Position numbers and translations under genes: made by a program | In this document: positions 1 through 64,000 of the stretch, in pieces | Numbering within the stretch: position 1 is the first letter of the stretch | How the letters are laid out: each line of letters begins with the position of its first letter | Source: Hippopus hippopus | Lineage: Eukaryota > Mollusca > Bivalvia > Cardiida > Cardiidae | Length of the DNA stretch: 64,000 bases | Assembly (NCBI GenBank): GCA_946811185.2 | Contig: OX328112.1 | Coordinates: 25,991,742-26,055,741 of the forward strand | Direction of reading: 5' to 3' | The notes under the pieces: generated by a model | What the model saw: the letters and a program-made list of their open reading frames with translations, nothing else | What the model was told of the DNA's origin: nothing | Database searches by the model: none

Positions 1-620
1 GCGTTTAAATGGATTTCAAAATCAGGCAAAAAGTGAACAAAAGATAGAGTGACCTGGCAACTTTTGTTCTAATTTTGAAATTAATTTCTCTGCCAGCAAC
101 TAACGCTTGCGCAGACCATACAATAACAAATTGTCATTATTACAATAATCTCCATACTTTGAAATGGTACGATTTAAATTTAAATGCATTTTGACGCGTA
201 CCACGTTTACTTTTGGCAGCTATTGTTACTTAAAGGATGTTCATCATTTTGGTCCTTAAAGGCCCAGGAGAGGCCAAAATATCAAAGCAGGTGTCCTAAT
301 ACATTTAAATTTAAATCATACCATTTAAAAGTATGGAAAATATTGTGGAGATGACAGTCTGTTATCGTGTGGTTGGGCCATGTGTTAGTCGCTGGCAGAA
401 AAAAGAATTTTTAAATCAGGCAAAAAGTAAGCAAAAGACACAGCTACCTGGCAGGTTTTAACCTAGTTTTGAAATTAATTTCTGTCAGCGACTAACACTT
501 GGACCGATCTTACAATGACAGATTGTCATCTTCACAATAATTTCCATACTTTAAAATGGTATGATATAAATTTAAATGCATTTAAACGCCCGCTTTGTTT
601 ACTTTTGACCTTTTTTTGCT
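1..620. repeat. Foldback MITE, one partial and one full copy
   Basis: Two adjacent copies of one repeat. The first (1-240) is cut by the window edge and the second spans about 262-620. Each has arms that are reverse complements of each other: TTTAAATTTAAATCATACC followed by a GTATGG motif on the left, and the mirrored CCATAC ... TAAATTTAAATGCA on the right. Other shared landmarks are TTAGTCGCTGGCAGAAA and its mirror CAGCGACTAAC. A third copy lies at 4008-4380. No coding capacity; this is a non-autonomous palindromic element. Confidence 0.75.
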
Positions 621-734
621 ACTATAATAATAGAATGCTGTCAAATCACCAGAAATATTTTGAAAATTGGAGTATCTTATATCACTATCGCCAGAAAACC
701 ACTCTCAGAAAAACCTTTTGTGATCGGTTATCAA

Positions 735-1880
735 AAACGAAAGAAGTGGACCATGATGGCTCTGAGTCTTTCTAGCCAAACACAACCCATTTCCAATCTC
801 TTCCGAGAAATCAAGACAAACATTCTAACAGACTTCCATGAGAATTGAACTTAAAATGTGGCCTCTAGAGTGTACAAAATTTTTTTCTAGAGTTTGTCTT
901 AGTTACATGGCCCTTTTTCAAACTCATTGAAAATATCATCAAGACAAACATTCTGGCCAACTTTCATGAGATTTAGAGTTGAATATGAGGGGTATATACG
1001 CTTTGTGAAAGATTTGAACAAATGACCTCGTTTTTGACTTGACCTGACCCTTTTTGCAAAGGGCCTGAAGCACATGTATTATCAAAACAAACACTTTGAC
1101 CAATTTTCATGATTATTGGACAGATAATGTGGCGTCTAGGATGTACAGAAGGTTACTCTAAGATACGACCTGATGAACTAGTTTTTGAACCCACATGACC
1201 CATTTTCAAACATGTATTAGAAATCTTACAAACCATTATTCTGACCATCTTTCATGATAATTGGACTGAAAATGTGGTCTCTAGAATGTACACAAGGTTT
1301 TAGTGTGTGTGTGTTTTTATTTATTTATTTATTTATTATTTTTATTATTATAATATTTTTTTTAATCAGATTTGACCTGATGACCTACTTTTTGACCCGA
1401 CATGGTCCGTTTTGAAACTTATCTGAGACAGTATAATGACAGTCATTCTGACCAACTTTCGTGGGTGTTAAAAAGAAAATGTGGTTTCCAGAGTGTACAC
1501 ATTTTATCCTCGTATTTTATTATTATTATTACTTTTTTTTTTCAAAGATTTGTTCTAGTGCACTAGTTTTTTTCCCCCGATGTGAACTTTTTTCAAATTT
1601 GTGTGAGTTACCATCAAAAAACAAAAATTCTGAAACTTTCAATAGTACAGGACTAAAAATGGGTCTTTTACAATGTACATGAGAGTTTTCTAAGATTTGG
1701 CCTGGTGACCTGTTTTTTTACTCGACGTGACCCATTCTCGAACTCATCTGAGACAATATCAAGACAAACATTCTAAGTTTCATAAGCACTGGACAGAAAA
1801 TGTACACAAGGTAAGTTGACGACGGACCCGTACAAAGCACGATCACGAAAGCTTACCTTTATCATTTTGTGCTTAGGTGA
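735..1880 (+). repeat. Tandem-like array of ~130-180 bp units with terminal hairpin
   Basis: At least seven diverged units carry the pattern ATCAAGACAAACATTCTGAC, then CAACTTTCATGA, then AAAATGTGGCCTCTAGA and TGTACA. Units begin near 812, 939, 1080, 1213, 1432, 1611 and 1757. The array ends near 1820-1878 in GACGACGGACC, AAGCACGATCACGAAAGC and a TTGTGCTTAGGTGA segment. An opposite-strand relative is at 49100-49780. I recall this repeat as widespread in bivalve genomes, but the assignment is from memory. Confidence 0.7.
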
Positions 1881-2816
1881 ACTTAAAAAAAAATAGAAGT
1901 ACATGTAATTTTATCACTGTTAATGGTACCACCTAGAAGTAAATATCACACTCTTCTTTGTGAAACAAGCATATGCTCTCGCCAAAGAGAGAAAAAAAGA
2001 GTAAAAGAGTTGATATCCAGTTGCTATTGTTCATGACATTCAGTAAAAGATGAGCGGCGTACGAGGTACTGGAAAATGTATGTTAACTTCACTAATCTGA
2101 TGAATCATATCATTAATCGGTCGGCGTGAGCCGGACTATTAGAGAGACAAAAAAATTTCGGAAATCCGTCCGCTGAGGGCAAACTGATGTAAGTTCAAGT
2201 CGTAACGGCTTTTACTTATAGCCTTTTAACACTAACACCCGCTGTGATGACCTTATTACAAAAACTCCTTTTAACCCAGATACGCGCAAGAATACTGACT
2301 AGTAGTAAGCAGGCCTTTAAGTAATCCCATACTTAACTTTTCAGTTATGTAATAAATGGCGTTTATAGTTTGTTTAGTGTTGAATTATGTCATAATACCA
2401 GTATTATCAAAATCTCGCGCCAGCAAAAACTAAAAAAAAAATGTAGTAGTTTACTTTCAACATGGATATAAGAAATGGGGTCAGTGATAAAGCAACAAGT
2501 TTATGAATGAAACAAGTGCGATTCAAGTGTATCGGGTTATGTAAACACATCTTGTAGTCATCTGCCATCCATATTATTTGGCAAATTTCTAGTGATCCGT
2601 TGATCAAGTCATTACCTAGTTACGGGATAGGCCGAGTTGTGACGAGTGCTGTCCGTATATGTAGCAGGTGTTGAAAAGATGATAGGTCATTTGGCCTTGA
2701 ACAGAGATAAAATTGCAATCGAACGGAGTTTGTATGGAAACATTGCTTTTAAAAATGGAAAATTTAGATTGTTATGCCTTAGAGCAAACTGATGTACATG
2801 CAGTTGGTAACAGCTG
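1881..2816. other. No gene seen
   Basis: AT-rich sequence with frequent stops in all frames. The longest reading frames are under 70 codons and show no domain pattern or splice context. I see nothing supportable here. Confidence 0.5.
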
Positions 2817-3572
2817 TACCGTATTTTCCGGACGCTGCACTGTATAGGCCGCAACCTTCCATTTTAACCATTCAAGAAATAAAAAATATTGTATAAGGCT
2901 GCACCGGCACATAAGCCGCGGCCGATACGCTTGGTTACTGTACAATGTCATCCCTCTTTAGATACATGTACATGTAAGACCGATTTGTACCGGTATGTGT
3001 ATTATACAAGTTCAAGACACGAAACATATTTATCCGTTGTTTTTGCATTTTTTCATTACATTGGAGTAATTTCCCCTTCTGCAGTTCAAATCACTCCGAA
3101 CACTAGAGACCGTTATCATTCGTCTATCCACTGTTGAATAATCTACGGAATTTCGAAATTGTCGAATTGTTACTTTGATTGACGGTACACACCAAAGAAC
3201 GCCTTTGATTACATTCGCAGTTAACCGCTGATTAGTACCAATAAATATCATCAAACAAAAGGTGTGAAAATCTAGGTTGGTCACGAATTTTAACACATTC
3301 ACAAGTTTGCATGCGGATTAATTTAACTACCAACAAAACAAAGGTATAAGTGTTCGAGAAATACTTTGTGGGCGTGAACCAAAGTGGCACCCACATGGGG
3401 AACTGTACACTGGTGGTTTCTCTTTATTTTCAGTTTCACAGGCCGCACTAACAGGTCATTTAGAAAAATAAAATTAACGTATAAGCCGCTTCGTCTTATA
3501 GGCCGCACCCTCGAAAATTTCCATTTTTTTTACAGATAGGTCGGGGCCTTTTGTCCGGAAAGTACGGCAAGT
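2817..3572. repeat. MITE with imperfect inverted ends
   Basis: The left end reads TACCGTATTTTCCGGAC followed by a TATAGGCCGCA segment. The right end is the reverse complement of TGCCGTACTTTCCGGAC, preceded by CTTATAGGCCGCACC. The ends match imperfectly over about 40 bp, with about 750 bp between. No intact reading frame, and I could not fix a target-site duplication. Confidence 0.55.
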
Positions 3573-3804
3573 TTAAAATAGTATTCGGCAGATGGTCGTT
3601 TATTGTTAGCGAGGTGAAGCGTGTAATGCTGTGAGGGATAAAGGATGTAGAGTTGTTTAAGGGTTATGACCCTAGCGGATGACAATTACGTAAACATTGT
3701 CAGAATGGACTGGTTATCCAACGCGTGCAACCTTAGCAACTATACTATCCATGCACAATACTGACCAGCATAGATCTGATTACGCATCTTTCAGCTTAGG
3801 ATGT

Positions 3805-4008
3805 ATTAACCCTTGGCTGCTAAGCGCGCCTTTATGACCTTTTGCTGACTGTGTAGAACAAGATCAGACTGCACACTACATGCAGTCTGATTTTGGATCT
3901 ACACTGTCCGATAAGGAGATACTTTTTCACAAAAATACCTTTGAAATAGTAAACACTTGGGGTTTTACTGTCGGCTTGAAAATTTCATTTAATTTATTTA
4001 GCAGGTTA
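3805..4008. repeat. Palindromic MITE, family M1
   Basis: A ~200-bp element with TTAACCCTT at the left and a degraded AGGTTAAAG at the right. Its core is a palindrome, AAGATCAGACTGCA ... TGCAGTCTGAT, followed by GGATCTACACTGTCCGATAAGG. Relatives with the same core lie near 24845, 30985, 38680, 55085 and 56400. Confidence 0.7.
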
Positions 4009-4380
4009 AAGGCCCAGTAGAGGCCAAGCTATCAAAGCAGGTGCCATAATACGTTTAAATTTAAATCATACTATTTAAAAGTATGGAAAATATTGTGGAG
4101 ATGACAGTCTGTTATTGTGTGTTCCGGCCATATGTTAGTCGCTGGCAGAAACAAGAATTTTTAGAATCAGGCAAAAAGTAAACAAAAGACACAGCCACCT
4201 GGTAGGTTTTAACCTAGTTTTGATATCAATTTCTCAGTCAGCGACTAACACTAGGACCGACCGCACAATGACAGATTGCCATCCTCACAATTATATAAAT
4301 TTAAATGCATTTTAACACCCGCTTTGTTTACTTTTTGTACTTTATTGTTACTTTAAGGATTTAATCGTTTTCATAGCCCC
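4008..4380. repeat. Foldback MITE, third copy
   Basis: Same family as the copies at 1-620: GGCCCAGTAGAGGCCAAGC start, TTAGTCGCTGGCAGAAAC, then the mirrored arm with CAGTCAGCGACTAACAC and TAAATTTAAATGCATTTTAA. It lies about 470 bp left of the large element's insertion site. Confidence 0.7.
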
Positions 4381-4843
4381 TCTTCCTCTCCTTCCATCCG
4401 CGGTACTACCATTTTACACGCTCACTAACATGTTTCTTCGTGATGATATTCTAAAGACTGGAATCAGTCTGTTAACCAAACAATCCTGTGGGGCTATAAA
4501 CTGGGAAAAAAGTGCATGTATTTAGAATGTTCTCTTTTTGCTCACAGCGTTTTTTCATCATTTGAAAGATTTTCAACATTTTGTAATTTGGTATAGTTAA
4601 ATAGAGCATTTTCATAAAGTAAAAAAAATCTGAAAGTGCAAAACAAATAAGCTTACTTAGTGTAATAATCTCCATGTCTGAATCAACTGACCAGGGAAAA
4701 AGCTTTTTTTCGGAGAGCCCAGATTCAGACCAGACTGCACAGAACAAGCAATCAGATCTTAGATCTGTCATGCCTGTTTTCTGAGATATTCTAGTCCAGA
4801 CAGCAATGGCCCTGTAATAGTTAGGCTGCTTTTCCACGCTTCA

Positions 4844-4849
4844 CATATC
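4844..4849. repeat. Target-site duplication, left copy (CATATC)
   Basis: CATATC directly abuts the first base of the left terminal repeat, and the same six bases abut the right end at 19213-19218. A 6-bp duplication is the size expected for Polinton/Maverick insertion. The empty site would have read TTCACATATCTATTTC. Confidence 0.9.
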
Positions 4850-4862
4850 AGTAGTATAGGGG

Positions 4863-4903
4863 AGTCACTTGGGGCAAAATAGGCGATTTTGCCCCAAGTG
4901 ACT
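4863..4903. promoter_or_regulatory. Terminal hairpin, left
   Basis: A perfect 18-bp inverted repeat (AGTCACTTGGGGCAAAAT and its complement) around a 5-nt loop, starting 13 nt from the element end. The mirror copy is at 19159-19199. Its position and symmetry suggest a role in end recognition or replication start; that role is inference. Confidence 0.8.
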
Positions 4904-5400
4904 ACCCCTGAGTGCCCCATTCTGCTATCTTGACAGTAAAATGGGGCACTGGGATAGCAAATGGGGCACTTTTGGAGACAAACCGGAAGTAGATAACGCC
5001 AAAAGTCCGCCATTTTGAATTCTGACGGGTAAGCACTATGGGGCACTATGACGTCACTTCCGGTTGCCCCAAGTGACTACCCCTGAGTGGCCCATTCTGC
5101 TACCCTGACAGTAAATGGGGCAGCGGGGGTAGCAGAATAGGGCACGTGACGTCACTTCCGGCTGACGTGACCTTCCGGTACCTACTCTCCTTACCCTGAG
5201 AGGGGGAAAGATGGGTGTGGCTTAGGAAAGTTATGTGACGTCATGGTTACAGGGCAAAGACCATTTCCGGTTGATCTTAGACTGTACATATTGCAGAGAT
5301 TGGCAAGTCCCTATCTGACTTACCTTGAGTGCCCCATTCTGCTTACCCTGAGTGGGGTTGTACTGACTGATAGTCTTGAAAAATGACAATTTGAAAGATC
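4904..5400. promoter_or_regulatory. TIR tip zone with iterated GGGGCAC blocks, CRE and ETS-like sites
   Basis: Repeated blocks of the form TGCCCCATTCTGCTA(T/C)C ... GACAGTAAA(A)TGGGGCA in both orientations. Three perfect CRE/ATF palindromes TGACGTCA lie at 5049-5056, 5147-5154 and 5236-5243. The first two run directly into ACTTCCGG, an ETS-type core. Repeated opposed blocks near the end of a protein-primed element are plausible origin/terminal-protein or integrase sites, and the CRE and ETS motifs are plausible host-factor sites. No gene is seen here. The mirror is at 18675-19158. Confidence 0.6.
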
Positions 5401-5401
5401 A

Positions 5402-5436
5402 CTCTTTCGTGTGGAATGGTAGCCCTGAAAAGGGCT
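5402..5436 (-). terminator. Histone-type 3' processing signal (left 101-aa gene)
   Basis: On the minus strand: stem AGCCCT, loop TTTC, stem AGGGCT (5436-5421), then ACCA and CACGAAAGAG (5411-5402) as histone downstream element. It starts 20 nt past the stop codon of the 101-aa gene. The layout equals that of replication-dependent histone mRNAs, with an A-U instead of G-C first pair. Confidence 0.85.
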
Positions 5437-5456
5437 GTTTGTGGAGATTGTGTTTT

Positions 5457-5762
5457 TTAGGCACAACCTCCAACTTTTCTGCAGGCTGGACAGCTGCTTG
5501 CTGTCCGCCTCCTTAGCCTCCTCAATCCCATCTCGTCCAGGTTAAAGTTTAGCGTGAACGCCGGCTCATCGTCGTCATCCCAGCATTCCGTCACTGGGAT
5601 GACAAACTCCTTCTTTTCGTTAGCTATCGCCAATGGTGGTGATGGTAGTCTTTTATCCTCACCCATTATCTTCTCGATTTGACCGTTTACTCTCTCTAAT
5701 TTTAATGAGAGGGTGGATACCGCTCTCATTAAGTTTTGAACTGATTTTCGGAGATCTTCCAT
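5457..5762 (-). CDS. Small coiled-coil protein with C-terminal CPAC...GC motif, left copy (101 aa)
   Basis: Unrecognised family. Residues 1-35 form an amphipathic, coiled-coil-like helix beginning MEDLRKSVQNLMRAV. The middle has an acidic WDDDDEP patch and the C-terminus reads SCPACRKVGGCA, a compact cysteine cluster that may bind zinc. The 114-aa neighbour ends the same way (ACPICHANFGCCH), so the two may be distant paralogues. The ATG follows a TATAAAAG (5793-5800, minus strand) by about 30 nt, giving a very short leader. The right TIR carries the same gene, identical except for a five-residue patch near residue 79 (EMGLR here, DQQIK there). An open frame in both copies argues for a real gene. 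Confidence 0.72.
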   Translation of the reverse strand: MEDLRKSVQNLMRAVSTLSLKLERVNGQIEKIMGEDKRLPSPPLAIANEKKEFVIPVTECWDDDDEPAFTLNFNLDEMGLRRLRRRTASSCPACRKVGGCA

Positions 5763-5792
5763 CGTTCAATTGAATAGTGGAAAAATCGTCGG

Positions 5793-5945
5793 CTTTTATA
5801 AGCTGATGGGAGGATTGACCTACTTTGGTTCAGAATTAACGGTGACCAATCAAAATGTGTAATGATATAACGAACGAATCGATTGGACACCGTTAATTCT
5901 ATGTCAAAGTAGGTCAATCCTCTCGTCAGAACTAGGATTGACCTA
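5793..5945 (-). promoter_or_regulatory. Promoter module of the 101-aa gene, left
   Basis: Reading toward the gene: TAGGTCA-type half-sites (5939-5945, 5910-5916 and 5816-5822), an opposed CCAAT pair (ATTGG 5882-5886, CCAAT 5846-5850) about 30 bp apart, a GTTAATTCTGA motif, and TATAAAAG at 5793-5800. The same order recurs before the other arm genes. CCAAT plus TATA is typical of histone promoters, and AAAGTAGGTCA fits the monomeric ROR/REV-ERB site pattern. Factor assignments are inference. Confidence 0.7.
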
Positions 5946-6429
5946 CTTTGATTCAGAATTAAGAGCTCGTTCCCGGGCGAAAGCACCCTCGATGAAGAGG
6001 GGGTTTAAACGCTATGTGTTATTAAGTGTAACTCATAGAGGTAGAAATGCTAAAAAATTTGAAAAGAATAATCTTTCAGAATTAACGTTTTTGACCAATC
6101 AGAAGCTTCGTTGCTTTAATGTTGCCCAATCAGAAGCTTCGTTATATTTCTTTGTGTGAGTAAAAAAACTAGAAGGAGAAGATTCGTGTTATGCACATGA
6201 GTTTGGACTTAGTCTTTTTTTGATATGGAATACAGTGTGATTTTAATGCCCACACTGTCTCTGGTCAAGAGGGTTGGGAATAGACTTTTTTTGTCTGGTT
6301 AGAGTAAAAAATTTGCAGTGGGACTGTGGACTTAGGCTTTTTTGAGTATAACTCTTAGAGTGTAACTCATTGATTGAAAGTCTTAGAGTGTATCTCTTTT
6401 AGAGGAAATTGACAATTTGAAAAGAAAGA
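5946..6429. repeat. TIR spacer repeated three times in the element
   Basis: Present here, in the right TIR (17644-18110) and in part again at 16435-16720. Holds GAGGGTGCTTTCGCCCGGGA-type sequence, GATTGGTCAAAAACG, an AATACAGTGTGATTTT block and short GAGTTACACTCT/CTTAGAGTGTA palindromic words. A 73-codon open frame runs through it, but it has no promoter or 3' signal of its own. Confidence 0.6.
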
Positions 6430-6465
6430 TCTTTTCGTGGTGTTGGGTTAGCCCTGAAAAGGGCT
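6430..6465 (-). terminator. Histone-type 3' processing signal (114-aa gene)
   Basis: Minus strand: perfect AGCCCT-TTTC-AGGGCT stem-loop (6465-6450), then AACCCA and CACGAAAAGA (6439-6430). It begins about 30 nt after the TAA of the 114-aa gene. The right-TIR partner at 17608 has a G-U pair in the stem. Confidence 0.83.
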
Positions 6466-6494
6466 GTTTTTCTGTGTTGGAATGTTTTGCAGCT

Positions 6495-6839
6495 TTAATG
6501 ACAACATCCAAAATTTGCGTGGCAGATTGGACATGCTCCGACTCTTTTCGTGATTGTCATTGCTCCATTATTAAAAGTAATCCGTCTCCTGAATTCCACA
6601 TCAACCAAGATAACGTCAGGTGCTGTCTCTAGAACTAGTTCGACTATTTTCTCACCAAGATCTACGTATGTGCGTGATATTTGTTCTAGTTGTATTCTAT
6701 TCTCTTCAATCCTGTTCTTTAGTATCAGTACTTGATCACCACCAATCAGAAAGACTCGGAGAGCCTCAATAAGTCGATGATTTATTTGGTCCATTTTTTC
6801 GTTAACACTTAACCGTGCTATTCGAGAGCTGAGTGTCAA
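6495..6839 (-). CDS. Small helical protein with C-terminal CPIC...CCH motif (114 aa)
   Basis: No family recognised. Residues 1-75 are predicted mostly helical with heptad-like leucine/isoleucine spacing (LIEALRVFLIGGDQVLILKN, then IEENRIQLEQ). A beta-like stretch follows (PDVILVDVEFRRRITF), and the chain ends ACPICHANFGCCH, a cysteine cluster shared in form with the 101-aa TIR protein. TATAAA at 6871-6876 (minus) sits about 30 nt before the ATG. It is the first unique gene inside the left TIR, whose boundary falls exactly on its stop codon. Role unknown; possibly structural or regulatory. Confidence 0.7.
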   Translation of the reverse strand: MTLSSRIARLSVNEKMDQINHRLIEALRVFLIGGDQVLILKNRIEENRIQLEQISRTYVDLGEKIVELVLETAPDVILVDVEFRRRITFNNGAMTITKRVGACPICHANFGCCH

Positions 6840-6870
6840 ATGATTTATTATTTGGAAAAAATCGACGACT

Positions 6871-6898
6871 TTTATACGTTTACAGTGGGATTGACCTA
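6871..6898 (-). promoter_or_regulatory. Short promoter of the 114-aa gene
   Basis: TATAAA (6871-6876, minus strand) with a TAGGTCA half-site just upstream (6892-6898). The CCAAT pair of the full module is missing here, so this is a reduced form of the arm promoter. Confidence 0.55.
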
Positions 6899-7084
6899 CT
6901 TTGACTTAGAATTAAGAGCGCGAACCTGGTAGAAAGCACCCTGAGTAAAGTTCTGAGAAAAAATAGCTTAATGCATACATATGTGGAAAATTCTCTTTAG
7001 AACAGATCTATTTTGAATGAAGTAGAAAAAAGCATTCATTTGACCTAGACAAAAGTGAAAAATTAGAAGGCTTTTCTGAGTGTA

Positions 7085-7150
7085 ACTCTAAGAGTGAAAG
7101 TCTTTTGACTGAAAGTCTTTTGACTGAAAGTCGTTTGACTAAAAATTCAC
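7085..7150. repeat. Short tandem repeat CTGAAAGTCTTTTGA
   Basis: Several copies of a ~15-bp unit, GACTGAAAGTCTTTT. The same word family (GTCAAAAGACTTTCAGTC) lies past the stem-loop/HDE of other arm genes, for example 8068-8100, 14465-14500, 15315-15365 and 16335-16385. Its regular place just after the 3' signal suggests it belongs to a 3'-flank module. Confidence 0.6.
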
Positions 7151-7170
7151 AAAATTTGAGGAAAGATAGA

Positions 7171-7205
7171 TCTTTTCGTGGTGTTGGGTAGCCCTGAAAA
7201 GGGCT
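7171..7205 (-). terminator. Histone-type 3' processing signal (broken 47-codon gene)
   Basis: Minus strand: perfect AGCCCT-TTTC-AGGGCT (7205-7190), ACCCA, then CACGAAAAGA (7180-7171). It lies about 22 nt past the stop of the small broken gene at 7227-7367, which is the main reason to accept that gene as real. Confidence 0.82.
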
Positions 7206-7226
7206 GTTTGTACAGGTTCACTTTTT

Positions 7227-7367
7227 TTAACCTCTTCTCTTTATTCTCCTATTTTCCATCGCATTTATTACTTGGAATAGATGCTCAACTTCACGCCTTA
7301 TACGTCTAAGGCGTTCTCTTTCTTCTATCCAGTACAGTTATGTAAGTAAAATTGTCAGTCCAAACAT
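7227..7367 (-). pseudogene. Small basic helical protein, interrupted by an in-frame stop
   Basis: An ATG (7365-7367) lies about 64 nt after a minus-strand TATAAAA (7431-7437). Codon 10 is TAA (7338-7340). The same frame then stays open for 36 codons to a TAA at 7227-7229, coding a highly charged, coiled-coil-like tail (IEERERLRRIRREVEHLF then NRRIKRRG). A histone-type stem-loop follows the second stop. The layout (TATA, ATG, coding, stem-loop) is that of the other arm genes, so I read this as a gene with a nonsense change. Readthrough or a short intron cannot be excluded. Confidence 0.5.
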
Positions 7368-7430
7368 TGTGCTGATTTGGTTTTAACTCTACAGCAGCTG
7401 AGTTCCGAATGAATGTGTTTTGCGATTGTC

Positions 7431-7630
7431 TTTTATAGTCTACAGAGCTATAAAAATAGTGACTACAAAGTATTTTAACTATGATCACTGAGAATAGTGT
7501 TTTGCATAGAGGAAAATGCAGTTGGGTTAACGTTGACCAATCAAAATGTGTAATGATATAACGGACGATTCGATTGGACAAACGTTAATTCTGAGTCAAA
7601 GTAGGTCAATCCCCCTGCAAACGTATAAAA
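7431..7630. promoter_or_regulatory. Divergent arm promoter
   Basis: Serves the broken gene leftward (TATAAAA 7431-7437, minus) and the 99-aa gene rightward (TATAAAA 7624-7630). Between them are CCAAT (7537-7541), ATTGG (7573-7577), GTTAATTCTGA, and TAGGTCA (7602-7608). It matches the module at 14841-14984, which likewise drives a Lys/Glu-rich paralogue on one side. Confidence 0.65.
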
Positions 7631-7669
7631 AACGAACTTTTTTTATTATCGGGTTATTTTCATTTCACA

Positions 7670-7969
7670 ATGAAAGCCAACAAATTCTTCTGTGGGTTAT
7701 TTGGAAAGCCAAAGGTTGAGGAGGAGAAAAAGAAAGAGATGGAGGAGAAGATAGAGATGGAGAAGAAAAGAGAAGAAGAAAGAAAGAGGCTAAAGTTTAA
7801 GGCACTGTGTGCTTTTTTTGAGAGGCGGGGGTACGAGTTTTATACTCGTACCCCAAAGGTGAAGATGGGGAACATTTATCCCGACCTGAGGGATTTCATG
7901 CCACCCACTGAGCATCGTGGGTGGCAAAAGAAGCTGCAAAAGATGTATCCTTCACTGGTATGGAATTAA
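7670..7969 (+). CDS. Lys/Glu-rich coiled-coil protein (99 aa)
   Basis: Begins MKANKFFCGLFGKPK, then a long charged helix of alternating Glu/Lys (residues ~17-45) and a more globular tail with GYEFYTRTPKVK and PSLVWN. The minus-strand gene at 14594-14800 has the same plan (MKDNKTFSKCFGRRK plus charged helix, then LCEFLKRQGLEF against LCAFFERRGYEF here), so the two are inverted paralogues sitting next to the inner inverted repeat on each side. TATA is 40 nt before the ATG and a histone-type stem-loop starts 30 nt after the stop. Function unknown. Confidence 0.72.
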   Translation: MKANKFFCGLFGKPKVEEEKKKEMEEKIEMEKKREEERKRLKFKALCAFFERRGYEFYTRTPKVKMGNIYPDLRDFMPPTEHRGWQKKLQKMYPSLVWN

Positions 7970-7998
7970 TTTATCCAGCCAGTGAATGGAGAAAAAAC

Positions 7999-8033
7999 AG
8001 CCCTTTTCAGGGCTACCATTCCCCAAGAAAGAG
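7999..8033 (+). terminator. Histone-type 3' processing signal (99-aa gene)
   Basis: Perfect AGCCCT-TTTC-AGGGCT stem-loop (7999-8014), ACCA, then CAAGAAAGAG (8024-8033). The CAAGAAAGA word equals the sea-urchin-type histone downstream element as I remember it, at the right spacing. Confidence 0.87.
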
Positions 8034-8134
8034 CTTTTCTTTCGAATTGTCAATTTTTTCTCTCAAAAGACTTATAGTCAAAAGACTAACAGTCAGAAGA
8101 AAAAAAGTCAAGCCCAGAATTATTTCATATGTTT

Positions 8135-8140
8135 TTTATT
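8135..8140 (-). terminator. Poly(A) signal AATAAA in the inner repeat (minus strand)
   Basis: AATAAA read on the minus strand, about 195 nt past the stop of the 284-aa zinc-knuckle gene. It is the mirror of the plus-strand AATAAA at 14422. Confidence 0.5.
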
Positions 8141-8318
8141 CAAACAATTTTGTACAATGAAACAAGACATGAACTGTGAAAAAACATTGGAATGAAAAAC
8201 AATATCTGTTAAAAACATTGGAATGAAAACATTTAAACAAGTCAACCTTTTTTTGTTAAAACATTTTTTTTAAAAAAACTTAAAACAATATTTTGCAACA
8301 GTTTTTCAACAACCACTT

Positions 8319-8324
8319 TTTATT
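8319..8324 (-). terminator. Poly(A) signal of the zinc-knuckle gene
   Basis: AATAAA on the minus strand 10 nt past the TGA stop at 8334-8336. No histone-type stem-loop follows this gene, unlike all arm genes. Confidence 0.6.
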
Positions 8325-8333
8325 GAAACTTTT

Positions 8334-9188
8334 TCAGTGTGTTTTTCTTTTTTTCTTTGGAATGTCAGATTCACATTCACTCTTTCGTTTTCTTTCCCTT
8401 TCATTATTTTTTAATACCATTTCTGGACAGATTTTATCCCCATGTTTTTTTTGATTTGCAAAAGAAACACTTCTTATTTTTCTCGCTTTCTCTTTTTTCG
8501 CTGTTTTGCTTTTTTTCTCCTGTTTTGGTGAAAGAGTCTCCTCTGAAGAAAGTTCGTTGTTTTTCAGTTCCAAAGTTGATTGTTTTCTTAGATTATCGTT
8601 TGTAGATATTTTTTTCTCTATCTGTTCTGTTATTTTATAGATCTCTGTATCGCTGATAGTCGTGTTGTCGATCTGCATATTTTCGATCTGATTTTCAGTC
8701 GATGATGTTGTAGTCTGTGGTGAGCTTGTTTTCCATTTATTTTCGTTGCAGAATGATTTCAGAACACCAACGAATTTCATGTTCTGAAATTCACCACAAA
8801 ATCCCATTGTTGGTGAAATTTTGATATCATGACTGCGTGGGTTCACATAGACAAAAACGACTGTTTCTGTCTGCTTTTCTTTTCCTGGACAATTTCTAGC
8901 CCAGTGTCCTTGTTTGTTGCATGTAAAACAAATATCTTTTCTCTTTCCATCCGGTTCATATCGTTTTTTGATCGTTGATTGATCCAAAACTCTGTATCTG
9001 GTAATACGGTAAACGTCTTTTTCCGTTACATGTTGATGGGATAAAAATGATCCCACGTAGTTCCCGATATGTTGAAGTTGATACCTTAACGGAACATTGC
9101 AGATCTCGTAATCGTGGGTGTATGGGTTAACGTACAGATACATCATCTTTCCTTTCAGTGATGTATTTTGTAGCTTAAACTCGCTCAT
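8334..9188 (-). CDS. Zinc-knuckle (CCHC) protein (284 aa)
   Basis: Residues ~86-100 read CFTCNKQGHWARNCPG, a CX2CX4HX4C zinc knuckle as in nucleic-acid-binding Gag-like and CNBP-like proteins. The protein has an internal repeat: YLYVNPYTHDYEI near residue 17 and FVYVNPRSHDIKI near residue 112 share YVNPxxHDxxI. The second half is Ser/Thr/Asn-rich and then strongly basic, ending PKKKRKTH, a likely nuclear localisation signal. Transcribed away from the polymerase side from a divergent TATA promoter. It may bind single-stranded DNA or RNA during replication (inference). The frame is intact, unlike its divergent partner. Confidence 0.75.
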   Translation of the reverse strand: MSEFKLQNTSLKGKMMYLYVNPYTHDYEICNVPLRYQLQHIGNYVGSFLSHQHVTEKDVYRITRYRVLDQSTIKKRYEPDGKRKDICFTCNKQGHWARNCPGKEKQTETVVFVYVNPRSHDIKISPTMGFCGEFQNMKFVGVLKSFCNENKWKTSSPQTTTSSTENQIENMQIDNTTISDTEIYKITEQIEKKISTNDNLRKQSTLELKNNELSSEETLSPKQEKKSKTAKKEKARKIRSVSFANQKKHGDKICPEMVLKNNERERKRKSECESDIPKKKRKTH

Positions 9189-9257
9189 TATTTTTTATCA
9201 ACTGTACTGTGTGAAGTTGATCAGAAGAATGATATAGATTTCGTAGCTATCGTCTCT

Positions 9258-9292
9258 ATTTATACACTATCGAGCTGAAAGGCTCTATAAAA
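9258..9292. promoter_or_regulatory. Divergent core promoter
   Basis: TATAAATA on the minus strand (9258-9265) for the zinc-knuckle gene, and TATAAAA on the plus strand (9286-9292) for the gene starting at 9344. No CCAAT pair or TAGGTCA site is present, so this promoter differs in kind from those of the arms. Confidence 0.6.
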
Positions 9293-9343
9293 TGCCAAGT
9301 TTTCTGACTTACCGTGTCATTGTTTTACATTCAGACATAAACG

Positions 9344-9915
9344 ATGGGTAAAAGAAAAAGAATAGTACCCTATTTAGACAGCGAAAGTGACGATGAGTCA
9401 TTTTCACCACCAAAAAAAAAAAATGAAATAAAGAAGAAAGTGACAGTGCAGACGATGTCTCTTCACAAAAGAAAAAACCTGTAAAAATGATCGTAGAAAG
9501 TAACAGTGAAGATAATATCTCCTCGAAAAAAATGAACGTGAAAAGTGACAGTGAAGATGAAACACCTAAGAAAAAAACGATCATAAAAAGTGAAGATAAT
9601 ATCTCCTCGAAAAAAATGAACGTGAAAAGTGAAAGTGAAGATAAAACATCTAAGAAAAAAACGATCATAAAAAGTGAAAGTGAAGATGATATCTCCTCGA
9701 AAAAATTGATTGAGGACCAAAAAGAAGAAAGTAACAACACTACTTTAGACATGACAAGTCTGTATGACTTAACGGAGAAGGGAAAAAAGAAATCGAGGAA
9801 ATTTAGAACAGAATCACATCTGTTGATGGCGTCTTTAAAGAAATTTGAACAATTACCACCCCATCAACTGATCGGATTATTTGATGAGTTACCCATCAAA
9901 TCATTCAAAAGTTAA
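9344..9915 (+). pseudogene. Ser/Asp/Lys repeat protein, frameshifted
   Basis: The ATG at 9344 follows TATAAAA by 52 nt and opens MGKRKRIVPYLDSESDDES. The reading frame then changes between about 9412 and 9440, next to a 12-A run and an AAGAAGAAA stretch. From 9427 another frame carries on to the TAA at 9913-9915. It consists of near-repeats of SEDNISSKKMNVKS and SEDKTSKKKTIIKS type, with casein-kinase-2-like acidic serine sites, then a tail with LLMASLKKFEQLPPHQL. The original product would be a charged, probably disordered nuclear protein. The indel could also be a homopolymer sequencing error. No family recognised. Confidence 0.55.
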
Positions 9916-9932
9916 ATGCTGGGCCGACGGAT

Positions 9933-12900
9933 ATGATTAGAATTAGTATCAACCATCCTTCATTGAAAATAGGGATTCATATTCCCTTTCTACCTACAGA
10001 ACAGCTGAAAGGCGAAACTATGTTAAATGAGATTGAACGAGTTTTACAATCGAATACAGATTTCGTCTTGAACGATGGATTCATGACATTTGACATTACA
10101 CATACAATACCTCCAAGTGGTAACGGGAGAAAAAGATCATCAGAATTGGATTCAAAGGTTTTTTCCCGGAAGAAAAAATCAATTATTCAAATTAACAATC
10201 ATGATCACCTATGTTTTGCAAGAGCAGTTGTGGTGGGCATTTGCTACAGTGAACGTGAAAACACCAAAGCATGGTATAGAAGATGGTCATGCATCAGAAA
10301 ATCAGATAGAATACTTCAAAAGACTGAAGCTGAGAAACTGTTGAATGAAGCTGGAGTTTCGCCAACCCGGTCTGTAGGAAATGACAAATACAAAAAAAAA
10401 TCCAATCTTTCTTGTATGAAAAGGGCTATGTCATTAAAGTTCATCAACAGCATTCAAAAGTGGAAAAAGTATTTGAACACTCAGAAGTGAAAGACGATAG
10501 TAAAATCATACATTTGTACTTTCATCAAAACCACTATGATTACATCAAATCCATTGCAGGTTTTCTTAGTTGTGCAATTTATTGTGAGTTCTGTGATGTG
10601 GGATACTCGTCACGGGAAAGTCATACATGTTCAAATATCTGTAAAGGTTGTTTTCGCAAAGGAAAATGTGCATCAGAATCAAAAGAATATGTTTGCAGTG
10701 GGTGTCATAGACGATTTTTCAGTGCTGCGTGGTTGGCAAATCATAGAATTGTTCAAGGTAAAGAAAAGAAATCCATTTTCGAATTAGTAAAACTCTGTTT
10801 AAAATGTGGTCAACAATATTATCTCAGAAAGAAAAATCATATCTGCCATGGAAAGAAAAAGTGTCATATCTGCAAGAAAATTGTTGACTTTTCTCATCGA
10901 TGTTATATTCAGCCTTAACCAAAGTAAGACAAACACCGATGACAAGACGAGTTCTTCTGTAGTCAAAAAACCATTGTTCATTTTCTTTGATTTTGAATGC
11001 AAACAAGACACAGGGATACATACTGTATTGCGCACAGAGCATGTGATGAATGTATCGATAAACCACTTGATTTTCATTGTTCCACATGCAGTGAATTTGA
11101 AGAAGGAAGAGAAGTTATTTTTCAAGGTGAGGAAACTTTGAGTCAATTTTGCAACTGGCTCTTTTCAGAACATCATAAAGGAGTCACGGCTATTGCGCAT
11201 AATTTCAAAGGCTATGACGGACAGTTTATTCTTGACTATATTATCAAAGTTGGGCTAAAACTTCCAAATTTGATCATGAATGGCAATAACATTATGAAGT
11301 TAGAACTGAATGAAGTGCTATTGATCGATTCTTTTAATTTTATGAACTTAGGTTTGGCAAAATTTCCAGCTACATTTGGTCTTCAAGAAATGAAAAAAGG
11401 TTACTTCCCTCACTGGGCAAATACAGATGAATTCTGGGGTTACATTGGTCCCTACTTGGACATGTCTTATTACAAGCCCGATTCAATGTCTGAAGAGGCC
11501 AGGTCAAATTTCATAGTCTGGTATAATGATAAAGTTCAAAGGGATGAGGAATTCAATTTTCAAAAAGAGATGGAAATGTACTGTAGATCAGATGTTGATA
11601 TCCTAAGACGAGGTTGTGGTGAATTCAGAAAGGTGTTTATTGAACAGGGTGGCATTTGCCCATTTCTAGAGGCGGTTACCATTGCCGATGCGTGTATAAA
11701 GGTTTGGCGAAGCAAATATTTGCCTGAAAATCAAATAGCTATCATTTCAAGTAAAGATTCATCCAGACGTCGCTTTTCCATGAAAGCAATACGCTGGATC
11801 CAGAGCGTAGCTATGGAAAAAGGAATCAATATTCGCCATGCAAAAAATGGTGGTGAAGTTCAGATCAAGAAATACAGTGTAGACGGATTTCACCGTCAAT
11901 CAAAACTGTCTACGAATTCCTTGGGGATTTGTTTCATGGCTGTCCCGTATGTTATACAGATCGAAAACAGATCAATCCCATCAATGGAAGATCGATGTCT
12001 GAATTGTACGAACGTACTTTTGAACGTTTAGGAGCTATCCAAAAAATGGGATATAACGTAGAGTTCATATGGGAACTTGAATTCGATGCTAAGATGAAGA
12101 AGGATAAAGAGTACAAAAAACTCATTGAAAACCTGTATCCAAATTGGGATCCCATCGATCCAAGGGAGGGGTTGTCTGGAGGAAGGTGTAATGCAATAAA
12201 AATTGCCTATGATGTCAAGGAAAAAAGTAAAAAGGAAATCAAATACATTGATATTTGTTCTCTGTACCCTTATGTTTGCAAACACAAATCTTATCCTGTA
12301 GGTCAACCAAAAATCTTAACTGCTGAGAATATTGACGTGAAGAATATTCGTCAGTATGAAGGAATAATTAAATGCAAAGTTTTACCTCCAGATCATTTGT
12401 TTCATCCCGTTCTCCCAGTTCACTGTAACAACAAAATGATGTTTCCACTCTGTATGAAATGCGCAGAAGAAAATTCGAACATTTGTAGACATAACAAAGA
12501 AGAGAGGGCTTTGATAGGAACTTGGGTTACTTTTGAACTGTTCAAAGCTCTTGACTGTGGTTATCGGCTATTGCAAGTGTATGAAATTTGGCAATTCGAT
12601 TCTGTGTCGGATCAGTTCTTTAAAGGCTATGTGGATAATTTCTTGAAAATTAAGCAAGAAGCTAGCGGATATCCCAGTTGGTGTCAATCAGATTCAGAAA
12701 AAGAACAGTTTATTCGTGAATATGAGGAGGCAGAAGGTATTCGTCTTGATCTAAGTTGTATTCAAAAAAATCCTGGGAGAAGATCCTTTGCTAAGATTAT
12801 GTTGAACTGTCTTTGGGGAAAATTAGCCCAGCGTGAAAAAATGACCCAGACGGAATACATCAACGATCCGTCTAAATATTTTGAATTGGTCACCAATCCA

Positions 12901-13521
12901 AATTTCATTGTGAAGCATGTAGAAATCTTTGACGATGACTGTCCATTCATCTTGGTCAACTACGAAACAAAGTTGGAACATATTGATACTCACGCTACAG
13001 CCAATGTTATTGTAGGAGCCGACGTAACAGCTTATGCAAGGCTGGAATTGTACAGCGTTCTTGAAAAGTTAAAGGATACAGTTCTGTATTTCGATACAGA
13101 TAGTTGCATGTACATTCATGATCCTGAATTATGGAACCCTCCCATTATTAACAGCAGACTAGGAAAATGGACTGAAGAAGAGCCTGATTGTAAAATCACT
13201 CATTTCAGAGGACTAGGACCAAAGAATTATGCTTACAAAATGAAAACAAAAGATGGAAAAGTGAAAAGCAAATGTAAAGTGAAGGGAATTACTTTGGATT
13301 ACAATACAAGTCAGGTGGTGAATTTCGATACATATTCAAAATGTGCTTTGAGTCGCACTACAGAAATCAAAATTGAATATGATTGTAGAATCAAAAGACA
13401 TAGAGATAGAACGGTCACCAGTGAACCGCAAACAAAAATGTTTCGTTCTGTATACACCAAGAGAGTTATTGTAAATGATACTGACACTGTACCCTATGGC
13501 TATAAAACGTTGAGAAGATAA
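9933..13521 (+). pseudogene. Polinton-type DNA polymerase B, multiple frameshifts
   Basis: DNA-replicating family-B polymerase of the protein-primed, virus-like type. In order: an N-terminal region with NNHDHLCFARAVVVG (~10193-10240), a cysteine/histidine zinc-finger cluster (CEFC, CSGCH, CLKCG, CHICKK; ~10580-10905), and exonuclease motifs FFDFEC (~10983-11000), AHNFKGYDGQF (~11197-11230) and YCRSDVDIL (~11578-11605). Polymerase motifs follow: A DICSLYP (~12250), B KIMLNCLWGK (~12796) and C FDTDS (13090-13104). Catalytic residues are present, but the frame changes at least four times: in an A9 run near 10391, between about 10880 and 10915, near 11025, and near 11890-11905. The copy is inactive unless some indels are assembly errors. 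It starts 17 nt after the preceding stop. Confidence 0.9.
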
Positions 13522-13525
13522 TTCC

Positions 13526-14242
13526 ATGTTACATTGTTTTGAACTGAACGGTCCGAGTAAGACGCAAAATAATATCACTGAAAAAATTATGCTGCCTTTA
13601 CCAATAGAACTACGTGAAAAGATTTATGGAGAATTCGTTCAACAGCATACGCTCGATGAACAAACGCAACTTTACATTAAATTCGGCTGTGTGAAACTTT
13701 GGATAGATAAATTGCACAAAGGTTTTGCAAAAGGAGATCAGTCCTGCAAGTTGTATGCTATACACAACTTTATTGCTATGATGGTAGACGATTCGGATTT
13801 AGATTTCGTTCTCAAAGCTTATTTAGCCTCTTATTGGTGGAAAGACGGTGCTACCGGTAAACAAATCCGATCCACAAGTCGCTGGTGCTTTATTATCATA
13901 GGAAGAACAGAAGAAAGCTTTCTGAACGTTCTGAAAATGAAATCAGTTTTATTTAACTTTTACGTACGCTACAAAAGAGGATTTATTCAAAACGATGAGG
14001 AAATAGTGGATACCTTGGAAGGCTATATTTTATTTGATAGAGATGTTACAGAAGAAAGTGTATATTCATCCCTTTCAACAAAAGGCGTTACAAAACATGT
14101 TTTTCCATTTAGAGGAATACGTGAATTCAGAGAGATGAACAGTGAATATCAATTGTATTTGGGTAATGAGCAATTGCATACAGTTATTATGGAACATGAA
14201 GACAAATGGAAAACTCGGGGCATTTGTGAATTTGCATTGTGA
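13526..14242 (+). CDS. Unknown 238-aa core protein
   Basis: Starts 4 nt after the polymerase stop (an internal ATG at 13589 is the alternative start). No family recognised. The segment MLPLPIELREKIYGEFV resembles the opening of an F-box (LPxEL...I), but this is too weak to assign. The middle is Trp/Tyr/Phe-rich and helical (LASYWWKD, SRWCFIIIG, FNFYVRYKRGF). The close spacing implies co-transcription with the polymerase. The 3' region has AATAAA at 14422 and no stem-loop. The coding end and its flank contain two ATTTGCAT octamers (14230-14237, 14243-14250). Confidence 0.6.
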   Translation: MLHCFELNGPSKTQNNITEKIMLPLPIELREKIYGEFVQQHTLDEQTQLYIKFGCVKLWIDKLHKGFAKGDQSCKLYAIHNFIAMMVDDSDLDFVLKAYLASYWWKDGATGKQIRSTSRWCFIIIGRTEESFLNVLKMKSVLFNFYVRYKRGFIQNDEEIVDTLEGYILFDRDVTEESVYSSLSTKGVTKHVFPFRGIREFREMNSEYQLYLGNEQLHTVIMEHEDKWKTRGICEFAL

Positions 14243-14421
14243 ATTTGCATTGTAAAATGTTATATTGTATGAAATATTATATTGTACGAGATGTTTTTAT
14301 GCTAAATTGTTTTTTTGCACAGATATTGTTTTTCATTTTCAATGTTTTTTAACAGATATTGTTTTTTCATTCCATTGTTTTTTCACAGTTCATGTCTTGT
14401 TTCATTGTACAAAATTGTTTG

Positions 14422-14427
14422 AATAAA
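14422..14427 (+). terminator. Poly(A) signal AATAAA for rightward core genes
   Basis: AATAAA 180 nt after the stop of the 238-aa gene, inside the inner inverted repeat. No other plus-strand 3' signal is seen for the core genes. Confidence 0.5.
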
Positions 14428-14528
14428 AAACATATGAAATAATTCTGGGCTTGACTTTTTTTCTTCTGACTGTAAGTCTTTTGACTGTAAGTCTTTTGAG
14501 AGAAAAAAATGACAATTCGAAAGAAAAG

Positions 14529-14563
14529 CTCTTTCTTGGGGAATGGTAGCCCTGAAAAGGGCT
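14529..14563 (-). terminator. Histone-type 3' processing signal (68-aa Lys/Glu-rich gene)
   Basis: Minus strand: perfect AGCCCT-TTTC-AGGGCT (14563-14548), ACCA, CAAGAAAGAG (14538-14529). It starts about 30 nt past the gene's stop. Confidence 0.86.
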
Positions 14564-14593
14564 GTTTTTTCTCCATTCACTGGATGGTTAAAA

Positions 14594-14800
14594 TTAATTC
14601 CGTACCAGTGACATGAAGTCGGGCGAAAACTCAAGCCCTTGCCTCTTTAAAAACTCGCAGAGAGTTTTCATCTTCGCTGCCTCTTCTCTTCTTGCTTCTT
14701 TTTCTCTTTTCTCCCGATCTGGCTTCTCCTCCATCTCTCTCTTCATCATTTCGCCCTTTCTCCTTCCAAAACACTTGCTAAATGTTTTATTGTCTTTCAT
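14594..14800 (-). CDS. Lys/Glu-rich coiled-coil protein (68 aa)
   Basis: Paralogue of the 99-aa protein at 7670: MKDNKTFSKCFGRRK start, a charged helix of Glu/Arg/Lys at residues ~15-43, then KTLCEFLKRQGLEFSPDF. It is shorter, ending SLVRN where the relative continues for another 30 residues. TATAAA is 41 nt before the ATG (14841-14846, minus). It faces the core across the inner repeat, mirroring its relative. Function unknown. Confidence 0.7.
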   Translation of the reverse strand: MKDNKTFSKCFGRRKGEMMKREMEEKPDREKREKEARREEAAKMKTLCEFLKRQGLEFSPDFMSLVRN

Positions 14801-14840
14801 TGTGAAATGAAAAATAATCCGATCATAAAAAAAGTTCGTT

Positions 14841-14984
14841 TTTATACGTTGACGGGAGGATTGACCTACTTTGACTCAGAATTAACGTTATCCAATCAAA
14901 ATGTGTAATGATATAACGAACGATTCGATTGGGCGACGTTAATTCTATGTCGAAGTAGGTCAATCCACCCTGCAAGCTATAAAA
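14841..14984. promoter_or_regulatory. Divergent arm promoter, right
   Basis: Leftward TATAAA (14841-14846) and rightward TATAAAA (14978-14984) frame two TAGGTCA half-sites in opposite orientation (14862-14868 as TGACCTA, 14956-14962), CCAAT (14892-14896) and ATTGG (14928-14932). This is the most complete symmetrical example of the arm promoter. Confidence 0.7.
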
Positions 14985-15022
14985 TTCCGATGTTTTATAC
15001 ATCAAATCATTATCGTTCCATC

Positions 15023-15229
15023 ATGGTACAGATACTTCTCTGTCCGATGTGCGGTAGCAGATGCTATATAGAATGCGGAAAATGCCTTACTATTCTGGAC
15101 TGTCTTGGCCAGAAGCATAACTGTCCTGATCCTGATGAGGGATTCTATGACTATGATGAAAGCTCGGCAGTATGCTGTGAATACTGTGGATGTGAAATCA
15201 TCCCAGTAAATCGTTTAGAAGAGCAGTAG
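15023..15229 (+). CDS. Cysteine-rich zinc-binding protein, paralogue 1 (68 aa)
   Basis: Start chosen at 15023 because it lies about 45 nt after TATAAAA (14978); the upstream in-frame ATG at 14990 is too close to the TATA box to be in the mRNA. Pattern: CPMC, then CYIECGKC, CLGQKHNC, then CCEYCGC, giving enough Cys/His pairs for two small zinc sites. An acidic DPDEGFYDYDES link sits between. Paralogue 2 at 16043 has the same start and spacing. Ribbon-like, possibly nucleic-acid- or protein-binding; no named family. Confidence 0.72.
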   Translation: MVQILLCPMCGSRCYIECGKCLTILDCLGQKHNCPDPDEGFYDYDESSAVCCEYCGCEIIPVNRLEEQ

Positions 15230-15255
15230 TCTTGATAGATGAATACTCGAAAAAT

Positions 15256-15290
15256 AGCCCTTTTCAGGGATAACCAACACCACGAAAAGA
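15256..15290 (+). terminator. Histone-type 3' processing signal, one stem mismatch (zinc paralogue 1)
   Basis: AGCCCT-TTTC-AGGGAT (15256-15271): the fifth base of the 3' arm is A instead of C, breaking one pair. Then AACCA and CACGAAAAGA (15281-15290). Starts 27 nt past the stop. It is the weakest of the ten copies. Confidence 0.7.
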
Positions 15291-15560
15291 TCTTTCTTTT
15301 CAAATTTGTCAATTTTCAGTCAAAAGACTTTCAGTCAAAGAGTTACACTCTAAGAGTTATACTCCAAAAAAAACCTAAGGCCACAGCCACTGCAATTTTT
15401 GCTCTAACCAGACAAAAAAGTCTATTCCCAACCCTTTTTGAGCAGAGACAGTGTGGGTATCAAAAAATCACACTGTATTCCATACCAAAAAAAGTCAAAA
15501 GCATAAACCCTCTCTTCTATCATTTCTGATTTATCAATTGTTTTTTGGATAAAAAAATGT
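15291..15560. repeat. Spacer module (3' flank type)
   Basis: Contains the GTCAAAAGACTTTCAGTC words, GAGTTACACTCT, CTAACCAGACAAAAAAG and CACACTGTATTCCATA also seen in the TIR spacers at 6160-6400 and 17650-17920. No gene seen. Confidence 0.55.
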
Positions 15561-15744
15561 AACGAACGTTCTGATTCGACAAAGTTAAAGCAACGAACCT
15601 TCTGATTGGTCAAAAACGTTAATTCTGAATCAAAACTAGGACTGATGGGAGTTTTTCGACGAATAGGTCCAACTCTGCATATTTTTTTGAGTTGATTTCT
15701 TTTAAAAACAGCCCTTTTCAGGGCTACCCAACACCAAGAAAGAG
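15561..15744 (+). pseudogene. Orphan promoter relic and stem-loop; gene body apparently lost
   Basis: An ATTGG box (15604-15608) with GTTAATTCTGAATCAAAAC at 15617-15635 is followed, with almost no coding sequence, by a perfect histone-type stem-loop (15710-15725), ACCCA and CAAGAAAGAG (15735-15744). Only a 16-codon frame (from about 15642) lies between. Every other stem-loop follows a gene, so this looks like an arm gene deleted between its promoter and its 3' end. Confidence 0.5.
15710..15744 (+). terminator. Histone-type 3' processing signal, orphan
   Basis: Perfect stem AGCCCT/AGGGCT with TTTC loop, flank ACCCA exactly as in canonical histone genes, then CAAGAAAGAG. It has the best overall match of the ten, although no gene precedes it. 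Confidence 0.85.
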
Positions 15745-15913
15745 TGATCTTTCCCCAAATTTGTCAATTTCCTCTAAGAGTTACAATCAATCAGTTACAG
15801 TCAAAAAAGAGGTCCTTTGCATCAACTCTCTAGCTAAATCTTTCTCCAAAGAACAAAATCGTTCCTCAGACTAAGTCAAACAGTAAGTTTTGAGTAAGAA
15901 AAAACCCATCTCT

Positions 15914-16005
15914 CCAATAAAACTAAAGATATAACGAGCTTTTTGATTGGACAACGTTAATTCTGAGTCAAAAGTAGGTCAATCCATCCAGCAAAACTAT
16001 AAAAA
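15914..16005 (+). promoter_or_regulatory. Promoter of zinc paralogue 2
   Basis: CCAAT (15914-15918), ATTGG (15946-15950), GTTAATTCTGA, TAGGTCA (15975-15981) and TATAAAAA (15998-16005), then ATG at 16043. Confidence 0.65.
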
Positions 16006-16042
16006 GTTAATGTTTTATACATCAAATCATATTCGTTCCACT

Positions 16043-16249
16043 ATGGTTCAGATACTTATTTGCCCTTTGTGTGCTCAAGCATGCGACATAGAGTGTGGGA
16101 AATGTACATTTCCCCTACAGTATCTTGGACAAAAGCACAACTGTCCAAATCCTGATGAGGGATTTTATGATGAAGACGATGACCCAGAGGTTTGGTGCGA
16201 ATATTGCTGGCGAGAGATCAGACCTGTAGATTATACAGTCGATGAATAG
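16043..16249 (+). CDS. Cysteine-rich zinc-binding protein, paralogue 2 (68 aa)
   Basis: Same plan and length as the gene at 15023: MVQILICPLC start, CDIECGKC, YLGQKHNCPNPDEGFYD, then CEYC. It differs in losing one cysteine in the first loop and in the CCEYCGC segment (here WCEYCWRE). Start set by a TATA box 38 nt upstream. Stem-loop begins 27 nt past the stop. The two genes appear to be a tandem duplication, together with their promoter and 3' modules. Confidence 0.72.
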   Translation: MVQILICPLCAQACDIECGKCTFPLQYLGQKHNCPNPDEGFYDEDDDPEVWCEYCWREIRPVDYTVDE

Positions 16250-16275
16250 CCTTGCCAGACAACAAGACTCAAAAC

Positions 16276-16310
16276 AGCCCTTTTCAGGGCTACCATTCAG
16301 CAAGAAAGAG
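16276..16310 (+). terminator. Histone-type 3' processing signal (zinc paralogue 2)
   Basis: Perfect AGCCCT-TTTC-AGGGCT (16276-16291), ACCA, CAAGAAAGAG (16301-16310). Confidence 0.86.
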
Positions 16311-16434
16311 TGATCTTTCGAATTGTCAATTTTCAGTCAAAAGACTTTCAGTCAAAGAGCTATACTCTAAGAGCTATACTCAAAAAAGTCTAAGTCCAAT
16401 ACCTAGTTTTCTCTTTCAAAATCACACTGTATTC

Positions 16435-16870
16435 CATAAAAAAGACTAAGTCCAAATTTCTGTGCATAACACGAATCTTCTCCTTCTAGTTTTTTACTCA
16501 CATAAAGAAATATAACGAAGCTTCTGATTGGGCAACATTAAAGCAACGAAGCTTCTGATTGGTCAAAAAACGTTAATTCTGAAAGATTATTCTTTTCAAA
16601 TTTTTTAGCATTTCTACCTCTATGAGTTACACTTAATAACACATAGCGTTTAAACCCCCTCTTCATCGAGGGTGCTTTCGCCCGGGAACGAGCTCTTAAT
16701 TCTGAATCAAAGTAGGTCAATCCTAGTTCTGACGAGAGGATTGACCTACTTTGACATAGAATTAACGGTGTCCAATCGATTCGTTCGTTATATCATTACA
16801 CATTTTGATTGGTCACCGTTAATTCTGAACCAAAGTACGTCAATCCTCCCACCAGCTTATAAAAGCCAAC
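16435..16870 (+). repeat. Direct repeat of the TIR promoter block
   Basis: Matches 17850-18285 at a constant offset of 1415 bp and, inverted, the left TIR at about 5790-6230. Includes the full CCAAT/TAGGTCA/TATA module; TATAAAAG is at 16858-16865. The 214-aa gene therefore uses a copy of the 101-aa gene's promoter. Confidence 0.8.
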
Positions 16871-16932
16871 GATATTTTTCTAAATAATAAATTATTTGAC
16901 TCTCAGCTCTCGAATAAAACGCTAACGGAAAA

Positions 16933-17577
16933 ATGGATTTCAACTTAAATGGATTCAACTTGGACGGTTTCGACATAGACGAATTCCTACCAAAAGAAAA
17001 CACTGGAGATATTTTATCATCAGCAATGGATTCAACACTCGTCAACCCAACGACTGCGATAAATACAACACTCATCAACCCAAAGACCATATTGGACGAC
17101 ATTTTTGAAGAAGTAAGACAGCTGAATTCAAAACAAGATTGTGTATTGACTCAGCTTTTAGAAGAACTGAAGACTTTTAACAAGCATTTGGAGGAGATAA
17201 AGACTTTAAACACAAACACTGAACAGCTGAGCAGAAATATTGAGACATTATGTCAACAGAGTAAGCGTGATTCACCTGTTCCTGTGCAGATTCCGGTGAA
17301 AGTCCCGATGGAGTTTGACTTTGATAAAACCAGTCTTCATAAACTAGTAGAGTCAATCGTAACGGTTGTAAAGAAAGAAAAACAACAGCCAAAGGAAAAA
17401 CAGCGAAGAGCAACAAAAAGAAAATCAGAGGAAAGCAATGGGGAACTTCACAAAAAGCAAGGAGTTCTCAACAACTGGGCAATCTCGACAATGACGGGCC
17501 AGGGCAAATACGGAAAAAAGATTGATGACTTCGATGATTTCAAGATCCCGAAAAAACCAAAGAAAAGCTGTCAGTAA
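16933..17577 (+). CDS. Coiled-coil arm protein with basic tail (214 aa)
   Basis: Largest arm protein, with no family recognised. Residues 1-20 are Asn/Leu/Asp/Phe-rich (NLNGFNLDGFDIDEF). Residues ~55-115 form a heptad-patterned coiled coil (ILDDIFEEVRQL, LLEELKTFNKHLEEIKTL). A proline/valine hinge (PVPVQIPVKVPMEF) follows, then a basic stretch KKEKQQPKEKQRRATKRK typical of a nuclear localisation signal, and a lysine-rich C-terminus. TATAAAAG is about 70 nt upstream. The stop codon TAA marks the inner edge of the right TIR. An oligomeric, nuclear, possibly DNA-associated protein is a fair guess, nothing more. Confidence 0.72.
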   Translation: MDFNLNGFNLDGFDIDEFLPKENTGDILSSAMDSTLVNPTTAINTTLINPKTILDDIFEEVRQLNSKQDCVLTQLLEELKTFNKHLEEIKTLNTNTEQLSRNIETLCQQSKRDSPVPVQIPVKVPMEFDFDKTSLHKLVESIVTVVKKEKQQPKEKQRRATKRKSEESNGELHKKQGVLNNWAISTMTGQGKYGKKIDDFDDFKIPKKPKKSCQ

Positions 17578-17607
17578 AAGCTGGAAAACATTCCAACACA
17601 GAAAAAC

Positions 17608-17643
17608 AGCCTTTTTCAGGGCTAACCCAACACCACGAAAAGA
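17608..17643 (+). terminator. Histone-type 3' processing signal with G-U pair (214-aa gene)
   Basis: AGCCTT-TTTC-AGGGCT (17608-17623): the stem is preserved through a U-G wobble. Then AACCCA and CACGAAAAGA (17634-17643). Its left-TIR partner keeps the C-G pair. Confidence 0.8.
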
Positions 17644-18109
17644 TCTTTCTTTTCAAATTGTCAATTTCCTCTAAAAGAGATATACTCTAAGACTTTCAAT
17701 CAATGAGTTACACTCTAAGAGTTATACTCAAAAAAGCCTAAGTCCACAGTCCCACTGCAAATTTTTTACTCTAACCAGACAAAAAAAGTCTATTCCCAAC
17801 CCTCTTGACCAGAGACAGTGTGGGCATTAAAATCACACTGTATTCCATATCAAAAAAAGACTAAGTCCAAACTCATGCGCATAACACGAATCTTCTCCTT
17901 CTAGTTTTTTTACTCACACAAAGAAATATAACGAAGCTTCTGATTGGGCAACATTAAAGCAACGAAGCTTCTGATTGGTCAAAAACGTTAATTCTGAAAG
18001 ATTATTCTTTTCAAATTTTTTAGCATTTCTACCTCTATGAGTTACACTTAATAACACATAGCGTTTAAACCCCCTCTTCATCGAGGGTGCTTTCGCCCGG
18101 GAACGAGCT

Positions 18110-18280
18110 CGTAATTCTGAATCAAAGTAGGTCAATCTTAGTTCTGACGAGAGGATTGACCCACTTTGACATAGAATTAACGGTGTCCAATCGATTCGTT
18201 CGTTATATCATTACACATTTTGATTGGTCACCGTTAATTCTGAACCAAAGTAGGTCAATCCTCCCATCAGCTTATAAAAG
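18110..18280 (+). promoter_or_regulatory. Promoter module of the 101-aa gene, right
   Basis: TAGGTCA (18128-18134) and, near the gene, a second TAGGTCA at about 18251-18257; a diverged TTGACCCAC site between them; CCAAT/ATTGG pair in the 18186-18228 stretch; TATAAAAG 18273-18280, 31 nt before the ATG. Confidence 0.68.
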
Positions 18281-18310
18281 CCGACGATTTTTCCACTATT
18301 CAATTGAACG

Positions 18311-18616
18311 ATGGAAGATCTCCGAAAATCAGTTCAAAACTTAATGAGAGCGGTATCCACCCTCTCATTAAAATTAGAGAGAGTAAACGGTCAAATCGAG
18401 AAGATAATGGGTGAGGATAAAAGACTACCATCACCACCATTAGCGATAGCTAACGAAAAGAAGGAGTTTGTCATCCCAGTGACGGAATGCTGGGATGACG
18501 ACGATGAGCCGGCGTTCACGCTAAACTTTAACCTGGACGACCAACAGATAAAGAGGCTAAGGAGGCGGACAGCAAGCAGCTGTCCAGCCTGCAGAAAAGT
18601 TGGAGGTTGTGCCTAA
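18311..18616 (+). CDS. Small coiled-coil protein with C-terminal CPAC...GC motif, right copy (101 aa)
   Basis: Same gene as 5457-5762 on the opposite strand. Identical through MEDLRKSVQNLMRAV, the WDDDDEP patch and the SCPACRKVGGCA end, but residues 78-82 read as DQQIK in place of EMGLR (18540-18556). That block holds about 11 base changes in 17 bp inside otherwise near-identical sequence. Both versions stay in frame. Two protein variants from one element is either deliberate diversity or a copying patch from a related element. Confidence 0.72.
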   Translation: MEDLRKSVQNLMRAVSTLSLKLERVNGQIEKIMGEDKRLPSPPLAIANEKKEFVIPVTECWDDDDEPAFTLNFNLDDQQIKRLRRRTASSCPACRKVGGCA

Positions 18617-18636
18617 AAAACACAATCTCCACAAAC

Positions 18637-18671
18637 AGCCCTTTTCAGGGCTACCATTCCACACGAAAGAG
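18637..18671 (+). terminator. Histone-type 3' processing signal (right 101-aa gene)
   Basis: Perfect AGCCCT-TTTC-AGGGCT (18637-18652), ACCA, CACGAAAGAG (18662-18671). Confidence 0.86.
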
Positions 18672-18674
18672 TGA

Positions 18675-19158
18675 TCTTTCAAATTGTCATTTTTCAAGAC
18701 TATCAGTCAGTACAACCCCACTCAGGGTAAGCAGAATGGGGCACTCAAGGTAAGTCAGATAGGGACTGGCCAATCTCTGCAATATGTACAGTCTAAGATC
18801 AACCGGAAATGGTCTTTGCCCTGTAACCATGACGTCACATAACTTTCCTAAGCCACACCCATCTTTCCCCCTCTCAGGGTAAGGAGAGTAGGTACCGGAA
18901 GGTCACGTCAGCCGGAAGTGACGTCACATGCCCTATTCTGCTACCCCCGCTGCCCCATTTACTGTCAGGGTAGCAGAACGGGCCACTCAGGGGTAGTCAC
19001 TTGGGGCAACCGGAAGTGACGTCATAGTGCTTACCCTCAGAATTCAAAATGGCGGACTTTTGGCGTTATCTACTTCCGGTTTGTCTCCAAAAGTGCCCCA
19101 TTTGCTATCCCAGTGCCCCATTTTACTGTCAGGATAGCAGAATGGGGCACTCAGGGGT
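18675..19158. promoter_or_regulatory. TIR tip zone, right (mirror of 4904-5400)
   Basis: Same GGGGCAC/GCCCCAT blocks and three TGACGTCA palindromes beside CCGGAAGT. No gene seen; the small open frame from 19049 simply crosses the repeat blocks. Confidence 0.6.
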
Positions 19159-19199
19159 AGTCACTTGGGGCAAAATCGCCTATTTTGCCCCAAGTGACT
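19159..19199. promoter_or_regulatory. Terminal hairpin, right
   Basis: Perfect 18-bp inverted repeat around a 5-nt loop (CGCCT), 13 nt from the end of the element; mirror of 4863-4903. Confidence 0.8.
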
Positions 19200-19212
19200 C
19201 CCCTATACTACT

Positions 19213-19218
19213 CATATC
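19213..19218. repeat. Target-site duplication, right copy (CATATC)
   Basis: Same six bases as 4844-4849, immediately after the terminal CTATACTACT. Confidence 0.9.
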
Positions 19219-20542
19219 TATTTCAGTAGTTCGGTGCTTTAAGAGTAAGACTCAGTTACATGTTTGTCTCATCAGCTACTCCATATTGGTTGATTCTCAT
19301 CCTTTCCATATTTCAGATTAAGAGCACAAGGTTTACTGTAGTGATGCTTTTGCTCATTAGAAAGACTCAAATACAATGACCTGTGTTGTCCAAGGACAAT
19401 TAAAGTCGCTTTTGAAGACAATAAAAGATCAAAATCAGGCTGTCCTTTGAATGCAATGTAGATCAATAGACGTACATGTCTAAGATCTTAATTATCTGTT
19501 AATGTAGGATATATATGGGAAAAAAAACCAGCATAAAATTGTAATGTTTGGATATTGTTTTTCTAACTGTAAAAGGTCATAACTGAGTGTTTTAACTCTT
19601 AACCAAACTATCCCGTTATTGATGACCCCGAGGAAGTACGCTGTTAAAAACATTGTGGAAAAGGAAAAATGCAGATCGTTTTCTCTTTTTCCCACAATGT
19701 TCTTTTACCCTTTCAAAGATTCAGATCATCATTTGGTCTACATTTGAATCGTCATGTGCAGGACAGAACGATTTTGCCCAGGACAAATTAGCCAGTCAAA
19801 AAACATTAGGTAGGACAATTTGTCCAGATAAAAATGATGGCTTGTTAAAAATGAAAAAAAAAAACAATAATAATAAAAGGACAGCTTGCAGCCAAAAGTA
19901 AACAAGTTGATAGTCATAATACAAACATATTTTATACGACTTATTCATATCATTTTAAAGAATGGATATTATTGATAATGTCTGACAGTATGTTACAGTA
20001 CACTAACCACAGTTGCAAAAGTTACAGAAAAGAATATTTATATTTTGTTTAACTTTTCTAAATGGTTGGTAGGTACTGTTACTCATGATGAGTGATATCA
20101 AAAGCTTGATTATAGGTACTACTGATCAGAATTGTCACATATATTCAACGTTCTATTGCTGTCAACTGGCAAACATTTATCTTTAGCTTCCATTAAACTA
20201 CTACAAGTAATTTGTAAAGGACAGTTGAAATAGGGGCTTCCTACGTGGTTCAGTAATAAGGTATAGGATTTCTATCCCATATATAGTTCAGACAACTGAG
20301 ATTTGATTTGTGATTTCAAACCATTGTAGTTATTCTGTGTCGACAGATTTCAGTGCTGACAGCACTTTGATTTTGCTTTATTTTGCCAAGGCACTCGAGG
20401 CAATGGTTACTGTCACATTTTGTCCATGCGCCCCTTGCGATTTCCCCACGTAGTTATATGGGTCAGTATTACACATGTGTATTTCTTCGTCAATACGCAG
20501 ACAGGAATTCATAACAATATTGGGCACTTTTAAATTTTCAAG
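19219..20542. other. Host intergenic with one palindromic MITE (M2)
   Basis: Around 19590-19745 a degraded member of palindromic family M2 is seen (GACCCCGAGGAAG, AAAACATTGTGGAAAAGG and its mirror CCCACAATGTT). The rest shows no supportable gene. Confidence 0.5.
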
Positions 20543-21415
20543 ATGCCAAGGCTTAATATCGAAGAAAGTGTGGAAATTTCTAGCATGCTTGAGAGCGGAC
20601 TTTCGCAAAAAAGAGGCGCTAGACAGGTTAATGTAACGGGGTCAACTATTATCCGTCTTGTCCAACGAGTTGATAGGCCTCGGCCCGGTCCGCCTCGTGT
20701 GGTGTCTTCATCCGTCAACGTCATCTGCATAACCATTTTATCCCGGCGCAATCCACGACGACGGGACTTGTAGGCACTCATGGAAGGTCTGTGAGTCACA
20801 ATGCCTTAATAAGACGTCTCTTGGAGAGAGGAATTTCTTGTAGGAGGCCACACTGTGCAGTGGTGTTGAAGAAGCGTCACCGTCTTGCACGTCGGCAATG
20901 GGATGGAGACAACATGAGAAAAAACGTTGCCGCAATGTGTCTTCAGCAAGAAATCTCGGTCCAATGTTTCTTTCGCCGACGGGCGTGTGCGCGTCTATCG
21001 TCGACGTCATGAACATTACGCCCGTAGTTGTATGGTAGAACACTACCGTTTTGATAGATGTATCGTTATGTTTTGGGCTTCCATAAACCACACCTTTAGT
21101 ACGAAACTGATTATGATAAACGGCAAAGAGCTATGCTAATCAAGTAATTCGTCCTATTGTAATCCCACTGTTCCAGAGATTTTTTTCAGAGCCAACAATA
21201 CCAACATTATGCAATGGCCTGCCAATTCTCCTGACTGTTACCCGATAAAGTACACACGTATGTTACGTCTTTGGACATCGTATGTATACGTCATCGCACT
21301 CCACAGCCACAAAGCATCAAAGAACTGACAGATGCTCTTCACCAAATGTTGGCTCGTATTCAACGGTATATAAACACTCAGAGACAAGTAGATACCTTTG
21401 TGAGCTAGAAAAAGG
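20543..21415 (+). pseudogene. Dead Tc1/mariner-type transposase
   Basis: Begins MPRLNIEESVEISSMLESGL, a Tc1-like helix-turn-helix start, and continues with RPRPGPPRV. Broken segments follow in changing frames: YRRRHEHYARSCMVEHYRF (the V-RR--E-Y region before the central Asp) and WPANSPDCYPIK, the conserved motif before the third catalytic acidic residue. Stops and shifts interrupt it throughout, so it cannot be active. I could not place terminal repeats with confidence. Confidence 0.8.
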
Positions 21416-22284
21416 TTATCATTTTCAGAACCCTTTTTAAACCCAACACTGTCATCCTGATTTAGACTGTAATATTTCAGCGCCCCAGCAGAAACAGTTA
21501 CTCAAAAAATCATACAAGTGTCAGTTTGGGTTTCTAAGAACATCGTTTTGTTCTTTTTTTTTCAGGTTTTCTCACGGGAAAAAATGTACAGTTAATTTCC
21601 AAGGAAGGCGATAAATATTGCTGAAATGATACTGTGAATTTTGTATTTCAGTTTACCCTCTCTGGGGCCTCTAATTTTCGGAAAACCAGAGTTGTCGAAA
21701 TTGGCTTCCTCTTTTAATACATGTGTATATGGTGACATTATACAGTCTCACTTCTATCGATGTTTTGACAGATAAATTTGGATGTTTAGGTTGTAAAAAT
21801 TATTTCAACAAAAATATTTGAATAAAAGCACATAGGTATTTTACCAAAAAGAAAATTAGTTTCATCCTGTGCAGTCCGCAAGTACTATTATATTAGTGTC
21901 ATAAATGTTCGATGCCAGCATGGTCAAAATTAGTCAACAAATCATTGAAACCTTTATGCAAAGAGAGGCACTAGTAAAACACCACCGGGTAAAAATTCGC
22001 AAAAAGGATTAGAAAGAACGAAAAGGAACAGATGCATGTACTTATCGATTGTCTTTCCAATCTATACAAGAAGACTGTGTCTAAGAATTCTTCCACAAAA
22101 GTATCATTCACCTCATTTTGTAGTCCCGCCCAAAGCAAATCTTGACAACAGCATTTTCTAGCCGTGGATTAACGTCACTGGACACGTGTTGAAGTCGAAG
22201 AAAAGGGCAAACAGAAATATGTAACAAAGGTAATAGAATCAGAGATTCAAGTTGAAAATTTTATAAATCACACGTTGGTAGTTG
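21416..22284. other. No gene seen
   Basis: AT-rich, stop-dense sequence with no repeat or coding signal I can name. Confidence 0.45.
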
Positions 22285-22520
22285 ATTGATTGACTGAATG
22301 GTGTTTTACGTCGCTTTAACATTATTTCAGTCATATCACGGCGACAGCTCACATATTTATGTATTTCCTGGGTTTCACCAGTACTAGGTTGAGGCCCTGA
22401 AGTGTCTTGCCCATGGGCACTTTAAAGAAAAACCCAGTGGATCCAGTGAAGCTCGATCCCTGGGCTTCCAGGTCACGAGTCGTACACCTTAACACTGAGC
22501 CACGCAGGACCCCAGACATG
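22285..22520 (-). repeat. tRNA-headed SINE, minus strand
   Basis: The minus strand ends in the SINE tail GCGACGTAAAACACCATTC (seen as GAATGGTGTTTTACGTCGC at 22296-22314). At the other end it has a degraded tRNA-like head with TGGCTCAGTGTTAAGG (A box) at about 22490-22505. Member of the mollusc SINE group also found at 33005, 34235 and 51849. Confidence 0.55.
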
Positions 22521-22574
22521 TGGGTAGAGCACACATGCGGTTTGAACAAATACGAAAGCAAAGGGGAGAATATC

Positions 22575-23400
22575 TATTCATGATATGATTATACAACTAG
22601 ATTTTGCCGAAAACTACGGTTGTAGATCTATGAAGAAATACAGAAATCAAACTACAGAGACATTGCATCCATTACTGGTGTAGAAAGAGTTAGAAGAAAA
22701 CGGTCTTTTAGACACACACAAGTTTTAAAGTAGTCTCAGATGAAATGACACATATGCATCCACTGTTATCATATTCATTGCTGATATTACACCTAAAAAG
22801 TTTGACAGTGAACTGAAATGAGTATTCACTACTGGGGGTGATTCACCTACCAGCAAATATCGCAACAAGCAAATGGGTGACTTTGATGATAACAATGAAA
22901 CCATCCACGGTATCAAAGCTCAATGGAATTTCCTCGAAGCCTGACACGGTAAAGGCGTTATGACGGTTTTGGCGGTACCCGTAAGAGATAAGCTGATGAG
23001 ACCATGAGAAGTAGAAAAGCTGTCATTGAAGATGCAAAAGGATTTTATGAGTGGGCAAAACAGTCAAGCATGACGATTATTGCATTTCGCTTTGTATCCT
23101 CAGAACCATATCCGGTTTATGAAACACTGATAGAGGTGAGGGTCTTTAAAAGTTATAGGGACGATGAAAATGCATTTTGTAGTTGGACTTGAGGAATCAA
23201 ACAATAAAGTGAGAGAGATAAGCTGCTCTTGCAATTCTCGTCTGTCTGGGCAAACGTGCGATTCTTGGAGATTAGAGACGTCCAAACCAAATAAAGCGAC
23301 AGCTAGTGTGGTATATGAAAGGACAAGAAAACCGAATTCTTTGGAAGTGGCAGAGGTAACACTTAACCGGAACATATCATAGCGAATGAAAGCGAGGAAT
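22575..23400 (+). pseudogene. Degenerate multicopy TE-like gene (DFAENY / EA-HGKG type)
   Basis: Broken coding pieces in shifting frames: DFAENYGCRS, EEIQKSNYRDIASITGV, DSPTSKYRNKQMGDFDDN, then WNFLEA-HGKGV-DGFGG and KAVIEDAKGFYEWAKQSS. I remember these motifs as conserved in a multicopy family of invertebrate hypothetical proteins with transposase-like character, but cannot name it. A fragment that may be its C-terminal domain is at 30050-30310. Confidence 0.4.
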
Positions 23401-23844
23401 CAGAAAACGTTCAAGAAATAGAAAATGCCTTTGAATGATAAGGTCGTAAGTGTTACTGACGACCGTATATGATGCATACATATTTCGAAACGGCATTTCA
23501 GTCTCTATCATTGTGTGCCAATTTCATGTAAATTGGACCTGGTTATAATGACCAAATAAGGTGCTGAAGAAGGTTGTAAGTTAAATACTGTTCAATTTCT
23601 TTATAAGATCGTATGTGTCACTTGTGTGTAATAGTATTCACACTAACCATACAGAATTAGACCATCGTGGTATTACACACTCTCCCAGGTAACTTAATCA
23701 GTTTAAACACTATAAGGCAATTGTTAAGTGTTTTAAACTGCTTTTAACATTATTGTGGCGCCGCATGAGCGGAGGCACTATATTTTTAATCGCTTTTGAA
23801 AAGTGCCTATGGAGGCAGCCATATTGTTTACAAGGCTTCCAGTC

Positions 23845-24035
23845 ATTTTGTACCTAGGTCATTTCCTACCTAGGCAATTTCGTACGATTTTAGTCATTTC
23901 GCGCCCACCTATACTTTTTATTTTGGTCATTTCGTACTCACTTTGATCATTTCGTACCCACTTTGGTCATTTCATACCCAGTTTTTTTTTTTTATATCAA
24001 TTTGGTAATTTAGTACCTAGTTTGAATACTATTTT
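23845..24035 (+). repeat. Minisatellite of GGTCATTTCGTACC(CA) units
   Basis: Eight or so imperfect ~20-25-bp units of the form TTTGGTCATTTCGTACCCAC, ending in a T-rich run at about 23985. Low-complexity; no gene. Confidence 0.65.
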
Positions 24036-25756
24036 CTTGTGTTGTTTGCCGAATGACAACTGCTTTTGTACATAGCTCCAATTGATATTATGAAATTTCG
24101 CCGAAGAATGACTATGATTGTGTCTTACCATTATTGGTTCTTTCTTTTTTAAGTTTTAATTTGCTTTCTAAAGATTATCTAGGACTTCTCGGTTCATTTC
24201 TCAACGAGGTCTGCATAAATTTACTTTGGTCAATTTGAAATGCGTTAAAAATTTTCTGGAGAGAGGCCGCATTTTCGTTGTGTTCTTCATAAATCATGTT
24301 GCAAAACCATGACTCTGTCTTAGACTTTAACTCTTTACCAAACAACATAATTTTAGACTCTTGAGAGTATTTGCAGACCATAATTCGAATGTGGTTACCA
24401 TTTTCTCCTTCTTCCACATTGTTTTCAAAATGATTCTTCCGCAAAGTTGATAATACTCGGGATTAACACAATGCCTTAAATGGTGCAGACTTTAAAAATC
24501 TTATTGTCCAAAACCAGATCGCCAAGAGTTTAAATATTTGTCATGTAGTATTACCATGTGGACCTCTACGAAGTTTGTTCAAGTGATGCATGCCCTTGGC
24601 GTAAAAAATTAACCCGCTGTAAAGTGCCCTATTTCAGAAACAACTGATTTGCGGCGCCATTGATGTTATGCATTAATATTTCCCTGTTTCATATTAGGGA
24701 GGCAGCTCACTTATTCATGTGTGTTTATGGTTTTGCCTGTACATAAAGGTCCTACTTCTGGACAATCAATTGAAAAAAGGAGTTTAGAATGACGATCGAA
24801 TAAAGGAACTCATGATTAGGAATTCTTCCCCTTGTTTGGTTGTTTGTTTGGTGTTTAACCCACTCTTAAAGCACTAGGCATGATGTTTTTGCTTTTGCGA
24901 CCATTGCAAATCAAGATTAGACTGCAAAGAATGTACAGTCTAATCTTGGATCTACACTGTCCGATATGCTGTCATAATAGACCTGTACGAATTATGACGA
25001 GCGCGTGAGTGACCATCGGAAGACGAGGTCTTGGCGAGGGAAACTCTCAAAGTGATCAAGAAATAGTCACCGTTTACAGTGGCGTAGCAAACCCATGAGA
25101 AATTCATCTTTGTACTTTAAAAACCCACAACATTTAGATTTGGTGAATCTGCGTTAATCTGGTTTATGAGCACTATTTTTTGACAGAATGGTATCGAGCA
25201 ACGTCGGGAATTATTGTCCGGCTGCAGTATTAGTATTCTGCTAGAGACGAGTTTTCAAAAGAATGCTGGAAAAGGCAAACATGGCTAGCTAAGATAGCTT
25301 TCTCCTTTTTCTGCGAGATTGTTTCAAGTCCAAATTACGCTCTGTTACATTAAATAAACTCTACAATATCTATCCTTGAATTGCCAACAGAAACTCGAGT
25401 GATTTTCACGTGAATTGGGCTAAATTGTGGGACATGAAACTGTCAGATTTAAAAGTATACTTGAATTTTTTTTTTTTGATTGCTGAACACAAACAGATCT
25501 GATTAAATAAACGTCTGTGCAAGTCAATCATGTGATGTAACTGGTATTGAAATGTATTTATACATTACTGTATTTTTCTCGTTAACTGGTATGCGGCAAG
25601 CTTGTCTTACTCGTGCATCGAGTTGACATAGGCTAAGCCTATTTTTCTTCGTGTAAGGTTATAGTAAAACATTTAATTAACACTATTGATTTTCAGTAAC
25701 GAACTCCAAAGTTAGAATAAGTTAGTTATAAAGTAGGTAAGAACGAGACAGTGTTC
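24036..25756. other. Intergenic; M1 MITE fragment
   Basis: An M1-type palindromic core (AGATTAGACTGCAAAGAATG ... TCTAATCTTGGATC) is at about 24905-24970. A 60-bp segment at 24626-24690 (CTATTTCAGAAACAACTGAT...) recurs at 35762-35825. No coding exon is supportable. Confidence 0.5.
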
Positions 25757-25891
25757 ATGCTAAGGTCATACATAGCACAACAAACAAAATTAGACGATAT
25801 GTTGCAGAACATCAGGAAGAACTTGGACCAATTGCCTAACGATGCCAGAGACCTGTACAGACACGGGTCCTTTGAACATCTTGAAAACTAG
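25757..25891 (+). other. Short open frame of 44 codons, possible exon
   Basis: Opens MLRSYIAQQTKLDDMLQNIR and continues as a charged helical peptide to a TAG at 25889-25891. Composition and heptad spacing look more coding than the surroundings, but there is no clear acceptor, promoter or neighbour to support it. Confidence 0.25.
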
Positions 25892-27239
25892 GGGAATTGA
25901 TTATTGCTCAAGATAAAGATAACCAAGACATAAAGATTTCAATCAGTGTAAATACCAGCTCATCTATTTCTTTAACTGGATAGTTCCATTTGACAGAAAG
26001 ATTTGAGAGCCTGAAGTCCTACTAACATAGCTTGATAATTTATGGTGTTATTTCAAAACTACTAATCTGTAAGCATTCGGTATTTGACTGCCTTCGGATG
26101 CTGTTCTGTAATACTCGTGATTAAAAAAACTGAGGACAAAGGAGCAGCTTCTCATATTGATCGATTACTCAATCCTATTTGATTTTCCATTTCGAGTGTA
26201 ACCTAGCAGCTATATCAGCTAGCCGAGCATAGATTACGAAAAATAACGAAAACGTGCAAAGGCTTACCAGTCTCATCCTAAGGGGACTATTTGGTTTTTT
26301 ATGCTGCAAACATTTTTGTTAAATACAGATAAGTACAAGAAGATATGTTTTTCTCCGCAGTCGTATACAATGCACAATTGTATTCAATGAAGAGGTGCAT
26401 TTTGGGCGTTTGAATGAAGGAAAGATCGTTTCGCAATCAGTAACTCTAATTTTATTACATCTGATTGTCTAATTTTATTACATCTGATATGATGTCATCA
26501 TAAAGTTATCACACTGATCTGAATACAAATCCTCGTAATCGAAGCGTGTTATTGATTATGTGACAAGGCCACAAGTCTTCACTAAACTCTATCACGAAAT
26601 CTAAAGTTACCCAAAGAGGCGAGGTAACCCATTAAAGATACTATTTATTTTTTCTCTTACTTTTGTATTTCTTCTTTACTGTTAATTTGCCAGCTGTTGG
26701 TTTACTGAATTCAGTCATAATTACTTTCTGAGTCGTTATTAATTGTTGTCGTGCATAGCCTATTTCAGTTGGCATGGGAAAGGTTTAGAAACGATAAATT
26801 TGTACTTTGGACGATTTGTTAAGATCAATAATAGATTACTCACCAGTTTCCTTTTCAAGCAATGTTTTCCTACCTATCAAATGGAATTATCAAATGGACG
26901 CTCGAATGCATTTTAGCCTATCAAGTATATACTTAGATTGGTCCACGTTCAAGGAAGACGGGTAGAAATGGGATAAATAAAATATCAATTCTAGTCATTT
27001 CCATTTGGGTTGATGTAAATTGACATTAAAATTTTGCTTGGCCTTTTTTGCAATTTGTGAAAATAGGTTGAGAACGCCCCATTATCGAGTCCGCTACTCA
27101 CTGTCGTCGTCCAAAGTTCTCGTACAGGTCTAATAGGACAAAGAGACCACTGAAAACATACTAATTCTGTCCTTTTTTGAAGTTTGAAAGTGCCCTTTTT
27201 GAATTTGTAGTCCACTGAAATTTAACGCCATTTTCAACA
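25892..27239. other. No gene seen
   Basis: AT-rich sequence without a supportable exon or repeat. Confidence 0.45.
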
Positions 27240-27410
27240 TTAGTCCTATTATATTGCGGATGCCAGTGCACCTATATAATTATGCTTCTTTACAGTTTCC
27301 TACCACTGCTACGCACAATATTCTTTCCGAGCTACTGACTGCTTAGTGTGTTACTATATTTTTATTCATTTTGCATCTATGGGAATAGCAAATTAGCAAA
27401 AATATATATA

Positions 27411-27440
<30 letters not shown>
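27240..27440 (-). repeat. SINE tail fragment and poly(A) run
   Basis: At 27250-27350 GGATGCCAGTGCACCTATA and CTTTCCGAGCTACTGACTGC match the body of the minus-strand SINEs at 33055 and 34290. An A-tract of more than 20 bases is at 27412-27439. Confidence 0.5.
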
Positions 27441-27441
<1 letters not shown>

Positions 27442-28457
27442 GACTGGGTTATTCAAGAAGTATAATTTAGTATTAAACGTTAAAACGAATATAAATGTGG
27501 CCAAACAAAACATGTCTTTACCCTGGCGTGAAATAATTGGGGAAAATGCAAGTTGTGAAATTGCCTCGTGTTTGTATAATAAACGTACTGGGCCAGTGAA
27601 GAAACAATTTACTATTCGGACAATTGCAGTTGGACAACAGCGAAACCTCTCATTTTCTTGTATATTTATGTAGTGTGTAGCGAACCTGCCTATAGAAAAA
27701 AAATCACACATAATTCCTTGTTCTTTGAACGTGGACATTCTCACATGGAAGTGGAAACTGTTCATGCAGCTATTGAGCGCCATTATAAAAACATGGGTAT
27801 TTTCACTCCTGCTTAAGGATGCATGCTGTTCGAAATAGCAAATACACACAGCCAAAGTTTAGCGTCAAGGATATTTCACAGACAGACAAACATACTTGAT
27901 TTCAAAATGCTTTCTCAAAAATGTATAATGAATAGAAAATCTCATTAGATAACATTTCTGTCAAATGGAATAGGATAAAATGCTTTCAGTATAGAAAATC
28001 TGAGCCTCATATCATCTACTTCAAATATGAAATAAATTAGAACTGGAATGTTCTGGGCACTTCCATTCTTAGAAGTATATAAAAGGGAATGCATTGCAAA
28101 GTCTGTAAATGGCTTTCAGCTTTCGAATTCGTACCATGAATATTTGCCTATACCCACTCAAAAATGTATGTGTAGTCCCGACAATGTACCACAAGTTTCA
28201 CGAAACTTTACCCTATAAAAATAGTTTGCCAAAGCTACCAGAACCAAATAATTTTGATTCTTCGGATGTTGAAGTATATTGAGTTTCATGTAGGTTACCC
28301 TACTGCCAAGACTGAGTAGAAGGTTGAACATTAAATAATTTAAAATACTTGTAGACAAAAATACAATTAAAGCTTCATATGATAATGTTAAAAATATCCT
28401 TGTGAAAGGAGAAATTGCTAAACATGAGCGATTGCTCTGTTTAACTCTTTTTAACAG

Positions 28458-28606
28458 ATGACAAAATTTTGGTCTCGTCCAAATTGAAAGGATTTGCAGT
28501 TAAAAAAAATAATTGTGGATCTAATTATGGATTTTTCTTTGGATGGGTAGAAATCATTGTGGAAAAAGGAGAAAAGGCTTATTACGAATGTTTTCTACAA
28601 CCTCAG
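28458..28606 (+). CDS. Candidate host exon, CARD-like (tentative)
   Basis: Flanked by TTTTTAACAG (acceptor) and CAG/GTCCAT (possible donor). After two bases completing a codon it encodes 49 residues without a stop, including KLKGFAVKKNNC and FGWVEIIVEKGEKAYYECFL. The G(E)KAY-(E/D)-F/L pattern resembles the fourth and fifth helices of CARD domains in invertebrate immune proteins. It ends in phase 0, compatible with the exon at 37745, but the link is unproven and the domain call rests on pattern memory. Confidence 0.35.
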
Positions 28607-28729
28607 GTCCATAAAATCCAGGGCTTATCCGGTAAAGGGTTAAACAGTGTTCATCAAAAGCAGTTCTTCTGGACTTGTTTATATGTGGTACGGTTTATTG
28701 GTATTCTGCAGGTCTATAGTTTACCTTTC

Positions 28730-28890
28730 ATCAGCAATCCTGTTCGTTAACGACCTTTCGGGGAAAGCTTTTAAAAACATTGTTGAAAAAGAATAAAATG
28801 TTGACAATCAGCTTTTCCTTATTTTCCCCACAATGGTTTTCAACCGTATGAAGACGAATTCGATCATTTGGACTACAACTTGAAGTGCAT
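28730..28890. repeat. Palindromic MITE, family M2 (degraded)
   Basis: AAAAACATTGTTGAAAAAG and its mirror CCCCACAATGGTTTTCAA around a central palindrome, with GTTAACGACC at the left. Confidence 0.55.
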
Positions 28891-29130
28891 TTACTTTGTT
28901 GTCTGCAAATAAGTTTCAAAAGAGACTCCTTCGATTAAGGCGCTGTAGCGTTTTATTGGTATTTTGCTCTCTTAGAAATGTTAAGTTGTTTGTTTTAAAG
29001 TTTTTAAGCTAGTTAATAGGTTTATAAAGTATTCAAGAGTTTATTTGTACTTGTCTACTTGATATAAGTTACTGCTGATCTAGATATAGACTTGTTTGTT
29101 ATATTTAACTGTTGCATGAATTATTATATT

Positions 29131-29660
29131 TTTACGAACAAAGTCCGTAACAAAGAAATAAATGAACAAATGCATGGCAGAAATACAGGGACCGGGGAGG
29201 ATTCGAACCTAGAACGCACGGACGAAAGGCCAATACCATAACCACTGAGCCAAAGAGAATTCTCCCTAACGCAGTTGTTAGGTATTGTATTTAAATCGGA
29301 ATGAAGCCATGCATGAAGGAGTGGTCTCCCGTAACACACCCCCTCTTAAAGTCATCATTTATTGATGACTCAAAGCCTTATTAGGCAGAAAGTCCGTTTT
29401 GGACAACAAATGGGATTAATGGCTCTATGGCTAATCCCGGACGAGCCCCCATCTTACGAACAAAGTCCGTAACAAAAAAACAAATGAACAAATGCATGGC
29501 AGAAATACAGGGACCGGGCAGGATTCCAACCTAGAACGCCCGGACGAAAGGCCAATACCATAACCACTGAGCCAGAGAGAATTCTCTCTAGCGCAGTTGT
29601 TAGGTATTGTATTTAAATCGGGATGAAGCCATGCATGAAGGAGTGGTCTCCCGTAACAAT
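29131..29660 (-). repeat. tRNA-derived repeat, tandem dimer
   Basis: Two copies 322 bp apart, each starting TTACGAACAAAGTCCGTAAC and ending near TGGTCTCCCGTAAC. On the minus strand each has a tRNA-like internal promoter: A box TGGCTCAGTGGTTATGG and B box GGTTCGAATCC. The linker between copies (GTCATCATTTATTGATGAC palindrome, then GGGATTAATGGCTC) is shared with the dimer at 36585-37155. It is not a functional tRNA gene: the body is extended and dispersed. Confidence 0.75.
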
Positions 29661-30049
29661 AGTCCTAAGTATAATCATTTAGAAAGGGATTTCATATTTA
29701 GAAAAGATGTCGCTACACTTAAGACTTTCTGTCGATACCTTTTATAACATACTATTTGACAAAAAGGTTGTTTTTAGCACTTACAACTTTTTATTACTTG
29801 TCCATTTCGAAAATACCTAAGTATGAAGGACGTTTGCAAGTTTTTTCCCTAATTTTCTCAAATTAGATAATGCAATTTTTATTATCAATGGCTATTTAAA
29901 TTTTACTCCATAGGTAGAAGAAAAAAAAAAAGAAATTATTGAAATAATCTGTTATTGTTGTAATAAAAATGCTTTTTCAAGTGTACTCAAAACTTTTTTT
30001 TTTTTTCACTTATGATCTTCTCATTTTAAGGCATCTAGATCAGATTGTC

Positions 30050-30310
30050 CGAGACAGAATATTATAGCAACCGTTTATGACACGAACTGGTGTGTTGGCA
30101 AAATCGAAGTCTTTGGATTACGAACAAGAGATTGAAATTAATTCTATGAAACCCAAAAAGTGACTTTATCAGTGGCTAAGAAAGCAGGATTTGCCATACT
30201 ATGCAGGATTGATTCACGAGAAGCAACTGGAAAATCGAGTGAAATGTTTAGAGTATCAGAAAATGATAACGCCCATGTAGAGGATACTTTCGCCAAAGTA
30301 ACAAACAAAT
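30050..30310 (+). pseudogene. Degenerate fragment of a multicopy TE-like gene
   Basis: Shifting frames give TVYDTNWCVGKIEVFGL and DYEQEIEINSMKPKK, a W-VG-I ... I-F/M-P pattern that I associate with the C-terminal domain of the family seen at 22575-23400. Followed by KVTLSVAKKAGFAILCRID in a further frame. Clearly dead. Confidence 0.35.
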
Positions 30311-30984
30311 AAATCAAAGTAATAAAAGTACTGACAGACTAGCGAATTTGAAATAAGTAATTATGGTAAATATAAAACTTGGTTGGTTTATACAAGATTG
30401 AAGAAAAATTGTCAAATTCGGTTATATAGTCTGGTTATTAAGTCCAATCCGGTCTAATCCAGATCTAGTTCAACCCATTGACTTTACCCAACGCTCTTGA
30501 CTATTTACTTCTCAAAACAAGAAATATCGTGAAAAACTTTAGTTTGTTAACTTTCAATTTAAAACAGATTATTTCGTTGAAATGATATCTCCTGCCTAAA
30601 AAGACCTCTTTTGATAGAAACATATAAGAAGTATTATGTTTTGCATGTACACGTGGCCTTTTTGTTATTGGTCCATAATGAAATTATCCATTAAGCCCCC
30701 TTTTTCCATAACATAGCATTTGATAAGATAAAAACAAATAATTATTGTCTGTGGCTTATGATAAAAAAAGATAAACATGAAGTTTCATAAAATTTTGTCC
30801 AGTAGTTAAAGAGATATCAGTCCATGATGGAAATATACATCAAGACCCCTTTTTCAATGACTCGGCATCAAATGAAAAACATAAAAAAAAATCTTTATCG
30901 TCGGGCTATCGTATGGAATACATGTATGAAGTTCCATCAAATTTCATCAAGGATTTTAAAAGATGTCTGTCCGGACGGACGAAC

Positions 30985-31130
30985 GGACAGACTGACAGAT
31001 CAAGATCAGGCTGCACAGACTGTACAGTCTGATCTTGGATCTACACTATCCGATAAGGGGATATTTTTGAAATAAAATAACTTTGAAATAGGAATATTCA
31101 GGTTTTTACCATCAGCTTGAAAGTTTTTTT
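30985..31130. repeat. Palindromic MITE, family M1
   Basis: GATCAGGCTGCACAGACTGT and its mirror, then GGATCTACACTATCCGATAAGGGG, as in the copies at 3805 and 56400. Confidence 0.65.
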
Positions 31131-31154
31131 AGTTAATCAATAGCACAAGATGTA

Positions 31155-31396
31155 ATAGTTAACTACTTAACGCTTTACGAAACGAAAAATTTTACACCCC
31201 TCCAAATTCAAAGCTGTTCCAGACAATAAAGTTAAATGTGGATCAATTGATGAAACCATATTCTAAATGGGCTGAAAACAATATGGGAAAAGGAGAAAAT
31301 GCTGGTAACCAGCATTTTCTCCTTTTCTCGCATTGTTTTCAAATGGCTTCTTCCTCACTTTCGTTAAAACTTCGGATTGTCTGGTAAAGGGTTAAT
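31155..31396. repeat. Palindromic MITE, family M2, best-preserved copy
   Basis: The centre is a perfect palindrome, GGAGAAAATGCTGGT/ACCAGCATTTTCTCC, flanked by AAAACAATATGGGAAAA and a near-mirror. The right end is GGATTGTCTGGTAAAGGGTTAA and the left a degraded form of its complement. Other members: 19590, 28730, 34510, 56613, 60330; 51225-51330 is a related palindrome. Confidence 0.7.
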
Positions 31397-33004
31397 ATAC
31401 AAGACGTAAAATAACAGTTTAACATAATCAGTTTCACGTTCACAATGGTATAGATAATGAATGACTGAAGGAATGACAATAGTTCTCTGTCCAATGAGGG
31501 TTTGTGTAGCTGGGATTTGCTACAAGTTACGTGGGGGTATCTATTTTTAGATCCATGAATCAGTGATATGAGCCTGATTTGCATAGGTCAGTTAATTTAC
31601 ATATAAGCAAACATCATGTACCTTATCAATGACATCTTGCACAGTGTATTATTTTGTAAGTAGACATGTTCAAATCGGTATGGTAGAGATTCTGTGCTTT
31701 TTGTCAAAATTGTCATATATGACAAACTTAAGATTCCTAACAGTAATAAATTATTTTCTGTGAGGCAGTATTTGGCAACTGTGGGGTTTTTTGTTTACAT
31801 TGAGTCTGTCTCAATCTGGATGCCTATAGACTAGCTTCGCTAGTCTAAAAACTAGGATCTTTCAACTAGTCCATTGTCTTGACTGTTTTAAGTATCTTTA
31901 GACAAGCATTTCAACGTTTCAAAATCCAATTATTTTGATGTTAAATACTGTACCACATTTTTTGATGGTTTGAAACATTCAGCGCCGTATAAATTGAGTG
32001 AAGTTTATAAATACAAACTCATAGCTGTTATTTAGGTCAGTTTCTAGCTATTTACAAGATGTATGTTAAACTTTTTCACGTGTAAAACAAGTAGAATTGT
32101 TAATACTAAAAAAAAAAACCACTAAATAAGTATAATTTAAATTTAACAGAATGTTAATTTTGTAGGCAGTCTAGTAGTTATGAAATTTGTTTTTACCACG
32201 AAATAGTTCCCTTTTCAGGTATGTGTGTGGAGGAATACGATAGTAATACGGGCGAAAGACCGCCTATAGGTTACACGTATTTAGTCATATCTCAACCCTG
32301 AAGAACAATTTTTCGGCCATTTTGAATTTCTCCATATGGACAAAACAGTTGGACTATATCTGTACTTCAACTTCCTTGACAACCAGAAGGTTGGTTTAAT
32401 ACAAGCAGAATTCAACACAGTCAGACTAAATACACAAGATTAAATTTAATTAATTTTTGTTAGAATTTCTTAAAGTGTAATCTACATATATCTATAACGT
32501 TTTCCCTTTATTCGCGTATCATAACAAAAATACTGGGGAAAAAAATCAATATTATTAGTTTCAATGACGTATGAACTACGCAAAGCGACATTCTTGCTCA
32601 AATGACGTCATTTTCTGATTTCGACCTTGATCCCGTTCGTACTTTTGCAGTTCGCCTTATTTGGTGTTCGCGTTGGTTTCTTCAACACCCTTACCTACGT
32701 CTTGTGTTTTTTAACTCTTTGTTCACAAGGCCAATGAAAAAATTACTTTTCCAGTTGTTATTTAATGAAGAAAAAGTATTGCAAATATTGTTGATTTTGA
32801 GAACGCTGACATGAGGACGAGGGATACATAGTTGGGTACTACATACATGTAGAGGATTGAATAAAGATATTTTAGGAGATTTGGGACAACAGAGATCGGA
32901 AGAGTGCTTGATGCATTGTTTTTGGGTTGGTTAGGTCGTTTATTAGGTTAATGGATGGATGGGTGATGTATGCTTTAAAATATGAGAGAAAAAGATCAAT
33001 TGTA
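31397..33004. other. No gene seen
   Basis: AT-rich sequence. The 70-codon frame from 32602 shows no family pattern or splice context. Confidence 0.45.
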
Positions 33005-33260
33005 TGGTGTTTAACGCCGTTTAGACATTATTTCAGTTACATCGGGGCGGCCAGTGCACCTATCCATGCTTTCCAGGAGTTTCTTTTACTATTACTCCTC
33101 ATAATATTCTTTCCAAGCCTCTGGCTTCTAAAGAATGGTCAGCAGTGAGAGAGGAATAAATCCTGTCGCAGTGAATATCATCAATGCTGGAAAGAAATTT
33201 GCCACGCCCCTGTTCCCAAGTCCTGTACAATACCGACTGAGCTACCGAGAAAAGAAGAAT
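33005..33260 (-). repeat. tRNA-headed SINE, minus strand
   Basis: On the minus strand the head (CGGTAGCTCAGTCGGTA at about 33239-33250) is followed by the body with CAGGATTTATTCCTCTCTCA and AGCATGGATAGGTGCACTGG, and the tail AACGGCGTTAAACACCA at 33008-33024. Same family as 51849-52149. Confidence 0.7.
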
Positions 33261-33619
33261 GGATAGATTGATGGGTAAAAAGATATATAGATGGATAGTA
33301 AGGTTTTTTAAAAAGTTTTAGTATCAATATATGTAGCTTACTAGATTTCAGAAATAATCCAAGTTGTCAAGATTATGTTGATCAAGATCTACTCCGACTT
33401 TATCGTATTATTTAAAGTAATTCAGAGGTAGTCAAGCAAAAAACACGACACATTCTTGCAACTGGTAAGCAGAGCTTGAGAAAAACAATGTATACACATA
33501 TACACATATTCTTGCATTATCAGAGGTGCGAAGAGGGCTGATGCTAAATGTACATCCTGAACCTCGAAGGAGCACTGTACATAGCCTATATAAAGGCTCC
33601 CACTCTCTGAGCTGGTCAG

Positions 33620-33941
33620 GATGACCAGCCCGCATAGCTCAGTTGGTAGAGCGTAACAATCGTAAAGGTTGTGTTTTGGGTCACTTGAGGGTGTGGGTTC
33701 GATTCCCACGGCTTGTCATCTAAAATTACTAATATTCTTTCGGATGAGACGTTAAACTGAGGTCCCATGTGACGGTGCTATACACCCAGCGTGTTAAAGA
33801 ACCGGGCATAATTTAGAATGAGTTCGCCCTGTATCTACACTGTCCCCCTTACCAATACTAACAGCCTTCGGGGGGGGGGGAGGTTGGAACGTCGCCCATA
33901 TGGCCAACCGGTAGCGACGATAAACGCAAATTCAATCAATC
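33620..33941 (+). repeat. Full-length tRNA-headed SINE with 10-bp target duplication
   Basis: A box TAGCTCAGTTGG (33635-33646) and B box GGTTCGATTCC (33696-33706) form the tRNA-like promoter. The body has TTTCGGATGAGACGTTAAAC and GTGTTAAAGAACC, a conserved core I associate with the MetaSINE superfamily (from memory). It ends TAAACGCAAATTCAATCAATC. AGCTGGTCAG flanks it on both sides (33610-33619 and 33942-33951), so the insertion is intact. Confidence 0.8.
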
Positions 33942-34234
33942 AGCTGGTCAGAGGTGAGAAGATGAAGGCACTTTTTGGTAATCTACCTGGTGTAGCATGA
34001 GAGTTTTGACAATATTCATATTCACGTGCCAGAAAATTATGCCCGTCCTCATTGTGGTAACGATATTTCTTGTATATCTATGTACAACGTGTGGAGCTAG
34101 ATGTATACGCTCGTACATCTAGATCTACGAAATTCCCTTTTTTGCGGATAGGTTTTTACACCCCTATGTAGCGAAATGAAAATGATCAGAAATAATATAT
34201 TTCTTATGTACACAGATCCATAATAAATACGGGT

Positions 34235-34500
34235 ATCTGTATGTTTCGTGTTAACGCCACTTTCAAGATTACTTCATATATCGTGGCAGCCAGTGCACCT
34301 ATCCTTGCTTTCCTAGAGTGCCTTTAATCAGGATTACACTTACTTCTTTCCAGGCCACTGGCTGCTTTCCCACCTTACATTTACCTACACAATGATCAGC
34401 GGTGACAGGTGGATGAATTCTGTTGCAATGATTATCATCGATTCTCGGAAAAAAAAACTAGTCCAGCTGGGATTCTAATTACCGACCCCTGATAATTTGG
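34235..34500 (-). repeat. tRNA-headed SINE, minus strand
   Basis: TTTCGTGTTAACGCCACTTTC tail, GGCAGCCAGTGCACCTATCC and CTTTCCAGGCCACTGGCTGC body as in the other minus-strand copies. The head is degraded. Confidence 0.65.
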
Positions 34501-34509
34501 GGCTAAATT

Positions 34510-34800
34510 TCTTCACAAGTTAACCCTGTACTACACAATCCCGAGTTTAAATGGCCCTGAAGGAGAAGGATTCTGAGAACATAGCGGGAAAAGGGTAAAA
34601 TGCCGGTAAAATGCTTCCTGTTGAGGACTTTTGTAATATTTGTATCACTTTCCAATTTGTTGTCTGCAGAAAATTAATTTTCAGCCTTTCCGAATATTTA
34701 GGAAAACTGCTTTTTGTACTGTCCGGAGTAAGGACTAAAATTATTTTTGAAAATAACTTAGCGTGTCCGAACATTTAGGGTGTACGAATACAATGGCGAA
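34510..34800. repeat. Palindromic MITE, family M2, diverged
   Basis: TTAACCCTGTACTACACAAT left end, CCCGAGTTTAAATGGCCC, then GCGGGAAAAGGGTAAAATGC; the palindromic centre has decayed. Confidence 0.5.
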
Positions 34801-36580
34801 TTACGGTAATTGTCACATCATTACATCAGTACTATAGGTATTGATAACTTGTCAAACTGACACTTAACGATGGCACGTGTATGTCTCTTAACACTTTTCC
34901 AAGACCACCTCTAATTAAGACGTGTGTTTTCAAATGTGTGAAAACCATCTGAAATAAATTGATACTAGACTGATACTCGTGTTATTAATGCGTATTCAGA
35001 AGCAGTCCAAAATCGCTCGAAGTAGCCTGTAACGATATTATGAAACCAGTCTACAATAGTACCGGGGAAATAACTAGTCTAAATTGTGTGATACACAGTC
35101 GGGCCACGTCCGGTTTATCTGACGAGAGTTTATATTGTTTTTTATCCCTTTGTTCCCAATTTTTCCGTTCCGGTTCCGGATTTCCGGAATAAAAAGTAAA
35201 ATTTGTACAGAAAATATTCGTTCCCTGATTTTTTTTCCCCGGATCTTGAGATTTCCGGAATAATGGAGCCCGGATTAACGCGGCTCGACTTTATATGGAC
35301 TGGTTCAGTGTTTTTTTTAAAGATACACATGTACATGTAAAAATACGATCCTTTAATTACCAGATCGAGCCCGTACCAACTTTGATTTTCTATTTGGACT
35401 GATTTTTGTTTTTAAACATGTATTGTAAAATACCGTACTTTCATTGCCAGGTCGATAAAAACCAGATCGTATCAACTTTGTTGTTTAGAAAAACTATAAA
35501 ATACATTTCGAGAAATAAGTCACGTGATCAAATATTATCTGTCACAAATTTTCGAAGCCGCCATTTTGAATCAAGTTGAATCAAGTTGGAAAAGTTTAAA
35601 GTGGAATTTTCATGCTGTTCGTCCCGAAAGCACTCTATGTGGTACAACTGCATGTATATTTTTGTTCTAGTAGTGTAGGGATTGCAGAAATATTGTTGTT
35701 TTCCTCTCACGATCGTGTTCTTAAGATCAGCAATCGGTAAATAGGTCAATTGCTGTAATGTGTCCTATTTCAGAAACAACTGATTTGCGGCACCATTGAT
35801 GTTATGCATCAATATTTTCTTGTAGTATCAACTTTATTCAATAGAAGGTAAAGGTATGCGCTTTGAATCACACACCAATGAAAATCTAAAAAATATCGTA
35901 TCATTTTAAAGTCAAGATGAACAGCAAAAATATCAACAGAAAAAAAGTATTTCCGTAATCACATATTTCATTTGCGGTATGAAAGAACCCCCATTCTGTC
36001 AGACAACAAGCAAGTATCAGGCTCAAATCAGTTCAGTAAAGACATCCATAAAAAAAACTTTCTGTATAGTCATTTTTTTAACTTCTCGCCCTCTTTGATT
36101 AATCGTGAATATCTCGGGCATGGCTGAAGTGTTGCATTCAAAATTTCAGATTTATGATCTGTAAACGTTACTAAACAGAATTTTAAAGTAGACATGCCGA
36201 AATTTAGCATGCCAATTTTCAATTGTTGTGCAGTCTTATTGAGAATCGGTGTTAGTCTGGTAGGAAGGATCGAACAACATAAAGTTATGTCAGAAAATTC
36301 CAGAATTATACATGCAGTGCAGAAAGACTTGTAGCCACGGCTTAGTTTTCTCATTACAACGACTTAAGTATCTCTTGACCTAGAGATAACAATCTGTTGG
36401 AAATGAGTGTCTCGGCAATTTCATGAATTTTTTTTTATTGGACAGTTCTCCTGTGGCCACAAGATCTTAAGTCGTGATCAAGTGACTCTGAAGTCTCATC
36501 CACGAGTTATTCAGTCGCGACCATCAGATAACAATTCCTTTTTTTCTTTTGTACTCTCACACTTTCTTGTATGAATACAC
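34801..36580. other. No gene seen
   Basis: AT-rich. CTATTTCAGAAACAACTGAT at 35762 recurs from 24626. CCGGATTTCCGGAATAA-type words near 35170-35270 suggest a small palindromic repeat. No coding exon supportable. Confidence 0.45.
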
Positions 36581-36584
36581 GTTC

Positions 36585-37155
36585 TTACGAAAAAGTCCGT
36601 AACAAAGAAACAAATGAACAAATGCATGGCAGTACAAACCGCATCTGGCGGGATTCGAACCCATGGCTGACAAGATCCTCGTTTTTCGAGGTTTAAAAGA
36701 CCAATACCTTAACCACTGAGCTAAAGAGATATCTCCCTAACGCAGCTGTTAGGCATTGTATTTAAATCGGGACGAAGCCATGCATGAAGGAGTGGTCTCC
36801 CGTAACACACCCTCTCTTAAAGTCATCATTTATTGATGACTCAAAGCCTTATTAGGCAGAAAGTCCGTTTTTGGACAACAAATGGGATTAATAGCTCAAT
36901 GGCCAATCCCGGACGAGCCCCCATCTTACGAACAAAGTCCGTAACAAAGAAACAAATGAACAAATGCATGGCTGAAATACAAACCGCATCTGGCGGGATT
37001 CGAACCCACAGCGGACAAGATCCTCGTTTTCCGAGGTTTAAAAGACCAATACCTTAACCACTGAACCATAGAGATATCTCCCTAACGCAGTTGTTAGGTA
37101 TTGTATTTAAATCGGGACGAAGCCATGCATGAAGGAGTGGTGTCCCGTAACAATG
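36585..37155 (-). repeat. tRNA-derived repeat, tandem dimer (second locus)
   Basis: Two copies 341 bp apart. Each has a minus-strand A box TAGCTCAGTGGTTAAGG (second copy TGGTTCAGTGG) and B box GGTTCGAATCC. A GAGG...CCTCG paired arm between the boxes resembles the long variable arm of Leu/Ser-type tRNAs. The same linker as at 29340-29455 joins the two copies. A solitary copy is at 62255. Confidence 0.75.
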
Positions 37156-37744
37156 TAGGTAGAAAAAAAGTAATTTCTTCTTCAGATTACGCTAGACTAA
37201 TCATCCACTTGTTGTAAAAGAATCTAACAGAAGATGAAGAAACTATAAAACCTGTAATCTTAGTAGATATCTGAGTATCAGCTATTGTCGATCACGAAAA
37301 TACTGCTTCAACTTGGTTTTCTCTAGACTGGTGTCAGTCCGTTGAATAGAGCCTTTTTGATAAAAAAAAGAATATTAATAAGAAAACTGCAAAACAAGTA
37401 CACTAATATATTGTTCCCTATGTCTGATTTAACGCCGTGTGTTTTAGATAAAGGGCAAATAACAACACACACTTCTGTAGTTTTATTATAATTGTGTACC
37501 TTGTTTATTAGAATGACTCAAATGCAGGACTTGATTGTCAGGCTTCCCTTTTACATGCAAGTCGAAATTGCTTTGCAGAAAATAGCAACCCTGTTAATCT
37601 TTTACAGTTCCGAATTTCATTTTGTTTTTTTTTTTTCATATCTTTCTCTTTACTCGATATTTGTCGTAAGCTTTTAGTTTTTCATTTCTTTGTTATGTTT
37701 ATATTCACACTTGATTGACCATGACTTTATTTATCTATTTTCAG
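37156..37744. other. No gene seen
   Basis: AT-rich, with T-rich tracts leading into the candidate acceptor at 37744. Confidence 0.45.
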
Positions 37745-37829
37745 AGAAAAAGTTCCCTCCATTTTGAGGTTTTTGTTAACGCTCTGATGGATCATGGCTA
37801 TGCACATTTAATTGAACCTTTAGCGAAAG
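37745..37829 (+). CDS. Candidate host exon, CARD-like C-terminal helices (tentative)
   Basis: Preceded by TATTTTCAG. Reads RKSSLHFEVFVNALMDHGYAH then LIEPLAKG without a stop. The F-x-x-F-x-x-AL-x-x-x-G-x-x-H-L pattern fits the last two helices of a CARD. The donor is uncertain: GTCACA at 37830, or GCAAGT at 37839; both leave phase 1. The coiled-coil exons from 43889 begin in phase 0, so at least one exon is missing if they belong together. Confidence 0.42.
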
Positions 37830-37929
37830 GTCACAACGGCAAGTTTCCTTTCATTTTGTTTCAGACGTTTTGTATTATACTTGCATCACAGAAATCTCCG
37901 TTTGCGAATCTTAAAATTTAACTGATCTA

Positions 37930-38499
37930 GCCACTAATAATGGATCTATTAATACCAGTTTATCACAATACAGTTTTTTTTTGTCGAGCGCTTATTCATT
38001 ATTTTTAAGATTATTGCGGTCAGGTATTGTGTTACCTTTTGTATTATATATACAAGCCCTGATGAAGTGATAAAGAAAAAATGCTGGTTTTAAGTCGGCA
38101 ATTTATGCATTTATTGAAAATTCCTTGGCGTCGTTACAAGATTTTGTCAACGCTGGAGATAATGATTTCCCATTTCGTCGCTCTATTTTTCATCTGTAAA
38201 ACTTTGCGTATCATAATTTTCGAAAACAGATTTTTTTGTCAATTTACATCATAATGCTTTTGGCATAGAAGATTGTTAAACAACTTCAAAATTTGGGGTT
38301 AGATTAGTGGAACTCATCTAAACATCATAGTAGCTCATAAAGGCTTTACTTTAGGTTTTAAATATTAATACAGTACGTCATCTTATAAATACCGTTTTTT
38401 TCCCGTCGTGAAACTTGTCTGTGTTGAGTCTTTTTAAGACTGCTTATGATGAAAAAGTGCAGATAAAAGTCACTATAAAACTTGAGGATATATATTTAC
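37930..38499. other. No gene seen
   Basis: AT-rich intron-like or intergenic sequence. Confidence 0.45.
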
Positions 38500-38840
38500 A
38501 ACAGGCTATTACCGGTTGACTGTTAGATGAAAGCTTATATTGACACTGGATAACATTTGGTCAGAAAAAAAATCCTGGAGTAATTTAGATGAAGTAATAT
38601 TTGTTTGATAAGGCATAACTACATGACGCCGGGATGCCCTGCAGTTCATTCCTATAGCAGTATATGTGTTTTCTGCACAGAACGCGCAGTCTGATCTTGG
38701 ACCTACAATCTCCGATAAAGAGAAATCTTTCCTCACACACAAAAAAAAAAATAAAATAACCTGAAATAGCAAAAATCTGTGTTGTACTGTCGGCTTGAAA
38801 GTATCATTTGAAATTATTAAGCAGGATAAGGATTAATTGA
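38500..38840. repeat. Palindromic MITE, family M1, partial
   Basis: CTGCACAGAACGCGCAGTCTGATCTTGG, CCGATAAAGAG and the GTACTGTCGGCTTGAAAGT / AGCAGGATAAGG right part of the family are present. Confidence 0.5.
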
Positions 38841-41800
38841 GTTTCTCAGACAGCTATTATCTTTGTAGGCAGTTACCCTTATTATGCCCCAGCCATAAAT
38901 TGGCAGATGGGCATATAGTGCAACTCCCTGTTTGTGTATGTGTATTCTTAGAAAAGGTAATGTTTATATCTTTGATGTTCATCGTTGGATTTTAAAATTA
39001 TTTGCCGTGAACAGACAGTATGTCGCGAGCAAAACTGTGTTGCCAGCTCAAAGGCCATGGCGGAAAAATTCGTATATACAGTGTATATATTAAAATGTTG
39101 TTGTCAAGAAATATGGTTATAGGTCCTTGTTTGAGTTTGGAATTACACCATGACTGTGACCTTTGTCATGTTGCAGGGGCATCCGTGTCGGTGACATATT
39201 TCTGGTTTTTATTTCTCATGCCTGAAACAGTCCTTGGCCAATGGCAACCGCATAGAAAATGATAGAATGTAACAGGAGATAAATAGCGGTGGTAACGACT
39301 TTTCAGGGGAGCAGTCAAAGGCTAATGAATGTCTAGATATCGAAACATACATACAATTAATTTTCAGGATGTACAAAATATAAGTTGTCCTTTTTCTTCT
39401 TCTTATATAGATATTCAGGTACAGTTCCTTATTTCTTAGCGGCATTAACAGAAAGGGAGAAAAAAGATAGTTACTTCCCTTCATATCTCTCCACTACTGA
39501 CTAGGTCCTGAATAAGTATCACTTGGTTTTTATCCTTGATATTCTTTGCAATATTTAGGAATGTTCTGGTTTAAATATCTTCTTGAAAATTTTTCAAAAA
39601 ACAAAATTGATCTATTTGATGCATTTCAATGCTAATAGTGTGTGAAATTCGATTTGCAAATGTTATAAAGACATTACATACACATCATAAGTCAAATCAT
39701 AATAATCGCAACATCTCTTAGTAAAGCAAGAATAAAAACAATGGAAATCAAATAAAAGGACTTAGTTAGATTTGGTTACCTTGGTTTTTATCTAACAAGG
39801 GAGATAATTCAAATTTCACTTTTTTCTCCCATTGGCAGGCTTTTTTTGGTTTTCTTATCTAAAGGGTTTGAGTTTTTGTCCATCCAGTAATTAACAAGTG
39901 TTACTTAATAGTCGATATAAGATCTATATTATTATGCAAACCCTTATTTTTCATATGTTTCAACAAACCTTGTTCTTTATCAGTGAACTCGTATCCTTTA
40001 ATCTGATGTTACAGTACATATTGTTCCCGTCAAGTAGTCATTTGTTGTTAGATCTTTAACTTATCTGTGACTTTGTAAAGTTATCAATCTCAGAGAGAGA
40101 GAGAGAGACAGATAATTGTCTATCAATGTAAAATTCTGACTTTTAATATATACTCGTATAACGTTGTAACAACAATCTTTTCAGCGATCATAACTTTCTT
40201 AGCTGATCGGTCATGTGAGATGGATGATTTTTCGATTTCATCATTGGCTTAAATCAGGAATTTATAATTATTTAGAAAAATATTGACAACAGAACATTCT
40301 GACCGATCATCACACTGTTTTGTTTAAAAATATGCTGTTTAGATGACAGCCAATTCGCTGAAAGCCTCATACAGTCTTCAATTTCCAGAACCTTTTTTTT
40401 TTAACAAATACGGTAAAATGTCCATGATTTTTTGTGACATGAATAAAAATAAAATCGATGCTTCATAACTAAATAACTGAAACAACAGTTTTTAGAGAGA
40501 CTTTGACACTAACTGTAGTCGCAATTTCTCATGTAACAAAATACTAAGCATGATTTTGAGGTGGGCATAATACGAGTAAGTGATAATCGCAAGGTTTCGC
40601 TACTTGCAGTCGACTGTGTCAACAGGCATGCTCATAAGCAAAATAACTCCCCAACTCGCCATGATACTACAGATCTTTGATTGAAATATATAGGACGTTT
40701 TAAGTCTTTCCTGAAATTATCCTATAGACTATAAAAGCTTTAAGGAATTAAATAAAAACATGATGTCTTATTTTGGAACTATTATATGCATTTACCTATG
40801 GCTTTCTCAGTTCCTACGCCTTTTGAATTGATTGACAGTTGTATGAGGCTTTCAAAAGTAAAGGTTTCACAGTTCGTAAAATGACTTAATACCTCTGCAA
40901 ACAGCTGTCATAATGAGAGTGTCTAAACATAAGTTACACGATAGTTACATGCTTGAATATACGTTGAAAGTTCGTGTTACTTAGAGTGCTTTTTAAGCAT
41001 GATGAATCTTTTAATTAAAAAAAAAATAATTAAAGAATTGATCATTCAAAAGTAGATCGTTACGATCTTGATAACATTTGGTCTAAATAAACTTTCGCAG
41101 ACGCTTAGAATCAAAGGAATCAAAGCCCTGAAAAGCGGATTTAAGGAACATTATTAAGCTATATTATTTCGTTATGAAAAAATAAATTTCCATGACATGT
41201 AATACATGCATATGTAATCAATCATTGGAAGTAACAAGGACAAAGACAGTAAAATTATTCTGGCCGCGCATTAATTGTTATTTTGTTAGCTGCTATAGAC
41301 TAGTAATTTGATCAATTAATCCTGTGCAGTTTTCAGCTGGTATTAGGACTGGAATGTATACACGTGTTTACTGTGTATACGGTGGTGATAAAAGCAAGAT
41401 TAGGGTGTAAAATGAGTAGATGGGCAAGCCTGTATGACAGTATTTGCTTTCAGCCAGAACGATCTCAGTAAGCATATTTGTTATACAAATCCGCTAAAAG
41501 AAGCTTCGACGATCTAAATCACTGTAAAATACAAGTTCACGAAAGTAAAAGTTTTGAATGTAGTAAAAGATCTTAAGTTTTCAAAACTTAACCGAGATGA
41601 CACTGTTACCTAGGGAAATCTCTTTCGCTTCGGAAGATACATTGATAATTATGTGACTCGCCCTATTTCTGTATTTCTAAATTTTAGTAGAATATTCTAA
41701 AACATCAACATCTTTATGAAAATTTGTAGTATATGCTCATCCGGAACAGGTATAAAAGTAAGAATATCTATGTCCATTGGCTTTTAGAAATCTATAGCAT

Positions 41801-42589
41801 GCAATGTACCCGATTACAATATAAAACTATAGTATAATACCACGTTTTTATAGCCATCAGAAGTCTGGTCATGATTCAGAAATGATTGAATTGGAAGTAA
41901 TTGTTGAATACGAGCTGTGCTGTGATCAGAAAGTGGTTAATTTTAATTTTCTGCTAAAAATAACCTGTATTATTTCACATAATGTTTCTTACACTTGTTT
42001 GCGGTGTGAGTTTCGTGTGAGATTTTTCATTGTGTTTGATCCTAATCTCGTAAGTGATCAGTGGTACTTTAGCTGTACTAATATTCTTACGCCTCTTAGG
42101 GTTTTATGGTATACTTACATAAGGTATTCTTAAATCCAGATATTATTTTTCTCAATAAGGGTTGTTTCATGCGTGTGGAACCACACTAGCTTTCCTGAAA
42201 TATCCAATGGATGTTATTTATATCTGACAGTGGATTTCGATAACAATAATGTCAATCTGCTTTTCCAAACAATTATAATTTTGTTTTGAAACCCTGTAAA
42301 GTTCAATACACTTTGTAGCTCCATTCAACCTGATTTTTTATACGACAGTTTATATAATTGTTAAAATAGTTATCTGCTTAGCCTTCACAGATGGGCCCTA
42401 ACCTAAGATATTGTCAGGAAGATACACATACAAGCACGACAAATTTACCAGCTTTTTTTTATTTGCATCATCTACCTCGTTAGATTCGGGGTAGCCACAT
42501 TCGTGTAACAAGAAAAAAAAAGTATTTAAAAAACACGTGATCTTTTTATTGCTGAAAAGCTTTGCTGGTAGAGACGCTATCTACATGTG
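38841..42589. other. Intergenic or intron; no exon supportable
   Basis: Long AT-rich stretch. A common mollusc-type repeat may begin at 38887 (ATGCCCCAGCCATAAATTGG). A short (GA)n run is at 40092-40108. Frames up to 91 codons show no domain pattern. Confidence 0.4.
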
Positions 42590-42805
42590 AAGTATCAAGG
42601 GTAGGGAGTGCGGCCTAGAGCTCAACGAGGAAGGCTACTGAGGTGCCTTTCGCCCACTAACAGTAACCAGTCATGTCACGTCCGATAAATATAAGTTCTA
42701 ACTACTTCGTGCTGTTTCACCCCCCTTCAGGGGGAGGGGCATCGCGCTTTTAGGTACACGGTAGCGACGCTAGGTAAACGCGAAAGTAATCAATCAAAAG
42801 CCTGA
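42590..42805 (+). repeat. Diverged SINE
   Basis: GGTACACGGTAGCGACGCTA, TAAACGCGAAAGTAATCAATC matches the tail of the SINE at 33620-33941. The upstream body is weakly similar and the head is lost. Confidence 0.5.
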
Positions 42806-43888
42806 TAAAACGGTTTTATCCCTCTTTTTATTGCAACACCCCTCCAGAATCGGTGTGAAATTACTCCCGTCGCAAAGTTGTTTCGAACATAGATTTCGAT
42901 AGAAATTAAGTAACATTCTACTGTGTATAACTTCCGAATTCCCGTTACACCATAGCGTTAGGTTGTACAATAAATGCCAGCATTTTGAATACTTAAATCG
43001 TTACATCGGTACTACGTGCAGCTGAAAAAAATGTTAAGACGAGTTTTTGATAGATTGCGTGTAAATGTATTTTCAAAAGTATATTATTTTGCCGTGTGAT
43101 TTATTGGTGAAAAAAACATAAAATTCAAATTGTTTGATTACTATGTATTTAGATTGTCGACTTCTTGTTAAAGAAAAAACCTGATCGCAGGTCCGAGACT
43201 GAACAAACCTACACACTTACCTTCGAAATTCCGAAAGTATTGTCACTTTCAAAAAGAAACAAACAGCTCACTCTATTGAAAAACTTTTCCGTTTTTTCTG
43301 AAATGAATTAGAGAAGGAATGCACATATATTCGTTCATTAAAATATTTTATACAACGCCACTGAACATGCTTTACGTAGCAATACGCGTTCAGTCAAATG
43401 CAACTGCTGATAGCATGGTTTCTACTTGATAAGATAAACTTTATTCTTTGAGATCAGACAAGACTACAGTTTTGTTTCCATATCATTATGTCAATCTTCA
43501 AAATTTTCATTTTACTACCAAGAAAGTCTGTCGATCCAGGTGAGTTATTTTTTAGGTCTAATAAGATTAACAAAAATTCGGTCGAGTTATCGATGACATC
43601 TTTTAAAGACATTTTGTACAATCAAGTTTGTTACCCTCATAGGTTCTTTTCGCCAAATGCACCAAACTTCAGCTCGTCTTTCACTGGTCATATAAACTCT
43701 TAGATTATTGGTTAAACAATATCTCTGAAAGCAGTACATAGTTTCTGATTTCATACTCGTACATGTATAAGCTTTATATTCGTTTTTTCCCCTTACTACA
43801 TTATGTTCCCTGCCAAAACTTTCGATTACCTGGTTGTCAGATTCTATCTACTACAATAGTTTCAATTATGTCATCCCATTGATTCAAG
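42806..43888. other. No firm exon; one weak candidate
   Basis: A segment at 43470-43539 lies between CTACAG and a good GTGAGT donor and is open in one frame, but its 5' phase does not fit the neighbours. I do not call it. Confidence 0.35.
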
Positions 43889-43984
43889 GTCGGTCAACAA
43901 GATGTCACAGCAACAGTGAAAACTCTTGTACGAGAAGTAACTGAACTACAGAAGAATAGAAAAGTTCAAGAAGAACAAATTCAG
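43889..43984 (+). CDS. Coiled-coil host gene, exon a
   Basis: Acceptor TTCAAG, donor CAG/GTCTGT; 96 nt, phase 0 to phase 0. Encodes VGQQDVTATVKTLVREVTEL then QKNRKVQEEQIQ, a heptad-patterned helix. First of four exons whose phases all agree. Confidence 0.6.
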
Positions 43985-44154
43985 GTCTGTATGAATTGTA
44001 TTTAGTGTAGGAGATAACCTCAGTTTTAGTTCGTTTTTGTTTAAAGAACAGACTATCATTTCGGGATTATGTTGTCAGAAATGCCTAGAATGAATTAACT
44101 GACATGATACAATTTTCCAATGTATAGTTTAAAATGAGGATTTTTTCCCCTTAG

Positions 44155-44184
44155 GCTTTACGGGAAATATGTCGAGAAAATTAT
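44155..44184 (+). CDS. Coiled-coil host gene, micro-exon b
   Basis: Thirty nt between TCCCCTTAG and a consensus GTAAGT donor; phase 0 to 0; encodes ALREICRENY. Small, but strict splice sites and phase support it. Confidence 0.5.
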
Positions 44185-44942
44185 GTAAGTGTCAAATTAA
44201 TTTATGCTTAACTACTTAACAGCCATTTTTAGTCTCATTGAATTTTTGTCAGTGATAGACTGAAACCAGATTTTGACAGAAAAAGAAGGGAGAGGGAGAG
44301 CCAGCTTACCTTTGTTTTTCTGTGTGAGAAGAAAAAAACAGTCTCATGTACATTTTACACTTGCATGACCCTAGATTGAACAAAATGGCTGTAGACTTTA
44401 AGGTGAGCGAATGATAAGACTTCAAAACAAAATTACACGAAATGATACAGAAATCAATTTAAATGAATTCATTTGTTCCGCAGACGATTGATGTGTAATT
44501 CATGTGTTCTGCAGAAAAGAGAAAGCACTAGCTGCATACCAAATGGTAATGAAATATTACAATATATAGAAGGAATGCCTGTGAGAATTGCTCGCATGAA
44601 TAAACTAGGATAATAAACATAAAAAAACGGAAAAAAGAGTAGGAAAGAGTCAGTAATAGAGGGTATGCTGTCAATATCAATACCAATAGCCGTGATAGGA
44701 TTAAAACGGTTAGAAGATAGTTGTGAGAAAAATAATTATAAGAGAAAAAAAAAACCTTTTTCGAGCTTTGATAAACCTCTTGCATCTGGAATGACATTCA
44801 TATGTTTTCAGTCAACTTTAATTCACCATGTGAGATTGTTTCTATTGTGTTCGTGGGGATCTTCCAAGTAGTGAATTGTAAAGACCTTCCAACCGGTAAA
44901 AGACTTACTTATTTGAGAACAACTCTGGTTATTTTTTTACAG

Positions 44943-45170
44943 AAACTGCTTATCACAAGGAGTGATAATGAATACTTAAAGAGAAAAATGGTTGATATCG
45001 AAACACAGCTGAAAGAACTTCAAGAAGAACTGGCGAAGAAAGAAACCAAGATACACCAACTGAAAAACGAAAATAAATCAATGTCAATGCATCGGGATAG
45101 ATTAAAGGAAGAAAAAAATCAGTCCGAGCATAGACAACAAGAATTGGAGAGAGAAAACACTAGTTTGAAG
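44943..45170 (+). CDS. Coiled-coil host gene, exon c
   Basis: Acceptor after a long T run (TTTTTTTACAG), donor AAG/GTTGTA; 228 nt, phase 0 to 0. Encodes 76 residues of strong coiled coil, from KLLITRSDNEYLKRKMVDIE through QLKELQEELAKKETKIHQLK to ERENTSLK. No enzyme domain. Together with the flanking exons it forms the C-terminal stalk of a long coiled-coil protein. Confidence 0.72.
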
Positions 45171-45244
45171 GTTGTATTTAGAATATGTGTACACGATTTT
45201 AGTTTTTTTGTAGGAAAGGTATACAAAATTATCTGTGTAGACGG

Positions 45245-45280
45245 AATGAATGAATAAATGAATGAATGAATGAATGGCCC
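45245..45280 (+). repeat. (GAAT)n microsatellite
   Basis: About eight GAAT units just after exon c, inside the intron. Confidence 0.8.
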
Positions 45281-47318
45281 GTCATCAGCCTAGGTCATTT
45301 TTGGTCCATCAACAGCGGAAGTACTGTACCAAAAATTTAAAATTGAAAGTGAAACAGCGTGTAAATATGTTCACAGTATCAAACGAGAGACTTGGTCTAC
45401 CTATTTTGTATAACTTACCTCGCACCTGCGCCAAATCGACGCACTCTATTAATATATACATGATAGTGGAGGGAGCAGAGCATGGAATGCATTGCGGTGC
45501 TTCCTCTCCTTTTAGAAGATGTAGATGCGTAAGATGTATATCAATCCGTAGACGGACCATAACATTTTGCGGCAACATCATTTTGAACTTGGAAGTCATT
45601 TTCCAAGAGTTGGTTTAAAAGATGATAATTTGATCTGGTGATTGACAAGATTATTCGAGGTTCTTTTGGCACAGTAGATTCAATCAGAAGGAAAAAACAT
45701 TCGAGTCGTTAACCCTGATTAGAGTCGTTATCGTTTTGTATTTGAGACTGTTCTTTGCTTTGGTTTTCCCATGATTCGTTTGAATTCGTTCGTCATCCTT
45801 AGCACCCCCTACCCAATCTATCAACCACGGAACACAACACGGGGACTTAAGTCATGGAGGAGATACACTGAGCCTCATTCAAGGCACGTGATAAACTCAA
45901 GAAGCCGAAATTAAAATTGTGACGACAAAAAACAGAGCTGATATCCGAAGATCAAGAAACAGCTACGTAAATTACAACCACTACCTAATTAGCCCCATAC
46001 GCCACTTAGACAACAACGAGATTTAAAACCATGTAAATATTCGTGACAATAAATTGAAAATTGATAGACTACGAAGCCGAGTTTGAAGCAGTGTGATGGA
46101 GACTTGGAGATCTCTTGGCTCTCCTCAAATTTCAGGACCCTCTTTTTCGTCGAAAAAATACTGTGCAACTAATCTATTGTATTTGCTGCTCCGAGTTATG
46201 TAACGATGTAGACTTCTGCCTTTGTAGACATGTTGTATTATAGGTACATAAACAGTGTATATAGCTTTGTACACAGCTGTGTCGTACAAAATCATGTTAT
46301 CAATTTAGAATTACATAGATGTTTCATCGTAAACTTATCACAAACCTTCGTATGCTTTTAATTTTTTCCACTCATCTGTTTTCATTGACGTTATCGAAAA
46401 AACACACACAAAAAAGGGATTATTACCCTAATATACAGTTGTTCGATATTCATTTATCTCGAATAAAATAATGAAAGTTCCATTTGCTGCCAAAAGTAAA
46501 TAACATGGGGGTAAAATTCAAAGAAAATTTAATTCATTTCATTCAGAGATATGGAAAATAATTATGAGTCTGACAATGCATTGCAATACAGTCTATCAAA
46601 GTTCAAGACGACGGCAGAGAAAACTGTTTACTTATTTCTGACTGATACCAATATTCAAGTTGGCATATCAAGGTCATCAGAGAGTATTCGAGTATTTAAT
46701 GTGATATGGTAACGTGGTAAAGTTGATTGCAGTTAATATCCTGATATTTTTATATACATATAGATATACATATGGACATAGATTTTTTTTTTCAGTTTCA
46801 CAGAATATATTACAAGAGTAAACAAAATGGACCTTCGAAAAAGTATCTTTTATAGCATTTGAAACGGTAGTCGACGTAAGGCTCAATTTACAATTAGATT
46901 TGCAATGCATCTGCTCTTGACAACATTCCTGTCGACCTTCAATCATAATAATTGCTACAAGACCCCATAGCCTTTGTGGAAGCGGAAAGATGGTTAAACA
47001 AAAATTATCAAAGAAAACATATCTATAGGCTTACTTTCAGTCTGCATGGAATTCAGAAATCTTAACCCTGAACTGCATATAAGGTAAACGGGAATTTTAG
47101 GCCAATAATGGAAACCAAGAACATGGCGATTTCAATATTTTTGTTTATCTCACTGAATAGGATAGTGCAGGTCTAAAATTACCTTTAAATCTACACTTCG
47201 AAAAAGTGTATTGAGTCACGCCTGGTAATCTAAGAGTTAAGAATGAGAAGACGTTGACGCATACTTAATTCAATATGATTGTGTTGTAGAATTACTAAAC
47301 TTTATCTTCATTCTGCAG

Positions 47319-47555
47319 GAGAAAATAGAAGAACAAGAACAAGAGTGTCAGAGACTGAACACCGAAAGGAGCATCTTGTTTGGACCGTTATCAAGAGAGA
47401 GTACAACACTGAACGAACTCATTGACGAAAGACGCAAGATCAACGAATCTATCAGACAGCTTAATGCTAAAAGGGATGAACTTGACCAAGAAATGCGGAG
47501 TCGCAAGACGAAAGACAACGAATGCCAGTCAAGTGCAGTGTGTGTTTTACAGTGA
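47319..47555 (+). CDS. Coiled-coil host gene, last exon
   Basis: Acceptor TTCTGCAG; 79 codons including TGA at 47553-47555. Coiled coil continues (EKIEEQEQECQRLNTERSIL, then LNELIDERRKINESIRQLNA) and ends SSAVCVLQ. Whether the N-terminal part is the CARD-like material at 28458/37745 is open. A CARD plus coiled coil would suit an immune scaffold protein of the CARD9/CARD11 kind, but that is speculation. Confidence 0.68.
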   Translation, partial: EKIEEQEQECQRLNTERSILFGPLSRESTTLNELIDERRKINESIRQLNAKRDELDQEMRSRKTKDNECQSSAVCVLQ

Positions 47556-49099
47556 AAAATATTTGACATTTTAAATATCTCTGTTATTACTGAAGATAAG
47601 TACTTGAAACTTGGACAAGTTGTTAAGTATCAAAAGGGAAACCCATACAACAAGGGCAGGTAACCCTAAAAGTATTTTTACACATTATGATCCTTTTTCC
47701 AGTTAGAATTTTCACTGAAAATCAAGCAACCGCAGCCGAGCGTTGGTACCCACATGCGCTGCTCTTGTCAAATGTTACATTCAGTTTCGAATAAAGACAT
47801 AGCTCAGAAAAGGTAGGTAATGGACATTTTCAGCTTGAAGAAATGTGTATTTCACTTGCCAGGCCATTTTCCCAAGAAATTTGAAAGGAATGGCTATTTT
47901 TTTTACAAACAAACATAATCTAACAACGTTTTCTGAGTAAACGCAATTTGTAACCTAGTTTCCCCTCTGGTTGTACGGCCATATATCTTTATTTGCTACG
48001 CACAGTACTGGAAATCATTACGTTTATGAATATAGATAGGACAAGAGTAGTACTGTTTTTATCTGACGAAAGAATGAAGATAAGAATTGGGTTTGTAAAG
48101 TTTAATCGTTTTAAAATTACGAGTTACCTAAGAACAAGAAACAAGATGGTCATGATAACCCTGGATCGCTCTCTTGAGCTTATGTATTTTTGGGGGCATT
48201 GTACAAAGTGAAGTCAATATTTTTCTGTTATAGGACCTGGTATTTTATTCGAGTTGATCGATTTTTTAAATCGTTCCACATGTTTTTCAGCCAAACATTC
48301 TGACCAAGTTTCATGAGTAATAAGTTTAATTTTTGTGGCATTTGTCAAAGACAATGCCACTACGAGTTCAATATTGAATTTTGAAGACCATGTGTCGTAT
48401 TTTGTGCAAAACCGAAGGAAGTAAACTCAATTAAACTATATTTTTCTCAGACAAATGAGTTTTTTAATAGCACTCAGATGTGTAGTTTGAAATTGCGTTT
48501 CAAAATGAACTGGATTAGGCCATCGATCGTGGAAATACTTCTTTTTGGTTGAAAATAGCTTCACCTGCTAATAGCCTTCTATTGGCGCAATGATGTACAC
48601 AAAATTTGTCAACTGACCGCTTGGTTCCGGGCTTGTTCGTTCCAAACCAGTTCGTCCCTGGGCTTGTTCTTTCCATGATTGCACGTTATTCCATTTGATT
48701 GTGCATGAATATTTACAGATCGAAATAATTGATTGTAATGTTGAGAATTAGATCTTGACGGCCAATCATAGTTTTTATATACAAACTTAATTTTATTTGA
48801 TATATTTACATGGTTTCTCTATCTACCCATCATTCTCATACCGTCAAGGGACATAACTCCTGAATGATCAAAAGGAGACCACCAATACAAAAATAATCTA
48901 AACTTTGACATGAGTACTCTCCCTTCAACCAAAAAAGGTACTAATTTGCTCAGTAGGTTGACTTTCAAGCCAATATTTGAATAATATATCTCTCTTTTTT
49001 TTTCAAATTATTCTTTCCACACAATGGCTTCCTTGACAAATGCCACACCAGTGTTTTCAACGCTTTGATTTTCTCTGTAGGGGCATATAAGGTTGTTAA
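47556..49099. other. 3' flank of the coiled-coil gene; repeat fragment
   Basis: No further exon. At 48290-48420 a fragment of the 130-bp array repeat (CAAACATTCTGACCAAGTTT). No clear poly(A) signal could be chosen. Confidence 0.4.
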
Positions 49100-49780
49100 T
49101 TAGCTCACCAGAGCACGAAGTTGCTAAAGGTGAGCGTTTGTGATCGTGCTGTGTCCGTCTTGCATCATCAACTTTTACCTTGTGTATAATCTAGATGCCA
49201 CATTTTCAGTCTGATACTCATGAAACTTTGTCAGAATGTTTGTCCTGATAATATCTAAACGAGTCATGTCAACAAGTTCGTCACCAGGTGAAATCGTTTT
49301 AATACATTATGTGCGCTCTACAGGCCACAGTTTCAGTCCAATACTGATGAAAACTGGTCAGTTTATTGTCTTGATAATATGGCGCACGAGTTTGAAAAGG
49401 GTTCACATGGGGTCGAAATTTGATTACCAGGTCAAATCTTTGAAAAGCTTTCGGCACACATTAAAGGCCAGATTTTCATTTCAGTAATCACACTGGTTGT
49501 CATCGAAATATCTTGGTGAATTTAAAAATGGGTCGCATTGGTTAAAAGGGAGGTCACCAGATCAATTATATCTAAAAATGCCTTGTGTATGCTGAAGAGG
49601 CCACATTTTTAGTTTGATACACATGAAAGTTGGTCAGAATGTTTTTTTTTTTTGATTACATGTTGAATGAGTTAGAAAACTGGTCACGACTGGTCATCAG
49701 TCAAATCTTTGAAAAACATCGTTTTCACTCAAGAGGCCACATTTTAAGTCCATTACTCATAAAAGTTTATCAGAATATGG
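49100..49780 (+). repeat. Array of ~130-bp units with terminal hairpin (relative of 735-1880)
   Basis: Starts with TTAGCTCACCAGAGCACGAA...GGTGAGC, the hairpin end, then GTGATCGTGCTGTGTCCGTC and about five units carrying CACATTTTCAGTCTGATACTC and ATGAAACTTTGTCAGAATG. The hairpin is at the left here and at the right in the 735-1880 array, showing opposite orientation. Confidence 0.65.
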
Positions 49781-51224
49781 ACAATGTTTGTCTTGGAGGA
49801 GAGTGAAACTGGAAATGTTAATTTTTTAAAGAACAAAATTGGGCAAAAATCAAGCACAGAAATCCAACAACGTGTTTTGTTGATTGAATGTGTTTCGTGT
49901 AAGAAAGGTACATGTATGCCGATACAAATAAGTGACTGGGTTTATACTTATATGGGGTAATTTAAAATTGGCAGTATACATTAGTTCATAATTTGATTGA
50001 ACACGTGATATACGAAGGATTTACAAGGAAACTTACACTGGAATGCCTCCACGTGCTGAAATGCTATTAAGTGACACACGTTATTGTTCTTTTGTTTCAA
50101 TCACATTTTCTTTGTAGAATGAGATGAATTTAAACTATTGGATGCTTTTGTACAGTTTTCATGTTAGAATGAAATACCCGTAAACACAGCAACTTGAATT
50201 TTCGTCATTTTTTGCTAAACCAGTGTCATTATATTATCGTTTATAACTTTGTAACCATCAAAGATATGCATTCAAAATTTTAGATTTAAGATCCTGAATG
50301 CGTTCCTCGGATTAAAAACGTCATGGTGTTTGTATTTAACGAAGTCGAATTTTCGACATGTTAACAGCTGCCGTGTTCTTACTGATTGAGAAGTACCGTG
50401 AAATGGCCTTGATAAAGGCGTTAAACACGAAACAATCAGACAAATACCAAAACTCTTGTACATGTGACAACTTTATAACAAAATGAGAAACTTTTCGTGT
50501 CGAGCAGTTTCTCCTTTTATTGCAAGGTTTTAAAAAGTCGTCTGATTTGCAATGCGTAAAAAAAGTCGTCTGCCAAAGTTTATTCGTAAGAACACACTGC
50601 TCTTTCTGTGTAGTTTGATTTTAGTCTGAGTCTTGTTACATAAGAAAGAAAGAAAGAAGCTAGTTTTCAAGAAAGAAAGAACGAAAGAAGGAAAGAGAGA
50701 AAGAAAGAAAGAATAGATATTTGCAGAAAGGGGCAAGGAGAAACAAAGAGAGACACAAAAAAGTATACAAAAGGAGGGAAGGACATAAAGGCGGAAAGGG
50801 ATGTGGAAGGGGCAACAGAGAGTTAAACAAAATATGTATCCCATGTATCCCATAAAGACGTTGGTTGAATTTTCATGAAATACAATACGCAAAGCCAGAA
50901 GGGCTTATCCGACCTAATGTCTACAGTGTAAACATATTTGTCCTAATTACACTACTCTATGATGATGAGTAATGCGATGCAGTTGTTTTGAGAATTACAG
51001 ACATGTTCACAGACTCGATGCCAGCGCAGGTATCTGGCATCGGGTTGGTGAATTTGGGATTGCGTGTTCGAGGATTCAACTCAAGAAAAATGTCATTGAG
51101 CTCTCCAGACACTCGCTTAATAAGGTTTCCTGGACTCGTTTAATAAAATCTTATCTCAAATGCAAACTTATATCAAATCCTATATATCAGTCAATGACCC
51201 CATTTTTCACATTAGGAGGACTTC
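49781..51224. other. Intergenic; low-complexity GAAA tract
   Basis: Purine-rich GAAAGAAAGAAA sequence at 50640-50720 and AGGGAAAGG-type runs to about 50820. A SINE-tail fragment (GGCCTTGATAAAGGCGTTAA) at about 50404. No gene seen. Confidence 0.45.
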
Positions 51225-51330
51225 TTTTATATTGTAGACCACTTGTGAAAACCAGTGGCAAAAAGAGAAATTGCTCGTCACGAGCAATTTCTCTTTTTGC
51301 CACATGTTTTCATTTTGCCATATATTTTCA
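51225..51330. repeat. Palindrome
   Basis: TGTGAAAACCAGTGGCAAAA then GAGAAATTGCTCGT/ACGAGCAATTTCTC and the mirror TTTTTGCCACATGTTTTCA. A near-perfect hairpin of about 35 bp per arm, similar in build to family M2. Confidence 0.7.
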
Positions 51331-51754
51331 TGCATTAAACCATGTGAAATGTCCATGTTTTCACATGACGGTTTTCATGTATGAAACTTTTGTAACAAGT
51401 ACATGTTTTCACTAATTATTGATAACAAGGGCTCTTTTAAAATAGGTTTTCTTTTACAGCAAGTTGTCCTGGGCACACTAAACGTGTTTAAGGTTCTATC
51501 CCGCTTTTTATAAGGTTGCATATAAAGTCGACTGCTGTAATTTGTTTCCGGTGTTAATAGGTTAACCTTTTACCAAGCAATCTAATGTTTTAACGACCCC
51601 GAGGAAGGTGGTTTTGGGAAACAGTGTGAGCAAATTTTGATACAAAAGCATTTTATCCTTTTCAAACGGTTACTCGTGTTTCTTAAGTAAATTCCGTCAG
51701 TTCAGCCATATTGAATTTGTCGTCTGCAACAGAGTACAGTTGCTTTATTCTTTG

Positions 51755-51848
51755 GTGTTTATCGTCGTTTTCAACATTTTTTCGGTTATATAGCCTCTCC
51801 CAGTGCACCTATCCTTGCGTTCCCGGATTTTCATTTAGCAGTCCGGGC
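51755..51848 (-). repeat. SINE tail fragment
   Basis: TGGTGTTTATCGTCGTTTTCA and CCCAGTGCACCTATCCTTGC match the minus-strand SINE tails elsewhere. It abuts a plus-strand SINE. Confidence 0.55.
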
Positions 51849-52149
51849 TGAGCCCCGGTAGCTCAGTCGGTAGCGTACAGGACTTGAGAAGAGGGAGTTG
51901 CTGGTTCGATCCCCGGCTTGACCAATTTCCTTCAGAGGATTGATGATAGTCATTGTGACAGGATTCATTCCTCTCTCACAGCTGACTGTTGTTTCGACAA
52001 TAGGTATGTGGGAAAGCAGCCAGTGGCTTGGAAAGGATATAGTCCGGAGTACTGTTAAAATCCAGGAAAGCATGGATAGTGCACTGACCGCCGTGATATA
52101 ACTGAAATAATGTGAAAACGGCGTTAAACACCCTACAATAAATCAATCA
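51849..52149 (+). repeat. tRNA-headed SINE
   Basis: A box TAGCTCAGTCGG (51859-51870), B box GGTTCGATCCC (51903-51913), body with AGGATTCATTCCTCTCTCAC and AGCAGCCAGTGGCTTGGAAAG, tail AACGGCGTTAAACACC ... AAATCAATCAT. Confidence 0.75.
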
Positions 52150-52345
52150 TTTACCAGCCCAGTAGTGCAGTCGGTAACGGACAGAACTTGAGACCATGGT
52201 TCGCTGGTTTCAATCTCTTGATTGGCGAAATTCTCTCCGAGAACTGATGAAAGACATTGCCACAAGATTCATTCCTCTCTAACCGCTGATCATTGTTTCG
52301 GCGATATGTGTGAAAGCAGCAGTTGTGGCCTGGAAAGAATATTGT
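52150..52345 (+). repeat. tRNA-headed SINE, diverged and truncated second copy
   Basis: AGTGCAGTCGGTAACGG head, degraded B box, AAGATTCATTCCTCTCTAAC and AAAGCAGCAGTTGTGGCC body. Same family, directly downstream of the previous one in the same orientation. Confidence 0.65.
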
Positions 52346-52599
52346 GCAAAGTGCAAACAAACAAACCCGTAACCGACAAATAGATACGGTGATATGATCT
52401 TTTAGCTTCCCGATTTAATATAAAGAATTCTACAACGATAAATCGCGAAGAGTTCAACATATCCATGTAGAAAATGTCAATTGGCACGCTTGAAAGATCC
52501 ATAATAATTTCTCTATTTTCTTTGTAATCTGCAAACGCTTTCAATCTGAACTACCTTATAATTTTTTCGTATGGTAAAGAGCTAGTTCGATGGCGAAAA

Positions 52600-53000
52600 C
52601 AAGATTTCATTGTCCACATTCTCTGCGATTATTGTCGTGCGTGGCAGATAAGGCGTCAAACCAATAACTTTTGGGAACATGAAAATATTTCATAGCCCAC
52701 GTTCTCTGCGAAATGCATTTATTGTCGCGTGTGGCAGATAAGGTGTCACACCAATAGTTTTTTGGTACATGAAAAATAAGAATTCATGCCCCACTTTCTC
52801 AAGAAATGCATTTATTGTCGCGTGTGGCAGATAAGGTGTCACACCAATAATCTTTTTGGTACATGAAAAACAAGGTTTCATATCCCATATTTTATTTTTG
52901 CGAAATGCATTTATGGTCGCGCGATGCAGATAAGGTGTCACACAAATAACTTTTTGGTACATGCAAAATAAGATTTCATAGCCCACTCTCTCTGCGAAAT
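52600..53000 (+). repeat. ~94-bp tandem array, left part
   Basis: Units of about 90-99 bp share TGCGAAATGCATTTATTGTC, GTGGCAGATAAGGTGTCACA and TTTTGGTACATGAAAAA. The GGCAGATAAGG anchors fall at 52643, 52733, 52826 and 52925. The array resumes after the inserted MITE with an anchor at 53941. Confidence 0.8.
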
Positions 53001-53914
53001 CATAGGGTTCCGTAGTTTGATTCCTGGCACCCATACACTATATATTATAAACAAGGGATTTAACTGTATGAAGTCCGTTACTCGCCCCTGGTTACAAAAA
53101 ACAACGTATCTTTTCTACCCCATCAGTAATTCTCCTATTTTTTTCTACAGCTGAGAGCTAAAACATTTTTCTACCAGAAAAACACAACTGTTTGTCAGTG
53201 GCTAATGCAGTCTGGCTGATACATTCGCTCTAACTTGTAAACTCGCTCAAAAATCTGCGCCATTGACACGGGTTCGTACATCCGTTTTCAAGATATAAAA
53301 TGCACTTTAGATCCAACGAAACGCAGCATTAGCGGCACCCACCCTTTAAACATGTTTAAAAATACTACTGACCTATAGTCTTTATCTTCAATAACGACGA
53401 AACGCCTCAGAATTCGTTGAATTTGTGATCCACGTTCTTATTTCGAACAGCTGCAGCCATCTTCTGTCATGTGACATTGTTTGGAACGAGAAATTTCATC
53501 GGTTGATATGTACTAACAGTCGTGAATTCAACCAATGAAATTTCGTACAGCTGCTCACACCTTTTTGTCACGTGACAGTACGGTGACACTGTTTGGAACG
53601 AGAAATTTCATTGGTTTATATGCGCGAACGTCAGTATGGAATGTACGAACCCGTGTCAATGGCGAAGATTTTTGAGCGAGTTTACAAGTTCGAGCGAATG
53701 TATCAGCCAGACTGCATTAGCCACTGACAAACAGTTGTGTTTTTCTGGTAGAAAAATGTTTTAGCTCTCAGCTGTAGAACAAATTAGGAGAATAACTGAT
53801 GGGGTAGAAAAGATACGATGTTTTTTTGTAACCGGGGGCGAGTAACGGGCTGCATACAGTTAAATCCCTTGTTTTAGTCTATGGGTGACAGGAGTCAAAC
53901 TACGGACCCCTATG
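53001..53914. mobile_element. hAT-type foldback MITE inserted in the tandem array
   Basis: 914 bp with long inverted arms. CATAGGG begins the left end and CCCTATG closes the right, and the arms match imperfectly over about 280 bp (CGTAGTTTGA, AACAAGGGATTTAACTGTAT, TTTCTACCAGAAAAACACAA). TGCGAAAT is duplicated on both sides (52993-53000 and 53915-53922), an 8-bp target duplication as for hAT transposons. No transposase. Confidence 0.82.
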
Positions 53915-53975
53915 TGCGAAATACGGTTATTGTCGCGTGTGGCAGATAAGGTGTCACATCAGTATTTTTGGTACT
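53915..53975 (+). repeat. ~94-bp tandem array, right part
   Basis: Continues the array after the MITE: TGCGAAATACGGTTATTGTC and GTGGCAGATAAGGTGTCACA. Removing the MITE and one TSD copy restores a 94-bp spacing between anchors. Confidence 0.8.
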
Positions 53976-54064
53976 TTTTAGGTACTTGCTGTTCTTTGTC
54001 TGACGAAGCGAAACCTTTGCTGTTTATTTCTCTGAAATACATGTGAAATAGAGTTTGACGTATT

Positions 54065-54310
54065 TGTAAAAACTATCAACCTAGGTCACCCTGTGCAGTT
54101 TGCACAGGCTGACCTGGGTCAAAGCTTTCTTCTATTAGTCAATTTAATTTTCTTCATATCAAAGGACCAGTCTACCTTATGATTCAGTCGGTTGTTAGGT
54201 AAACTGAATTTCATGGATCCATAATTATGTGGTGACTTGCTTGGTATAATCCATCATAGAGATGCATTTATTCTCCTTTTGCCAGAGCGTGGCTTGTGTC
54301 TACAAAAAGA
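54065..54310 (+). repeat. Dispersed bivalve repeat M3
   Basis: Core GTGCAGTTTGCACAGGCTGA, ACCTGGGTCAAAGCTTTCTT, then ACCAGTCTACCTTATGATTC and ATTATGTGGTGACTTGC. Relatives at 59270-59500 and 61320-61540 share the same order. Confidence 0.7.
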
Positions 54311-55599
54311 CAGAGAATATAGCATCAGAAGTATTTAGATCTTTTACCATTCCTACCCAAACAGACATGTTATAATAAGTGTCGACGCAAAATCGGAGTT
54401 AAACAAGGCTCTGACTGGTTATAGACCATCTTTCTTGAAGTCGCTGGCACTAAATGGTAGCTATAGAAATAGCAAACTTACACTTAACTTCTCAAGAAAA
54501 ATATCAAATCAGGAATACATTTTAGACCCGTTCTTTCGCGATTTTCAGATAAAATAATGTAGTAGAAGTGCGAAAACAACTCATGATGCTACGAACCGGA
54601 AGCAGTCTGTTTCGGTGTTACACCACGAGGTTTAAGTAGCGGTTACGGAACCTATAATTAGAACACAAGTGTCGAATCTACTTGTAAAATATTTCGGCTG
54701 TGTAGTGAAGTACTTGTAACTTTTTGTCAGAGTAAAAGTGTTTCCGGTGAGACCACTGTTTAGTCTAAATAGACTGTCATACAATATTTGTTTAATGTGA
54801 TGTTTTGAATGTCCTGAAGAAGGACTTGTAAATATTGTCATGTATAATCAAATAAAATGTCATCGTGTTTGAAATTTGATTGGATGGTATAAGCATAAGA
54901 AAGGGTTTTTAGGGGTCGGCTATTTTTCAATACCTGACGTGTTCTGTGTAATCTGTATCAACAACAAAGATGGAAGAGTGTACCAGATAAGTGTTGTTAC
55001 TGCTGGAGAATTGCGATCGAGGTATTTATTAAATCTTTCTTTACCATAGACAATACTAGAAGCTTTTGTGGACAGTGTGGATCGGGATCAGACTGCATAA
55101 GACGTGCAATCTGATCTCTGATCTAAAATGTCCACATTCTATGTTAGATTATGTTAGATTATGGCTTAACCTTTATTTTGCATTTGAACTGTATACGTAT
55201 GTATCTGTTGACAAATGGTAATTTATTTGTTTTTTAGAGACAGATAAACCCTGTTACTATGGGCGTTTTTATTTTGTTAATGGGCCTTTTCTATAATATT
55301 TGTTTATTTTGTATTGCCTTACCTGTAACTTGCATCAACCGATGTGTAATTATTTTTTTCAACTCTTCCGCTGCAAACTGAACAAGTTCGATGTTTTTTC
55401 CTAAAAGTTTTAAAGTAAATTTTTCTTGATACTGAAGATGAGTTAAGCTTTTGGAAAAGGGGGTTTAAATCCTCTCTGTGACGCATCATACCGAGCAAGT
55501 CGTCGCATAATTATGTATCCATAAAATCCATTTTGTCTGAATCCTGAGGTTGAAGGGTCCTTGCACATACTGAAAATTTACCAAAAGCAAAAACATTTG
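54311..55599. other. No gene seen; M1 fragment
   Basis: An M1-type core (ATCAGACTGCATAAGACGTG) lies at 55088-55135. Otherwise AT-rich without exon signals. Confidence 0.45.
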
Positions 55600-55695
55600 C
55601 CAGGGATCAGCCTGTGCGGAGTGCGCAGGCTGACCTTTGTAGATACTTTCCGCAGGTGCATTAAATCCCCTTTTCACAGAACTTGGCTCACATGA
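55600..55695 (+). repeat. Dispersed bivalve repeat
   Basis: GGGATCAGCCTGTGCGGAGT, GCGCAGGCTGACC, then GTGCATTAAATCCCCTTTTC. I know this word order as a very common repeat of heterodont bivalves, which supports the organism call. Confidence 0.6.
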
Positions 55696-56104
55696 TTTTG
55701 GTCATAGTTTAGCATCAGGTAGCAGATAGTGAAGATTCAATGATAAGACGGCAAGTTCTATCTGATCTTCATCGATACCGTCCACAAGAACTATCGAGAC
55801 GGCATTGGCAGTGAAATAAACGAAAGAAGGAGTCGAGACCAATGTGAATGGAAATTCACTGTCTTTTCTTTTCACAAACTTAAAACGGATACGTTCAGTT
55901 GTTATCCCGATTTCAAAGCTTTTGTTCTGTTGAATAATCATAAAAAATCGGAGGGTAGGGGAGGAGATAAATTCAAGATCAGTCTGCATGTTCTTTACGG
56001 TCTGTCCTTAGTCTGCACTGGCCAAAAAGAGAAAGAAAACTGTCAACGTAAGACTGAAGACAGCAAGTTTAATATGTGGACTTAAAAGACCACAACTTTA
56101 TAGG

Positions 56105-56320
56105 GTCCCACGTGTCGCAATGGTGGATGTGCAGGAGACGCGTTCATGACCCTAAGCTCTGTGTTAAAATTTCGAGGGAGTGTCTTTTGGCAAGACACCT
56201 CAGAGCCCAAACCTATAATACGGATGAGACCAAAGACACGCATGGATAAGCGAGTTGTCGCAGTGGTATGACTGAAATAGTATTGACAGCAACCTGAAGA
56301 AACACGTGGTAGTTAATCAT
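56105..56320 (+). repeat. Diverged SINE
   Basis: CACGTGTCGCAATGGTGGAT head-like start, CAAGACACCTCAGAGCCCAA, CACGCATGGATAAGCGAGTT, GGTATGACTGAAATAGTATTG. Related to the minus-strand SINE at 22285. Confidence 0.45.
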
Positions 56321-56399
56321 AGACATCTTTACAAGAATGCAAGTTAGATGAAAATGGTTGAAAAGATTAATGAAATAACCGTTTACCATAAAGTCCCGA

Positions 56400-56612
56400 A
56401 TTTAACCCTTAGGCTGTTAAGCACGATTCACTGACCTTTTGCGGACAGTGTAGATCAAGATCAGGCTGCACAGAACGTGCAGCCTGATCTTAGATCTACA
56501 CTGTCCGATAAGGAGATTTTTTTTCCAAAAATAATTTTGAAATAGCATTATTCAGGGTTTTAACCATCGAGTTGAAAGTTTCATTTAACTTATTTTGCAG
56601 GATAAGGGTTAA
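56400..56612. repeat. Palindromic MITE, family M1, best copy
   Basis: TTTAACCCTTAGGCTGTTAA at the left and GCAGGATAAGGGTTAA at the right. Centre GATCAGGCTGCACAGAACGT/GCAGCCTGATC, then AGATCTACACTGTCCGATAAGG. Directly followed by an M2 element. Confidence 0.72.
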
Positions 56613-56830
56613 ACGATCCTGAAAGAGAAGACTTTTGAAAACATTGTTGAAAAAGGAGAAAATGCTGGTAACCACTAACCAGCATTTTCTCCTTTTCCAT
56701 AATGTTTCCTACCCCGTCAAAATCAGAAATTATCAATTTAGCAACATTTAGTATGTCGTCTGCATATGCTTTGAACTAGATCAAGTCCAAAATCTTGCCG
56801 TTTGGTAAAGGCTTAATGTACATGTAAAAG
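56613..56830. repeat. Palindromic MITE, family M2
   Basis: AACGATCCTGAAAGAGAAGA, AAAACATTGTTGAAAAAGG, GAGAAAATGCTGGTAACCAC and mirror, ending TTTGGTAAAGGCTTAA. Confidence 0.65.
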
Positions 56831-57295
56831 TTTATTCCTTGTGCATTCAGCTATAGCTGCTAGTGTTGACGATCTCTGGTGCAAATTTAGATAAGAGAAC
56901 ACAAAGAGCTGATTTGTCCTAGGTTTAAAAAGATTAAGTGTTTTGTCCGATTTATATCATAACAGTTATCATGACAATAATAAAGAACTTGTGTCTCTAT
57001 TTTCACTGATATCCGGGAAAAAAAGAGTGGGTTGATTGTGAATGTTTACTTACATGTAGACTGTGAGACGGAAGATTAAGGTCAAAGTGCTGGCAGCACT
57101 GTCAGAAAAGGGTGTTTACTGCTATTAAGAGAAACACTGCAGTACTCTGCTAAACCTTATTCCGTTTCGTATTTTCTATTTTTTTTTTTTTGCAGATTTT
57201 CTGTGATTGTAAACATAATATGCAATCAACGCTAGAATGCTAGAAAACTATTTCAACGACTCATACTTACATTAGCCGCCAGTTACTTCCCCAAA

Positions 57296-57376
57296 ATGCT
57301 GCTGATCACTGTCGTCACAGTTTTATGCTATATGCCGACCAGAAGCTTGGGCACAGATTGTAACAACGAGGCTAAG
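57296..57376 (+). CDS. IL-17 receptor-like gene, exon 1 (signal peptide)
   Basis: ATG at 57296 opens MLLITVVTVLCYMPTRSLGT, a classic signal peptide with likely cleavage after SLG, then DCNNEAK. Donor AAG/GTAATT; 81 nt, ends phase 0. First of five exons in plus orientation whose phases all agree. Upstream is AT-rich with no clear TATA box. Confidence 0.62.
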
Positions 57377-57744
57377 GTAATTGTTTTCCTTTACCCACGC
57401 CATATATTGTATCTTCAAAAGTAGGTGTTTCTCCTGTAGTAAATTATAAATGTGTCTGACACTATATATTGGCAGTGTTGAGAGAGAGAGCGAGATAGAT
57501 TTTTTTTTGGAATTTCGAATGAAAGTAATAACAGACAGGACGAAATATTACCTTGATCGTTAACTGACATAATGTCCGTTTCTAGTACATGTACATGTGC
57601 GCCAGAATAAAAATTAAAGGGAGAAATGAAAAGAAACTCTTAGAAATACATCACTACTTTCGTGGCAAATAAACGAAAATCAATCGGAATTAAACGTTCT
57701 AATATTTGTATCAGTCGTACAAGTAAATAGTTATGTGTTTGCAG

Positions 57745-57781
57745 GTACTGAGCCAGAATTGTATTTTTAACGTGAAGCCTG
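57745..57781 (+). CDS. IL-17 receptor-like gene, exon 2 (37 nt)
   Basis: Acceptor TTTGCAG, donor G/GTATGA. Encodes VLSQNCIFNVKP plus one base, giving the phase that exon 3 requires. Contains an extracellular-type cysteine. Confidence 0.55.
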
Positions 57782-59269
57782 GTATGAGCGTAACCGAGTT
57801 CCTTAGATAGTCACCGGCTCTTTCTGTCACCTTTTTCTCGAAAAGATACACTAGAAAAATTGTTATTGAAACCAAAGCATCCAAGCCCCTTTTAATAAGA
57901 TTTTTTTTGTATTTCGATCTATGTTTTCGACAGCCGTCTTCCTCAGGGTCGTGAAATCAAGGGATCGTTTTGAAAAGGACTAGAGCGATTTTTCGATAAT
58001 TCGTGTAAAATGATGATTCGAAATTATCTCTTGGTCTCTCGTGCTAAAATCATCGGGGGTTTCCGGAACGTTTTTTCGCCTGTCTTATTTGGGAAAATTC
58101 ACTATTACCTCCTATCATGCGAAGCTCAAGGTATGCTACTGAGATTGACAGATACAAAGTTTTGTTGTATTTGTTGCATGTGATTGTTAGAACTTCAGCC
58201 TTCAGGAATTTATGCTAGAAATTTTGGATGTTCCGTTTTTTTTTTTGTCTGCATTCTGATGTCTAGTAAGGCTATGTTATCATATTTGTTTGATAGAATT
58301 CTTGAAACGTAAAATCTTGATTTTTTGTCGGTTAGTCGTTCCTGATCATCTTCAGATATTTTTTTTACTTTCAGTTCCATTCCAATTTGTCAGTAGAATC
58401 GTGGTGTATGACGGGGATAGACGGTAGGTAGTCATTATTAATATATTTGTTTGTTTAAAAGGGTGTTACGGCACTTTCAACAGTTTTTAGGTCACATCAT
58501 ATCGACAGATGACAATCCATTCATTCTCTTAGCTTCACTAGTCTTAGGAATCTATAGTCTTGCACAAGTGATCAAGTTATATCTGGATTGCAGTACATTC
58601 ATCCATGCTCTCCTTGAGTTAAATCAGTTCCAGGACTTGGGAAATGCCTCGCCATTTGACCAATTAAAGAGCAAGCGGCTTCAGCTGGAAAACGGCCAAG
58701 AAAGAAAGTTTCCTTGTAGCACAATATTTAAGCTGTTTGTTTCGGTAGCACGGTCATTAATGAAATAACTCTGTCAATATGGTAGAAGTAGTCATTATCG
58801 TTTCCATCTAGGCTTTTTTATATTCCGACAACGCGCAGGTTTTCCAGATATGTCGAAATCAGCCTGTCCTTCAGTCCGTTCATCGATCCGCTCGTTCTGT
58901 CTGTTTGTCTGTATGTGGACATGCACATAGGTACATTTGTGTTACGACCTTTTTTTCCAGTTTGGACCTATCTAAAATTTTGTCATTTGGTAAAGAGTTA
59001 AAGCTCTGTACTATTATAAAGCTACAAAAGATGTCCAACTCACATTTTCCTGATGTCTGCCCTTAAACCTATGAACAGTAAGTTCTCCTTTAATTTATAA
59101 AGCACATAACTTTTTTATTGGTGTTTTGTTTTTTGTGAAGTCCTTCAAATATTAAGACGTATTTGTGAGCAACTTTTTTAAACCCCTTACCTCCTGCAGA
59201 CGACTTTGTGGATCTCGCGCTTTTGAAAATATTGTGGCAAAATTAGAAGAGCCATGCTCTTTGAAAAAG

Positions 59270-59500
59270 GGACTCCGCAAGAAGTATCGATCCAGGTCAG
59301 CTTGCGCACGCAGGATGATCTGGGTCGAAAGTTTTTGTATTGGTCAGATTTCTTTATGTCAAAGGATCAATATACATAATGAATGAGTCGCTTTTGTCAG
59401 ACAAAATGGATTTTATGAATCCATAATTATGTGATGACTTGCTTGGAATAATGTATCACGGAGATGCATTAAGCCTCGTCTTCTCGGAGCATGGCTGAGA
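59270..59500 (+). repeat. Dispersed bivalve repeat M3, in intron 2
   Basis: AGTATCGATCCAGGTCAGCT, CTGGGTCGAAAGTTTTTGTA and ATTATGTGATGACTTGCTTG follow the order of the 54065 copy. Confidence 0.6.
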
Positions 59501-59659
59501 TAAATTATGCTCTTACCATTGGTGACAAGTTTGTCCCCAAAGGACATGTTTTAAACCGGAAGTCATGTTAATTTATCCAAATCTTATGGACGTTTTCAGA
59601 CTTTTCAGCTGCACATTTGTTTCATGAGGTATCAGTTCATACAATAAATCTATTCACAG

Positions 59660-59824
59660 ACTGCTCTCTTGGCTCCCTGAATTCAAGCTTTCCATCTCTG
59701 TTTGATGCCAAAGGCTGGGCTCCAGGTAAACCAGACATTCTAAACGTGACATCGTTTTGCCAGAATGATTCAAAGGGAGATAATCACGCTGGTGTTCATG
59801 TTGCTTGGAGACCGCCAACTCATA
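59660..59824 (+). CDS. IL-17 receptor-like gene, exon 3
   Basis: Acceptor TATTCACAG, donor A/GTGAGT; 165 nt, phase 1 to 1. Encodes CSLGSLNSSFPSLFDAKGWA through KPDILNVTSFCQND to HVAWRPPTH. The V-x-W-x-PP pattern is a typical fibronectin-III-like strand as in the first ectodomain module of IL-17 receptors. Two N-glycosylation sequons (NSS, NVT) are visible. Confidence 0.65.
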
Positions 59825-60329
59825 GTGAGTATTTCCCTTTATTTGTCCATATTTTACAATCCTGTACTGTATTGGCTTTTTTTAAGTTTGATTATTTACT
59901 TACTTGAGCACAGCCTTCTTTATAATTTTCAACAATTTTTCTTCCAGGCATATTGACAGGCCACTTTTTCAAGTATTCATGGGTTTCACATATACCGAAC
60001 TGTGAGTCTGCATTTCCGATGGATTCTTCCGTGAAAACCATTGCATTGAGTATAGATTGAATACGTTACCTTGAATTCTTGGGTGCACAGTATAGCAGCT
60101 ATTTATTGAAAGACTTAAAAGTGTTGTAAATGATATGAAGGCGAAACATTTGAAGCAAAAAAAGTATTTGATGTTTAAATATTTGAATATTTATTAATTT
60201 ATTTAATGACGTGCAAAGCCTTGTGGTGTTACGAGGTATTGCTTCTTTCAAGCAATCGTCCCTTTTCCAGCTGGAATAAGTGTATTTGTGCTGTGACGCG
60301 TAAATCATTTACTTTATTACAATTTTTAA

Positions 60330-60555
60330 CCCTTTACCACACACTTCCGAGTTTTAACGGCTCTAAGATAGACGGCTTTTGAAAAAAAATGGGAAAAGGA
60401 GAAAGTGCTGGTAACTAGTATTTTCTCCTTTTCCCACAATGCTTTTTTTATTTAGAGAGAGAGACAAGTTTCGTGTTTTGAGCAACATTTATTTTGCCGT
60501 CTGCAAAGGCTTTCAGATTGCCTACGATATTGTCATTTCGTAAAGAGTTAGAATG
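60330..60555. repeat. Palindromic MITE, family M2
   Basis: TTAACCCTTTACCACACACT left end, GGGAAAAGGAGAAAGTGCTG and mirror CATTTTCTCC-type centre, ending CATTTCGTAAAGAGTTAG. Confidence 0.65.
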
Positions 60556-61319
60556 TCCTCAAACTTAACAATAGCAGAACCCTAAAAAACTTACAATTGA
60601 CTGAAGGTACACAGCTCCAAACCTGCTATTTTAAAGCAAACTGCATAATTATAGAATTTACGTTAAATATCATTACTATAGAATTATAGACATAAACCTC
60701 CGTGGCTTCTACCGGAGATATATGTTTGTGTGGGATAAAGCTCTCATACAAGAGGTCTCGGATTCGAATCTTTTCATGAGCATTGTCATAATTTGGACTA
60801 CATACGTCATGATGTTAGACCGGTTGAGTGTCCAGGAAACAATCGTCGAAAGTGCTTGATATAATTTGCATAACTTCTGCATTAACCATACAATGAAAAA
60901 GCTTTAAACCAAACCTAGGTACTCGTATTAATGGCTTTCATGAATGGCGTAAAATGTTTATTTTCCATCGCCTCAGTATATTTTGTAAACGGTAAAGTGC
61001 CTATCACTTCCTGTTGAATACGATAGTATTAACAGGCTACATTCATGACTCAAAATTATGACAGGCAAATTATTGATCGACACGTGAATGGAAAAACCTT
61101 TAATAGTGTAGAAATTGCTCATTACGAGAAATTTATTACTTTGCTGTAATAACTGTTCGTCATCGTTTTACAATTTAGATGAAATGTGTCTTTCACAGCC
61201 CCTATGGTAAAACGAATGGTGAAAGCAATCCGCTCTTACTTTTTATTGATTTGGTATCTGTATGTTAAACAAATATCATATATAAATGATTCATGTTAAG
61301 TGAAAAGCGGGTTTAATGC

Positions 61320-61540
61320 ATTTGCAGAAAGTATCGACTCAGGTTAGCGCAGTCTGCGCAGGCTGACCTGGGTCAAAACTCTTTGCTATTGATCAGTTCT
61401 CTGTGTGTCCAAAGACCAGTCTACCTCGTGATTTATTCGGTTGTTAAAAACGGGGAAAAATTATAGATCAAGAATTATGTGGTACCAACTTGCTTAGAAT
61501 AGAAGATTAGAGAGATGCATTAAACCGCCATTTACCTGAG
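61320..61540 (+). repeat. Dispersed bivalve repeat M3
   Basis: GTATCGACTCAGGTTAGCGC, AGGCTGACCTGGGTCAAAAC, ACCAGTCTACCTCGTGATTT, GAATTATGTGGTACCAACTTG. Confidence 0.6.
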
Positions 61541-62254
61541 CACGTCTCAAATATTTTTCTGTCATTACAAACTTTTTCCCTTTTTTGGTCGCAATTTATG
61601 CATACAGGACTTCTTTATAGATGTCTATTGCAAATGTGTTACAGGAATATTAAGCACTTCTTATTTCATGCCTTCCGATAGTTTATCGGGAAATAATGAT
61701 GAATTGTTGTTTGAAATTTCACCGTTTCGATCAGTTAATTTACCAATTAGATAGACTCACTGGTACGGAACTGCTTTTTCTCCGTAAAGAGCTCCCCTTT
61801 ACTTCCTCCTTTCAAACGCATCAGATCTATTTCAGACGGTTATTGAACTGGTAAATACATTTTCATTGTAATGCAGTCTTAAATGCTGGGGTTACCCCAC
61901 GGGGAATTATCAAAGGCAACTGTATAGATTTTGATTATTACAGTCCCAACAAAAAAAAAGGGATACAAGCATGAAACAGACAGATGATATTTTTAATAGT
62001 GGCAGTGCCACCAGTTAAAATATATATTACCGATGATGGTCATTCGATGAAATAAATTCGATTTTTCACCGACCAAAAAAAAACAACAACAAATATCCTT
62101 TTACTTATTTCCATTGGTGGAACTCTTCAAGGTGCGTTGAGACCTACCGGAATGACGCGTAAACAAAAATCAACGTCAACATAAATACCAAATACAATCA
62201 AATGCAACAATCTTTAGGAACGGAGGCACATTTCATATGCTTACTACCTTTTCA

Positions 62255-62465
62255 CAAAGAAACAAATTAATAAATGCATGGCTGAAATACAAACCGCATC
62301 TGGCGGGATTCGAACCCACGGCGGACAAGATCCCCTTTTTTCGAGGTTTAAAAGACCAATACCTTAACCACTGAGCTAAAGAGATATCTCCCCAACGCAG
62401 TTGTTAGGTATTGTATTTAAATCGGGACGAAGCCATGCATGAAGGAGTGATCTCCCGTAACAGCT
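62255..62465 (-). repeat. tRNA-derived repeat, solitary copy
   Basis: Same element as the dimers at 29131 and 36585, here single: minus-strand A box TAGCTCAGTGGTTAAGG and B box GGTTCGAATCC, with the GGATGAAG-type flank replaced by GGGACGAAGCCATGCATGAA. Confidence 0.7.
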
Positions 62466-62582
62466 AAATGTAATTTGTTGTCTGCAACTAATCTAAATTT
62501 GGTCAACTCTCGAGTTTTATCGTCCATTGAGAGTTAATCGAGTCAAATCAAGGAATACTACTCTCACTTTCTTTATCCATAG

Positions 62583-62692
62583 GCGGTGCACGTGATATAA
62601 AAGGGTTTGAGATACGACTAGAGGGTTATATGCCTGGCTACAGATGTGCCGTCATCCAACTGAAAGAAAACTTGACACAGTCTGTAATACAT
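62583..62692 (+). CDS. IL-17 receptor-like gene, exon 4
   Basis: Acceptor TTATCCATAG, donor CAT/GTAAGT; 110 nt, phase 1 to 0. Encodes SGARDIKGFEIRLEGYMPGY then RCAVIQLKENLTQSVIH. The I-x-GFEI-x-L-x-G ... C pattern is what I expect of IL-17RD/IL-17RA-like ectodomains. One N-glycosylation sequon (NLT). Confidence 0.65.
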
Positions 62693-62962
62693 GTAAGTGT
62701 ATGTGTTTGTCATGTTTGGTGGGTTTCACTTTGAAGGCCAACGTCAACAGTATTTTAGCAATTTGTCATGTGTACTACATGATTTTTTAAATATCTTTTC
62801 ATACTAGAAAGTGTAGATCAAAGACGATAATGAACGTTTTTTGCAGCCTTATCTTTGTCTAACTTGCCGTCAATAGCAGCTAAATTTGTGTTTAGTGCTC
62901 TAATTTATCTGTAATTTATCTATAATTTAAAATGTAAACGTCATATTTTTTTTCTTTTTAAG

Positions 62963-63086
62963 TCTGTAATCACTGGTTCATTTTTCCCTCTGAAGAGACG
63001 CCAAAACTACATTATTATGTTGTTTAGTTTACCGAGGTCCGATAACTCCGGTATAGTGACTCAAAGTTACTACAGTCCAATGTGTG
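62963..63086 (+). CDS. IL-17 receptor-like gene, exon 5
   Basis: Acceptor CTTTTTAAG, donor G/GTAAGT; 124 nt, phase 0 to 1. Encodes SVITGSFFPLKRRQNYIIML, then FSLPRSDNSGIV and YYSPMC. The Y-x-I-x-(L/V)-x-SLP strand fits the same receptor domain. The transmembrane and SEFIR parts expected of a full receptor would lie beyond the window. Confidence 0.63.
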
Positions 63087-63572
63087 GTAAGTACATTAAA
63101 ATCTGTAGTGTTCAATGCCAGAACACCGTTCAATTTATCTGTAGCTGTAGATAAATGTTCAAGAGTACGTTGTTGTAGAAATTAACTACTCTCTGTTGCA
63201 TTTTTCCACCCGATAGAAAGTTCTAATTGACTATACAAGAACAAAGAATAGTCTTGTGTCATGTTCTATGATGGAATTCAGAACTACCATCCGGTAAATG
63301 TCTTTACTGTAAAGTTTTCGCTTAGTACACGGAGGAAACATGTCTCTTTGAGAAAGGAAAGCACGCAAAACACTTTCATTGATTACAAAGATTTGAATTA
63401 GCGCCTTAACTTATATATGAACAAAATTAACACTCTCGCTTGTCTGTACCTCTGTTAAACGACAGATTGTGGTTTTGATCCTCGGATTTTTTTTAAGTTT
63501 TATCACTGATTGCCCTGTTGCATAAGGGCCTTTTGATATATATTCATACTCGCAGATGGATACTGTATACAG

Positions 63573-63795
63573 TATCAAACATTCAAATAGATCAGTTTAA
63601 TGAAATACTTATAAATTCCAGCAAAACTGTCGCCAATGACGGATCAAGGCATACTAGAAAGGTTGTCGATCTATTCAGGGACATATCAAACATTCAAATA
63701 GATCAGTTTTATGAAATACTAATAAATTCTAGCAAAACTGTTGCCAATGACGGATCTAGGCATACCAGAAAGGTTGTCGATCTATTCAGGGACAT
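63573..63795 (+). repeat. 111-bp tandem duplication, in frame
   Basis: TATCAAACATTCAAATAGATC at 63573 recurs at 63684, exactly 111 bp (37 codons) later, with a handful of substitutions. In one frame both units stay open (NIQIDQF, EILINSSKTVANDGS, HTRKVVDLFRDI). It follows a possible acceptor (CTCGCAG) but in a frame that does not continue exon 5. Origin unknown. Confidence 0.6.
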
Positions 63796-64000
63796 TGCTT
63801 TTCTGAAGGAAATTGGACCTTACACAAAATTGTGATATATTTTTCTTTTCAAACCTTTTTGTCATATTTTGACTATTTTATTTTTATCACTATATATCTA
63901 TTTTATTTATTTTCCATCATCGTATCATTTCATTACCTATCTCTTATCATAATTATATCATGACTCACATTCTTACAGTCTGTTCTGTCCTTTCATTGCT

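What the first reader, a model, noticed from the sequence alone, without database searches (positions are those of the whole stretch)
5402..18671. Polinton-class element whose arm genes end in histone-type stem-loop plus HDE
Seen: ten copies of the 16-nt word AGCCCTTTTCAGGGCT (eight perfect, one with a G-U pair, one with a mismatch). Each lies 20-35 nt after a stop codon (one is orphaned), always in the sense strand, followed by ACCA/ACCCA-like flank and CAAGAAAGAG/CACGAAAGAG about 10 nt later. Known: replication-dependent histone mRNAs end in a 6-bp stem, 4-nt UUUC-type loop, ACCCA and a U7-binding downstream element, bound by SLBP. Only the first base pair differs (A-U for G-C). Inference: the element makes non-polyadenylated, S-phase-linked mRNAs using host SLBP/U7 machinery. 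I recall no description of this in Polintons or other DNA transposons or viruses.
Basis: partly seen in the sequence, partly recalled or inferred. Interest (0 to 1): 0.96.

Follow-up and report, generated by a model that had tools for sequence, protein, structure and literature searches.

The report
Polinton with histone-style gene ends
In what is likely an invertebrate genome, a virus-like mobile element ends its small genes with nearly the same stem-loop and downstream signals that end the host's own histone genes, so its messages would likely be cut by the host's histone machinery instead of getting a poly(A) tail.

Summary
Ten copies of AGCCCTTTTCAGGGCT (8 exact; chance mean 0.16) lie in a Maverick/Polinton-type element at 4850-19212 with 1.65-kb inverted repeats, AGTAGT//ACTACT ends, 6-bp duplication CATATC and a family-B polymerase; no integrase or capsid was found. 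Eight of ten follow an arm-gene stop by 20-30 nt; a purine box follows at all ten. Two central genes have AATAAA instead.

Decisive comparison: the host's own H1, H2A, H2B, H3 and H4 genes end in nearly the same layout: stem-loop, purine box near +12 (5 of 6 ends), TTGTCA-like motif near +30 (6 of 6). The outer pair differs: A-U against G-C.

Genome-wide, stem pair 3-14 is C-G 5922, U-A 5001, U.G 580 and C.A 40 times, as an RNA helix predicts. The host has SLBP. A separate integrase-bearing contig (L001) ends a small gene in a histone stem-loop above Rfam's cut-off.

Most likely the arm genes make histone-type, poly(A)-less mRNAs with host machinery. Against or open: no RNA tested, U7 not found, six other PolB contigs lack the signal. 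Literature searches showed no precedent.

The parts
4844..4849 (.). left target-site duplication CATATC
19213..19218 (.). right target-site duplication CATATC
4850..6503 (+). left terminal inverted repeat, begins AGTAGT
   Evidence: 98% identical to the right one over 1656 aligned positions
17569..19212 (-). right terminal inverted repeat, ends ACTACT
5457..5762 (-). arm gene, 101 aa (TIR copy)
5421..5436 (-). stem-loop; purine box 10 nt downstream
6495..6794 (-). arm gene, 99 aa
6450..6465 (-). stem-loop; purine box 11 nt downstream
7190..7205 (-). stem-loop, probably after a decayed gene
7670..7969 (+). arm gene, 99 aa
7999..8014 (+). stem-loop; purine box 10 nt downstream
8334..9188 (-). 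central gene, 284 aa, CCHC zinc knuckle; AATAAA at 8135-8140 on the minus strand, 193 nt after the stop, and another 9 nt after the stop
10997..13521 (+). family-B DNA polymerase (PF03175), read as two overlapping ORFs 10997-12031 and 11929-13521; upstream parts (9891-10918) lie in other frames
13526..14242 (+). central gene, 238 aa, no Pfam match; AATAAA at 14422, 179 nt after the stop
14594..14800 (-). arm gene, 68 aa
14548..14563 (-). stem-loop; purine box 10 nt downstream
14990..15229 (+). arm gene, 79 aa
15256..15271 (+). stem-loop with its second pair broken; not listed by the Histone3 model
15710..15725 (+). stem-loop, probably after a decayed gene
16010..16249 (+). arm gene, 79 aa, similar to 14990-15229
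16276..16291 (+). stem-loop; purine box 10 nt downstream
16933..17577 (+). arm gene, 214 aa
17608..17623 (+). stem-loop with a U.G pair; purine box 11 nt downstream
18311..18616 (+). arm gene, 101 aa (TIR copy)
18637..18652 (+). stem-loop; purine box 10 nt downstream

Best explanation
The ten stem-loops have nearly the layout of the host's own histone gene ends, and most likely act as histone-type mRNA 3' processing signals for the arm genes of a Maverick/Polinton-type element, which host SLBP and U7 snRNP would be expected to recognise. Steps. (1) Shown: arm genes end in a 6-bp/4-nt stem-loop with an A-rich 5' flank, an ACC-type 3' flank, a purine box at +12 or +13 and a TTGTCA-like motif at +30 to +37. 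(2) Shown: the host's H1, H2A, H2B, H3 and H4 genes end in a stem-loop of the same kind with the third motif at +28 to +32 and, in 5 of 6 ends compared, the purine box at +11 or +12; the host genome encodes an SLBP RNA-binding domain. (3) Shown: stem pair 3-14 covaries as an RNA helix across thousands of genomic copies. (4) Inferred: host SLBP binds the stem, U7 snRNP pairs with the purine box, CPSF73 cuts after the ACC flank, and the mRNA has no poly(A) tail. (5) Inferred: arm-gene mRNAs are therefore abundant in S phase and decay when replication stops, which would time arm proteins to the period when element DNA can be copied. (6) Inferred: the central genes, polymerase included, use ordinary AATAAA signals, so the element would have two expression classes.
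For: Ten sites against a chance mean of 0.16. RF00032 Histone3 lists 9 of 10 sites at 17.9-31.7 bits, eight of them at E 0.0026 or better, 17608+ only at E 1.1; the host's own histone stem-loops score 30.0-35.2 with 4 of 5 per unit below the same cut-off of 34. All ten purine boxes sit 10-11 nt after the stem-loop. Eight of ten are 20-30 nt after an arm-gene stop, in the sense strand. Among one representative of each of seven site classes, mean identity is 0.97 and 0.87 over the two 10-nt blocks that hold the stem-loop against 0.23-0.33 more than 10 nt upstream. Host histones: stem-loop 28-39 nt after the stop in units L058-L060 and in L062; 20 H3 and 19 H4 ends in L038-L057 are the same. GA[AG]A[AG] box at +11/12 in 5 of 6 and TTGTCA-like motif at +28..32 in 6 of 6 histone ends compared, against 10 of 10 and 10 of 10 element sites; background rate of ATTGTCA in a 30-nt stretch 0.005, of TTGTCA 0.02. 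Host SLBP domain in two exons at C11. Covariation: whole genome pair 3-14 C-G 5922, U-A 5001, U.G 580, C.A 40 against 2604 C.A and 3144 U.G expected under independence; A4 alignment of element, host and L001 ends, covariation score reached by 0 of 500 shuffles. 42 of 44 arm-gene matches in five other regions have the stem-loop within 400 nt. Separate Polinton contig L001: 89-aa C2H2 gene, 28 nt, GGCCCTTATCAGGGCC, ACCCCA, AAAAAAGAG; 35.8 bits, above the cut-off. Pathway roles of SLBP, HDE, U7 and S phase: passages of PMC7614891 and PMC1924863.
Against: No transcript was examined. No U7 gene was located: RF00066 in the host gave nothing, but it rang in no control genome either, and 35 of 258 candidate places looked at gave no RF00066 match. 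The outer pair is A-U in the element, whereas all six host histone stem-loops compared are G-C. No element site reaches the Rfam gathering score. One site has a broken pair and two have no gene left. One unit H2A end lacks the purine box, and one histone-matching locus, L061, has no stem-loop. In the A4 test the plain number of covarying pairs (2 of 6) is reached by 29 of 500 shuffles. Six other PolB contigs (L002-L007) have no match to the stem-loop, and the stretches read around four integrase genes of this genome have none either. Sampled copies in this genome were chosen by holding the word, so 42 of 44 is not an unbiased rate. Copies are related, so genomic counts are not independent events. 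L001 lacks the TTGTCA-like motif.
Confidence: 0.83

Rival explanations
1. The module is a captured piece of a host histone 3' region that spread by duplication with the arms and is now mostly a passive repeat or DNA-level site (transcription terminator or protein-binding palindrome), not an RNA processing signal.
For: Similarity runs on for some tens of nt beyond the purine box among site classes, so shared ancestry of the block explains part of the conservation; the element is full of other inverted repeats.
Against: At stem pair 3-14, C-to-U on the 5' arm (U.G in RNA) is found 580 times and G-to-A on the 3' arm (C.A in RNA) 40 times, though in DNA both are the same transition in the same context on opposite strands; the eight sites with a gene are all sense and just after the stop; 5001 fully compensated copies; L001 has another sequence with the same fold.
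Confidence: 0.1
2. The stem-loop binds SLBP but serves translation, stability or replication control of transcripts that are still polyadenylated downstream (dual 3' ends, as reported for some histone genes).
For: AWTAAA words occur downstream of 5 of 10 sites, 206-356 nt from the stem-loop; C. elegans histone genes carry both hairpin and AATAAA (PMC1924863, passages); polyadenylated histone H2B mRNAs are reported (PMC3661734, start of abstract seen in the listing).
Against: The purine box, the cleavage-directing part in known histone genes, is kept at 10 of 10 sites; 5 of 10 sites have no AWTAAA within 400 nt downstream.
Confidence: 0.12
3. Convergent chance: GC-rich short hairpins after stop codons with no link to histones.
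For: Short hairpins are common in genomes (general knowledge).
Against: Loop UUUC, U-A closing pair, second G-C pair, A-rich and ACC flanks, purine box and third motif match the host's histone genes at similar offsets; shuffles give 0.16 sites.
Confidence: 0.01

Closest known systems
Replication-dependent histone mRNA 3' end (Rfam RF00032 Histone3; SLBP/U7 pathway)
   Same: 6-bp stem, UUUC loop, U-A closing pair, A-rich 5' flank, ACC-type 3' flank, purine HDE about 12 nt later, position 20-40 nt after the stop; in this host also the TTGTCA-like motif
   Different: Attached to non-histone genes of a mobile element; outer pair A-U, not G-C: GGCCCTTTTCAGGGCC occurs twice in the genome against 5922 for the element word; pyrimidine run able to pair with the HDE at all ten sites
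Maverick/Polinton elements
   Same: TIRs, (AGT)2//(ACT)2 ends and 6-bp target-site duplication as described in PMC8097293 (passages); family-B polymerase, the feature called defining in PMC4046053 (passages)
   Different: No integrase, capsid or protease found in this copy; arms of four (left) and six (right) short gene units with TATA-like boxes; histone-type gene ends
Adintoviruses
   Same: PolB related at 43% to Rhodactis coral adintovirus PolB
   Different: No hexon-like or integrase match; PMC11071296 (passages) defines adintoviruses by PolB with an OTU-like domain and hexon, and the terms stem-loop and polyadenyl do not occur in it
Potato spindle tuber viroid loop 27
   Same: Loop modelled on the histone stem-loop (PMC6827988, passages)
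   Different: Plant RNA; the paper reports no SLBP homologue in its hosts and no extended stem; not a gene end

Membership tests
Replication-dependent histone-type 3' end | 6-bp stem with 4-nt loop, U-A closing pair and second G-C pair | tested here: met
   9 of 10 sites (15256+ has the second pair broken)
Replication-dependent histone-type 3' end | score above the Rfam RF00032 gathering cut-off (34 bits) | tested here: not met
   best element site 31.7; 4 of 5 host histone ends per unit also fall below; L001 reaches 35.8
Replication-dependent histone-type 3' end | purine-rich downstream element at the usual distance | tested here: met
   10 of 10 in the window; 62 of 70 sites in sampled stretches of C1
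Replication-dependent histone-type 3' end | stem maintained as RNA (covariation) | tested here: met
   copies are related, no tree correction
Replication-dependent histone-type 3' end | host SLBP present | tested here: met
   PF15247 over its cut-off in two pieces, C11
Replication-dependent histone-type 3' end | host U7 snRNA present and complementary | tested here: inconclusive
Replication-dependent histone-type 3' end | mature mRNA ends after the stem-loop without poly(A) | not testable with these tools
   no RNA data held
Maverick/Polinton | self-encoded family-B (protein-primed type) DNA polymerase | tested here: met
   PF03175 in two ORFs, relatives; frames are split and protein priming itself was not tested
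Maverick/Polinton | TIRs, (AGT)2//(ACT)2 ends, 6-bp target-site duplication | tested here: met
Maverick/Polinton | rve integrase with chromodomain | tested here: not met
   no tblastn hit of the L001, L003 or L004 integrase in the window at E 0.01; 109 scored matches elsewhere in the genome
Maverick/Polinton | capsid proteins, protease, packaging ATPase | tested here: not met
   no hit of L001 capsid- and protease-like proteins or of other L003/L004 ORFs of 80 aa or more, no such Pfam match in the ten ORFs scanned; a diverged copy cannot be excluded
Adintovirus | hexon and integrase beside PolB | tested here: not met
   same queries

The most novel reading that the evidence does not exclude
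This lineage has a three-part histone-type gene end that is not in the textbook form: stem-loop, purine box, then a pyrimidine run plus TTGTCAA about 30 nt on. That tail has the order of the 5' half of U7 snRNA (recalled: CUCUUUU then AAUUUGUCUAG), so pre-mRNAs of histones and of the element's many gene copies may carry a U7-like half in cis, pairing with their own purine box and loading an Lsm10/Lsm11-type ring without, or beside, a trans-acting U7. A mobile element would then have taken over a whole alternative S-phase mRNA class, its copies marked by an A-U outer pair.
Probability: 0.07. Interest if true: 0.97.

Novelty: new variant of a known kind. Interest (0 to 1): 0.93.

Why it matters
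Histone-type 3' ends are taught as the private mark of replication-dependent histone genes. A mobile element that puts them on most of its own genes, in a genome holding three forms of the word in more than eleven thousand places, would be a new expression strategy for a transposon or virus-like element, a natural mutational scan of SLBP substrates on one host background, a way to tie element protein supply to S phase, and a possible drain on host SLBP/U7. It also points to a third downstream motif in this host's histone genes.

Tried and rejected
Rejected: chance; the arm genes being histone relics (three of the eight arm ORFs were scanned in Pfam and none matched a histone family; the others were not scanned); element-encoded SLBP (the two SLBP-domain matches in the genome both lie at C11). 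IMG/VR scans with the exact word, the polymerase, a polymerase alignment, a histone-stem pattern and the arm-protein alignment gave no related element; the 12 hits all lie inside open frames of more than 80 aa and by eye lack A-rich flank and purine box. The 89-aa zinc-finger gene of L001 has only weak, generic-looking zinc-finger matches in the host (best 44%). AlphaFold of the 101-aa arm protein gave an N-terminal and a C-terminal helix with pTM 0.31; not pursued. U7 hunt failed. No unbiased sample of element copies was obtained: protein searches of the genome with arm genes were not run, and the RF00032 search of the whole genome did not complete.
Full report
WHAT IS THERE. The word AGCCCTTTTCAGGGCT occurs ten times between 5421 and 18652 (8 exact, 2 with one change), against a chance mean of 0.16 for up to three mismatches. 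All ten lie in one element at 4850-19212. Its ends read AGTAGT...ACTACT and are flanked by the direct repeat CATATC; the terminal inverted repeats are 98% identical over 1656 aligned positions, which points to a fairly young insertion. This matches the end motif (AGT)2//(ACT)2 and 6-bp duplications described for vertebrate Mavericks (PMC8097293, passages seen). The centre holds a family-B DNA polymerase (PF03175) whose reading frame is broken into overlapping ORFs, a 284-aa protein with a CCHC knuckle, and a 238-aa protein without a Pfam match. Proteins of three related contigs (L001, L003, L004), integrase, capsid-like and protease-like ones included, found nothing but polymerase in the window.

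ARM GENES AND THEIR ENDS. Around the centre lie eight short ORFs (68-214 aa). By the coordinates of those calls each has a TATAAA word 38-82 nt before its start codon (for the two 79-aa genes I count from the second ATG; a reading, not a test). Each is followed after 20-30 nt by the stem-loop in the sense strand. Two further stem-loops (7190-, 15710+) follow only 10- and 16-aa ORFs; other copies have ORFs of 46 and 95 aa ending at what look like the same places. At all ten sites a purine box comes 10-11 nt after the stem-loop. Single-strand folding gives the expected six-pair hairpin at 9 of 10 sites, -9.0 kcal/mol for the exact word and -6.3 for 17608+; 15256+ keeps only four pairs. Two central genes, the CCHC and the 238-aa gene, instead have AATAAA 193 and 179 nt after their stops; within 400 nt they meet the convergent arm gene's stem-loop only in antisense (loop GAAA in their own strand). 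Taking one representative of each of seven site classes (TIR and inner-repeat duplicates dropped), mean pairwise identity is 0.97 and 0.87 over the two 10-nt blocks holding the stem-loop, 0.59 in the ten bases before it, 0.23-0.33 further upstream, and falls from 0.58 to background by about 70 nt downstream: one 3' module joined to unrelated genes.

THE HOST'S HISTONE GENES. The window's assembly (G000, 1.07 Gb, 34 contigs) became searchable. Histone genes form a tandem array on C15. In three units and one outlying gene (L058-L060, L062) H3, H4, H2B, H2A and H1 end in GGCCCTTTTAAGGGCC, GGCCCTTATCAGGGCC, GGTCCTTTTCAGGACC or GGCCCTTTTCAGGGCC, 28-39 nt after the stop; one further locus with histone matches, L061, shows no stem-loop. 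Laid side by side, histone and element ends share an AAC- or AAA-like 5' flank, a GAAAR/GAGAG box at +11 to +13 (5 of 6 histone ends, the unit H2A gene being the miss; 10 of 10 element sites) and a TTGTCA-like motif at +28 to +32 in histones (6 of 6; AGTGTCA in H2B) and +30 to +37 in the element (10 of 10; 7 ATTGTCA, 2 TTTGTCA, 1 TTGTGAA). The host encodes the SLBP RNA-binding domain. Among animal-named relatives of the host's H1 the best are from Capitella, Haliotis, Dreissena and Liolophura, so the host is probably a lophotrochozoan; the record has no name.

RNA-LEVEL SELECTION. In sampled stretches of C1, 12 of 15 two-mismatch sites are compensated (AGTCC..GGACT 8, AGCTC..GAGCT 4); all 12 lie in two neighbouring clusters at 2.16-2.35 Mb, partly in tandem repeats, so they are few events. 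Whole-genome counts for stem pair 3-14 are C-G 5922, U-A 5001, U.G 580 and C.A 40 (where the reversed control word itself gives 13). Independence would give about 2604 C.A and 3144 U.G. C3-to-T and G14-to-A are the same transition in the same GCC context on opposite DNA strands, so the 580 to 40 split is what an RNA helix predicts and a DNA palindrome does not. The caveat is descent: copies share ancestors, so these are not independent events, and a founder with U.G could inflate 580. A 17-sequence alignment (15 distinct) of element, host and L001 ends has two of six pairs changed on both sides; 0 of 500 shuffles reach its covariation score, but 29 of 500 reach the plain count of two pairs. 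The G-C version of the element word, GGCCCTTTTCAGGGCC, occurs twice in the genome, one of them the outlying H2A gene: the A-U outer pair is an element mark.

RELATED ELEMENTS. In five other regions of C1 (L028-L037, chosen because they held the word), 42 of 44 arm-gene matches have the stem-loop within 400 nt at up to two mismatches, 36 exact; the two misses are a 20-aa fragment and a match cut by the end of the stretch. Outside this genome, seven contigs with related polymerases were found among GTDB assemblies, evidently eukaryotic DNA binned with bacteria. One, L001, with polymerase, rve integrase (chromodomain match below its cut-off) and TBP, has an 89-aa C2H2 gene followed after 28 nt by GGCCCTTATCAGGGCC, ACCCCA and AAAAAAGAG, 35.8 bits in Rfam, above the cut-off of 34. 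Its host is unknown; a polymerase fragment beside one integrase gene of G000 is 65% identical to L001's, so the two hosts may be related. The other six contigs show no stem-loop; they are partial (4-13 kb) and show no inverted repeat, so their arms may be missing. Integrase genes of L001's type are numerous in G000 (109 scored, a lower bound), so mobilisation of the window's family in trans is possible; 4 kb around four of them, plus 2.2 kb beside one, show a TBP gene in three but no histone-type stem-loop. The two listed integrase genes on C1 that lie inside the range where the stem-loop list is complete have no listed stem-loop within 100 kb.

MECHANISM. Known: SLBP binds the stem-loop, U7 snRNP pairs with the downstream element, CPSF73 cuts, and SLBP rises before S phase (PMC7614891, passages; PMC1924863, passages). 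The element presents nearly what the host's own histone genes present, so use of that machinery is the simplest inference. That arm mRNAs lack poly(A) and are tied to S phase is inferred, not shown. U7 was not found: RF00066 gave nothing but rang nowhere in the controls, and a U7-like word gave 258 places against 170 for its control with no RF00066 match in the 35 loci looked at.

AN UNEXPLAINED EXTRA. At all ten element sites the purine box can pair with a pyrimidine run just downstream (z from -1.1 to -5.5, at 7190- only -1.0 kcal/mol, so weak at several sites), followed by the TTGTCA-like motif. L001 lacks both. The host histone ends were not folded for this. It may hold the purine box shut until SLBP binds, or be a U7-like half in cis; I rate the latter low.

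LITERATURE. Ten searches of an open-licence library were run. Those on the point (the first two with no paper at all, the others 4 to 14 papers, of which I saw the listing) showed no report of histone-type ends on Polintons, other transposons or animal DNA viruses; the rest were for background. The nearest are a viroid loop shaped like the histone loop and a herpesvirus paper where the terms meet only in its reference list. Subscription journals are mostly missing, so this is not proof of novelty.

Noticed in passing
L058 1375-6430, L062 760-821; window 5384-18690: A TTGTCA-like motif about 30 nt after the stem-loop is shared by host histone genes and element arm genes; no name known to me.
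   Followed up: partly
window 8015-8051 and the nine corresponding stretches: The purine box can fold onto a pyrimidine run just downstream at all ten element sites.
   Followed up: partly
L020, L021, L022, L026 (G000 C1 2.16-2.35 Mb): A second subfamily has two stem-loops in tandem, 8 nt apart, with different compensated stems, before one purine box.
   Followed up: partly
L001 7189-7695; L100 3013-3540; L101; L103: TATA-binding-protein-like genes sit beside integrase genes in Polinton-type elements.
   Followed up: no
window 5781-5950, 14840-14984, 16738-16877, 18147-18292: Repeated long hairpins with CCAAT-like words lie upstream of arm-gene TATA boxes; Rfam sees them only as miRNA-like matches far below cut-off.
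   Followed up: no
window 18311-18616 and its eight relatives (alignment A2): The 101-aa arm protein and most of its relatives keep a WDDDDEPxF-like stretch and a C-terminal CPACxKxGGC.
   Followed up: partly
L001-L007: Polinton-type contigs are binned in bacterial assemblies (Bacteroidia, Photobacterium, Limnohabitans, Epulopiscium).
   Followed up: no
window 33628-33713: A tRNA match just over the cut-off (29.5 against 29 bits).
   Followed up: no
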